Origin: Sipunculus nudus
Taxonomy: Eukaryota; Annelida; Sipuncula; Golfingiida; Sipunculidae
DNA: 64,000 nt
Direction of reading: 5' to 3'
Assembly: GCA_026874595.1 (NCBI GenBank)
Contig: CM049306.1
Location: 39,370,019-39,434,018 of the forward strand
Part shown: piece after piece, positions 1 to 64,000 of the stretch
How positions within the stretch are numbered: the stretch's first letter is position 1
Layout: each line of letters opens with the position of its first letter
The notes under the pieces: generated by a model
The model's database searches: none
What the model was told of the DNA's origin: nothing
What the model saw: the letters and a program-made list of their open reading frames with translations, nothing else
Program-made: the position numbers and the translations under genes

Positions 1-2
1 TG

Positions 3-356
3 TACTCAAGGGAATTCTTATTTAAAATAATCCATAACTATCTACCAACCAATAGTTTACTTTACAAATGGAAGTTAGTTGATAGTTACTGATGTTCTTA
101 TTGCTTCATAGAATTAGAGACCAAGGAACACATTTTTTATGAATGTTTTGTAACAAAAAATCTATATTTTAGAATTGTGGATTGGATGAAATCAATTGGA
201 GTGATAATGCCACCATTAACTTTGAACAAAGTATTGTATGGTACGTTTCCTATTAAGAATAACCTTCTAATAAATCAGGTGCTCCTTACATTTAAAATGT
301 GTGTATATCAAAGAAGATATAGATACCTAAATGCGGGAAAGCATAAGAAATCATAG
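3..356 (+). pseudogene. 3' end of a non-LTR retrotransposon (LINE) reverse transcriptase ORF, degraded
   Basis: Read in the frame starting at base 3, about 117 codons are open except for one internal TGA at 90-92, ending at TAG 354-356. The translation contains LPTN-x-LLYKWK, then a CX2CX8HX4C zinc-knuckle (CSYC...ETKEHIFYEC), then a WM-containing tail. This is the classic C-terminal arrangement of CR1/L2/Jockey- or Tx1-type LINE ORF2 proteins, where the cysteine/histidine cluster follows the reverse transcriptase. The in-frame stop immediately precedes the zinc-knuckle, so this copy is dead. The upstream RT and endonuclease domains lie outside the window, if they exist. The element stops at or just past its own stop codon because repeat element A1 begins 7 bases later. 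The clade cannot be fixed from so short a tail. Confidence 0.75.
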
Positions 357-362
357 ATCATT

Positions 363-3265
363 AGCGAACCTGTGAGCTTATGCGATGGTGTAGCGTCGTC
401 CGGCGTCTGTCATCCGTCGTCTGTACGTTAACCCATACTATCTTGAAAACGGCAAGAGTTAGCATTACAAAATTTTATGCAAAAAATTAATCATCTAAAA
501 AACTCCATCGGATTTTGCTTATTTTTTGGCTAACTGCATTTTCTTAGATTTTATAGGGAAAAAGCTTAAAAACCTTTAAAAATCTTCTTCTCTGAAACTG
601 TTGAGCCAAATTGTCCAATATTTCACAGAAATGATCTCTGGAACAATCTCTCTCAAGTTTGTTCAAATGGTTTAAGTTTGGTGATTTTTGGCTGAGTTAC
701 AAGAAGTTAAACTTAGTCATCTGTCCAAAAAAGCATACTAAAATTACAATCTCAGAAACTGCTGGAGCTATCATCACCAAATTTTATTGGAATGTTTGTC
801 ACATGAGTCATATCTGAAATTGAGGTATTGGTGGCGCCACCTGCATCAGCCTTTTTTGTACGGGGTCATCAGTGCCCTTATCATACTGAGGGCTACAAAA
901 AACTTCTTCTCTGAACCATATGGCCAAATTGTTTAATATTGCACAGAAATGATCTTAGGGTACTGCTTTCCGAATTTTGTTCAAATGGTCTCAGTTAAGT
1001 GACTTTTGGCTGAGTTATGGGAAGCTGAATTTAGCCATATGCCATGACAGCCCATTTTAGCTCAGTGGCTAAAAAGATCTTCTTCTCAAAAACCACTGGG
1101 CCAAATTCTTAAATCTCACACATTAATTATCCTTAGATGTTGATAATTCAAGTTTGTTCAAATGGTTTTGGTTCAGTGATTATTGGCCGAGTTATGAGAA
1201 GCTTAACTTAGCCATTTTTCTGTATTTTCCTTATAAGAGTTATAAACCTGCAAAACATTTTTGTGGGACACAACTGAGGTTAATTTGTTTAATATTTTAC
1301 AACAACTTGGGCTAGCATCATGAAATTTAATGTAAAAAATTAGCCATCTGAAAAACTCTGCATTTTCTTAGATTTTATTGAGAAAAAGCTAAAAAATTGT
1401 TTAAAATGTTCCCTCCAAAACTGTCTAGCCAAATTGTTCAATATTTCACAGAAATAATCTCTTATACCATCGCTCTCAAGTTTGTTCAAATGGTTAAATT
1501 TGGGTAAATTTTGGCTGAGTTACAGGAAGTTGAATTTAGTCAATTGTCTAAAAAAGCATACTAAAATGACAATCTCAGAAACGGCCGGAGCTTTTGTTAT
1601 CTGCATATACTTAAATTTTATAGGGAAAAGGCTGAAAAACCTTTATAATTTTAACCTCTTTCAGCTGATAATGTTTATAATGAAACTGTCAATTTGAATC
1701 GTTCAGTTTTTCAAAAGAATTATCCTAGGACATGGTTCTTTCAATCATATAAGAATAGATTGAGTTTGTTGATTTTAGGTTGAGTCGTGAAAAGCTTATG
1801 GCCATTATTATGTCTATTTCAAACTGAGGACAGCAATAGTGTTCTTCTACAAAATTGTTGTTTCAATTATAACTTCTGTGACCTTGCACAAAAATTATTC
1901 TTAGGTGGCCTTTGTTCAAGTTTACTTGAATGATTTTTGGCAGAATTATTGGACCTTTAGCAATGAAGGAATTGCATCTTTTATTATTATAGATATTTTT
2001 GGTAAAAAGTTTATGAATATGTCAGCTTGAAAAAAAGCATTTTAGCCAAAGTCTTTCAGTATGTTTAAACAGATTTACCAACAGGCAAAGATTGTGTCTG
2101 TATCATTAAATAGGTTGAAAAACTGCCAACTGTTTCAGATTTTGCAACAGATCAAGAGTTCATTCAGTGCAGCCAGATATAGGTCAAGAGTTCAGTCAGT
2201 GCAGCCAAGCACAAGGCATGTGATCACTGCATGGGTGTCATGTGAACACCTCATGGCCAGCATGTGATCACCTCATGTGTAGCATGTGATCACCTCATGG
2301 GTGTCAAGCCCCACAGGGTTGCATGTGGAGCCAATCTGTGAGCTTATGCAATGATGTGGCTACTATTTCAGATTTGGCAACAAGCGAAAGGTCAGTCTGG
2401 ATCAATTTATAGCTTCGGCATACTGCCAACTGTATCAGAATAGGTAACAGGTCAAGAGTTCACTCAGTGCAGCTAGGTACAGGTCAAAAGTTCACTCAGT
2501 CTAGCTAGTTCACTCAGTGCAGTAGCTGCATTCTATTAATGGCGTTGGCAGACTGCCCACTGTGTCAGATTATGCAACAGGTCAAGAGTTCACTCAGTGC
2601 AGCCAGGTACAGGTCAAAAGTTCACTCAGTCTAGCCAGGTGCAGGTCGTGAGTTCACTTAGTGCAGAAGCCTGAGCTAGCAATTTGTCACAGTTCACTTG
2701 GGGCAACTGCCTTTCTCACCTAAGCCTGGTCAGCCCCATGCATCAAACTCAAGGTAAGTCTGATGTATTGGCCTGATATATTTGCCTGTCTGTGATGGCT
2801 TTCTTGTTCACAAGACAGGTGTCGCAACCTACAATGACTTTTGCACAATGTATGTGCCTCCTTACAGAGGAATTTGATATAATCAGCCTGAAATTGGGCA
2901 TATTTATACATATCGAATAGCTTTGTCTTATACAAGACTGGTGGTGCCACCTACAATAATTTTTGCACAGTGTTTCCCTGCTTATTTCTCAGGAGGGGTT
3001 TGATATATCAGTCTGAAATTGGGCATATGAATATATCTCTGATAGCTTTGTTGTATACAAAACTGGTGGTGCCAGCTACAATCATTTTTGTGTTGTGTGT
3101 ACCCATACGAGAATTTCAGCAGTGATGTTTGTGTAATTGTTTCTTATTCAAAATGTTTAGTACTTGCATTGTTCATATACATGAAAAGTAATGGTCCAGT
3201 ATTGAAGAATTATACCTGGTGTATTTCCAAATGCACAGGTTCGCATTAGGCCTGTAAGCCTTGTT
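363..3265 (+). mobile_element. Element A, copy 1 (Helitron/Helentron-like, non-autonomous)
   Basis: The 5' end is AGCGAACCTGTG (GCGAACCTGTG at 364-374). Its exact reverse complement CACAGGTTCGC lies at 3234-3244, followed by a short imperfect hairpin (AGGC...GCCT) and the tail TTGTT. The body is modular: several diverged ~150-170 bp units at about 590-1555 (each with 'caagtttgttcaaatggtt' and 'ttttggctgagttac'-like blocks), a GGTGGCGCCACC palindrome at 830-841, a 32-bp minisatellite at about 2150-2670 ('gagttcactcagtgcagc'), and three ~115 bp units at 2730-3140 with 'ctggtggtgccacctac'. No reading frame resembling Rep, helicase or transposase is visible. It is the same family as 8980-12090 and 7717-8143. 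Family assignment is by architecture only. Confidence 0.7.
2150..2670 (+). repeat. 32-bp minisatellite inside element A1
   Basis: The core 'gagttcactcagtgcagc' followed by 'caggtacaggtca' recurs about every 32 bases, in several blocks separated by less repetitive sequence. A short 'catgtgatcacctcatg' repeat (2215-2300) is embedded. The same repeat occurs in copy A2 at about 11240-11480, so it belongs to the element rather than to the insertion site. Confidence 0.7.
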
Positions 3266-6200
3266 TTTATAGGAAAATATAGGAACTATAGAGAGTCGAT
3301 GGAACACTACCTGTAAAATATTTGTTTTTGTGTCATGTATGTTACTAATTTTACCTACTAATGTGGAAAACATCTAGGTAAACACCTTTCAAACGGATTG
3401 ATACAAAATGAAAAATGCCTTTCAGTGCACGTGTTTGCCTGTCTGAGACAGGCAGAAAGGTATAATACAACCCCTGATAATGATATCGGTAATAAAACAG
3501 TTTAGCCCCTGGGTATTATAAGAATTTTGTTTTCATGACGCAAAGAACACTTAATTTTTCTCAAGCATTGAAATGTTCATTCTTTTCATGGACTTAAGAA
3601 TATTACTTTTTTGTTAAGACAGTTTGGTGTTAGGATACAAAAGAAAATATCCCCCAGGACACAAGAAGGAACTCCATTTTCTGCTTGACACATTAAGAAT
3701 TAATGCTTGCTTGGATACAAAGGAAGCTAAATTCTCTGTAGGGCAAGTGAGAATGTTCATTCTTAATAAGATAAAATCAAAACTTTTCTTCCCAGGAGAC
3801 AAAGATGAACTTATTTTATACAGGGCACATTGGATTATTCATTAATAATTCTTACCAGGACTCATGAAAAAATTCAGAATACTTAGAAAAAATAAAACAT
3901 ATTTCCCCAAGGAAAACTAATGATTTAATATGAATGGGGTTGGTTACTAAATATTTCCCTGCAATACGGATATGTAGTACCACATAATAATACATGAAAC
4001 TAATTATCTTTTACACAAATAAATGATCTAGTTGATATAACTTCTGTAGTGAGAGCATTACAGTATTATAATTTTTAAATCATATTTGGAAAATGTAGTC
4101 ATATCAAGCTCCATGATTCCATTGATGATTTAAATAATATCTCTTGGTATATAATATACTCTTCTTAACGATACATTGTTGTGCTGAAAAAAGCACAATG
4201 TGAGGAAGCTTTCAGTTGCAGGATATTGTATTTGAGAATTTATAATATTTACCACAATTATTCTATCAGTATTTATCAAACATTTCAAATACAGCAAAAT
4301 CCTATTTGTTAAGCTCATAAATAAACTATCAAGAAATATATATTCATTTTATGCAGAACTTCAAATACTGGCTGTCGAATATGAGTCAGTTTTAAATATA
4401 CTGTTTGTTCTGGGGGAATGTAAGAATACAGAACTTGGAAGGGAAAACTAAGTATTAAACTTTAATAAAGAGAATGATTCTTAGAATTATTTGTGATAGA
4501 ATTCTTAGGCAATTCTGAATTATGAATTTCCCAGGAATTTTATATTCTAAGTTTACCAGGATTCTTTATCCTCTCAGGTGACAATTCCACAGAATGTTTA
4601 CTGTTTTCGAGCAGGAAAAGATTTGTATAGTTTCTGTGAACTGACGTTGTTTACATTAAGATGAGTAACATCACTGTGCAGTGCCTGGGCAACCTGACCC
4701 AGCAACCTGACAATTAGCAGTAAGTTAATGTTAATCCATCATCGTTGTTAGCAAAGTTGGCTAGATGAGAGGGACTAATTAACACACTGTGGACAGAACA
4801 GACCCAAGACAGGAAGAGACATTAACTTCTTTCCTGCGAACTGGTGACAGAGTTGGCAGTTAAATCTGTGACAATTTGAGGTTGCCATGGCAACAAGGAG
4901 GTTGGTGTCAGGGCAGTGATGGAGAGTGGTGGGCAGCAATGCCAGCGGCCTGACAGGCTGGCACAGGGCTGACAAACCAGAATCTAATATTGACTGCATG
5001 ATAGGCGTTACTGCAAGAACAACAAATCCTCACGCTGCCATTTTCTTGTCCAGCATCGACTAATGCTGAAGTAAATCACGGTCACTGGACTGAGCGAGGG
5101 GAATAGGGTCTCCTGCCATCTTTGAACTCTTCCTCCCAGAAATTCAATTTACCATCCAAGTTTTAATAGCTCGGCCTGGGCCTTAATTGAGGTTGACCTC
5201 TGTGGTAATTGAATTAACCAATCATAGTTCGGTGCAGCACTATTCATCTAATTTCAATTGACGTTTTGGAACATGACAGTTTCCATTGCATTGTGGGTTT
5301 TTCTCCTTTTACACTGTCAGATTATGGATCTTCAGATGCTAAATTTCAAATCTTAAAATGTTAGTATAAAACACAAAATCTTTTATAAGGCTGTCTAATT
5401 TGTACGGCATGTAAAAGATAGGCATGTAGACTTAATCAAATTAAATATTATATTTAATATCTGACACAATGGTTTATGTTTCAGAACTGGTTTAACTTAC
5501 TGTCAGTATTACAGGTCAAATATCACAAACCTAATCAAACTGGCCTTGGTGAAAAATTTTTTCTGCAGAATATGTAACCCCTAATTGGAAAGAAAACGGA
5601 AGATAAATAACTTGCTCAATTTATTAATAAGATGTAGACATATAATACAACCCTGACATAATTGAGTTTTCAGTACTCTAGAAAAGGTCATAAAAATAAA
5701 ATTACATTTTAATTAAATAAAATATCATTCATAGGTCTTTTTTTAATACAGTCCAAGAATAATCATTAAACCCAAATGCTGATATATATGTGTATGTGCT
5801 TGAAAACCCCTTGTGAGTTAACTGTAAAACTCATTTGTCATACTTGGCATAAATGCCTATGTGCATATATATTATATGCTTGAAAGTTGCCGTAGAAGTG
5901 AACTCGATGCATGGGATGTGCATTAATATAGGGATTCCCAGCAAAATGTTGTCAGTCTTGCAACTTTTTATAATGAAAGCCTACCATGTTCAAAGGCTGA
6001 CATTTTCCTCACAGTGTGTATATATGCATTTATTAACTGGCCACACATGTAATCATTGGGACACAGAGGCAACAGCATGCATGATACAACATGTCATTCA
6101 AGGTCCATATCAATGCCTGTTGGGCGATATTGCTTATACACTTGTTTAAATCAGTTGGCTCATATCAGCCCACCACTCAGTGCACTCAGTAAAACAAGGC

Positions 6201-7716
6201 CCCAGAATGAAATTGACAAACATCACAATTAATGTGGCATCACTATTCCTGGAATGAAAAATTGGTAAGCATCACTGGCATGCGACATCACTCTGCTCTG
6301 TGAGGCACCACCCAGGGATGAAACTGACAACAACATAGGACCCTTAAAATAAAAAAAAAAATCAATAGGACATACTTTTCTGCTTGTCACTTTCAAAATA
6401 ATATGATAATTTCAGAGAAAATACATTTGTGTATATCATACCTATTATATTCAGTTATTTGCAGATTTCAAGATAATTATGAAAAAAAAACTCCTGTCTT
6501 TGACTAACAGGGGTACTTTTATTGAAAGCTGGTTCATTTGTGTTTGACTTAATACTTCATGAGAAAATGTATCATATATCACAGAGAGTGATCTTTATTT
6601 CACTGTTCCAGGTCTGTTATTTAGATTGTGTATCTAAAATTGATAAAATTCTATGCAATATACTCACCAATGAACATGAACATTATCTGGTTTATAATGA
6701 AGCTTTTGACTTCTAATTCAGCACTAAATAATTCTTGTTGAACTGCACATTTTCCAGGAACTAAATCAGTCCTTTCTTTTGATGGAAAATGCATGTGAAT
6801 TTTTTAAGTAAAGTCTTCCCCAGGAAATCTTTATATCAGTGGGTTTTCAGTTGTGGGTTTTCAGTTGTAAATATGTCTGATGACTGAATTACTCATTGCT
6901 ATGGCTGTGTGTGGCCGACTGATTACTTTCTTTATGGTAACAATTCAATGCAATCTTTTGTGGCATTTTAGCTGAGCAATCTCTGACATACAAGACAATT
7001 CTGTATTCCTGAAAGATGTGAGAAAATATCAAATAAAGCATCTTCTTTCTAATGAAAGGGCTCTGTGATCAAGTTTAGCAGCATTTCATATATATGTCTG
7101 AAACTAAGACTACTTTTAAACATAGCTATCTCATCATTCCAAAGAGTGTACCATAATAAATGATAAAAGTTTTAATGTTGGGGTATGCATTTGCAAAGAG
7201 TTGTAATGATAGTAAAGAGTTGAATATTGACATTTTGTTGGGTTTATTTAATTACTGTTTATTTAACTTACTTGAACCTGGAATGTTCTTCAGTATATAA
7301 TGCAACTGGATATTGTTGTGTTAACCCTATTTCAAAAAGCATGTAATAAAATGTGATCTGACTTTGATATTTTGTTCAAGAACTTTTTGTATGATCAAGG
7401 ATGGTTACAGTATTGCCTGAAAAATTAGGCCACTTTGACTTCATTATTGGCTGTAAGAGGAAATAGTAAATATTGCAGAAATGGATCCTGAGAGTAATCT
7501 GAAGTAATGCATTCAGTAATTTATTGGATTTACTCTTACATTCTACCACTTTTATGACCATAAGGTCATAAGGATGGGATATTTTATATTTTTAGCTCAG
7601 CTGACTATAAAATATCTTCTAGACTTTTAGACACACCGTCTAGATGCAGAATGCCCTGATTAGAACTAATGGAACTATATCTTTCAGTTGTTTGAAAAAA
7701 CTTTGTTTGCAGTTTA
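3266..7716. other. Intronic sequence, mostly unique
   Basis: No coding exon was recognised. Visible content: a less AT-rich stretch at about 4600-5280 that could be a conserved or regulatory island (inference only); a degenerate repeat at 6200-6330 with 'atgaaa.tgaca' and 'catcac' recurring at roughly 50-60 bp; and a 15-bp tandem duplication near 6840-6868. Short open frames here have no recognisable domains and AT-rich, intron-like composition. Confidence 0.5.
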
Positions 7717-8143
7717 AGCAAATCTATGAGCTGTGGCATCGTCTGTCGTGCGTCATAGCTATCTCAAAATGGGCAGACTATAGCATCACCAAATTTTTTG
7801 CAAAAAATTAGTCATCTTAAACATTCTATTGTATTTTGCTTATTTCTTGGCTAACTGCATTTTCTTAGATTTTATAGGGAAAAAGCTAATAAAAAACATC
7901 TGTCCCAATAATCCTAACTGGCAAAAAGAACATATCCAAAATATCCTGACTGATACATCCTAGTTTTAAAATGTCCTTGTCTGAAATGTGCAGGTCCAAA
8001 ACGTCCATTTTGCTGAAATCGTAATGACCAAGGTAGATATGTAGAACATAAGAGGATCAATATTAAATTTTAAAAATAAACCTCCATGACATTTCTTACT
8101 CCCAAACTTTGCACAGGTTTGCATTAGGCCTGTAGGCCTTGTT
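7717..8143 (+). mobile_element. Element A, copy 3 (short, internally deleted)
   Basis: The 5' end is a decayed version of the A terminus (AGCAAATCTATGAGC), and about 180 bp match the A head ('ttttgcaaaaaattagtcatct', then 'gattttatagggaaaaagcta'-like text). The 3' end is CACAGGTTTGC (8112-8122), then a clean hairpin AGGCC-TGTA-GGCCT, then TTGTT. The middle (about 7895-8090) is unrelated to A1/A2. The result is a ~430-bp MITE-sized derivative of the same family. Confidence 0.6.
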
Positions 8144-8979
8144 TCCTGTTAGTACTAATAATTTAATTTTCACAGCATGTAGAGGTAAGTATTTAATCTG
8201 TGTAAATCTGTAATTTGAAAATAAAAGCTAAAAATTAGTATAGTAAGTGAATTTTATTTTTTGAGGCTCTGTGTATTCACTAGGTTGCATTGTCCAGCTG
8301 CAGTCAGGTCACTTCTAGTCACATGAGGTCAGCTATCCAAGGGTACCTGATTTGACATGGGCCACTTGGGAAGATCCCCTGCTGTGACAGGTGTACAGTT
8401 ATTTCATATCTTCATCCCATCCCATCCCCCCACCCCGCCACAATTGGGAAATGAATGGAAAAAAAGGCTTTGTCTGTCCTGTATGTATATGCAGAGGTGT
8501 TGTAGTTTCCACCATTCCCCCTTCCCTGCCATTGAGTCCTTGCACCTGTGCACTCGGGGGAAATTAGTGTTATTGCAAATGTGTAAAAACTATTAGATTA
8601 AAAAAAGTAGTATTGGTAAATTATTAAGATCTAATTGAAACATTCTTTATTCAGGAGAAGGGGACACAAAGTGATCACCTCTGTCTACCCGACATCTCTC
8701 TGTTATCATTAAATACAAATTAATTATGAACTTTTTTTCTATAAGCACTCTTGAAATAATTTTCATATGCTGTATACATATGGATTTAATCTATTTATGT
8801 TTGAAATTTGAAAGCAGCTAATATATGCAGATATTTAATATTGCAAATGCATACAATTTATAAACTTTAAATCAAATTGATAAAATAAAAAAATTAAGAT
8901 CTAATTGAAACATATATTATTTTCCTGCCTCAACAGAATGGGAGATAAAGTGATCAGCTTTGTGTACCAGCCTGTTTTT
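8144..8979. other. Intronic spacer between elements A3 and A2
   Basis: AT-rich unique sequence with a C-rich tract (about 8408-8440). The phrase 'aagatctaattgaaacat' occurs twice (about 8627 and 8896), followed each time by sequence mentioning 'aaagtgatca', which suggests an old local duplication. A possible 9-nt microexon at 8176-8184 is listed separately. Confidence 0.4.
8176..8184 (+). other. Candidate 9-nt microexon (speculative)
   Basis: Nine bases lie between a TACTAAT branch-point-like motif plus 'ttttcacag' acceptor and a consensus GAG|gtaagtat donor. It lies upstream of, and on the same strand as, the supported exon at 14353. Nine bases is in-frame (His-Val-Glu in one frame). Similar acceptor-9 nt-donor arrangements occur by chance elsewhere (for example near 27784-27792), so this is only a flag. 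Confidence 0.15.
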
Positions 8980-11900
8980 AGCGAACCTGTGAGTTTATGC
9001 GATGGTGTGGTGTCGCCCAGTGTCTGTCGTCCCTCGTCCGTCGTCTGTACGTTAACCCATACTATCTTGAAAACGGCAAGAGTTAGCATCATGAAATTTT
9101 TTTGGGCCTTTTTTGTATGGGGATTATCAGTGCCTGAATCATACTGACAGCTACAAAAAACTTCTTCTCTGAAACAATATGGCCAAATTGTTCAATATCG
9201 CACAGAAAGGATCCTAGGGTAGTGCTATCTGAAGTTTGTTCAAATGGTCTCAGTTCAGTGACTTTTGGCTAAGTTATGGGAATCTGAATTTAGTTATATG
9301 CCATAACAGCCCATTTTAGCTCAGTGGCATCAAAGATCTTCTCAAAAACCACTGGGCCAAATTCTTAAATCTCACACATTAATTATCCTTAGATGTTGAT
9401 AATTCAAGTATATTCAAATGGTTTTGGTTCAGTGATTTTTGGCTGAGTTATGGGAAGCTTAACTTAGCCATTTTGCTTTATTTTCCCATATGAGTTATAA
9501 ACCTGCAAAACATTTTTTGACTGACGCCACTGAGGCCAATTTGTTTAATATTTTACAAGAATAATTCCTTGAATAATTCTTATAAAAATTGTCTTTTATG
9601 GTTCCGAAGAATGAATTTTGGCTGAAATTTAAAGATTGAATTGAGTCATTTTACCATATATGTTAGCTGTGTGAAGCAGATACATCTAGCCTGGCACCAG
9701 TTTATCAGCATCTGTTACATCATACCTCCAGACATTTAGATTTCAGGTTATCTATGGTTAATATTGACAAGAATATTTTTTTAAAAAACTTTTAAAAAAT
9801 GTAGATTTATGAATTTAGATATTCCTCATGCCAGGCAATGTTTACAAGCACAGGTATACGTTAACCCATACTATTTCCAAATCGACTGGAGCTAGCATCA
9901 TGAAATTTAATGCAAAAAATTAGCCATCTGAATAAATCTGCATTTTTCAGATTTTATAGAGAAAAAGCTAAAAAACCTTTAAAAATCTTCTCCTCCGAAA
10001 CAGTCAAGCCAATTTGTTCAATATTTCACAGAAATAATCTTTTATACCTTCTCTCTCAAATTTGTTCAAATGGTTCAAGTTCGGTGAATTTTGGCCAAAT
10101 TACAGGAAGTTGAACCTAGTCATCTGTCCAAAAAAAGCATACTTAAATGACAATCTCAGAAACAGCCAGAGCCATCGTCACCAAATTTTATGCCAGTGTT
10201 GGTCACATGAATCATATATGAAATTCATGTATTGGTGGCGCCACCTGCATTGAACTTTTTTTGTACAGGGGTCATTGGTCAACTGTGTATTAACCCATAG
10301 ATTCCAGACGATAACTCCAGGTTGGATTGGCACATGGAATTCAAACTTGACCTAAGGCCCACCACTAAAGCAAGAACCTATATGGTTTTGGGGTCATGAG
10401 GTCAATGGTCAAGGTCACAGGACTCACTTAATTAAAAAGATTATGGCTGCATTTTAAGCCAAGCTTTTCATCCCAAACTTTCCATCTTGCGCATTTAGCT
10501 GACTTGCCAGTATGGGGAGAGCATAAATTAATTTGGGGTCACAAGGTCAAAGGTCAAGGTCACAGGGGCCATCTGTTCACAAATGAGTTTCCAGATGATA
10601 ACTCCAGTTTAGTTTGACATATTGGTTTCAAACTTAACTTATAATGGCCCACCACTAAAGTAAGAATCATGTCGATTTTAGGGTCCAACAGTCAAAGGTC
10701 AAGGTCACAGGACCAATTTCTTTAAAAGAAATGTGTATGCATTTGAAGCCAAACTTTTCATCGCAAACCTTCCTTCTTCAAGATATTGCTAACCTGTAGA
10801 ATTTAAGGGTTATCTGGTCAGAGGTAAAGGTCACTTTTTAAAAGATTGTTACAATAATCCTAATGCTGCAAGTTCAAGGATATTAAGTTCTAAGATTTTT
10901 TGGTCACAAGGTCATTGGTTAAGGTCACAGGACTGCCATTCTGAAAAAAATTCTTAAAAAATATTCTTATAGACATCTGTATTATAATTTTTGCATACAG
11001 TGTGCATCTGTAATAATTTTACATATATTCCTGATTTCTTTTTTTTTATGAAAAGTCAGCTAAAAAGCATTTTGTATTGGGAAAATTAATTTCAAAGTTA
11101 TTTCAAGTAGGGACCATTTTTGTGCACAGATGGCAGCACTTGGTTTACCATTGGCAGATTGCCAGTGCCTTGATGTTGGCCATTAGTCAAGATAATGTCA
11201 GCTCCGTAAATAGGTTTTGCACAGTGCCAGGATTAGAAGAAGTGCAGCTAGGTATAGGTCAAGAGTTCACTCAGTGCAGTAGCTGCATTCTATTTATAGC
11301 TTTGGCAGACTGCTCACTGCATCAGATTTGGCACCAAAGTTAAGCCTGGATGTATTTATAGCTTTTATCAGACTGCCAACTGCCAGATTATGCAACAGGT
11401 CAAGGTTCACTCAGTGCAGCCAGGTACAGGTCAAAAGTTCACTCAGTCTAGCCAGGTGCAGGTCAAGAGTTCACTCAGTGCAGTAGCTTGAGGCAGCAAT
11501 TTGTCACTTGGGGGCAACTACCTTACTCACCTAAGCCTAGTCAGCCCAGTGCATCAAACTCAAGGGAAGTTTGATGTATTGGCCTGATATTTTGACCTGT
11601 CTATGTGTCGTTGATGGTATTCTCATTTACAACACGGATGGTGCCACCTACTTTTTTGCAGTGTATGCACGTGCTTATTTCTACAGAGGAATTTGATACA
11701 TCAGCCTAAAATTGGGCATATTTATACATATTGGGAAGCTTTATTGTGTCAAGAAATGTGGTGCCACCTACAATAATCTTTGCACAGTGTATGTCCCTGA
11801 TTACTTCACATTAGGGGTTAGACATATCAGTCTGACTTTGGGCATATGTATATATCTCTTTGTTGTATACAAGACTGGTGGTGCCAGCTACAATCATTTT

Positions 11901-12090
11901 TGTGTTGTGTGCACCCATGCCAGAATTTCAGCAGTGATGTTTGTGTAATTGTTTCTTGTTCAAAGTGTTTAGAACTTGCATTGTTCATATACATGTTACA
12001 CTTGTTCTTGAAAGTAATGGTCCAGCATTGAAGCATTATACCTGGTGTAATCCCATTGCACAGGTTCGCATTAGGCCTGAAGGCCTTGTT
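8980..12090 (+). mobile_element. Element A, copy 2 (Helitron/Helentron-like, non-autonomous)
   Basis: The 5' end AGCGAACCTGTG starts at 8980. The inverted copy CACAGGTTCGC is at 12059-12069, followed by the hairpin AGGCC-TGAA-GGCCT and the tail TTGTT. The head is closely similar to A1, including 'gtacgttaacccatactatcttgaaaacgg'-type text. Unlike A1, it carries a second 'gtacgttaacccatact' head-like block at 9855 and a distinct central module (about 10265-10930) with repeated 'gataactccag', 'cccaccactaaag' and 'ggtcaaggtcacag' phrases. The 32-bp minisatellite (about 11240-11480) and the ~115 bp 'ggtggtgccacctac' units (11550-11950) are shared with A1. A GGTGGCGCCACC palindrome is at 10234-10245. 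No transposition protein is visible. Confidence 0.7.
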
Positions 12091-14352
12091 AATTGTAACA
12101 GCATGTTGGCAGTGACCTTGTTTGTTGCTACGGGACTGATCAATCTCTAGGAATCAGACTATAACCACGAAGAATTGTTCTTGATTAAGGCCAGTTTATA
12201 CAAATCTTTATTCTGCTAATGAAATCCTGGCTTATACTTCACAGGACTACTGTAGATTTCTTAAACTCCTGACCCCAGTGGCCATTTTTACATCCAAGAA
12301 CACACTGGCCCCTAAAACCTGCTAGCAGGATTTTAATATGAAATAGGACAAACTTCCCGACAGAGTTTGTTGACACCAGAACATGATAGACATGTTAGTA
12401 TCTGACAAGTAGTTGTTAATATTGCAACAGTAGGGTTGACAAAAGGTATTGATGTAATTTTGCGCAGGGATGTGTAAATTGTTCAATATATTGATCTGGC
12501 ATTATGCTGTGAGGCATTACAATGCGACAGGAAATGTGCTGGAACCAAACCATTATGTGATATCAATATACACGCCGGGCACAGGAGACTAAAAAAATAT
12601 TGTTCCGCCTAACGGGACAGGCCCTCACTTGAGATCGGTACTTGTAGGTCACAGGAAATGGTCTTGTGCTCTGTCCTGTGTCTTGTGATAGTGTGTCGCT
12701 AAATGTGAAAAAGAGGCTGGAAGAAATATTGTTCACCAGCAGAAGTACAAATTGTAAAAGTCACCTGCCAAGGAATATCCATACATGGAGCATGGATTTA
12801 AGCCAGTTTTTGAAGATTTATAACAAAATATAATATTAGAAATCAAACTTTTGATATTGAACTTAGACTGTTTTCACACTTTCACTCATCCTGCTAACAT
12901 TTTAATTGTGATTATGACAACCAGAATATTATTATTTTGAGAATTATTTCTTAACTCTGTATAAAACATAAGAGAAACAATCTTTGATTTCTGTTTGAAG
13001 GTTTAAATTATTGTGAGTGTTTAACATATGATCTTCTTAGTGCATAATCATCACTATAGTTCATCTGACCTTCTGTAGTTTTTTTTTTGGACTTGCCTGA
13101 AATGTGATGACTCCTCAGAATATTAAAAAAAAATTTTCCTCCGTTTATAATATACAAGTTAATAACAACCAGCATTTACTACTACTAGATTACCCTTATG
13201 ATGTGACAGACAAGGGGTCTGTTGCAATGACGTAAGTCCCGGAGAAGACCTATAATACCAATGTTGTTTATATTGAAAATATTAATGATTTAATGGTTAC
13301 TATAGAGACACATGCCTCTGGCCTTAAGTCCTTAATGTGATTTTAAGTCACATTTTGCAACAAACCCAAGATGTACTACCCTGGATGTGTTAAGCTTGAA
13401 GGATCTTCTTAAGCCATTGTGTGGGTTAATTTAAGGTATAATTTTAAAAAAAATCAGTGACTGAATACCTTTGGTTATAATATGTGTGGTCCTTTAATAA
13501 AAATGTCATGTAGCTTTTTGATTGTCCCTTCACATTGGCCTTAGTGCAGCTGTATCAGCCCTCAGGCCAATATGAAGGCAGTAAAAATCAAAAAGGTTAA
13601 TAATTTAAGTATCAGGGTCTGGTTAGCATTCATCTAACAGGATAATTCAATTGTCCAGGCACAAAGATCTTCAGACTGATGTTTAATGTTTTTGTGAAAA
13701 AATCGGATATAGAAGCCGTTCCTACAGTAAATATGAAATAGCAGTCTATAGAGGTGCATGTTTCAGTTAAAAGATTACATGTGCTGTGGTTCATTTGAAA
13801 GATGTCGTTTTTATGTGTGTTATTCTGGTATGTGACAGTATGTTTAATTTAAACATGATAGATTTAAATTGAAATTTAAGCCATGATAGCAAAGTAACTT
13901 GCATGGCTGGCTATGCATATATTTGTACCATTTCCTTAAGCAATTTAAGTGAACAAATTGACTGTACTTTAACTTGATACATGGGTCAAAATCTGTCTGT
14001 ATATTAGGGATGCATTTAATTATGAAAATGCCATGTGACACGTGAGTCATAATTACATATAGATATTATATTAGGGTATATTTTGTGTGTATTTGCTACA
14101 TTTTAATACTAGAGGATAGGATTTCTTTGCACTGTTAAATCTTTTGAAATAGTGATTTCTTGTTACCTTTGGATATATTTGAAATGAAAGAATGTTTATA
14201 AATGTAGATTAAACAATGCCAATTTATTATAGATACCTTTTCATATTGAATCATATGACTAAAATCTCTGAATACTGGTGGACTCTGAAAGGGGAACAAG
14301 AAGTCAACCTGTCTGTTACCTTATATATTAATTAATGTTACTCTTATTTCAG
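12091..14352. other. Intronic sequence upstream of the supported exon
   Basis: No gene or repeat is clearly recognisable. A somewhat less AT-rich stretch at about 12290-12720 stands out from its flanks. The last bases before 14353 form the acceptor of the exon. Confidence 0.5.
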
Positions 14353-14515
14353 GCCAGGGAGGACATCGACCCTGAGCGACAGCAAGAGAGGAAGTAGAGC
14401 AACAGACCGCAAGAAGGATGATGGGAAAGACTCCAAGACCCCGAGAGAGAGGACAAAGCCCTCTGGAGTGTCACGGGAGAAGACGCGAGACTTGATGCGC
14501 AAGCAAGAAATAGAG
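14353..14515 (+). CDS. Internal coding exon, basic Ser/Thr-rich linker of an unidentified protein
   Basis: The exon is bounded by 'cttatttcag' and a consensus GAG|gtaagt donor. It is 163 nt: one base completing a codon split by a phase-2 intron, then 54 open codons, ending at phase 0. Of the other two frames, the one starting at the first base stops after 14 codons. Composition is clearly less AT-rich than the flanks. The peptide has 17 Lys/Arg, 10 Asp/Glu and 13 Ser/Thr in 54 residues. It begins PGRTSTLSDSKRGSR, passes through DDGKDSKTPRER, and ends SREKTRDLMRKQEIE. The first two thirds look disordered and phosphorylatable; the last 15 residues look helical or coiled-coil. No domain or family is recognised, so no function is assigned. 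The likely downstream exon at 63364 begins in the matching phase and continues the helix (AKQLKAYQTR). It could be a scaffold or cytoskeletal linker, but that is a guess. Confidence 0.78.
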
Positions 14516-17500
14516 GTAAGTGGTCAAGCCCCCCACCTCATACTCCCTGTGGGAATTCATGAACTTTTAACCCCCTGTTACCTTGTTCTTATGGCTGTTC
14601 AGCTGTTTGTGTGTTTGTTTGTTTGACTGTGTGTAATGTGACTAAAAATGTTTGATATGGATTTTTGTGAAATTTTGTGTGTCTGTTGGACTTAAGGCAT
14701 CCAGATACAGATGTTGATTCCTGATTGTTGTTTCCTGCTTGGTTATCTGTATATCTGCAAAAAATTAGATAAAAACTGGTGACATCTAGTGGTTAAATTT
14801 GGGACCGTACACACAGGGAGGTCTTGAAATAGGTCAGTGTTGATTAAGTTATAAAATCATATGGATAATATCAGACATTTGTAAAAATATGTGGCCTCTG
14901 AGTACTCTCTGATTTTGAAAATAACAAGCTTCTCTGATATCTTGTGGGAATTGATATTGCTGATCTATATTCTAGCTGTTATTGATGTTATGTTGTGTTT
15001 GTCAATCAGTTAAAAGCTAGAACATCTTGTAAATTCAAGAAATTTTACTCTTGTATTTGGAATGAAATGCAAGCCCACACTATATGAGTACTATTAGTTT
15101 CATCTTTAAAATGGTTCAATTAACATTCTTCCTTCGCAGATTTTTTATATAACAATGATAAAAGTATTGTTTTGATATAGGTCCAAGCAGGGGTGGTTAA
15201 TTCCATGAATTTGCCCTACGTTTTGTCATAGTTGCCAAAAGCTAATCAGCGAACACAAAAGATATGTTTTGGTAATATGTCTTGATCAGATATTTTACTT
15301 TTTCTTATAAAAAAAAATTAAATTTGTGTTTGTGCACGGATACTTGCGATCATTTTGGGAAAACAGCGAATAATTAGTTTTTTCTGATCTTTGATTTGGC
15401 AAGCTACATATTACATATATATGTTTAGATAATGGCTTTGTGTTCAGATGGTTACTCTCGCCATTCACTGATGATGTAAAAATCTTTTTTGAGTGGGTTT
15501 AATCAATTTAACAAACACAAAGATGCTATCACTTATTTTGTTGATATTTGACTGATGAGGTGTGGAATAGGAAGAGGATCAATTAGTTGCCATGACAACA
15601 CAGATCTCTTATGGCAGTATCGTGATAGGTGCACATGTATTAAAGCCTAGTGATCTCCAGCCCACGCTGTAGGCAGGAATCAGAAGGCTCACTGCTGCCA
15701 TCTGGGTTATAATGACGGAACAACTAATAAATATTTATATGCTCATGTAGGCCTTAGCTATTATCTTGTCCGATTCTATAAATGTTACAGCAAATATGTT
15801 ATCTTTAGTATAATTGACTTAACCATGAACTCCATGTGACCTTAATCCTAAATTCATTCAATGAATAATCAAGGGCAGTTGCATGCAACAAATCAAGTTA
15901 CCATTTTCAATGTAAACAGTCAATCACTCAACAAGTGCAAAATTAGCATAATTTGTGCGACTCTCCCAAACAGAAAACATGCATTTGCAGTCTTACCAAA
16001 ACCCCTGCTCGCACGTTTTTCCAGGATATTTTTATTTGAAGGAGACATTATAAAAAGTTCTAGGTCAAATGTTGCAGGAGCTATTCCCCCATATGTTGAG
16101 TAATAATATACCTTGCACTAAATTCTTACATAAAAAGCAATCCAAAATATAGCAAAACACTTCACAATAATTGCGTTATATTCATCATTTGAGGACAGAG
16201 ATATAGTAATTCCATCTGATAACATCTGTCAATGCGACGTCACACGTGACTGACCTTTGTGAGGTCTTTATGACATCATCGTGTTATACACAGGTCTTGA
16301 AATCATAGATATGGAATGCGTTGTGTGTAGGAGCATATTTTGGGGTGATTAGCATAATTAGTTCAAAGGGGCAGAGCATAAGGGCTGTGGTGGTTAGGTC
16401 AATTCAGAGTATTTTGCTAATCCATCTTTGTTTGTAAATGTGACTTGGGGTAATTATGATTTGTGGCTTGTTTAATTGGTCCCAGTAGAATCTGTGAGAT
16501 GGTTTACTCGTAACATAAGAGCTTGCTCAATATGACATCCTCTGTATTTCTGGATAGTTGATTTATAGAGTGAATGATCAGCTGATCATATGATCAGCCA
16601 TGGAATATTGTTTGTTACCATCAGGGTTGGCAGCAGGGAATTTCATGAAAACTTTTTATTAGGGAACTCTAAGGGAAATCAGGGAATTTTTATTGGCTAT
16701 GATGACCAATGTTGATTATTAGGTTGTAAGCTAGGGTTTATCATCTCATGCCTCCAGTGCCAGCATTTAATAATTCAATACTGTATGGGCCAATAATCAT
16801 ACTACACAGCTAATATATAGTAAAGCAAAATGCAGATGTTATTCAGACAGAATCTTTGGTATATTTCAACAAGCATACATTTTCACACTATCCGTTTGCC
16901 TGTGCATCAGGACCCATGGGTCACTTTTTGCATAATGAACATATCAGCTCATTAAATTCAAAAACTTTGTATGGTCATTTTGAAGAAACCAGAATGTAAA
17001 GCAAGTCTGGGTGTTGGAGAATATTGCTAATTTGAATAGGAGATAACAACAAGTATTATGGAAGTGTAGGTCAGGCTGACCACAGGGATATGAGGTTTAT
17101 TTAGCTGACCAGATGTGATGGAATTGGACCCATTAACAGGAAGCCTTGCCTTAATTTGCACCTGTTAGTGACAGTAATGGCACAGCTAACCTTGTCAGCA
17201 GGCTGAATGGACACTGCTGCATGACCAAGCTTTGCTGGGAGGGGCCTTGGGAGCTGTGCTGCCTGTGCTGCAACCTCTGTAAGGCTGTAACATATTAACA
17301 GTACATGGTCTGGTCATCACCAGTCACTGGATATTCTGTATTGATCTGCCAGTGCTGGGCATTAAGAACCACTGCTGCTGGTGCTATTACATTCAGGCAC
17401 TTTGTAACAGGTATTTTGGTAAGCTTAAACCTCAAATGCAGCTGAAATTTCTCTTATTAAAAAATTAATATAAGGTCTTTTAACATAAAAAATGAATTGG

Positions 17501-19174
17501 TACAGTTTCATACATCATTTAAAAGGTTAAATAAATATTTCTTTGATATAAAATGGAACAGATTGATTTGATATAAAATGGTCAGATTTTAACCTTAAAA
17601 AAGGGTTTGTGTCGAAAATTGCCTATACATGGAATACTAGTTGATAGCTGCATGCCGCCGTCTGAGTTTTTGACAGTTGTTTACTATGTATTGTTAGTAC
17701 AGTACCGCCATTTTAATGACAGTTTGCAGTGTTAATATATATTTAGTGCTCATCCTTTTTCCAGCTGTCAGATGTATAAAATAAATGTGGTCAGTGAAAA
17801 TTTAAAAATCTACATTTTTCTTCAGACTAATATTTCACTTGTTCATTCAACTGAGCAAGGAAATTCTTGTGATAAATGGTGGAGAATATGTGCTGACCAG
17901 TAAAAACCAAGTCACAAGATTTGGTTCTTGCTTTATAATAAACCATAAACATTTGCATAACTCTAATTAACTATATTAAAAACATCAAAGATCAGAGTGA
18001 ACTATGTCATGTTTCATGAAGCTTCCCTTATTTAAACTGAATCATTTATTAATAAAGGGAGGAATCATAGTGACTACTTGACATTGTTATTCTGAGATCC
18101 TTGTATATGCTATATGTGTTGTTGAGAAAGAACACAAAATCCTGTTACATACAATAATTACTTAACATGCAAAACATACATCCACTGCTTTGTATAACGC
18201 AAGTTCAATATTGAGGATCTTAAGAATTAGTTAAAAGTCTCATGTGTTGTTAAGTAAAAAAATGAGTCAAGAAGTTAACAAAAACATGCCTTAAATTAGG
18301 GAAAGTCAGTAAATCTGTTTTGTTCAGAGGAGTACCTGATTAGTAGGGGTGTAACACTGCATCGAATAATTGATGCATTGAATTGCATCCCCATATTAAA
18401 ATTATAATTAAATAAATAATATAATTTTGAATATTATTTTTTTGCATTTACCACTCAGAAGTCCTCTGTGGGATCTAAAATTTGAAAAGAGCCACGGCAG
18501 TGTAGACCTTTGGACATTTAATGCTTTTGTGCGCTTGAGTTCCAACACTTACTGGTAGAACTCTCATCTTTCCCAGAAACAAAAATGGCGCGATAAACAG
18601 AGGGAGAACTGCAATACTAAATCTGCATTGCTAAAACTTACATCTGTTATAGTAAAATATCTGAGTATATTTAAAAGAAAGTCTGAAATGTATCTATGAA
18701 AGAAATTAATTAATCTAGAATTCTTTCAAAGGTAAAGATTCAGTTCTAAATCTCTTCACAATTCTCAGGCCTATTGTCCAAACAGTAAGATTATTGGCTG
18801 AGATAGCTTTGTATAACAATACCAAAGACATACAACATACAGTATATACTGGTGTACATACATTATACACCCGTGGCTCAATTTCACCATGTTCAGTTTT
18901 TATTGTTCACTTAAAAACCTTGAAGAGGAATGAAACTTGAAGAAAGTTAAAATAGTTATCCTGGAAATTTTAAAATACATCTGGGGAATCTCAGGGAGAA
19001 ATTTGCTGTCATGAAATACTGTCAGTCATGATGGTACGTGGTTCCATTGGATTTGTTTTGATTTTCTTTCGCTAAATGCAAGAGTAAGGACTAGGGTTGC
19101 AAGCAGTCACTGGAAAGTTAGTGCACATTTTTATTTCAAGGTCAGTGAAAAGATGGGGAATTTCATCAGTCATT
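14516..19174. other. Start of a very large intron, mostly unique sequence
   Basis: No exon was recognised. Items seen: overlapping palindromes at 16575-16596; a less AT-rich stretch near 17080-17400; and 'taggggtgtaacactgcatcg' near 18343, which resembles the terminus of many hAT-derived short elements, although no opposite end was found. A few short open frames have no recognisable features. Confidence 0.45.
16575..16596. repeat. Two overlapping palindromes
   Basis: TGATCAGCTGATCA (16575-16588) overlaps TGATCATATGATCA (16583-16596); both are perfect 14-bp palindromes. They could bind a dimeric factor or be chance; nothing else supports a role. Confidence 0.5.
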
Positions 19175-20792
19175 GTATCCCCAGACAAAGTCGGGGGATA
19201 CTATGTTTTCATACCGGTCCCGCCGCCGCCGCATATTAATCTTGTTGGCGTGATAACTCAGTATGTCACAGATCTTTACCAAACTTGGTATATGTATAGA
19301 TATGGGTGAGAGGACAACGCCTATTTAAAATGAGGTCATGACCTTGAATAGGAGAGTCTCCTTGACCTTGAATAGGTCCAATTTTGGGGAAAATCACACA
19401 AATTCTTAAATATCTCAAGAAATCTTGCATGGATTGATCCCAAAATTAAGTTGATGGAAGATCATGGATAGGGTTGTCATGTTCCAGAACTGGTGGCGCC
19501 ACCTATTATTCTTTACTTGTTTTCGTGCCGTTTAATATCCCCAAAATTGCTACTTGACAGTACTGTGAGCATTATAAGTCAAAAACTAATGGACAGATTT
19601 CTTTTATATTATGCATATACATAGATATGGGTTATGGGATGATGTATATATATATTGGGGTCATGACCTTTTTCTATGAGAGTGGCCTTGACCTTGAATA
19701 TTTCCATATATGGTAAAAATCACACAAAATCATTAATATCTCAATAAGGGATGCATGGATTGGTCCAAAAATCAACTTGACCAAAGATCTTGGATAGTAA
19801 TGTCATGTACCAGAAACAGGTGGCGCCACCTGTTATTCTTTTACTTGTTTTCGTGCCGTTTAATACCCCCATCATTGCCACTTAACAGTACTGTGAGCAT
19901 TATAAGTCAAAAACTAATGCACAGATTTCTTTCATATTATGCATATACATAGACTTGGGTTATGGGATGATGTATATATTTATTGGGGTCATGACTTTTC
20001 CTATGAGAGTGGCCTTGACCTTGAATATTGCCATATATGGTGAAAATTACACAAAATCATTAATATCTCAATAAGGGATGCATGGATTGGTCCAAAAATC
20101 AACTTGATCTTAGATCAGGGATAGTCTTGTCTTGTACCAGAAACAGGTGGCGCCACCTGTTATTCTTTTACTTGTTTTCGTGCCGTTTAAGACCCCATCA
20201 TTGCCACTTAACAGTACTGTGAGCATTATAAGTCAAAAACTAATGGACAGATTTCTTTCATATTATGCATATACAAAGATATGGGTTAGGGAATGATGTT
20301 TATTTAAATTGGGGTCATGACCTTTCCCATGAGAGTGGCCTTGACCTTGAATATTGCCATATATGGTGGAAATCACACAAAATCATTAATATCTCAATAA
20401 GGGATGCCTTGATTGGTCCAAAAATCAACTTGACCAAAGATCTTGGATAGTGTTGTCATGTACCGGAAACTGATAGCGCCACCTGTTGTTCTTTTACTTG
20501 TTTTCATGCTGTTTAATACCCAATCATTGCCACTTAACAGTACTGTGAGCATTATAAGTCAAAAACTAATGGACAGATTTCTTTCATATTATGCATATAC
20601 ATAGACATGGGTTAGGGGATGATGTATATTGAAATTGGGGTCATAACCTTTTCTGTGAGAGTGACCTTTTCTATGAGTGTGGTCTGATATTAATTGTTGC
20701 TGAAGACGGGGGGCCTATTCTTAAAGGAGGGGGGGGGGGGGGATTAATTGTCTGGGGATACTAGGGCACCTGCGTTGCCAAGAAATGTCTAG
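19175..20792 (+). mobile_element. Element B (Helitron/Helentron-like, non-autonomous)
   Basis: The 5' end is GTATCCCCAGAC (19175-19186), which pairs at 11 of 12 positions with GTCGGGGGATAC (19190-19201) to make a terminal hairpin with loop AAA. An exact inverted copy GTCTGGGGATAC is at 20750-20761 near the 3' end. It is followed by a weak hairpin (GGCA...TGCC, about 20765-20779) and the tail CTAG (20789-20792). The head continues 'tatgttttc' and a CCG-repeat, as in element C. The body is three ~327-bp tandem units plus partials, with GGTGGCGCCACC at 19492, 19819 and 20146. A G-homopolymer (20726-20742) sits just before the inverted motif. No protein-coding capacity is apparent. If the end is instead set at 20761, the flanking TA pair could be read as a mariner-like duplication; I consider that less likely given the parallels with C and D. 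Confidence 0.7.
19515..20640 (+). repeat. Tandem repeat of period ~327 bp inside element B
   Basis: The phrase 'acttgttttcgtgccgttta' begins at 19515, 19843 and 20170, and with two changes at 20496: spacings of 328, 327 and 326. Each unit also carries 'aagtcaaaaactaatg', 'gtggccttgaccttgaat', 'tggtccaaaaatcaacttga' and a GGTGGCGCCACC palindrome, which is degraded in the last full unit (20465-20480). High similarity between units implies recent amplification. Confidence 0.85.
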
Positions 20793-22935
20793 TTTAATTC
20801 TGCGATTATTATAATGGAAAACTCCTTGAATTTTGTGATAGCTGATCTTCATGTTGAATGGATTTAGCATTGGTTGCCTTACCTATTGAAAGTCAGTGTA
20901 AAGTTAGGAACTTCTTTAAAAGTTGGCTGCTAACATTGGTGTATCATATCTTGAGTATCTATTTTTGAAATTAACTTTCACATACTTTATAGACCAGTGA
21001 TATAGGGTTCAATCCAAACATCCAAGGTTGTTACTTAGGACTTCAAGTTCTATATACAAACATTCAAAGTTAAAAGTTCTTTATAAAAAAGAAGCTGCTT
21101 ATATTCATACATTTAAAAATGAAATGTGTGGCACAGAAATATGTCCTGCGGTTGGCTTCATATTCACAAGGCTAAAATTTCATGATTTCCACTTTTCTAG
21201 GTTTGATTTTCACAATCTCATTATACAGTAAACAACACATAAGCTATCCTTTTGATTATAATATTGTATGAAAATGTCTATATGCTTGATATCTTTACTA
21301 CTTGAGAAGTACCAGGTGAACATTGAAGCTTTGGAAATTTTAGTTCATTTTAGACATATGATGTCAAATACAATTCAAAAGAATGTGAGGAACATTATCA
21401 TCACTTCTTCATACTAATAGGCTTTGTTCAAATCTGACTGCAATGCCTGTACATGTAAAACAGTCTATTTAGGAGGGGCTTTTTAAACATTGTCATAATA
21501 ACACTAGTAATCATTATTGGTAGAAATTCCACTCTGGACTATTTTTTTTCCACACAACAGCTCTGCAACTGATTGTCTGGTTTAAGTTAAAGTTATTTAC
21601 AAATGAACCCTGGAAATATCAAAATGTATTTTGAGTCATTCATGTTTTAAAAAGAAAATGCTGATGAATGATTAAAAAGCAGAAAAAGGCCCTTTTAAAA
21701 GAAGTGAAGTTATTTCTGAATTTGATCCCATAAAGATAACTGCAAGTCACTGGTAAAGGAGCAGTTACTTTTTGTAGGTATACAAAAGAACATAAAAGCA
21801 ACCAAAGAATAGTGGATTTTCTTAATGAAAATACCTGGCTTTGTAACATTGATTTAAAAGCATTGCTAGGAGCTCCTTTTCCACCTTCAGGTTAGTTGCA
21901 TATTTAGAAAAAAGTCAAGTAAAAAGTAATCCAAGGATGAATGGAATATATGCACTATTAGGCAGGTGCCCTATGCTAGCCAGGTTATTCACCAATCTTT
22001 CCAGCTGTCTGTCATGCTTATTCATTATCTCAAGAGCCATTCGGGCAATTGCCATGAAAATTTTACCAACGACTGACACCCATTAGAGAATGTGTGCTGC
22101 TGAAATGTCAGACCCACAAGACTGCCATTTTTAGGAAATGTTCATGTATTGAGAATCTTTAGTTTCCTAGTCATTCATAGTTGCACATTACAGCATCAAG
22201 AAAAAGTATGTTGTGATAGGCAGTCTGTCTTAGGTGTGGCCTTGCATGTCCTATCAGCCATATAGCCAGGGACCTAGGTCAGGTCATGTTTATACAACAG
22301 AAGAAGCCATCTGACTCTCCAAATATCAGGCTGATATAGCAGTACATGTAAACTGTCCAGGAAACAGTCTGGATGCTGGACAGCTTCATAATAGAAGCAG
22401 CAGCAAGAGCTACTTGCTGGCGGGCATCTTGCCAGGCTGGGATGTCCCAGGATTATTGCCTCACTTTGATTACATCTTCAGTGGATGAGTTAGAAAAAAG
22501 CTTGCTGTGTCACAGTATAGATTCACGGCATTATTCTATTCTTTGAGTTCAGTTTTACCTAGCCAGGGCTGGCTGTAACTCCCTTAACCTTGGTCCTCCC
22601 TAAGAGCATGCCACCACTTTTTGTCACTGATTGGAGACAGCAAATGGGGCCAAGGTGGACTGGTCCTGTTTTGTGAACTGGGTGGACCTGGACACAGGTT
22701 AGGACACCATTGTAAATTGAAAAAGTGAGCATGCAAAAATTTGCTGTTGTGTGTGAATCTGTGATATTAGTTAATATGATTATTATTTACTCTGTATTGT
22801 GTCTGTGATATTTATTAATAGTTTAATATATTCAACTTTTGAGAATGTAACCATTTTATTTAATCTTCTGTGATGATTCAGCTTGCTAGATTTGAATATT
22901 TAGCCTAGCTAACTATCAGCTAATGCTGAGTTATA
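20793..22935. other. Intronic sequence, no recognised feature
   Basis: Unique AT-rich DNA with a less AT-rich stretch at about 22180-22700. No splice-bounded open frame was convincing. Confidence 0.4.
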
Positions 22936-23293
22936 GCAGTTCTTCTTTGTCTCTTGTTCTTTGTCTGTAGCAATTCTTCATTGTTTCATGTTCTTAGTCT
23001 GAAGCAGCAGTTCTCCGTTGTTTCTTGTTCTTTGTCTGTAGTAGTTCTTTGTTGTTTCTTGTTCTTTGTCTGTAGCAGTTCTTCATTGTTTCTTGTTTTT
23101 TGTCTTTAGCAATTCTTTGTTGTTTCTTGTTTTTTGTCGTGAGCAGTTCTTCATTTTCTCTTGTTCTTTATCTGGAGCAGTTCTTCATTGTTTCTTGTTT
23201 TTTTTTGTTTGTTGCAGTTATTCATTGTCTCTTGTTCTTTATTTGAAGCAGTTCTTCATTTCTCTTGTCCTTTTTCTGTAGGAGTTCTTCATT
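22936..23293 (+). repeat. 34-bp minisatellite, left part
   Basis: Pyrimidine-rich units approximating 'gcagttcttcattgtctc' plus 'ttgttctttgtctgta' repeat about every 34 bp. The array is interrupted at its right side by element C and resumes at 24469. Because 34 is not a multiple of 3, any open frame through it is a cycling artefact. Confidence 0.85.
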
Positions 23294-24468
23294 GTATCCG
23301 CCAAAACAGAGTTTTGCGGATACTATGTTTTCGGCTGGCCGCCACCGCCGCGTAGGTGTCCGGAGAACTCCTCCGTAACCGCTGGGCGGAATTTTACAAA
23401 ACCTGGGATTATGTTCGGGTCACATGTGAACTGATGCGCCCCGATTTTGTTTTGACCTCTGACCTTTCCTCTGCGCTCTGCGTCCGTTTGTGCGTCTGTT
23501 TCCACACATAAACCCACATATCTCGGGAACCGTTTGACCGATCAGGCTAAAAAATTTACACAAATGTAGCCCTTGGATAGCTTTATAACATACACAAAAA
23601 ATGGTGGCGCCACCTGCAACCTTTTTTGAACAGTGTCCATCTGTTCATCTGCCTTGGGATAAAATCAGTCATATCTCTGCATTGGTTGGACTTATTCACC
23701 TGAAATTTGGCATGCGTATACATCCTGGATAGCTTTTCGGATTTTATGACAGGTGGCGCCACCTACATTCATGTTTACGCTGCAGACATCCAAGCTCATA
23801 TCTTGGGAACCGTTTGACTGATCAGGCTAAAAATTTTATACAAATGTAGCCCTAGGATAGCTTTATAAAATACACTAAAAATGGTGGCGCCACCTGCAAC
23901 CACTTTTGCACAGCGTCCGTCTTTTGTCTGCCATGGGATAAAATCACTCATATCTCGGCAGTGGTTTGACATATCTGCTAAAAATTTTGCAGGTTTATAC
24001 ATCCTGGATAGCTTTTTCGATTTTATGACAGGTGGCGCCACCTACATCCTAGTTTATGCAGCAGACATCCAAGCTCATATTTTGGGAACCGTTTGACCGA
24101 TTGGGCCAAAGTTTTGCATGTGTATAGTTCTCACATAGCTCTTTATCATACGCAAAACTGGTGGCGCCACCTGCAACCATTTTTGCACAGCGTCCATCTG
24201 TTTGTCTGTCGTGGGCTAAAATCACTCATATACAGGTAGTGGTTTGACCTTTCTGCCTTTAATTTTGCATATGTATACAACTTGGACGGCTTTCTGGTTT
24301 TTGTGGTAGGTGGCGCAACCTACATACACAATTTGGCTGCAGACTTCCATGCTAATATGCAACACTTCACTCTATTTCCCCTTGCCACTCAATACATGCC
24401 TCACTTCACCCGTTCCACTCTGATTTAGGCGGATACACATAGTCGCTTGTCGACTACCCGTATTCTAG
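23294..24468 (+). mobile_element. Element C (Helitron/Helentron-like) inserted in the minisatellite
   Basis: The 5' end GTATCCGCCAAAAC (23294-23307) pairs with GTTTTGCGGATAC (23311-23323) as a terminal hairpin with loop AGA. The inverted motif GGCGGATAC is at 24428-24436. A perfect 6-bp-stem hairpin TAGTCG-CTTGT-CGACTA (24440-24456) follows, then 8 bases, then CTAG (24465-24468). The head shares 'ggatactatgttttc' with element B. The body holds about three ~280-bp double units with alternating GGTGGCGCCACCTGCAACC and GGTGGCGCCACCTACAT blocks, the palindrome being exact at 23603, 23752, 23883, 24031 and 24160. The flanks are the same 34-bp minisatellite on both sides, so the boundaries are well constrained. 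No coding potential is seen. Confidence 0.8.
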
Positions 24469-25115
24469 ATGTCTCTTGTTCTTTGTCTGGAGCATTTGTC
24501 CATTTTCTTTTGTTCTTTATCTGGAGAAATTTTTCAGTTTTTCTTGTTCTTTATCTGTTGCAGATCATTGTCTCTTGTTCTTTATTTGAGGCAGTTTTTC
24601 ATTGTTTCTTGTTCTTTGTCTGTTGCAGCTTTACATTGTCTTTTGTTCTTTATTTGAAGCAGTTCTTCATTTCTCTTGTCCTTTTTCTGTAGCAGTTCTT
24701 CATTGTCTCTTGTTCTTTGTCTGGAGCAGTTCTTCATTTTCTCTTGTTCTTTATCTAGAGCAGTTCCTCATTGTGTTTGTTCTTTGTCTGTTGCATCTTT
24801 TCATTGTCTCTTGTTCTTTATCTGGAGCAGTTCTTCATTTTCTCTTGTTCTTTGTCTGTTGCAGTTCTTCATTGTCTCCTGTTCTTTGCCTGTAGCAGTT
24901 AATTTTCTCTTGTTCTTTGTCTGTAGCAATATATCATTGTCTCTTGTTCTTTGTTTTGAACAGTTCCTCATTTTCTGTTGTTCTTTGTTTGTAGCATTTC
25001 TTCATTGTCTATTGTTCTTTGTCTGCAGCAGGTCTTCATTGTCTCTTGATCTTTGTCTGTAGCAGTTCTTCATGTAGATATGTCTCTTGTTCTGTCTGTT
25101 CCCAGTTCTTTTTGC
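24469..25115 (+). repeat. 34-bp minisatellite, right part
   Basis: This is the continuation of the array at 22936-23293 with the same unit, resuming mid-unit right after element C ('atgtctcttgttctttgtctgg'-type text). The units drift, with tgta/tgga/tgtt variants. Long Phe/Leu/Cys/Ser-rich open frames on the + strand are by-products of the pyrimidine-rich unit. Confidence 0.85.
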
Positions 25116-25914
25116 CTCATGTCCTTGTGCCTGTTAAGCCTACTGTGGATCTACCAGGAAAGCATGTTACCATTTTGTTTAGGCAATACAGTCAAGTTCT
25201 AATAATTGAAGCTTGGTTAAACTTCCCAGTTGAAATTGGTAATGTTCTTTTAATGTCACTATTGCTGGAGAGACAAACACAGGATAAAGAACTATCACCA
25301 TGGTCCATAAAGAGGTCAAATAAAGTCCTATTAACTAAGATAATAAGGTTAATTGTGAACCAAAAACAAGTATAAATTTGATTTTTGTTTCATAGATTTG
25401 GGTTTGTCCTTCTGTCCCTCTGTCTTTCTGTCTGTCAGGTTTTCATTTCCATGTAATAACTTTCCTAAATATTATCCAATTTCATTCAAATTTGGGTCAG
25501 TGATTGCTCTCATGCATAGCTTGGTTGGTGATGGTTTGGAGTGTCTGTCTGAAACTTTTTTTATCATCAGCTCCAAAACAAACAAAATTTTCTCTTTTGT
25601 TCCCAATTTGCATAAAAAATTATGACATGTGGAGACATATCTTCAGGGGCCAATGAAAACTAAAACACAAGCACTATGACATGTGGAGACATCTCCAGGG
25701 GAAAATAAAAAAAGTAAAACATATCAAGAAAGCAAGCATGAAGATCACAGGAAGCTAAAATAACAAAGAGGCAGAAGCAGAGGACATAAATTCCACAAAT
25801 TTGCTTGTTCCTGTTGTATTCATACGACCATAATTTTAAATCCAACACCCCATTGCTGAAAGAAATTATCAAGATATTGATATAGAACATGTTATATTTT
25901 TCTAGATTATCAGG
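25116..25914. other. Intronic sequence after the minisatellite
   Basis: Unique sequence with a short direct repeat at about 25622-25700 ('atgacatgtggagacat' twice, ~52 bp apart). No gene was recognised. Confidence 0.45.
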
Positions 25915-26690
25915 AAACCTAACATTTTTCTCAAACAGACCTCAACTTGAAAGCAATGTTCTTTATCAGATTTCAAAAGAAAAACCTAAATAATTTTCTC
26001 ACTCCATTCTCCTTCTAACAACTCGGAGTCTTGCATCAGATCTCCACTTGAAATCTGATATATACAAGAAATTCTGAAAGTTTCACATTAGATCTCAACA
26101 TGAAGAGCATGGAGTCTGAGTCTCACATCAGATCTCAATGTGGCAAACCAGAGTGTTTTGCATCAAATCACAGGTGAATAATCTTAATGTCTTGCATATC
26201 AGAACTCAATAGAAAAACCTGAATTTCATGCAGTCCAAATGTTTCACATCAGACCTCAACAGGAAAAAACAGGATATCCTACATCAAATCTCAGTGGGAC
26301 AAACTTTAATGTTTTGTATCAGATCACAGTAAAATAATCTGAATGTCTTGCATATCAGAACTCATTTGGAAAACCTGATTTTCTTCCACAGCTATCAGCT
26401 GGACAACATACATGATTTGCATGAAATCAGAACAGTGAATGTCTTGCATGAAATCCCAATAGGAAACAAGAAAGCCTTACATGAAATCTCAACAGGAAAT
26501 CAGGAGGTCTGGCATTGGATCTCAGTAGAAAACCTGAATGCCTTGTATGAAATCTAAATAGGAAATCTGAATGCATTAGATCTTGGTAGAAAATCTGAAT
26601 GATATGCTGGGGAACTTGCTTGGAAATCTGAATGCCTTGCATGAAATTGGAATGGGATACCTGAATGGGATACTTGAAATCTGAATTAGT
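25915..26690. repeat. Degenerate minisatellite, ~33-bp period in its right half
   Basis: Phrases such as 'catgaaatctcaacaggaaa' and 'gaatgccttg' recur. Between 26430 and 26560 the spacing is close to 33 bp. To the left the units are longer and more diverged ('catcagatctcaa.. ggaaaacctgaa'). The in-frame period explains the short open frames on both strands here, so they are not called genes. Confidence 0.65.
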
Positions 26691-26994
26691 ATATCTAAAT
26701 ATTATCAATTAGGAAAACCAATTTTTTTCACCATATCCATTTCTGAAAAATAAAATAAATAATGCCTTTGACTTTAAGTGTTATAAGATCTCTTTGTCTA
26801 TTGTTACATCATAAAAAGTGAATATCCTTTGTCCTTTTATTTCTTCATTGATAAAAATGGTGTTACAATGAGCTAATCTGATGTTATTCCTACTTAGATG
26901 TAATGGGAATAGCCCAGGCTTGACCTTAACTTGTCCAATACTTGTTCAGGCGTGTAACGTCCAACTTGTACAAGGTTGCTTAATCACTATTTTA

Positions 26995-27280
26995 ATCTTG
27001 CCTAGGCAGATTTTAAACTTGCCTTAGTGATATCATGCAGATTTTAAACTCGCCTGTATGATACCAGACAGTTTTAAACTCACCTTGAGGAGATTTAAAA
27101 TCCTGGCCTTCTCCATGATAGATTTTAATCTCGCATAGGCGAGATTGCGATTGTGATCTCATCTAGGCGAGTTTAAAATCAGTCTAGGCAAGATCACAAT
27201 CGCAATCTCACTGAGGCGAGATCACAATTGCAATCTTGTCTAGGCAAATTCGAAATCCGCCTGGATTTCAATCTTGTCTC
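26995..27280. repeat. Stack of short direct and inverted repeats
   Basis: Units carrying 'ctaggcgag' or 'ctaggcaag' and 'ttttaaactcgcct' alternate. GAGATTGCGATTGTGATCTC (27141-27160) is matched on the opposite strand at 19 of 20 positions by 27190-27209, and again at 27218-27237 with more changes, so the region can fold into competing hairpins. No terminal repeats or coding capacity mark it as a known transposon. Confidence 0.7.
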
Positions 27281-27914
27281 TGACATATATATTTATATAT
27301 TGATATACTGTTTTAATATAACATTAAATTTCTCAAATTAAAAAAATATGAAGTGTAAGTACACTTTAAAATTGACTTTGTAACAATTGATTGTCTTTTT
27401 CTCTGAGCATAATCAATAAAGTTTCTCCTGCAACCAACCAGGTTGCTGTTTATCTTCAACAAAGCCATATCCAGTATCCACTTAGCTGTAAAATCAGTAC
27501 TGGATGCTTTAATTAGGTCTGGTGCCTGAGAATTGCATGAGCACTTTGCAGACTCAAGGGTATTAGCGTTTGAGAGAGAATCCTTCAGTAAGCAAGTGTT
27601 CGTCGTACACATCAAAGGCCTTACACAAGTGATGTATTTCAAATTGTTGTAGAGGAAAAGAGTCTATGCTAGTGATGTATTTCAAATGATTTTTCAACAA
27701 AATATGATATGAAAAGAAGTAATCATGCAGATTAATGGTTTTAAATCCTGTTCCCATGGCCTTGATCTTTATTACATTTTGGGCAGATTGATCTGGTGAG
27801 TTGCACAGATGATAGGGTCTGGATGTGATATACTTTGATGAGCTTCATCATAAGAAGGTTTCAGGCTGCAAAATTTTGTCCAAAACCCTTAAAAAAAGTT
27901 GCTTTGAATGATAA

Positions 27915-27947
27915 GGTGGGGGGGCGGGGGTCCCCCCCCCCCTCCCC
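27915..27947. repeat. Adjacent G-run and C-run (self-complementary)
   Basis: A run of G's with single interruptions (27915-27930) is immediately followed by a C-run (27931-27947). The two could pair as a hairpin, or the G-run could form a quadruplex. Such tracts are also prone to assembly error. Confidence 0.7.
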
Positions 27948-28014
27948 GGATTCACTTCTGAAGCAATAAAGTATCCTGCTGGAGTTTGATTCTGGTTAAA
28001 ACCTACACAGATTG

Positions 28015-28159
28015 AATGAGGTCACCAGAAATCTTTGTGGTGTCACTGCTATAACTTATCATGAATTAAATTAATTTCATGAAACCTGGTACAAATGTTG
28101 ACTACCAAAATATGTCACCTGAATTTGTTACTCAACAATGTCATTGTGGTGCTCTTGTT
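28015..28159 (+). mobile_element. Decayed 3' fragment of an element-E-like repeat
   Basis: Contains 'aatgaggtcaccagaaatc', 'tttcatgaaacctgg' and the ending 'attgtggtgctcttgtt', which match phrases and the 3' terminus of element E at 50530. The 3' hairpin has decayed on its left arm. Confidence 0.45.
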
Positions 28160-28544
28160 CAAATTATCACCTATTGTGACTCCATGCTTACATGTGTTTG
28201 TGAAGCTTTTCTAGGAATTCTTGCCAGCTATTTGCTGTGGTGTTTTTAGTTAAAAGAGTACCTGTTTCTAACCATATAGCAGATGGAAAGTTAGTTGACT
28301 CTGTGTTGGTGTATGTTGATGTACTTCTCAGAATTCTAGGATCACATCACCTTCGGCCACTTCTTGGTATCAGGCTAGGCAAGGCTTTGTCACCTGGGGC
28401 TTGGTCCAATCTTCTCCATCGTTTAACAGATGTATACTCTCTTTGACTTTGGGTTTAAATTTGTGATATTTGTAATTGGTTCATTCAGAATAAAAAAAAA
28501 CACTCTGTTTTAAAATGTTTAATTGGTCTATTCTTTTATCATTT

Positions 28545-28930
28545 ACCATACTGATTTACAAGGAGTAACAAGGTGTTTCTTCCTTCTTTACCAAGCTGTT
28601 TTACAAGGAGTAACAAGGTCTTTGTTTCATTTGTTACCACCCTATTTTACAAGGAGTTACAAGGTCTTCCTTTTGTTCTTTACCATATTTTTACAAGGTG
28701 TAACAAGGTCTTTCTTTTGTTCTTTACCACCCTGTTTTACATGGTGTAACAAGGAATTTCTTTTGTTCTTTACCACCCTGTTTTACAAGAGTTAAAATGT
28801 CTTTCATTTATTTTACCACCCTGTTTTACAAGGTTTAACAATGTTTAACAAGGTCTTCATCATCCTGTATCATTATGTTTTACAAGGTTTAACAAGTTCT
28901 TTCTTTATTCCTGTACCACTGTCATATAAG
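28545..28930 (+). repeat. ~47-bp minisatellite
   Basis: About eight units of 'ttaccaccctgttttacaag' followed by 'gagtaacaaggtctttctt' with substitutions and small indels; the clearest units are near 47 bp. The open frame through the array reflects repetition, not a gene. Confidence 0.8.
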
Positions 28931-30298
28931 GAGTAATAAGGTTACACAAGAAATCAGTTTTTTAATTGGGTCATGCATGTGGCTAAACAATTTTGTAATA
29001 AGGTCACATTGATAAAGAGTTCTTTAATAAGGCCAAGTGGCTTAGCAGTCTTGTGCCTAAAATCAATTATGGTTGAGATGTTATCACTTAATAATCATTT
29101 TACTTTATTTAAGACCCTTTAATCAAGAGAAATTACTTTATAACAAAAACACACTGTACTCAATACTTAAGTCTGTTATCTCAGATTAGTTTGTTGGATA
29201 TTAGTATTATTTTTTCCTTCAAGCAGGCTGAGAATGAGGCATGTGTCAAGGGATTATTGTGAGGGAACTTGAGTTAATGCTATGGCCATGTTTGCTCCTG
29301 GCCGGCATTTAGAAGCATCCATCTTCTGTTGGGCCTGACATGGAAGAATCCGCAGTGTCCATAATTTAGCACCAGCACTATTGATCTGGGTTATTTATGG
29401 TAAAACTTGTTGGCCTTTTCCAGTCTCCATGCCTTCAAGAGCGGAATAAAGCAATTTGAGTAACTACAGATCTTAAGTGAAAGGACTTTTTCCTTGCATT
29501 TCATGTTATCTTTTTCAAACCAAGAGGTAAATGCTAGAAAAATATTAGTAAATTTCTAAATTCTTTGCATTTTCTATGGTTTCAGTCCTTTCATAAGTGG
29601 AATTTTGATTTTCTTTAAGAAATTGTTTTTATTTTTTGTGTTTTGATGGTTTTAATATAACATTTGTGGTGTATCCTGCTAGGTAACTTATGTATGGTGT
29701 ATTTAAATGATTTTTGCTTTTATTAAGCCAAGGAAGAACAGAACTTATAGGCACAGTTGGTCTGAATTAGAGATTAAGTATGGAAATGTCTAAAATGTTG
29801 GGTTTGTTAGGAAGAAAATAGATAAATACCTTAATGAGTGTTGCCTTCGCGTTTTTGTCAAGAAAATTACATGGTTGGACTAATTTCTGTACAGAGAAAT
29901 ATATAATGCCAGACGGGGAAGCAAATATTGAAATCATAGATTATGAGGTGCCATATTTGCTTATATGTATGTCTGTATTGAGGAAAAGTCTTATTTTATC
30001 ATTATTTTGTTCCAACCATAACGGTTTCTGTATCCCTAATCATATCTGTTGCCATACAAGTGAAAACACAGCTTTAATGTTTTGAAATATGTAAACAGAA
30101 GAAACTTGAAAGAGAGAATGCAGGGGTCAGGTTTTTGTTCCATATTGGATAGTGCAGATGCCCAGGTTAAGCTAAGTTTCTGTGTGTACAGAATGTGACA
30201 TAGGGGATTCTGAATGTTGAGAGATTTCATTTGAACCTGCCTGGTTTGCATGCTTGTTTTCTCTGAGTTGCCCCTGGATACCATGCGAAACATTCAGA

Positions 30299-30318
30299 AA
30301 TCGCTACATGTAGCGATT
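30299..30318. repeat. Perfect 20-bp palindrome
   Basis: AATCGCTACATGTAGCGATT is fully self-complementary. It is followed by sequence with repeated 'gcattccg.atgc' and 'aaggaatct' phrases (30335-30450), suggesting a small repeat-derived structure. Confidence 0.6.
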
Positions 30319-33300
30319 CTTTTTGCCAGATATGCATTCCGCATGCCGGATCCATGCATAAGGAATCTCACCCTATTTATAAAGTCAAAACTGATTTGAC
30401 CCGCATACGACAGCACACATGCTGCATTCCGTACGTAAGGAATCTTAGCTTTCCAGTGGTAAAGGTTGGAATCCTGTTTATCATATTTTCCCTTTTATGT
30501 TACAAAAAACTGATTGCCTAGTCTGAGTGGGGGTATTTGCTCTCTTTTGAGTGCTTGATATGTTGAGTAAGAATTCAGTTATGTTTATATTTTATTATTC
30601 TTGTCACTGATCTTTGATGGAACATAGGGAATAAATATTAATGAAGGATGTCATATGGACTAGCGTTAAAAAGTGCAGGCTGTTCTGTTAACAGTGGGTA
30701 TATCTTGCAGGCAAATATCAAAGCTGTTGACATTTCATTTTTTTATGTTCACCACCACCAACTCTTAGTTGTCATGTCATTCAGATGATTAATGATGTAA
30801 CAATTGTGATTTATGGAGAGGGAGAGTCTCCAACAACCAGATGCCGTTCTCCCAGCAATATCTTCTTCAGACGAAGCTGGCAAAGGCCAGCTATATAAAA
30901 CAACAGTAGAGCATTACAGTAGATGAGTAAACCCAGCTCATGTCCAAAACAATATAAAAAAAGACGTAGCCAAGATGGTTCCTGTCAGATCTGTTTGTGC
31001 AGTTATATATTATACAAGAACCTGCAAGATTCACCCAGTGGAAATGCTTTTATTTGTCCGCTCTGCAAAAGACTTATCATGCCGCATCGATCTCCTGAGA
31101 AATTTTCTTGCAGCAGTGCAAGTGCAGAGAGTTGATACTAGTAATCATTTATTATTAATATTGAGTCTTCCAAGATTGGCAGAGCTTGAATTGGTGCTCG
31201 GCGTTCATTTAAGCTGATAGGCTTTTGGCAATAGATTGAACAACTGTGCCGCATTTTGCTTGATGGGGTAATAACATGGGCAGCTTATTGAACTTAGCGT
31301 TGGGCACTGGAAGAGGGGCAAGTTATGTATCCGTTTTGGCTGCTGCCAGAGAACATTGAGATTTGGAGAGTGAAGAGTGTTTTATATCCCCGCCTGATAC
31401 AAAGTGCATCTATAATTCACTCTTATTTTCATATTGCAGACCCGCTATGCTTGCCTTAAGGAGAGTCTTTTCTTAGGCTTGATCTCTAGTGTGTGGATAC
31501 ATGATTATTACATCAGAGTTGTGAATAAATATTTTTTACATGTAAGAATCAATAGGGATAAGCAGATGCAGCATGTTAGCTTACGAAAGGCATGATATAG
31601 AGTTGGTTCTCGTTGTCACAACAGGCAACCAGGGTAATTCACTTATACCATGAAGAACTTTACTCTGTTCATAATAAAAATTGGTATTAACATTTCCATT
31701 AGACTTAAGATAATATGGAATTCATTTTGTCATGCCATATGTAAACTAATCTATAGCAGTTAGTCCATTTTCCTTTCTGACCATTTGCCATCTGTAAATT
31801 GGGCCATGAAATGCATACATTAAAAGAATTAACATGGGGACATATATAAGAAGGAAAAAAAATTATCGTAAGGATAAAGGTCTATGAACAGAATTTGTTC
31901 TGTTTCACCAATAAACAAATAAAGCATCAAATGACTTTGTGTGTTTTTTTTTGTTTGTCATTTTATTTTTTGTTGATTTATCCAAATAAAAAAAAATGAT
32001 TTGGAAATGGTTTTTCATACATAATGTTATATTAGCAAAAATGGTGCAGTCAAATTAATCAACATTTATGACTAATGTGATTTATATATTAGCTGCTTTA
32101 GTGCAAGAGAAACTAATTTAATTAGACAAGAAACTGAAAAGAATGAATATGATTACTGATGGCTCTGGTCAAGGTAATTTTAATTGTCATTCTTTCTTAA
32201 AAAAATATTGGTATGTAAAATCATTAACAGTAATCTTAAACTTGTAAAGTTATGAGCAAGTTTTTAAATTATTTTTATCCTGTATCACACAGGATTATTG
32301 CAAAATAGGTTTTGGGAACCAATAAAACTATTTCAAGGCAAATGAAGGTATAGTAAAGAAAATTGGTAATTTGTTGGCCTCATCAAGACAGTATTGTATT
32401 ACCTTGATATTTGCTTAACCATTGCTATGCTTCTTATATGCAGTTATTTAAACAATGTTAATAAAAACTCTTTAGTTTGATCTTAATCAATATGTGTGGT
32501 CAATCAATGTGCCTGCTGATTGCCAGCACTACAGGCCCCTGCTACATTGTTTCATGCTGATCAGGAAAGCTGTATTTCCTGTTGTTACATGTGCTGTCAT
32601 GAAATTGACAGCTAGGTATATAACAGGACAGAGTATAGGAGTATGCGGAGACACCAGTTTTACACAGGAAAAGGGTTTCGCTTTGCAATTGGGGACACAA
32701 ACATTGGGACATCAGTCTGCCCAAGGAGGACCATATGGCAAATATGAATTTTGTGAAATCGACACCCACAGTAAATATTCAGCTGTTAGCAATTGATGAG
32801 AGAGATCAATAGAAAAGATCAATTTTGTAAACCTGGTCTATGACCAAGTTTCAAATGCAATTAGGAAGTTAATAAGGGAGTTCAAGACATGTACATTGGG
32901 TGAGTTAGGTTGAGCAAACTTATAGTATGGTGACCATGTCCATGAGTCGCATATTGACAAAATTATTTCATTGTCCAAAGGAACAAAATTTAGGTAAGAA
33001 AACTGGTATGTTGGTAAAGTATGAATACAAGTCATATATTGACAAGTTTATTTAGAAATATGGTATGCCAGTGACAGTATATGTATATTCAATGTACACA
33101 AGTCACTATTTCACCAATTTTATAAATGTTTAAAGGAAATTATTACTAAGACTGGAGCACTGAACTCAGTCACTTGTGGAGGTGTATTTTGTAACCACTG
33201 GGGCAAACATACTAAACCAATTGATGGATGTATCCTCTTTCTGCACAATTGCTTGAAAAGCTATAAAAATACTGTATGTGCCTGCTTACTGGTACTATAT

Positions 33301-34036
33301 AGATACTTGCTTCTATGCAATTTTCATACTTGAAATTAGGTCACTCTGACCCATTTTACTTAACTAATTAAAAGAGGCAGGAAATGAAAAGTTTGGTACA
33401 TGTAATTAAAGCATATAATGAACAATAAAACCTTAAACAATGTGGATTGCTTCTTATTTCAGAAGATTCCATAGTTATTATTTAACAGAACTCAAAGTGC
33501 ACATGAATTACTGAGCAGAATTAAATTTTGCAACATATAGACTCATGGAGCAATTAATTTATTTAACTTTGAGCTTTTACATTAATTTTTACTTTCATTA
33601 CTGTAATTTTCTAACAGGATCATTGATGATTCAGTCATGGCAAAATGCCCATAGGAAAAAGTTATTTTGTACCTTTTATGGTTCTTCAGATAATTATTTC
33701 AAATTAGATATTAATTTCAGAAAACATCTACATTAGGAGATCACTTATATAATATATAATAAAGAGTGGTCACAGGAATTTAATAGGAAGAGTACCTTGG
33801 TGTTCTGTTAATGTAACAAGGAACTAAATTGCCATAGCAATTACTACATATCCCTAAAAGCATTTATTAGGAACAGACAAAAAATGTTGGTGTCATTAAT
33901 GTATGACCTTCTGTTTTCTTTGTTTCTGATCTTAAAAAACACACCGGTCTGTGTTAGCAAGGTGTTTCCCCAGGTTACCAAGGTGAAAATACTCTAAAAT
34001 ATTATGATCAAACACTTCAGTGGTATGGTCTTTCAG

Positions 34037-34129
34037 TATCATGCATGCGAAGAGCCAATGGATCAAACCAGAAAAAAATCAATGCCTGTTTCCCTGTCAT
34101 CGCAAACGGACAGTCTCTATGATGTCAAG
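34037..34129 (+). other. Candidate cassette exon (93 nt, speculative)
   Basis: The sequence follows 'ggtctttcag', is open in one frame for 31 codons (phase 0 to phase 0) and is followed by AAG|gtgacc, a weak donor. The peptide begins YHACEEPMDQTRKKS and ends SSQTDSLYDVK, which looks like a plausible Ser-rich coding segment. Its phase would let it sit between the exons at 14353 and 63364 without shifting frame. The short pyrimidine tract and poor donor argue for caution. Confidence 0.2.
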
Positions 34130-34987
34130 GTGACCTTGTTGATGTTCTCTGCCAGATCCAATACTACCTGGAGATTTAAACGTTCGTGAGTAATAGAAAG
34201 TACATAACATCACCTGTTGCCTATTGAATTTGGAGATTATTCTCTCACAATTTCTCTTTGGCCATATGAAATGAGCACAATGAGGGAAAAGGGAATATTC
34301 TCATTACACTGTCTTAGATTAATTTTTCCAACCTTTTTTTTCACAAGTTTGAATGTTCTCAACCTTTGTTTTGTTTAAGCTGCATGGCAAAAGCTGTTAA
34401 ATGGCTCGATATGTAATTAAAAAACAAACGTCTGACTCTTTTTATTTTGGCTGATTTAAGACTGAGCAAGAACAACATCAAAACAGTGTTGGTCATGTTA
34501 AGGTATGCAAGGAAGTTGCATATCACCGATGATGTCAGTCTAGTGACTTCACACCTTGTCTTCTGGGTCTTTTTTAGCCTCTTCTTTCTTGTTGCTGATT
34601 TGAGCCCTTGCAGAGTATACATCCCTAATAATAATATAAATAATAAGTGCTTGAATATTTCTTTTTCTTCATTTGCCTGCCTCCCAAGACCAGTACCCAG
34701 TGACTCTTGGATGGAGAGTGCACCTTTAGGGTGGAGATTTTGGTGTAGTCTTTTTGCAAAATTTGGTCTCAACTGGATGTGAAACTGCAACCTTGCAACC
34801 ATTACAACCATTACCTATACTTTTCATATATAATAAATATCCATGACATTAGCTGTTAAATGTTAATGATGAGAAAAATAGGTTGGTTTGTTTCACTTAT
34901 ATAAGTACAGTAAAACCTAGATATGTAGAACTTGCTCATATGGATCATGTCAAATACCTTACTTTTATCAAAGACATAAGTTTTTTT

Positions 34988-36019
34988 AGCCCTCAGCCCT
35001 TAGGCTGATGGGCTATTGTCGTCACCCAAGCTGTCCGTCCCTCCGTCTGTCCGGCGTCTGTTAACTTTTACCTTGGGAGCGGGATATCTTGAAAATGATC
35101 CACCGTCAGATTTTTATTTCCTCGGTAAAGATGTATATCGACAAAATCTCGGTCAAGTTCGAAGATGGGTGACCTTGACCTATTTTTCTTTATTTTAGAG
35201 CTGATTATAGAAAAATACTTAGATGCTTATTACTCAGGAACGATTTGGTGGATTTTCACAAAACTTACTATGATTATTAGGACTGATAGCCTGTACCTGC
35301 CACACAAGTTTGGTGGCCCCATCTACAATTTCTGATTTTTTATGAATTTTTATCGGATTTTTCAACTTTTACCTTGTGAGCGGGATATCTCTAAAAGAAT
35401 TCACCGTAGGAATTTTATTTTTTGGGTGAAGATGTATATTGACAAAATCTCAGTCAAGTTCGAAGATGGGTGACCTTGACCTATTTTTCTACGTTTTAGA
35501 GCTGATTATAGAAAAAACATTTAGAAGCTTATTTCTCAGGTACCATTGGGTGGATTTGCACAATACTTACTATGATCATAGGGACTGATGGTCTTTAACT
35601 GCTACACAAGTTTGGGGGCGCCACCTGCAATTTCTAATTTTTAATGAATTTTTCTTGGATTTTTCATTTTGGGCCTTGTGAGCGGGATATCTCTAAAAGG
35701 ATTCACAATAGGAATTTTATTTCTTTGGTGAAGATATAAATTGACAAAATCTCAGTCAAGTTCAAAGATGGGTGACCTTGACCTACTTTTCAAGGTCACA
35801 GAGCTTATAATAGAATAAAACTTAGATGCTTATTTTTCAGGAAGCATTTGGTGGATTGTTATGAATCATGGTACATACCTCTCAATTTTAAATTTATAAC
35901 TGAGACATGTACAGATATACATCCATGTTAGAACAGATATTAAGTACTTGTTACTGTTACCACCTCTAAACACTGTTCTTTTGGCTGAGGGCTTTTGTCA
36001 GCTTCTGCTGATATTCTAG
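34988..36019 (+). mobile_element. Element D (Helitron/Helentron-like, non-autonomous)
   Basis: The 5' end AGCCCTCAGCC (34988-34998) pairs across loop CTTA with GGCTGATGGGCT (35003-35014). An exact inverted copy GGCTGAGGGCT is at 35983-35993. It is followed by the hairpin TCAGC-TTCT-GCTGA (35998-36011), then TATT and CTAG (36016-36019). The body has three ~310-bp units beginning 'ccttgtgagcgggatatct' (about 35073, 35373, 35682), with 'gatgggtgaccttgaccta' in each. One variant palindrome GGGGGCGCCACC is at 35614-35625. The layout is the same as in B and C despite different sequence. No coding potential is visible. Confidence 0.75.
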
Positions 36020-38736
36020 TTAAAAAGTATAATTATGTTATTCAACTTGTTCTGAAACATGATTGTACCATTTTTTCTACAGTCTCTTTTATCTTTGCAT
36101 GACTGCCTTACTGTAATTATAATTGGGAAATTGTTTTACTTGATGTCCTGGTAGCTACTGTGTTTCCCATGCAATGGTTCTGTGGGCTGTACACAGTGTA
36201 GTTTTTGCACATGTGTGCATTTGTGTGTTTACATTTCGTAAGTGTAAAAAATCACTTTGATCTCCAGTATGTCCCTATGCTTTGTTGCTGAAAAACTTGC
36301 CTATAAGATAATGCAAAGGGTTTCTGTTGAAGGATACAAACAGGGATGGTATTGATTCTTCTTTGACTGTAATCCGTCAGTAATCAGATGAGATACAGAG
36401 TGCTGCTATAGCCCAAATAAGGATAGGAAGTCTATTACAGCAAGGAATGCCAAATGATGGCAAAGCTGACCACTTAATGCTGGTAATGGCTGAAGTTACA
36501 TGGTTGTGCTCCCATGCTTGGCTGGACTGGACTGATGCTGGACTGTATGTGACTGTAGACACAGGATGAGACAGCTAACCTATGTATGGAGACGCTATTT
36601 TGCTAAAATAAATCGTCATTATTGCCACCACCCTTTGTGACTGATCCTGCCTTGGACATACTCTGGCCCTTAGAAGTGAAGAATTGTCTGGATTACACCA
36701 TTGTTTCTAAAATATTCCACTAGAAGCTAGCTGGTATATATATCTGGTCAAATATTGATAATTATTTAAGTTATCAAAAATCTTGCTTGAAGGATGATTT
36801 TTGTCCACTGTTCTACCCTGCTCCCTTGACAGGTTGTGCTTGTTTAAGAATTTTTTTTAGTAAATTTAGTTTTACAGCGAGTTTTTGTACAGTTGGTTTT
36901 GTGAAAGGTAGTGTTGTCAAGATAGGTTTTGTTTAAAACTAGAGTAAGGCTTGTAGATTAGATAGACAGTAACTTTTATCACATATGAACTAATGTTAAA
37001 AAAAGTGGACAGTGAAATAAATAAAAATAAATGTTTCAGTTATTTTCAATGCATTTAAACAGAAGTTGACTTGTGGATGGCAGTTGACACACATCCAGAA
37101 GCGCAAATATTGTGTGTTACTATATACATTGAAACATTTTAAACCTCAGGAACAGATACCAATTTGTCTGGGTTTATCTTGATTGAAAATGATTATGATT
37201 TTCAAGTTAAGTGGTAGGCTATATTGCAATTTACAATGTTAGTAATTGGGCTGTGCAAAGGGCTTATTTGAATGGCAGCAAGTTATGTAGTTTGCCCTAT
37301 ATATTGCAGTGCCCATGGCCACACTATCTGGTGCCAGTATTCATTAATATAAACTAACATACCTTTTAACCAGGCAGCAGTTAGACAGAGCAGAATGCTT
37401 TCCCCTGTCTGGTGACTGTATGTAATATTGATGAAGATACTTTTAGATGCAGGTTGGTGAGTCTAATTGTAAATATGTACACACCCTGGCTGGCCTTGTT
37501 CTAGCCAGCCTGTGTCATACTGTATTGTATTGTCTCTTTGTTTAACGATCAGCAATATGTTGTGAGATGTAAGTCTGACAGTCCAGGAAGAGATACGGCC
37601 TGTGGCAGTCCTTAAATTAATTTGCCAATGTCAGCTCACAGGTCGCCTTGGTAACCATTTTTTCTTTTGTTTAAATACACCATGTTTGCAAGGAATGAAG
37701 TGCCCTAACTGCTCAGAATTTCTTGTGGAAGGTCCACATTTTTATGCCTTAGATGATGAGTTAGATGTATTTTATTTACCATCTTCAGCTTGTTTAATTC
37801 TAATAAAGGAGAAAGAATTCTCCCTAAAATCAATGGTTCATAAATTATTTTATTACATCAAAGAATAAAAATAATTGCATCAGTTGATTTACCCCTCCGC
37901 AAAGCCAGGCAGTGAATACATGAAAAGCTTGTTGTTGATCACCTTTTAGAGTTGTGTTTTTCACCTTGTGCCATGCCTAGGCAAGAAATTAATTCTCACT
38001 TCCAAGCTAAGATTTAAAATCATAAGGTCAAGGCTTTAAGGAATGTATAGGTGGTTGTTCGTGACGCTTGGAATGCTCAGTTCTGGGGGTCTGCACGATT
38101 TGGGCAGTTTTAGAGGATCAAAGTTGGCTCTTTAACAGTCACTATCCATTGCTGATTACCTCAAATTCTAGTTAACTTTTTAAAAACTGTGCTGAAATTA
38201 ATTATTTGTTTTCACTCTAATAAAATAATCTTATATGGAACAATACCTAATCATATAATGATATGAAAATGATGTTTAACAAAAAAAATCAAATTTACGC
38301 ATCCCCAAAAATTGACACAGGTCTTTTTCCATTTGGACATTCCTAATTCCCATTTGATGCACCAAAATTTCCTCCTGTGCATCCTGAGCATCTTCAGACA
38401 TTCTTCCCTGAAGATATAGGTAGGGTATGAAAATGAATATACATGTTTATACCTTTGTGTGCAAGGTATCTCAATATATACTGATAAATTGGTTCATGCT
38501 TAGGGACAGATACATTTATCAGTGACTCTGACAGGAATGTATAATGTAAAATAGGAACAATCTACCTGAAATGGTACAAAAGGCATCTGTTGTGTTTTCT
38601 TCTAAATTTATATTACATTAACACTTGCAACAATAATTTTGAGTCTGTGTAGCTATTTTACGTACCTTAATTAATTAAAGTCTAAACAGTTAGCCTTTCT
38701 TTTGGTTTATATAGGTAATATAGGTAATATAGGTAT
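36020..38736. other. Intronic sequence, no recognised feature
   Basis: Unique AT-rich sequence. A short 9-bp repeat 'ataggtaat' occurs three times at 38710-38736, just before the small MITE. No exon was supported. Confidence 0.4.
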
Positions 38737-38919
38737 ACAGTGGATCCCTACCTTGTGCCCTACCCACAGTTGTGACCACCCCACAATTACAACCACTTGT
38801 TTTGGTCCCGAATATATGATCCATTTAACTAAATTAGATTTTCACAGATACAACCACCACAAAATTACAACCACTTTGGTCAGTCCCCAAGGTGGCCTTA
38901 ATTGTGGGGTTCTACTGTT
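38737..38919. mobile_element. Short MITE, mariner/Tc-like termini
   Basis: The 5' end ACAGTGGATCCCTAC and the reverse complement of the 3' end (ACAGTAGAACCCCAC) match at 12 of 15 positions, and TA dinucleotides lie at or near both ends. The inside holds two copies of a 'cacaattacaaccact'-type unit. At ~183 bp it has no coding capacity. The 'ACAGT.GAACCCC' terminus is typical of mariner/Tigger-derived MITEs (recalled family knowledge). Confidence 0.55.
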
Positions 38920-39668
38920 AATCCTTTTATTCTACCTAGAATCAGATAGAAACAATTCAAATGTAAACTTTGGATATATTACTAAATTTTCCTGTCTCAG
39001 AAAATGTTAAGATATGGAGGGCCTTAGGCCCTGAATCAGAGTGCAAAACTGCTTTTTTCCTCAGGTCACAATTGTCCCTATGGACAGGTAGCACTGTGAT
39101 AACCCTTTAAAAAAAATTGAGACATATATAGATACAGGGAGAAATAAGGGAACTGTCCCCCTTAGGACACATTTTTCATCATTCCCAACAGTTCAAGATA
39201 AAAAATGTGCATATCCAAGGTGTGACCTCAAAGGAGTTCCATGACAGAAGTCCTGAGTGACCACTGTCAGTTATAATGTACATAGTGAGATAAACTACTG
39301 ATTAATATGGAGTTCTCCTGTACATTAATTCCTTAATCATCCATGAAGATCCTCACAAATCTTCAATTACAATTCAGCTGAGTATGACAGTTATCATATT
39401 GAATAACTAAATTATGTTGTAATAGGATCTATGTTTTGGTTGGTTGCACAAAAATGATTGAAAATGAACAGCATCGTACATATTAGTAAATTGATTGATT
39501 GCAGTGGGAATAGTGATAACTTTGATGCATAATTACGCTTAATGTGTTTGTATTTAGTTTCTGCTGAAATGTGAGATGGAAATTCATCACCCAGAATTGA
39601 TGACTTTTGTTATTTAGGCCAAAGTCCTGGTTACGCAATCACCAAAAGACATGATTTATTGCACTTAT
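38920..39668. other. Intronic sequence, no recognised feature
   Basis: Unique AT-rich sequence between the small MITE and the CCAAT minisatellite. Confidence 0.4.
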
Positions 39669-39770
39669 CCAATCAAATGACAAGAATGATTATTTTTATC
39701 CAATCAAAAGACAAGATTAATTATTTTTATCCAATCAGAAGACAGTATTTATTATTTCACCCAATCAATT
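39669..39770 (+). repeat. 31-bp minisatellite with four CCAATCA cores
   Basis: CCAATCA occurs at 39669, 39700, 39731 and 39761 (spacings 31, 31, 30). Each of the first three is followed by 'a.a.gacaag/t', a TTATT stretch and the next unit. CCAAT is the NF-Y core; a three-helical-turn spacing would place the sites on one DNA face. Whether any factor binds is unknown. Confidence 0.75.
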
Positions 39771-42700
39771 TAATGGATGATGCTAAGGGGGTTTAAAGAT
39801 ATTGATTTTCCCTGAGTTAACCATGATCCTGACATGCAGGGAAATATTAGATGAAATTATAGAATATGAAGCAGTCGCATATTAAGCTTAGGTAAACAGG
39901 AAAAATGGTCTTCAAATGAAATTAGACTCAGCAGATTGTCTATTTTTAAAAATCACATGCGAATGTGTCATAATATTCATTTATTATAGTTATATGTTTA
40001 AAAAATATGCTGCTCAATGCACTTACAGGTATCATGGATTCTGCAGAATTGACAATATTTTATTGAATTCTTATGATTTTTAGCACTGCATTAAATAGCA
40101 TTTAGGCTTGATAAAATTGTGACAGCAAGAAGTTAAATGTCATGATATGTTTTACATGGATGCACATATTCATACTCATAACTGATAGATATGCTTACAC
40201 ATGCTCATGTATGTATAGTATATAATTTGGGACTTGACATAAAGATTCCAAAAGAAAACAACATATCCTGTTGTTACTATGACCACTAGAAAATTAGCAT
40301 ATTTAGCACCTCAGGTCTCTGTGACATCACTGAAGCTTAAGATGAACGAGTTGAGAGTGATGATACTGAATTCTCCTTCCCGCATTCCCGGAAAAACCAT
40401 GGTGACAAACGGTGAAAGCTTCACAGAAAATTGTCCTTGCATATTTTTGAACTTGTTCAAGCAAGTCTTTTCTGGAACCAAATCAGCTCTGGTCTTCTTT
40501 GCACTCGCATGCTGTGTTTACCGTCTCAGTTGGTTGTAATTGACAATGTTTTTTTTTTTTATACAGCACAGGCTTTGAATTGGCTTCAGATCATTCCTAA
40601 TCCTTGGTCGTATTTTTAAGCATTCATTGGGAAGAATTGATCTCCACAGCAGCATTGTTGTGCAATTAAGACTTAGGAGTTAAGATCAATAAGACGATAC
40701 TCAGCTAAAGGTAACGGTAATGAGCTGTATTGAAATTTAGTGTACATTACAGAGTGAGATCAACAAGAAAGCATAACCCCACAATAAAATATGCATTCTT
40801 GCAGCTCCTTTCGTATTTTACCAGAAGCCGGGTGTAAGAATCTTGCAGAATTTATCGACATCTATGTGCAAAAAACTCAGCTTCTTTTGCTGGATATTAT
40901 GTTCTGTTCTTTTAGATTGTTTTTAATACATCTTAATGTATGGGCTGATTTTCATAGTATTTTAAATCACTAACATTCTCCATAGAATTACACAAAACAC
41001 TTATTAGATTTTGGTTCTTAATATGCTGTGGTGAGGTTATTACTAGTTATGATTGTAACCTCTACACATTTTATGTGAGAAGAAAAAAGCTACTGACTTA
41101 GGAAGCTTGCTGTGAATACAAGAGTCAGCAAGCAAAACTTTTACTGATAAGACCTTTGTTGAGTCAAAATGGCAGTCATGTTGAAAACTACACTGCAATG
41201 GCTGACATGTACTCTTGCTACTAAATTACAACAGTATTTGCTGAACAAATCTGGTAATTGTAATACTGCGCTGTTGTTAGGAATTCACAGAAGAAAACCT
41301 TAATGAAGAACCAGTGCATAAATTCAGACTTGTTGGCAAACATGTCTGTTCCTTGTTGATTCTGAAGCAAAGCCAGAATTCATTGAAGAATATGATAGTT
41401 GTGGTTGCTACCATGCATTTAAAAGTGAACATTAATTATTGTTCATGTTATAATCTGAGGGGAACACTGAAGATGTTTACAGATTTAATTCAAGGAAAGC
41501 ACATTTGAAGATAATCGTTTGTGTTCAGGAATAAAGTTAAGTGAATATACTGAAGCATTATTAGCTTAATATGATCACCAGTGTAAATTCTAAAAATTAT
41601 TTAATGAGCAGTTAACTCTACATTAATTATTTCATTTCAGTAAATAATAAATATCTGAGTAGTATAACATGGATGTTACTGAATCTTTGGAGTAATTAAT
41701 TAATTTTCATTAACCTGTTTTGAGCAATATTCACAATGAATCACTGTATTATTTCATAATTGGTATCGGCAATATCTGCCGAGGTCATGACAGCCTCTGT
41801 CCTCTGCATATATGTATGTTTATATGTATTCATATCTGTATAATTGATATGTTTTAGCAGTTCTGACATTTTCCTGTTTTATTAGAATTTTTTTGTTTTA
41901 AAGATCCATGAGTTAGGCTACAGGCTTTTTCGACCTGAGACCTCATTGTGTTGGTACTTGGATGTTTGGAGAGTGACAAGTGATCATTAGATTTGTACAG
42001 CAGGGCTAGCTGGATGAGAATCAAATTATCACAAACGTGGACAGCGCTGCCGTGAGAACATCATGACCCCAGGGTCTCATGCATCTTAAACTGGCTGCAG
42101 AGAGGAGTGAACTGCTCCGTTCAGCAGAGAATCCCGATTCATTGTGACAAGAGGCACCCCCTGAGGAGATCAACATGGGGGTTCCAACTTGTGTTCTATC
42201 ATAAAAGAGAAGCAGCGAGTGTCAGCGTTAAGACCTACCAAGCTTGCTGCCTGCCACTGTTTTAGGAAGCAATTAATAGAGTTTATGCTAGGCTTCTTAG
42301 CGGAGAGAATACCAATTGTTTGTTTCACAGTCGCAGCTACTAATATGTGAAGCAGTTCCGCGCTGGTCCATCTTGATCCGTCCTGACCTCCTCATCAAAC
42401 CTTACAGGACTACTGTCCAGTGGCCATCAGCATGGGAGCGACCACTAACTGTTGCCATGGTAACCAACATTGGGGCTTGTCCAGGGAGCTGGAGCAAATG
42501 TTGTATAGATTCCAATACACCATCACGTTAGTGCTGGACAGTTGCTTGATTGCTGTGGGGATAAAAATTGCCCATGTGCGGCTTGGCCGTAAGCTGGACA
42601 TGGTCAGCTGCTGGTCGTATCCCCAGCATCACTCAGGACAGACTGAAGCAGTGGCCATGATTCAGCCTTTAGTTAACTTTATACCCGTACCAATGATTTT

Positions 42701-45700
42701 CAAGTAATTGATAACGTTGTCATTGAATTGCCTCTGGCAGTCTCAGACCATCTAAGTGGTTGTCATAATATGGGCATAATATTATCTAGTGCCTTAGATA
42801 ACTGCCGTCGATGTGCTCGTCACTGAGTTGGCAGGGGAGTGGCTTTTGCCATGAAGGACTGAAGCGGAGAGGACTTGGCAGTGGTCCCCTGGGGAACTGT
42901 AGCTTTTGATGTCAGAAGATGCTCATATCAGCATCCTCCAGAGAGTGCAACAGCCCAGGGATTTATTGCAGCATGGCAGCAATTTCCCTTTGCGAGAGCT
43001 TTACGACATGCTGCTTTCTGATTATTGTATGACAAGCTACGTTTCTTGAATATCAGCAGAAGATACACGCTGACTTGGTGACGGTTCTTTAGTGAGTATG
43101 TTTTGCATAGTACAGTGATCTCTTGACATTTACAACCATTAGAATTTTAAAGTCCTCAAATTTACTGAATAGTATCTTGACCTGAGCTCTTGTGGCAGTG
43201 TGACATATGATAACGTGGATGTTTCAGATATATTTTGTCCCTTTTGAGGTTACATTTCATAAATAGTTAAGTCCATCAGGTTGGTGGTATGTACATATTG
43301 TATCAGCTTTGTCACTCAGCTGCAAGGGAAGAAAATTTAAAGAAAAAAAAAATGCTCAAACTGGGCAGAGATGTTAGGTACAGATAAAATCAGGATCATA
43401 ATGTGGAATCTGGTTTGTAAGATGCAAATTAGCTTATCCTGTTGGTTTCTGTTTAAACAGGGATTATTGAGGTGGTAATTTACCAGTAATCTCTGTTGGG
43501 TGCTGCATTGGTGTCAGCTTGTATTAAAGGTATTGTATCTTTTACCAATTTTAGCTTAATTGGTGGTTGTATTTGTAATTTTTAATCACCAGAATACCAG
43601 AAAAATAATTGTTTTAAGATAAGTACTTCTGCATGAAGATGTTTTTAACAATCATACTGGCATCTACAGTGGCCTCTACAAACAGTGCTACACCACTTTG
43701 TTTTTTTTTTAAATATTATACTTTCTTTCAGGACAGACAGACCAATACGTTACCTTTTTTGTACCCTTTTTATGGCTAGTTGTTAATCTATATACAATTA
43801 TCATCCTCAAGATGTTTATTTTAGACCCTTCACATATATCGTTTGGAAGAAATTTAGAATAATAATAAAGACTTACTAGGAGGTGTGCTTCTTGATTATT
43901 CACAAAAGTGACATGGATTTCAGTTTTACCTGGACCTCAGCAGTAAGCAACAAAATGACTAAAATATGCAACAAGTGGACTCAATCTGTAGCTCCTCACA
44001 AAATTTAAGATGTCACTAATAATTTAAAAATTTAAGATGATACATACAAACATAACATTCTACAGTATTTTGATCTGATATTTTTATTGCATGATCTTGA
44101 TAAAATCCAGTTCGGCAATACTGGAGAAGTTTTTGTCTTTTGGTACTGTTTTTCTTACTCTGGTTGTATCAGATAAATTAAAACAAATATCTGCTACCCA
44201 TGCACTATTGATTTATGGTTAATTTCATAGATTGTAAATTAAAAGTTTCCACCAGCAGCTTGGAGCATCCCCTTCTGAGAGAAGTTGTTTCTCCCAAAAA
44301 CAATCCTCTTCGAGTTTGGAATTGTGGGGATGAACTGGACTACTTTTCTCAACCATCAACCCTCAAACTTAAAAATAAAAATTTTATAATATTTCAACTA
44401 AACACAAAATGTTTTTCAAAATATTACTTTTATGGTGAGGTCCTTACCACAAAAACACCCATGTTAATGTAATTTGTTGTGAAACAGTTCTTGTCCAACG
44501 TATTTGAATGGACTACATCACTATCTTTACTACATATGTACCTACGCAAAATGGGTATTCGAGGCCCCAGTGCATCGTGGGGTTTAGATTTCAATTCCAA
44601 AAAACACTACCCAACAGAATCATATTCTGGGCAGTGTGCTTGAAGCATTGAAAGACAAAAAGATTGAAATTGTGCATTTATCTTAATAATATGGTCCCCA
44701 CAGAGAGTACTTTAGAAAGCAGGCAAGCATGGGTGATACTGTGGTGTGGTAGCCGCGGTCTCTTCAGAAATATGTTTTTTTTTTTTTCACAGAAGAAATG
44801 ATAACTTCTGGTGGCAGGGTGCTTTATAATATGAGTGGCCTTGTTTTATTGCATAGTTCAGAACTGTAGAAAAAATGATGATGGTATAGAGCTTGGAGAG
44901 CACAGTGCAGTTATTACACAAGATGCAGTGACAGGTCGGAATGGGAATTTCAAGCACGGCGCTGCTTCCCAGAACCAGCGACGTAATAAGTTGGGCTGCA
45001 AGATTTCAGTAAATCACTGAGGAAGCCCTGCTCTATGGAGGGTCAGAACCAGCACTGATTGTGGTTTCTGTGGATGATCTGTGTTCTGTAGGCAGATTTA
45101 TAATGATAGAAGAGAGTGTTTGTAGTGCCCTTACTGCAAGAAGAGGGGGCACCAGGACCTAGCCTGATATAGTCAGGCAGGAAATGAAGCAGCACCAGGC
45201 TGTCTCTGGCAGCTGTCATTTTACGACAAATTTTAGTAGGACATTGTGCCAGTTTTGACTTGCTGCATTGTGGAAGCTGTATATTTCTAGGACACCAGGG
45301 ATTTTCACCACTTATTGTTTGATTAAGTAAACAGCTTTTTTGAGATAAAGAATAATTAAAGGATAATCTGTTGTGGAAGATGGCTCAGCCAAACCTAATA
45401 CACATTTAGTCCATGATAACCAGAGATGGATTTGCAGCAAGCTTAGGGCTTTGAATATGTCATGTCAATGACACTTCTGATTTTGTCTTGGATTTCCTGA
45501 GAGATTTAGATTGAATCCATCTGGCCATCCCTTGAATTCCATATGTGGCATAATTTCTGTCATATTTATGATATAGGAGTCCTTGCTTGTGCCCAAAATT
45601 GCTGTAACTATATAGTGTGTTCCATCCCATCATGCCCACCTATTTTGCACTACAGTTTTATAGTTTACCTTTTTTGGGATAAATAATAATATAAGTTAGA

Positions 45701-46827
45701 AGATTAATAGACCTAATTTTCAACAAGGAATATACACTTACCTTGCATAGATTTAAGGAATGTAATTATTTTAAAATTTGATAAATCAGATGTAACAACA
45801 TCAGGTTCAGCCCCACTGATGGCCAGCTAAAACAAAGATGGTTACTCATGCAGGGACACATCTTATCTGTTATATCATTGGAAATAGTCAAAAAAGATGT
45901 AAAACATAAACTGGAAATTTATTTTAAAATTCATGATTGCCATTTTATGCCTTTATGTTCATATGGTGCTTTCTAGTATATTAAAAAAAATATATACTTC
46001 TAAGAAAATTATCTTTGTACATGTTCCTGTTCCTGTTCCTAAAAATAATGCAAACATGAAAATGTAACCAAAACACTTTGTTCACTTACGTGTGCCTTTA
46101 AAATACCAATTATAACTATTCAACAATGCATGTCATTTAATTTCATTATTTTCAACAAATATATGAGATGCATTTAAATGATGACAAATTAAATGTTATA
46201 CTGGTCAATGAAATTAAAATGAACAGTCCGAGTGTGGTTAGGCACTTCTTTCCATTGTTGCCAGCCTTTACCTTATTCTTGCGCCCCCTGGTGGTGTAAC
46301 CAAATCCCAGAGTTGGTTACTTTTTACTTAAACAATAAACAGGAACATGTTCGTGTTCCTAAGCAAAAATGGTCTGTGTTCATGAACAGAGGTATGAACA
46401 GGAACATGTTCGTGGAACGAAAACACACCCCAAGTGGACACAAGTTGGTGGAACAGAGTATAACCAATGACCACAACCTAAAGCTATTAAGTTGATAATA
46501 AAAATGATCTTTATGAGACTTTTTTTTGCAGTGACACCTATATTGGGATTCATTTATGTTATTACAGATCATAATTTTCCTGGTACTATAAAAATGTTAA
46601 ATGTTTAAAATTTAATGAGAACATTGACAGGTTTGTATTTAATAATAATTACAATACTTTAGTGTCTTTGAAATTTTATGGGATTATGTAGATGTAGTCA
46701 TAAAATGTATCATTAAAATGCAAATTTCACATGGGCACATTATTTGATAATCCAGACAAGAATTATGATAAATTGTGAACAACAAGATCTGATCTTCAAG
46801 CACCAGACTGTTTCAGCATAACTGTTA
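39771..46827. other. Intronic sequence, mostly unique
   Basis: No exon is supported. A less AT-rich stretch at about 42000-43080 and another at 44860-45260 stand out and could be conserved or regulatory islands. A 61-codon + frame ending at 45020 sits in the second but lacks convincing splice sites. A short triplication of 'gttcct' is near 46023, and repeated 'gaacatgttcgtg' phrases lie at 46340-46420. Confidence 0.4.
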
Positions 46828-48383
46828 AGCCGGGTGCTCACTACCTGATTTTATCAAGCGACATTGTCGGGCAATATTTTGGGCAGATTTTCTCAAAATC
46901 GGCTGAAAATCGGCTCGGCTTAGTCAGCTGATTTTCAGTGTCACATTTACCGACGCGCATGTTCCCATCTCTCGATTATCACCGAATACGTCTCATCATG
47001 GCAATCTGATATACTGAGCTTTCTAGGAGAAAAACCAAAAGGAAATATTTGTTCGCTTTGTGGCTTATCCAAAGAAATATGATGTATCGGAAGAGTGACT
47101 AGTGGGTAATCCTTAGCTTGAGAGATTAGAGGAACTAGGGGCATTTAAACAATATACACTTGTATGTGAATTGAGACAGGAGGTTTAATCGTCCATCATC
47201 AATTTGAAGGTTTTCTCCGCATATCTCAGGGGCGGGTCCAGGATTTAGGAAAAGAGGGATCCAACCCAGGAGTACTAATAATAAAACCTAAAGAAAGGTC
47301 CCCGGAAAATATCCGAAAGAATTGGTCTTAAACCCTTAAAATGATTGTGGCGGGTGATCTGTAGGATTTGTAAAACAAAACATCCAGCATCAGGATACTA
47401 CATTCAGAAGGACTATTTCACCAGAAACGGACTCTAATTTAGAAAATGACATCCTTCTTGCATGTTTGTGTGATTTCTAGGATTTCCTGTTCTAGAAATT
47501 CCATGATGCTGAATTTATTTATTTTATCCTGTGTAAACCAGTCAACACTTGATCATCCTTTTTCATTTGACTGCTATACACAAAATAAACGCCAACAGCA
47601 GCAGATATTTTGCGTGATTAGGTTTTAATTTTTATGATTAAATCCTGTAGACAAGTGATGATCAGTTATATATCTGGCGACTCTCTGTTATCTGTCAGAT
47701 TGAATATATTAAAACTAATTAAAGTACAGCATCGCCAAAAAATTCCGCTGACTCCGTGAAAAAAAGTGTACCAGAGACCCGTTCACGTGAACGCTTTTGC
47801 CTATGGGGTTACCTGTAAACATCAGGTATTGCTGCATGTGCTCGACTGGATATTGCATCAGTCAAAAGTTTTCAGCTATTCTTTCATGTCTTCTCTCATT
47901 TCCTCTAACGTTCAGTCTTATATTTACAGAAATGTTGGCACATTGTAATTATATGAATGGATATTCCTTTACAATGATGAATAAATTGCACGTCGTCTTT
48001 TAGGACTACATCAAATTTTAATCTTTACCAAAATTGGTCTTTAATTCTTTTTAAAATACAGAAATATGTCATTGTACAATATGCATTAATAATGACTTAT
48101 AGTGACAACTTCCAGAGCGTGAATTCTGACCATACACAAATAAACAAAATCGGCCGACTTTATCGCAAACATTGGCTCACTACACAATTTCGCTAATAGC
48201 CCAATAAAATCTGCCGGTTTTCTTTTACAGTGCCAGACTCTTGGTGACGGCGATTTTTCACGCCGACGCCGACAAAATCGTGTCAATTTTGGGTGTCACA
48301 CTTCACGACAATGTACCCCTGTCAGTACATAGTCGGCCGATCCTATGAGTCGGCTGATAAAATTGGTAAGTGAGCTGCCGGCT
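46828..48383. mobile_element. PIF/Harbinger-like DNA transposon remnant or MITE
   Basis: The ends AGCCGGGTGCTCACT (from 46828) and AGTGAGCTGCCGGCT (to 48383) form 29-bp terminal inverted repeats matching at 23 positions. TTA directly flanks both sides (46825-46827 and 48384-48386), as expected for the 3-bp TWA target duplications of PIF/Harbinger elements. Subterminal regions are rich in 'aaaatcggc' and 'gtcggc' motifs in both orientations. The interior (~1.5 kb) contains 'ggggcgggtccaggattt' at 47230 and no recognisable DDE transposase or Myb/SANT frame, so the copy is non-autonomous or decayed. Confidence 0.65.
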
Positions 48384-48386
48384 TTA

Positions 48387-49762
48387 GAAAAATGTTTTCT
48401 GTTTTTAGCACCCATTTGAAAATTGACCACCTTTCTGATTTTGTTACCTTAAAAATTGGATGAAATCACATGACTTGTATTATTACAATGATTACTTTGA
48501 ATACTGACTCATATTAACATATAAAGAAATATAAAAGGTACATGAAAAAATCTAATAATAACAGGTCATTATTTCTTTCAGTAACTGAACATGATTTGAC
48601 AACCAATTTCTACCTTATTTTAAGTATTAAAGGTTTCTCCAGGCAGCCAGCTCTGCTGTACATTTTGACTGCCAAGAGTTCATGTTATTAGAAAATTTAC
48701 TTCAGTAGGTTTTAATCAAATTCTGTGAAAGAGCTGTTATCTTGACATAATCCCAGTGAGATTATTCTCATCTCATTAACACCCCACACATGTTTAATCA
48801 CTAATTTGTGGTACTGATCACATTCCAGATAATCCTGTCTGCTTAAATTAACTATTTCTTGGAATTGGAGTCACTGCCTCTTCATTTATTGAACTATAGA
48901 CTTAAGACCAGTGTTCAGATAATGGGGCTGTCCCACTTAGGCCACTCTACAGGCGACTACAGGTGACCAGGCTGTCCCCTCATGGTCGCTGGGGGGTCTC
49001 CTATATGATCACCTGTAGTTGCCCAAAGTGGCCAAAAGACACGTGGCCTCTTACCTGTCACCGCTGGATTTTCAATCAATTTTCTCATGCACTGCAAATG
49101 TCAATTTTAACACCCCTCATCAACATTTTGATTTTCAATAGAATCTTACTAATTCTGAGCTCCAGCTGCTCTGACATTTCTTTTAAGAAGATAAAATAAT
49201 ACGATTTTAATAAGATTTCCTTTGTTATGTAGTGCTTTTACCTGTTAAGCAAAACAATTCTGTTATTATCATGCTTTCACAGATCATATGACATTTTTAT
49301 TTGTACATACAAAAAAGGGTAAAAAAAAAATAGCCCTCGCGCACTGATTTCTGAAAAAAGTACCTGAGAACCGAACCTTTTTTTTTGGCCTGAGGGCTGT
49401 TTTCTGTAACTTTATGGGTATATGACAGTATATCACTATATTTTCCCATTGATTGTGACATGCAACCTGTGACATCTGGGTTTTAGTATGTACCCAAAAT
49501 GGCAGCCCCCATGAGCGATCTCAAGAACAGGGAGAAATAAACCTGTCAGGGTTCAATAAGGGTGTAGGGCTGACACAAATGTACTCAGAAGGACAGCATC
49601 CAGGTGATTTCTGTCTACGAAAGGAGTTTGATGGCAAGGGAGGGTGTAGCAGCAAAGTTAGAGCAGAATAATCCTTTTTTTTACCAGCTCCAAATCATCA
49701 AATTTTAGTAGGAATCGGCTGTTTGCTTTTAAGAAGCCCGTATGTGATGGGACTTAATATGG
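48387..49762. other. Intronic sequence, no recognised gene
   Basis: Unique sequence with a short less AT-rich patch near 48935-49060. The region 49683-49735 ('tcatcaaattttagtaggaatc') is repeated in changed form at 50550-50600, flanking element E on both sides. Confidence 0.4.
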
Positions 49763-50537
49763 TATATACCCACCAGCCGGCCATCCATCTGTTAACTTTT
49801 ATTGTTGCTGGGATAACTTACCAGAGCTTTGATGGATTTTCACGAAACTCCCCAAAATTACTAAACAATAGAGTTTGATTATGGACAAATACCATGCATG
49901 TGTAATAATGTCAAAGGTCCTTGCCAGTCGAGGCTACTTTGTGGTGTCCCTGCGACAACTTATGAGGAATAAGATGGATTTTTTTATAAAACTCAACAGA
50001 AATGTTAATCCATGAAATATCTCACTTAAGGTCAATTTCCAGCAAAATCCTTGCATCTTTAATGAGGTCAGAGGCACTGTGGTGACTCACCAAAAATCGT
50101 TTGGATTATCATGAAACTCATAACACTTATTTACCAATAATTTCTCACCTCAGTTTAGTTCTCAGCAAAATCCATGCATATTAATGAGGTTAGAGGTCAC
50201 CAAGCTGATTTGTACAGAAATATATTGGATTTTCATAAAACTTGAAATATTAATTTGAAATAGAAATATTAACCAATATAATCTCACCTAAGTTCTATTT
50301 CCAGAAGAAAGCATGCATGTTTAATGAGGTCAGAGGTCACCACACTTTTATGGCACCACCCTGACTTACCAAAACTCTTATGGCTTTTCCTAAAACTCCT
50401 GATGAGTATTCACCAATACAGTTTCTCACCTGAATTACATTCTCAGCAAATTCCCGCATATTTAATGAGGTCAGGGATCACAATTAAATTATGCAATGGG
50501 TGTGTTATATAAATGCACCAATTGTGGTGCTCTTGTT
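49763..50537 (+). mobile_element. Element E (Helitron/Helentron-like, non-autonomous)
   Basis: The 3' end has a clean hairpin GCACC-AATTGT-GGTGC (50515-50530) followed by TCTTGTT. Just inside lies GGTGTGTTATATA (50499-50511), whose reverse complement approximates the proposed 5' end TATATACCCACC (49763-49774). The body repeats 'tttaatgaggtcagaggtcacc' four times (about 50058, 50174, 50321, 50461), together with 'ctcac.t.agtt.tatttc.agcaaaatcc' text. The 5' boundary is the less certain end. A direct repeat ('caaattttagtagga') flanks the element on both sides, about 860 bp apart. Confidence 0.5.
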
Positions 50538-52149
50538 TATCAGCCCCAAATTCTCAAATTATAGTAGGATTCAGGTGTTTGCTTGTTAGTGAATTTTGAG
50601 CTCAAATGCGATTGTCAGCTGTCGTCTGTTGTCTGTACGTTAACCTATACTGTATAAAAAAATAGCAGGAGCTAGCATTACTAGATTTTATGCAAAATTC
50701 AGACAGATTGAGCTTATTATAGATTACAAACAGAAAATGAATAAGCAGAATGATAAAAAAAACTGTTCTGCTTATATAAATAATGAATAAGCAGAATAAG
50801 ATATAGTAAATCTTCATAGGCGTCCACAAATTGGAAACTTGATTTTAGCTCAGGAGAAGAATAAATCCAAGGGTATGGGTGAATGCCTTATGTGGGCATA
50901 TTAGTCCACTTGGTGGACAAATGATCATATGAAATTTAAGAGTGTTAGCAGTATTTCTGAAGTTGCATTTCATTCCTGAAAGTGTGGTTATGCATATAGG
51001 TATTCACAGTGTTTATTATCCATTGGGCAGCACTGTAGTTCTGCAAAGAAAATATAGGTGGCACTATTTTCATTGTTTCTTCACCTCACATCAGATGTGA
51101 TTCTCCAAGTTTTGATTTAAGATATGATGCTTACTACCTGCTGATGATATTTGTACCTGATTAAAACTGACTTTACACAGCATCAAACACATTTTCGACA
51201 CAAAATGTCTATATATGAACATCAAGGATAAACCTGCAAGCAGCCGTGTGCATGACACCTTAGTACGGTGGAATCAATTTGTGGTGTCTAGGAATTGTTA
51301 ATTGCAATAAATAAGTCAGTTGAGCCATATAGAGAGCATGCATTGACAATATTAATGCCAAATATAAAAGTTATAAAGAATTTTATTGTCTTCATTGTTT
51401 TTAATTTCTTAAAACCTGGAGAACTTCATTGTGATGCCATTTCGGTGACATGGCGAATACAGCCTAGGAGTTCCAAGTGATCTGGGTCCATGTGGTCCAT
51501 CATGTTTGTATACAGTGGTTGCCTCAAAGCCGCTGAAGTAGCGTACGGTGTGGACAAGGAATTGCAGGGTCCTGTCATTGCCTCCATAGATCTTGACCGT
51601 ATGCAGAGGTTACATCATTTATTAAGAACTACCATGATGATTCTTTCCTTTCATGTTCTGGGGCTGTCAGATAGGTCCCACATGGTGAATTATATATGTG
51701 TAGACCTGTGTGTAGCTGCAATATTAAGCCTTCACTTATATGATTCGAGTCTGAATATCTGTAGGCGGATGGGCGGGGGGGCGGGGGGGGGGGGGATGCT
51801 ACTCCTGCGATTTATTTCAACCCTAAATATGGATTTTAGGCAAATTAACAAGAATTCAATGCAAATTACAAAACACCTGAAAGACGGTGATCCCCTCTCA
51901 GGTCCCTATGACATCACCTAAGGCTAAGGTTAGGTAATCCTAATAGCACATGGTGTTACTATTGTTACACTACAAGACTGCCTAGTATCAATACCACAAG
52001 AGCATTAGGAAACACAGGGTCAGGTCACAAAATATTTTTTGCAACAATTTCTCACTCATCAATACAAACCAATCATATCAACCAACCATGGCCTATATTA
52101 CTTCTTCCTCTCAGACTTTATAAATCTCCATTTGGTATTATTTTAGATT
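50538..52149. other. Intronic sequence with an element-A head fragment
   Basis: At 50610-50705 'gtctgtacgttaacctatact' and 'gagctagcattactagattt' match the head of element A in the + orientation. A G-rich tract is at 51765-51795. A 143-codon + frame at 51490-51921 runs through that G tract; it has no recognisable domain and is not called. Confidence 0.5.
51765..51795 (+). repeat. G-rich tract (potential quadruplex)
   Basis: Runs of G broken by single C or A bases; the last run exceeds ten. It meets the simple four-G-run pattern for a quadruplex. Length may be unreliable in the assembly. Confidence 0.6.
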
Positions 52150-52202
52150 TTTACCTTCAAGGTCAACTGCAGCTGAGCACAGTGGCCCATGGGTCCCTTG
52201 TT
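52150..52202 (+). mobile_element. Element F, 3' end, copy 1
   Basis: Ends 'gcagctgagcacagtggccc' then 'atgggtcccttgtt'. The near-palindrome GGCCCATGGGTCC plus CTTGTT parallels the hairpin-plus-tail endings of A and E. The 5' extent was not found. Confidence 0.4.
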
Positions 52203-52787
52203 AAAATTATTAATTAAATTTACATATTTTTGGTTGGTCAAATGTATCCTTTCATATAATTCTTAGGCCAGTCAGGTTATTTTCCTTATTGCATTATTAA
52301 AAGGGTTAGGTCACAATTCCATGTATTACACAGTGCAAAAATGTACTTGTCAGATTTAGTATAAGCTCATTTGAAAATGGAAAATTTTAATTGTTTACAG
52401 CATTTATTTCAGTTAATAAATTAAATGTGGTTTATTATTCTTCAATTAACTTCCACTTTCCTCTTTATTCTATAATTTACAGGGGTTCATACACTCCCAG
52501 TGGAGTGGTTATTTTTGCACATATTACTTTCTAGTCCCCTGGATACTTCTAAGAAATATTTTATCATGAGAGGCTGCAATATCTTTGTTATAGTCCATTA
52601 AAATGCACAGTTTTAGTTTGGCAAACATACTTAGTATTTGATTATCACCAGCCAGCAAGGCCATTTCCTCTTTGCTTTTCAAATAGTAATTTTTATTTAA
52701 AAAAAAAACAAAAGAAATAAGCATATTTTGCATTTATTAAAATTAAAAAAATTCAGCTATATTTTGCATTGCACAATTTTTAAAACA

Positions 52788-52821
52788 TTCAGCTGAGCGC
52801 TGGACCCATGGGTCCCTTGTT
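52788..52821 (+). mobile_element. Element F, 3' end, copy 2
   Basis: 'cagctgagcgctggacccat' then 'gggtcccttgtt'; the 14-bp palindrome GGACCCATGGGTCC (52802-52815) is perfect and directly followed by CTTGTT. Same orientation as copy 1 about 620 bp upstream, so the intervening DNA may belong to the element. Confidence 0.4.
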
Positions 52822-54218
52822 TACAGCTATATGAATATTTTTTTCATAGGCAAGTGTGTTATATGTTTATATGATGAGATTTGGAATAATTTTGCTTGAC
52901 TAAAGGATAATTAGACCTTCTAAATAGAAAATGTAATGCAAAACAGTTTAAAAAGATTGTTACAGTGCTGTAGCTGCCACCACTGTTACTAGGTCAGAAT
53001 AATGATTAATAACATTTTAAGAACCTGGGCAGTACAAACCACTTGACTGTATGACCAGCTGCTCAGCTTACAGCTGCTCCTCAGCTCACGGCCTTGGTCC
53101 AACAGATGAAGGCTGATCGAGTAAACAGCTGTCAGGTGTATCAATGGAGCTTTAATCAACCCATCAATATATGTTACCTGACTAGTGTATGTATGACTTA
53201 ATAAAAGTACCTGAAACATCAACAGTAGTGGAGAGGACTTGATATAGGTCAATCCAGTGTGTACTATTCTTAATTTATCATAATAGGAACTGGGCATATA
53301 CCTACAATGGCAAAGTGAGCACTATAAGCCTTGATCCCAACACCCAGGTGGACTGCATCTGAGAGATAATCAGGGATCAGCTATCTAATGCCTAGTAGCC
53401 TATATTGAGTTTATGATTTGGGGATTAAGGTCAAGGTCAAAAATAAATATCAGGAGCAAATATGCGACCTAGGATTAATAATGTGCTGAAATTTAGCTTT
53501 TGAAAATCAGCCATATTGGAGTTCCAGCACAAACAGGAAATGGTGGAAGCATGAAAAAATGAAAAAAAAAATTATAAAAAATTTCAATTGGTTTTGCATT
53601 CAGGGTCCACCTCCGAAAAGAAAATGAATTACTCAACCCCTGTAAGCCTCCTGGCTCTCCAGGGGTTAGGTTTAGGCTGAACTTTAATAGTTAATACACA
53701 ACACTCTACGATCTGAAGGACTGAACCTGATTGAGTGCCTGCAGGAGCTTGTATATCAGGATCAGCTGTCTTCATGTCTTCATGTTTATGAGAGTTGCAA
53801 ATCACTTCATGGAAATTATCACAAAAATGGACCCTGTGTGAATAAGACATCCCACCAGCACACATGCAGTCATGATGCATTGATTTTATGTATAAAACAG
53901 GTTCATTTGGAGCTCATTTATTTATCTCTGCATATAGCATTGAAAGCTAAAGAATTATTAATTATAACAAACGGTTAATGTTAAGATCAGATCAGATACT
54001 GATATTACAAATTATATCAAATCTTTTTACATGATGTCAGTAATTGAGAGAATGTAACAGTGCGTTGGTCCTTGTCAGACTGTTGATAATAATTGACATG
54101 TATATTATGCTTACAAAAAATTGTCATGTACATGATTTGCCCACATTGAAAATATAGGGATATAGAGAAAAATGGCTGTAAAAATCATCTTGATTATTTG
54201 ATGGGCATCTATAATTAA
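52822..54218. other. Intronic sequence, no recognised feature
   Basis: Unique AT-rich sequence without a supported exon or repeat. Confidence 0.4.
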
Positions 54219-54280
54219 AGAGAGAGAGCGAAAGAGAGAGAGAGAGAGAGAATGAATGAATGAATGAATGAATGAATGAA
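54219..54280. repeat. Compound microsatellite (GA)n-(AATG)n
   Basis: An interrupted GA run to 54250 is followed by seven to eight AATG units to 54280. Confidence 0.95.
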
Positions 54281-57200
54281 ATGTGTAAGTGCATTTAGCT
54301 GAAAAGCTTTGGATCAGTTGTGTCCAAGAATGAGAACATGGCGGCTGGGACTAATTGAACTAATTAACCTCACAACATTAATTACACACACAATGTAATT
54401 ACAGTAGCTATGAGGCTTAAAAGGGGACCACACACACGCCTGCCAGCTAGGATTTAAAATCACTGCTTTCTCCTGCGATCTCCAAGATGATTTGTTTAAA
54501 ATGTCAATAGCATACATACTATTTTTCCCTGAGAGGCTGTCAGGTAATCACTCAACTGGAGACCATAAATACACATCGTCAGTAGGAATATTGGTACAGT
54601 GGTGCAAACATCAGTCTAGAATAACTCTGGATGTGATCACCATGGTGAAGGAGGTTTGTGACACTGATGCTGGACATGCCATTGTTATCCCTTTTTAGGC
54701 ATATATCAGTCATACGAGGTGAATGGACTCCATATAAGGGCTATAGACTTATTGTTATATTTATTTCCTTTACCTGCAGATGATCATTCTGACAGTTGAG
54801 CTACTATAGCCCAGTATATAACTGGGACAGGAGGTTGGGGAGTACAAATTAGGCACCCCAGTGTGGCTACTAAGTGATGTTTGGTTATCCTGTGAATGGG
54901 AACCTTAAACAAGCAAATGTGGACAGTTGGGTGAAATGTCATTGTCCTGTAGATTAACACATGAGACAGACAATTGGACTGGTAATATCACTGATATTGC
55001 GAATATAAAGTATGAGCAAGGCCACACAAAACTGTTTTTTTTTCTACAGAAGTGCTGCTGCTACTTTTTTGTGGACTAATTTTTTTGTTAATGACCACCA
55101 ATTTATTCCTTTGTAAGGTTGCTATTACTGATGCTCCCAATATAAAACTTCATCAAGGCCATGCAAAGCTAAAATGAAAAAAACTCGGCTATTTTTGCAG
55201 ATTTTTTTCTTTATGAATGAGCTCCAAGTCCTAAATGGTCCACACCCCTTGATCCCTTCTAATAATTAAGAAGATATAATGGAATATGGACTAAGCTCTG
55301 TGTTGTTGATATTCACCATTTCATTAACTGAACCACTTTTTGATAAATCTTCCTGTAATTTGTCAAATCCTAATTATCTTGTCTCAAACAAATAAATTTG
55401 TCTGCTCATTCTGCACGATCCTATATTTATTGGCGTGGCCTTATTTTTCATGGACAAATTATGTTTAATTGCTGGTGATTGATTCATGAAGAATAATTTG
55501 GATGTTTAGTGATTATGTAACATCTATCCATTTTGGGTTACTTTATGCGCTAGATGCCCAGGGTAGCTTAATGTACCAGGCTCCCAGTGGTGTTAGGAAA
55601 TCGGTTTTGAGCCTGTGGATTATCCCAGGCCCTGGGCTCTTGATATAAGTGTTTGGTGGTAATTTATGAGTTCAAATAAGTAAGTGAATTCTTTTAAATT
55701 TTCAGGTTTTTCTGCAGCAGACAGGTGACATAGTGCCATCATCATCATATATCACTTAATTTCTTTGCCATCGAAAAGGGGAAAAAAAACCAGATTTCCT
55801 GTTTTTCAAGATTGTGTCAGGTTGTAATTATTTTAACAATCTTGCTCATATTTTCTTCAAATGAGACTCTTTTTCCCACCATTTGGATTTTATTGACTGC
55901 TAATTTGTATTCAGCAAAATAATTATAATCTTGATTGTGGTTATGTTCATCTTATAAATGTAAAGGGTTCTTTCAGACTCTACCACTTCATTAATTATTA
56001 CAACTACATGTTTAACTACGTTTTAAAAAATGCCACATGTTTTAAAAAATGCCACATGTTATTTTTTTGCCACTGTAGTAGTTTTTTTTCAAAGATCAGT
56101 ATGATATTGCAGTTAGTCTTCAAAACTGTTAATGCTATAAATTGAGGAAATTATGTATTTTTTCAGACTTGGAACAGGTGATATGATAATAAATACATGG
56201 ACATGCATTTATACATGTATTTTGGCTTGGATATATTTCAGATAGTACCTTCATATTGCATTTATTTTATGTATTATTGTGGCATATCCGTGCAACACAT
56301 TAAGAAGTCTTTTAGTTGTATAACTGATACTTATCATATATAATTTTGTTTATTTTTTAACATATTAGAGATCTGTTACATATTACATCCATCAGTGTAT
56401 ATAGTGTGGTTGGCTACATATTAGCAAGGTTAACATTTCCCAATTTTCAGCTTTCATTTTGCCACTAGGGTTCAGTTTCCAAAATCTCACCAAATAATCT
56501 TCACAAAGTATAGCCTTTATTTTATGATTAAACAAAAAAATAATACATTCGCAGAAATATAAATTTTGTAAGGGGACCCAAGTGGATATTAAACAAGTAG
56601 AAATCATTGTTCATTGTTGGCAGATAAATTGAAAGACCTGATTATATTTATAATAGATATCTTAGATTAACCGTAACGTACAAGATCAGTTATTATTCAT
56701 GATACCAATCTTTTGGTTTTTGACCTCTAAAAATTGGAGGTTTTATTTTTGCAATTATTTCCCTTTCTCAAACATCAGGAATTTTAAACCTTCACAAACC
56801 AATAGGCACCCATTGTAACATTATGCCAGACTGTATGATTCTGGTGGTGGTCTGTTTTACATGGCAGTGGGAGGGCATCATGATCCTCTTGTCGGCCCAG
56901 CTGTGGGTCTCTTCTGTGAGACCTGAGCCTCTGTAAATATATTGTCTTTAGAGTAGCAGCTGTCATGTCCCCCTGGACATTCACCTTGTTTCAGCTGCGA
57001 ATCAACAATTACAATCATCTGCAGGACACCAGCCTGCATTGTATGGGAGGATTAGTGAGACATTTTCACAACAAGTGAAGGGAATGACTTGTAGAGGAGG
57101 CAGGTAGTGATGTGAATGCAGTGCCCTCTGGTGACTAGTGCATTGGATAATGTGGAAACTGTGAAGCAGGTTTTCAGATCTGGAACTGTCTTACAGTACA

Positions 57201-60200
57201 AAACTTATTATTATGATCATAGGAACCTGTTATAAAGTAAAATAAAAATTAAAAAATAGTCATGTTAATTCTTTAGATAATGTAACTTCAGAAAAAGAAA
57301 TTAATTATTCATCAGGTGACCATTTAAGTGAGATATTCTTCAGAAATTGTATTACTATTTATATAAAATCTTTCTTGTGCTGTAAACTATTGAGAATTGG
57401 AACATGTAATATAATGGGGGAAAAATAAGGGGAAATTATTGGTAATTAAATTAAGTTACCATCATGATAATGCCTATAAAAATGTTCATTAGAAAAGTTT
57501 TCTTATGTTTTTAGCATTTATTATGTTCTGTAGCAGCACAAAGACTGTCGTTCAGACAAAACATATCACTTTCATATATGAGCAAGAGGTTGCATTTGTA
57601 GACTGTATCCTGCCATGATAGACAGTTTGAACTGCGTTAAGTCATGATGAACTCTGACCCTACCAGCTAACGTTTAATGACAGGCAAACTACAGGATCAA
57701 GTAGTAGTGTGTCTATAAAGCTGTACAAAGCCATGTGCAGGCCATTCAATCCTTTGACATACCAAAGCCAATAGCATGACACCATGGGCAAACAGGGCCC
57801 ATTGGCCAAATGCAGTTAGCCTGCATGCCCCGGGTGTGTTCGATTGTTTCTTTTACCGGAGGCCTCAGAAAACCCAGCAAAGCACTAGTTCAAATACCAT
57901 TTAGTGGTGTGCTTGCACACTGAATAAAAGACCTGCATTTGCGAATAAATGCTGGCAGGCCTGACTGAATGGGGAGGCCTATGCATATTTATTGAACGCT
58001 TTGAAAATCAGAGGGAATGCTGGGACATATGGACAACTCACCTGCCAGTCGTCCATTACACTTCGTTACACCTCGGGCTGTGAACCGACTTCATTCAAAC
58101 CATGACTTAATGCAGGGGAGCAGGGGCTCATTGCAAAGGCGAGACATGAGAGTCGTGACGCTCCATGGATGGCACCACTGCTAGTAGAATTCCTGCACAA
58201 TTCCTCACCCGCCTCAGAGCCGGGCCCTCTGAACTGCACGAGGTGATGATTGGCAGTATGTATATCAAAAGTGAAGGTTGGACAATGAAGTCGCACTAAG
58301 ATGACCAGGTGGTCGTCGGTGAAGACTGGAGTGGCGGTGGTTATCGGAGACCGCCATACAGCACTGCTGTACGAATACTCCTTGACCTAACGTGTAGGTG
58401 AGCAGAACTTTAGTTTTTTTTTCATACTACCAGGACACTACTTTATGCACAAGGTATCCAGGATTATACCTATTTCCCCCCCATATTAGTCAGATTAGGT
58501 AACATTATTAATTATAGCCAAGACAGGTAACCTTTGCTGGTTTGGTGGCTCTGATAAAAACATGATTGCTAATCATCGTATCAGCTGCTATGAATTAAAC
58601 TGATCCAGGTGGGTTTTGCTGTGGTTACCACACATAACATCTGAGTGATTGTGGCTTAAATTGATAAAGACTTCAGTATATTATCAAAGGTTCACCAGAT
58701 CACAACAGAAGTTATAGATTGTCATGGACTAGTTTCAGTGCTCTGATGAATGTATTTTAGAATTGTCTTCATTGATTCTGTCAGTCTTTTTAATTATAGT
58801 GAATGGCAGAAGTTTTGTCCATCTGCCAGGAAAATGATCAGACTTAATTCATTCAAGTCTTCTTCTTCTGATATGCCTGTTTTAATCAGGTACAGCTGCC
58901 CCTCAAAATTAAATTAAAATTTCCAGCTCAGCAAATGTATAAATAAAATATGTTTTTTTTGTGTTCGTCATTATTCATTGGAAACCTTGTGTTCTTTTGA
59001 GTTTGTAATTTAATAAGGTAATATATAAAGCTGCTTGTGGTCCTTGGGATTTAATTACAATACATAATCAATTTATTTTAAAATCTTTATTTTTTTACTT
59101 TTTAGTATTAATTAGCAATTTTGAAACATCTTTAATCAGTGGTGTTGGTCACTTTTTTGTATGAATTAATATAAGCTATGTACATTTAATTTAAATGCTA
59201 CATCCTGGTTTGTTTACCATTAAAACATTGGTGAACAGAAGATTGATGTCTGTAAACTTTTGATTAAAAACAGGTCCATAATTTTAAATTACCGAGTACA
59301 TATCATGCCTCAGGGAGAGATATAAACTTATAAAACATTTACATTGCACTAGTGTGGAATATTAATTTTAAATCTGTGGCTGAGTTGTCAATAGGCCGTT
59401 GAAATATTTGGATCATTACACTCCTGTAAAAGGATTTATTACTTCCAATTACTGACAAAAGAGAGATGACTTATATTGATTTACTGGGATCTGTTATTAC
59501 TCAATAATTTCTGGTTAATTAGACTGATAGGTCATGCTTGATTTCTGATTTTATTGTTATGGAAGTAAAATGTATGGACTGCTGTTTAAATGATATATTT
59601 ATTGTCAAAAATTAGATTTTAGGGTTTAGTGGATTCACTGGATTGAGAGGGAAGGTTTATCAAATATAACAATGGGTCTGAAAATTTAGAATGAATTTGC
59701 TCATAGGCTCTTAAAGTAATTAATAAAAATGTTTATTTTTATTTAGAGATAGATAATTAAAGAAAATTAAACAAATTTAACAAACTGTGCAATGGATTTG
59801 ATGGGTAATTCAAATGGTAATAATGAATATCTGATTCTTCTAGTACTCTGGCATCTAAAAAATGACAAAAAAAAAAAAAAAATGTAAGAACAATATGAGG
59901 GGTTATCATTTCAAAGAATAAAATTTCAGTAGACAGGCTAAATGTGGCTTATTCCCATTGGTCCAGGATAACTATTTGTATCCCTGCCATCGTGATTCAA
60001 ATAACAAGGTCCGTTATTTGACCAGGAGCACAAGAGACTGTAAATCACAGGAGGAAAACGTTTATTCACAGCTAAGGCTCGTCATGCCGAGTGGCTGTCG
60101 AAGAAAGTATCGCCAAATTTGTCTTGTTCTCTACTACAGAAGGATAAGCTGAATCGTCACTTGGCCTCCAATTGGTCAAAGCAGGAATTTGAAAGCAAAG

Positions 60201-61327
60201 AGTTAGACGGCACAGCGTACGGTTAAGTGTGGTTAAAGGAGGGCATGTTTACACCTGTGTTTAGTCTCCCCGGAGAGTAAACATCACATTATCTGATTGT
60301 CATGGCCCTGTATGTATAGGTGTGTACATGGGCACTAATGCCGGTCAATGGGACACGAATTTGAGCTCCCAAGGCTGTAAGAGACATGACAAATCACTTA
60401 GTTTAGTTCCCTCAAGTCACTTGCCATGTATGAGTGAAGATTATAGGCATAGTTCAGGGTCTGTCTTGCTATATAGGGATAGTTTCAGGTGTAGTTCGCT
60501 ATAAAAAGGAACTTTCCCTGCCTTATTTAGGTTTTTTAATAGGTTTTCCATTATTTGATACAAAAAAAGTCAAAACTATCTATTCCAAAAAGTAGAAAGC
60601 CTGATAGAATACAAAATTATTACTTGTTATCTGAAAGGTGAAACCAAAAATGTACCTTTGATTGTATTTAAGTAATCCAGTTAGCATCTGTGAATGGTAT
60701 CCATGTTTTCAACAATTGGTACATGCTGCAAACAACCAAGGCCAGCATGTTTGGTACATGCATTTACTCAAAAACTTATACTAGTTGAACGTCTGACTTG
60801 AACATATTTATAAAAAATTGCAAAAAAAAGTATTGTTATACAACCACAAGACACAGCTAGAGGATCCCAGAACATTAAAAAAATATATAAATGCAGGCAC
60901 AAGCCATGAAAGTTTTTAAGATCACATTAGGCTATTGCTACCGTATTTGGTATTTTGTGGCACAGGCATGAGATACAAAGCGTTTCTAAAAATGTCAGTG
61001 GACACCAGGTGCAATAAAATACTGGGATCAGCTGTAACTCTGGGAATGTTGCCCATTTCTTATCAATTTGTCATACACTATATTCCTTATTTGTTGATAT
61101 ATATAAACCAGTCATGAAATGGTGATTTAGGGAAGAAAATTTCCCTTTATATGAACTATCCTAAATTATTCATATATTATAGTACAGGGTACACATCATA
61201 CATATGATCAACATTCTGATTTAACTTTATATCATATGATCAATCAATATTTTACACTTAAATTTTATACATTATGTGATCAGCTTGGTTCTGTCTTTAA
61301 ATTTGACTTTATACATTATTCTTTCTT
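54281..61327. other. Intronic sequence with less AT-rich islands
   Basis: No exon is supported. Stretches at about 56800-57180, 57640-58400 and 59950-60440 are visibly less AT-rich than their surroundings and non-repetitive, so they are candidates for conserved non-coding elements or unrecognised exons of another gene. Short frames there (for example 56784-56984 minus, 58066-58296 minus, 59958-60152 plus) show no known domain. A 20-bp tandem duplication ('tttaaaaaatgccacatg') is at 56021-56060. Confidence 0.4.
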
Positions 61328-61328
61328 C

Positions 61329-61385
<57 letters not shown>
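61328..61385. repeat. (TA)n microsatellite
   Basis: Nearly pure AT dinucleotide run with one G interruption near 61349. Confidence 0.95.
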
Positions 61386-61389
<4 letters not shown>

Positions 61390-62029
61390 GATCAGCATTC
61401 CTCTTTCGTGATACATTCATCATCAGATCAATGTTGTTCTATCTTCATTTCATACACTAGTCATCATCAGTCATCAAAACTGTCTTCATTTGACATGTCA
61501 TGGTTCTTGTATGTTTATGTCTATCATTCATTTGTGACTTTTTGCTACGTCACTTATTGCAAGTCGTCAACAAATTCTTTTTGGCAAACAAATCATATCT
61601 TATCTTTAATTATCAACATTATTTTATCTTTAGTTATTACACAATTTACCATACAGTTTAAAAAAATTACCATTTAGATACTTATTAAAATCCAGTGTCA
61701 CTGTTGACCTCTGGCAACACCAGTAAGTTATTTCCAGGTAGCCTAATTACTGAATATAGCCAGACCTGGGTTGATTTATACATTGGTGACTCAGGGAATA
61801 GTTAGAATCCAGTGTAATGGAGTGACCATTTCCGGCTAGAAAGGCTAATTACCTGGCTGAGTGCTCTCGGAAGTTCATACCTTGATGGACAATCAGGGAG
61901 TCTCTTCACACCCACTGGTCCAGCTATGCAGTGTTTTCCTTTGTGATGTGGTGTTCCACATGGCAGAATAAATAACCTCACCTAATACATAGGCAATAGG
62001 TGTAAAAAATTGGTTCTGTTAATTCTAAC

Positions 62030-62210
62030 ACTTATTTGTGTGACCTATATTCCTTACAAATAAGGGAGTTAATGTAGGTGAGGGTGACAGGGGGTATTCT
62101 TTATTCACTCCTGAAATACTCCTTTTAATACTTGTTTCCTTTTTCATAATTAGTTTCTCAATTCCAGCACTCATTTGTGTGACCTGTATTCCTTACAAAT
62201 AAGAGATGTG
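62030..62210 (+). repeat. Two ~38-bp direct repeats 139 bp apart
   Basis: 'tttgtgtgacctatattcct' followed by 'tacaaataag' at about 62035 recurs with one change at about 62174. The interval between them is unique. Confidence 0.7.
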
Positions 62211-62243
62211 TGTGCATGTGTGTGTGTGTGTGGGGGGGGGGGG
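62207..62243. repeat. (TG)n tract followed by a G-run
   Basis: TG repeats with one CA interruption, then about eleven G's. Confidence 0.9.
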
Positions 62244-63363
62244 CAGGTATTGTTTTATTGTGTCACTTGTTTATATATAGGATAGATAGAAAAAATGGGT
62301 ATTTATGAATGTGCACAAGAATTTTTCTGTTTCCACTCAAAATATGAAATAACTATCTCCAGGTCTTGTAAATATTTAAGTTTATAACTCTTAGAGAAGT
62401 GATTTGAGATCATCCAACTAAGATTTACAGTAAAAGAAAAAGGTATAAATAATAATTCGTTCATCTTCTTCAAAATAAATGAAAAATTTATATTTAAATA
62501 TAAATAAAAAAAACAAAAGTGCTTATTGATACCATTATCATTTATTAGGAAATTAAATTCCACATAAACCATAATATCAGTTTAATAAAACATTGATGAA
62601 GTTAAAGGCTAATGAATTTTGACAGTTTGAAAGCAGTGGCATGTTCAGTTAGATTTTAACCTCGAGTGATGAAGAGAAAACACTGAAGATGTTACAAGAG
62701 AAAGATGTGTTATGGTAGTTTTGTATGTCTTAATGGACATTGAGTCAGGCATATGGCACAAATCTCATCAGTGTTTTGATATGCATAACTTGCTCTTTTC
62801 TTAAACTTATATGAATGATCATTTGTAAAGATCTTGGTTTATTACATATATTTTAGTCGCAGTGGTCACATGAGTGAAAAAAAAATTATTAAAACAACAC
62901 ATTTAAACATTAAAATAAGAGTAAGTTAAAAAATATAAAACTTACAACAAAATGTGTATTCCTTTTCCATTCAGGAGTGTAACAAAAACTTCTAAAATTA
63001 ATTCTGTTCTTGCTCATTTAATGAGAATTCAGTTAATTTAATTGGAGGTTATGTATTTGTATTTTACACTGTGTCAGTTCACCCTTTTTTCTAGATCAAG
63101 TGACCAAGCTCTCTTTCCATTCATCATGTGAAAATAGCAGCTGCTGTTAAACTGTGTTTCCATAGGTGTGTATGTATGCATAAAATTGCATATATACATA
63201 TACGTTTTAATGGAAACACAGCTTATTGGCCTTTATACACAGACATAATTACATGAGAGGAGACCATGGTACCTTCTCAGAAAAAATATTGTCTGCAGTG
63301 AGGAATATTGGTTGACAGGTCTGTTTTACGCAAAAAATAGATAGTTGTCTTTCTTCTTGGCAG

Positions 63364-63392
63364 GCAAAGCAATTGAAAGCATATCAGACAAG
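63364..63392 (+). CDS. Probable exon continuing the protein of 14353-14515
   Basis: An excellent acceptor ('ttgtctttcttcttggcag') precedes GCAAAGCAATTGAAAGC, and ACAAG|gtacag supplies a reasonable donor, giving a 29-nt exon starting at phase 0. This phase matches the donor of the exon at 14353. The peptide AKQLKAYQTR joined to ...DLMRKQEIE reads as one amphipathic helix, which is the main argument that both belong to one gene. If the donor is not used, the frame stays open for 30 codons (adding YSTLLSSLSFLTDSVSSW and so on) to TGA at 63454-63456, making it a possible terminal exon. A 29-nt exon would shift phase, so a correctly phased downstream exon must exist outside the window or below my detection. 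The protein family is not recognised. Confidence 0.45.
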
Positions 63393-64000
63393 GTACAGCA
63401 CGTTGCTGAGTAGCTTGAGTTTTTTGACGGATTCAGTTTCAAGCTGGATATTCTGAATGTTGGGCGAATGATTATTATGTTCTTTTTGGCAGTCTAACCT
63501 ACAGTTATCATGTTGCCAAAGCTTAATTGTTGGGAATCATCTCCCTGATAGTTGAATAACCGAATTTACCTTTTTTGTTGGAAATTAAAAGTGAAGGCAA
63601 GGATCATCATTGCTAATTCTAAAAAAATGAACAAATGAACATAAGAATTATTTATAATAAAAAAATGCAGTTTAATAAAGATTAATCTTGAATTTGTCAG
63701 TTTTATATACAATGCTGTTTTGTATATTGAAATATGCACTGAGATTTAAAAAAAAAGTTAAATTATAATGACAAATTGGAGACTAATTTTGCTGTTTTTG
63801 TCCTTTTCATTAGAGAAAGCCTAGCTGCCTATCATACTACAGTGTTTTATAGAAAGTACGGCTAACATGATGTGTTTTCCGTGGATTTTCAGTCTTCTGC
63901 CGATTTTCCCAGTCAATGTACACAAGACTCCAGCCACTCTGTTGCACTCATGGTGAATAACATCATATAGTGCAGGCGACGGAGCTGTTGTCTCCATAGA
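63393..64000. other. Sequence after the 3' candidate exon
   Basis: AT-rich to about 63830, then less so to the window end, where a weak exon candidate (63893-63952) lies. Confidence 0.4.
63893..63952 (+). other. Candidate exon (60 nt, speculative)
   Basis: It follows 'gtggattttcag' and ends ATG|gtgaat. One frame is open for 20 codons, phase 0 to 0, giving a Ser-rich peptide starting SSADFPSQCTQDSSHS. Its phase does not fit a 29-nt exon at 63364, and a second acceptor ('ttttcccag') lies inside it. Recorded only as a lead. Confidence 0.15.

Follow-up and report, generated by a model that had tools for sequence, protein, structure and literature searches.

The window analysed here, a stretch of 64,000 nucleotides of the Sipunculus nudus genome (C1:39370019-39434018; G+C content 35.6%), contains copies of five repeat elements, termed A to E, whose coordinates are compiled in Table 1. 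All five are members of large non-coding families, and the style of the repeats gives a mollusc-like impression. In the scanned genome (1.43 Gb, 153 contigs) exact matches to terminal sequences were counted with the reversed patterns as controls, which yielded 0-72 matches across motifs. The 5' 12-mer of A was found 6919 times (control 72) and its 3' 30-mer 4031 times (control 0); for B we counted 8973 copies of the 12-mer (control 51) and 2263 of the 3' tail (control 0), for C 393 copies of the 3' 18-mer and for D 1430 copies of the 5' hairpin sequence (controls 0).

A preliminary description of this DNA had assigned a 5' motif to each element and proposed that the five families share one terminal architecture, with an inverted copy of the 5' motif shortly inside the 3' tip. 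All five motifs were indeed found at the positions given there. Inverted copies could be located for A, B, C and D, and the ends of these four families are sharp, with thousands of exact end copies. The common architecture thus holds for A to D at both ends; for E, the right end alone was borne out.

Table 1. Repeat elements and associated features of the window (a slash marks an element border)
Feature	Position	Strand	Remarks
Element A copy 1	363..3265	+	5' AGCGAACCTGTG; 3' CACAGGTTCGCATTAGGCCTGTAAGCCTTG/TT; inverted repeat 3234-3245
Short A copy	7719..8143	+	inverted repeat 8112-8123; A 3' tail intact; degenerate 5' end set by eye
Element A copy 2	8980..12090	+	TTTTT left flank; inverted repeat 12059-12070
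Element B	19175..20792	+	ATT left flank; 5' hairpin 19175-19201; ~326-bp central repeats
Element B 3' part	inverted repeat 20750-20761	+	tail ...GTCTAG/TT
Element C	23294..24468	+	ATT left flank; 5' hairpin 23294-23323; ~278-bp central repeats
Element C 3' part	inverted repeat 24428-24436	+	3' hairpin; tail TATTCTAG
Element D	34988..36019	+	T-run left flank; 5' hairpin 34988-35014; ~301-bp central repeats
Element D 3' part	inverted repeat 35983-35993	+	hairpin; tail TATTCTAG/TT
Element E, corrected	49731..50537	+	probable 5' end after TTTT at ~49727-49730; 3' hairpin GCACCAATTGTGGTGC; tail TCTTGTT
47-bp imperfect direct repeat, left copy	49682..49728	+	ends just before corrected E 5' end
47-bp imperfect direct repeat, right copy	50538..50584	+	begins at first base after E 3' end
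GGTGGCGCCACC, example	23603..23614	.	internal palindrome
GGTGGCGCCACC, further exact copies	830, 10234, 19492, 19819, 20146, 23752, 23883, 24031, 24160		near-matches in A, D
C within A, site CAATCATT/../TTTTTGTG	L004, L012, L015, L023, L029, L030, L070, L073, L076, L090

Terminal structures and target preferences

In A, B, C and D the inverted repeats are asymmetric, the 3' copy lying 20-32 bp inside the 3' end (20 bp in A, 26 bp in D, 31 bp in B and 32 bp in C). Between this copy and the end, a hairpin is visible in all five elements; in the window, A and B carry mutations that most members of their families lack. For C, the stem could be examined in 35 copies: each of its pairs is kept in 91-100% of them, slid pairings reach only 0-3%, and the most variable pair occurs as G-C, G-T and A-T. 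At the other end, B, C and D form strong hairpins, with the 5' inverted repeat absorbed into the fold (z -5.45, -5.74 and -4.05, respectively), a feature which the preliminary description had not stressed. A has no such 5' hairpin (fold z +2.24). A sequence difference between the repeats of B and C (GTATCCCC versus GTATCCGC) is matched in the hairpin partner as well as in the 3' repeat.

The 5' tips read TT-GTATCC in B and C, T-AGCC in D and T-AGCG in A, and none of the four carries the 5' TC of Helitron1. Two types of tails were found: TCTAG/TT is common to B, C and D, and CTTGTT to A and E. The CTRR motif following the 3' hairpin is accordingly present in B, C and D as CTAG, which is the signature end of canonical Helitrons, but absent from A and E, which have CTTG.

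Two kinds of target emerge from the flanks: B and C prefer ATT, A and D T-runs. ATT precedes B in all 12 copies read and C in 12 of 14, with an A at position -3 in 24 of the 26 left flanks of both families and a T directly after CTAG. The right border of B is ...TCTAG/TT in 10/10 copies read, and among the first 100 matches listed genome-wide its right flank is TT in 96, TC in three and CA in one. For C, ...TATTCTAG/TT was seen in 26 of 27 copies read, the exception being the window copy (ATG). The left flank of A is TT in 19/19 copies read, extended to TTTTT in 12; its right border is ...GGCCTTG/TT in 37 of 39 copies read and TA follows in the other two. Of 83 exact D copies in the overlap of two listings, about 76 (a hand count) are preceded by TTTT. 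Full-length D was read in two copies, that of the window and one at locus L079, which agree in their ends and span 996 and 984 bp, respectively. B and C have their first and last segments (GTATCC...GGATACTATGTTTTC) as well as their target in common and are sister families.

Some further arrangements were observed. A tandem array of B with shared intervening flank occupies C1:1407094-1422070 (L054-L064). At L079 (1501-2600, minus strand), D lies directly behind a C 3' end (...TATTCTAGTTTTT/AGCCC...). Within the window, a short stretch at 49331-49400 has D-like inverted ends (TAGCCCTC...GCCTGAGGGCTG) and is possibly a very short relative of D.

Insertion sites, joined ends and the borders of E

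When the flanks of inserted copies were joined, paralogous empty sites (92-96% identity) were recovered for B in A, for C in A and for the window copy of C, which is inserted in a 34-bp minisatellite that is itself the source of empty sites. The gap at each of these sites comprises exactly two bases, TT; at the minisatellite site one of the two right-flank bases is changed. An A inside another A is compatible with an empty site as well, but noisier. A filled B or C site has thus gained the stretch from GTATCC to CTAG plus TT; these two Ts may belong to the ends of the element or stem from a duplication of 2 bp. That a TT duplication is required is contradicted by the two A copies whose left flank is TT and whose right flank is TA. 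The absence of target duplications, a check proposed in the preliminary description, was confirmed insofar as nothing longer than TT was found in about 30 paired copies located outside a tandem array and the minisatellite, with the TT itself being ambiguous for B and C; E, with its direct repeat at both borders, departs from this picture.

At 17 places in the genome the 3' end of A is joined head-to-tail to an A 5' end (control 0), in ten of them with exactly TT between the two ends. Three of these junctions fall within 53 kb on contig C11, so the 17 places are not all independent. According to a rough estimate, random insertion into TT sites would yield less than one A-A junction. Head-to-tail junctions have been taken as support for rolling-circle movement (PMC5876387).

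The 5' end of E had initially been placed at 49763. The motif at this position, TATATACCCACCAGC, occurs only once genome-wide, in this very copy, and the relatives retrieved with positions 49680-49900 mostly begin at 49718-49745, upstream of that tip. An element starting at TATATACCCACC was therefore rejected, and the inverted pair proposed for E lost its support for the same reasons; in the hairpin test, no fold was obtained for the claimed tip. The true 5' end probably lies about 32 bp upstream of this motif. Placement of the tip at TTTT/AAGAAGCCCGTATGTGATGGGACTT is consistent with the start points of the relatives, and we predict a 5' tip at TTTT/AAGAAGCCC with an ATIR of its own. The 3' end at 50537 fared well: most of the 39 other best copies found with positions 50420-50640 stop within about 3 bp of it, and the E 3' hairpin is strong (z -3.8).

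The two copies of the repeat bordering E are identical at 39 of 47 positions, a divergence similar to that among E copies (79-83% identity for most best hits). In this single case, the repeat could represent a long target duplication, or E could have inserted between two tandem copies; no long border repeat of this kind was seen in other copies checked outside tandem arrays. From window position 50588 onward, about 50 bp behind the E 3' end, a degenerate A-type 5' end follows.

An internal module common to A, B, C and D

Elements A to D also have internal sequence in common. The palindrome GGTGGCGCCACC has 20 matches in the window (<=2 mismatches) versus 0.33 expected, and all 20 (830 to 35625) fall within these four elements, where an internal repeat unit mostly holds one or two of them. 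A literature search gave no description related to this palindrome. The similarity extends beyond it: for the 95 bases upstream, with the palindrome itself excluded, z>3 was obtained in 17-62% of the A/B/C/D comparisons, compared to 2% of the controls. These 95 bases are similar in all pairs among A-D and have the same orientation within the elements.

The preliminary description had regarded the terminal architecture as repeated with independent sequences. This wording is too strong, since B and C share ends and target, B, C and D share a tail, and A to D share the module; shared module and tails imply that the families are not independent inventions. Either common descent or an exchange of internal modules is needed, and the families share ancestry or modules, with diversified ends and two target preferences.

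At about ten A loci read, C elements occupy one identical site (Table 1), which indicates that A was amplified carrying C as a passenger. These loci represent a composite A+C subfamily.

Class assignment and competing explanations

The preliminary description had likened the elements to the Helentron/Helitron2 type. ATIRs, 3' hairpin, sharp ends, insertion at TT with no general duplication of the flanks, empty sites, multi-copy, non-coding families and the presence of Rep-helicase genes in this genome are in line with this assignment; the 5' end and the inverted pair it had given for E found no support. The class definitions were taken from PMC3627910, PMC4067079 and PMC5148889. We consider it very probable that A to D, and E as judged from its 3' end, are non-autonomous, HINE-like rolling-circle transposons of the Helitron2/Helentron branch. 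B, C and D conform to the structural definition of Helitron2 by Bao and Jurka 2013 (PMC3627910), and so does A except for the 5' hairpin. In Helitron2 the 5' ATIR is located at the tip and the 3' ATIR 20-30 bp inside the 3' end, with the 3' hairpin following directly; A to D share this layout, their 3' ATIR being 20-32 bp inside. A 5' hairpin using the 5' ATIR (here in B, C and D), a T-rich target and, normally, the lack of a duplication are further common features (PMC3627910). Unlike Helitron2, A has no 5' hairpin, and B, C and D end in CTAG. A fits HINE in the wider sense (PMC4067079), where the 3' inverted repeat may sit up to 60 bp inside. HINE/DINE-1 elements (PMC4067079) and the Cg_HINE elements of oyster (PMC7492417) resemble our families in that they have inverted repeats in a subterminal position, a palindrome at the 3' end and tandem repeats in the centre, insert at TT, show additional Ts relative to empty sites and reach very high copy numbers, but differ from them in that B and C target ATT, in the CTAG tails and in the shared GGTGGCGCCACC module.

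B and C are unusual, for they combine features of Helitrons or proto-Helentrons (TT, CTAG, A^TT) with the inverted repeats and 5' hairpin of Helitron2. Proto-Helentron-Pi of Phytophthora, with 5' TT, 3' CTAG and A^T insertion (PMC4067079), fits B and C in these respects, but is a large autonomous element of typical Helitron structure, whereas B and C are short, non-coding and equipped with ATIRs and a 5' hairpin. With the canonical Helitron (Helitron1), B, C and D share the 3' hairpin followed by CTAG, and B and C an A^T-compatible target; in contrast, the 5' TC is lacking, ATIRs and a 5' hairpin are present, and A and E have no CTRR. Two or three of the five elements mix end features usually assigned to two different branches of this transposon class. 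An element joining proto-Helentron end chemistry to ATIRs and a 5' hairpin was not encountered in the literature searched, although Repbase entries may hold some, and the end sequences of A-E were matched here to no published element.

Regarding a helper, Rep-helicase genes exist in the same genome: 131 matches to the Helitron Rep domain PF14214 were counted, and open frames reach 2426 aa. Examples of open Rep-helicase frames are those at C11:50385293, C4:36174940, C8:80139053, C13:66180677 and C3:43366583. On contig C1, 12 of the 13 Rep-domain matches are clustered in about 8 Mb (63.9-71.8 Mb). On contigs 1-3, no Rep-domain match lay close to any of the C 3' ends listed. The same was true of the D 5' ends listed for the part of contig 1 that was covered, the nearest D end being 24 kb away. 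The helper of the oyster Cg_HINE elements is likewise unknown (PMC7492417). Several points count against the Helitron2/Helentron reading: the CTAG of B, C and D, the missing 5' hairpin of A, the possible TT duplication at B and C, the 47-bp border repeat of E, the fact that only two D copies were read, and the outcome of the positional check on contigs 1-3 (for D, part of contig 1), in which no autonomous element turned up that has these ends.

Thousands of short non-coding copies, and the TT which filled B and C sites gain beyond GTATCC-CTAG, might also suggest MITEs moved by cut and paste, with TT as a target duplication of 2 bp. This is highly improbable: only one of the two inverted repeats reaches a tip, while its partner lies 20-32 bp inside and invariably precedes a hairpin and fixed tail; the left TT of two A copies is faced by TA on the right; and head-to-tail joined ends exist. 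Symmetric repeats at both tips with a duplication of fixed length were not observed, nor was any general flank duplication beyond TT. The internal 3' repeat and the TT/TA copies of A led us to reject the MITE reading. It is easier to imagine two helpers, with a Helitron1- or proto-Helentron-type Rep-helicase moving B, C and D and a Helentron-type enzyme moving A and E, which would account for there being two tails. The ends of B and C can be read as TT...CTAG inserted at A^TT (see the A at -3 above), much as in Proto-Helentron-Pi (PMC4067079), and A and E end in CTTGTT. Against this stand the ATIRs and 5' hairpins of B, C and D, which the definition of Helitron1 excludes (PMC3627910), the lack of a 5' TC in these three, the combination of a CTAG tail with the T-run target of A in element D, and the module common to A-D; we regard two helpers as possible but on balance doubtful.

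Somewhat more credit, if still short of an even chance, is due to the idea that the internal module was gained by nested insertion or capture between otherwise unrelated families, in which case it would be uninformative on the origin of the ends. Whole C elements do ride in A copies at one site, and among oyster Cg_HINE elements, flanks that differ are combined with central repeats that may be different or related (PMC7492417). Capture sits less well with the 95 pre-palindrome bases being similar in every A-D pair at constant orientation, and with the tail that B, C and D also have in common. Rather unlikely, in our view, is a more specific proposal, namely that B, C and D form a hybrid lineage, with Helitron/proto-Helentron ends (5' TT, 3' CTAG and, in B and C, the A^TT target) on a Helitron2 architecture of ATIRs and 5' hairpin, and that the palindrome module, common to families with different ends, is a functional core on which recognition ends are exchanged.

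For the preferred Helitron2/Helentron reading, end sequences, structures, target preferences, empty sites and joined-end tandem A copies are direct observations; the course of transposition is inferred as follows. A Rep-helicase provided by autonomous relatives would nick the T-bearing 5' end and peel off one strand, and the 3' hairpin would mark the stop. The inverted repeats might pair, in competition with the 5' hairpin, and thereby bring the two ends into contact; an intermediate that is circular or has joined ends would then insert at TT.

Taken together, the families represent a known kind of element; their mix of ends is unusual, and the internal module they share is unexplained. Helitron detection tools based on TC...CTRR miss elements of the Helitron2 type. 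Families in which CTAG coexists with ATIRs plus a 5' hairpin would demonstrate that one type of end does not exclude the other. The presence of several sets of ends and two targets in one genome makes it testable which part of the end governs target choice and helper recognition, and the shared internal module offers a handle on how rolling-circle families gain new ends.
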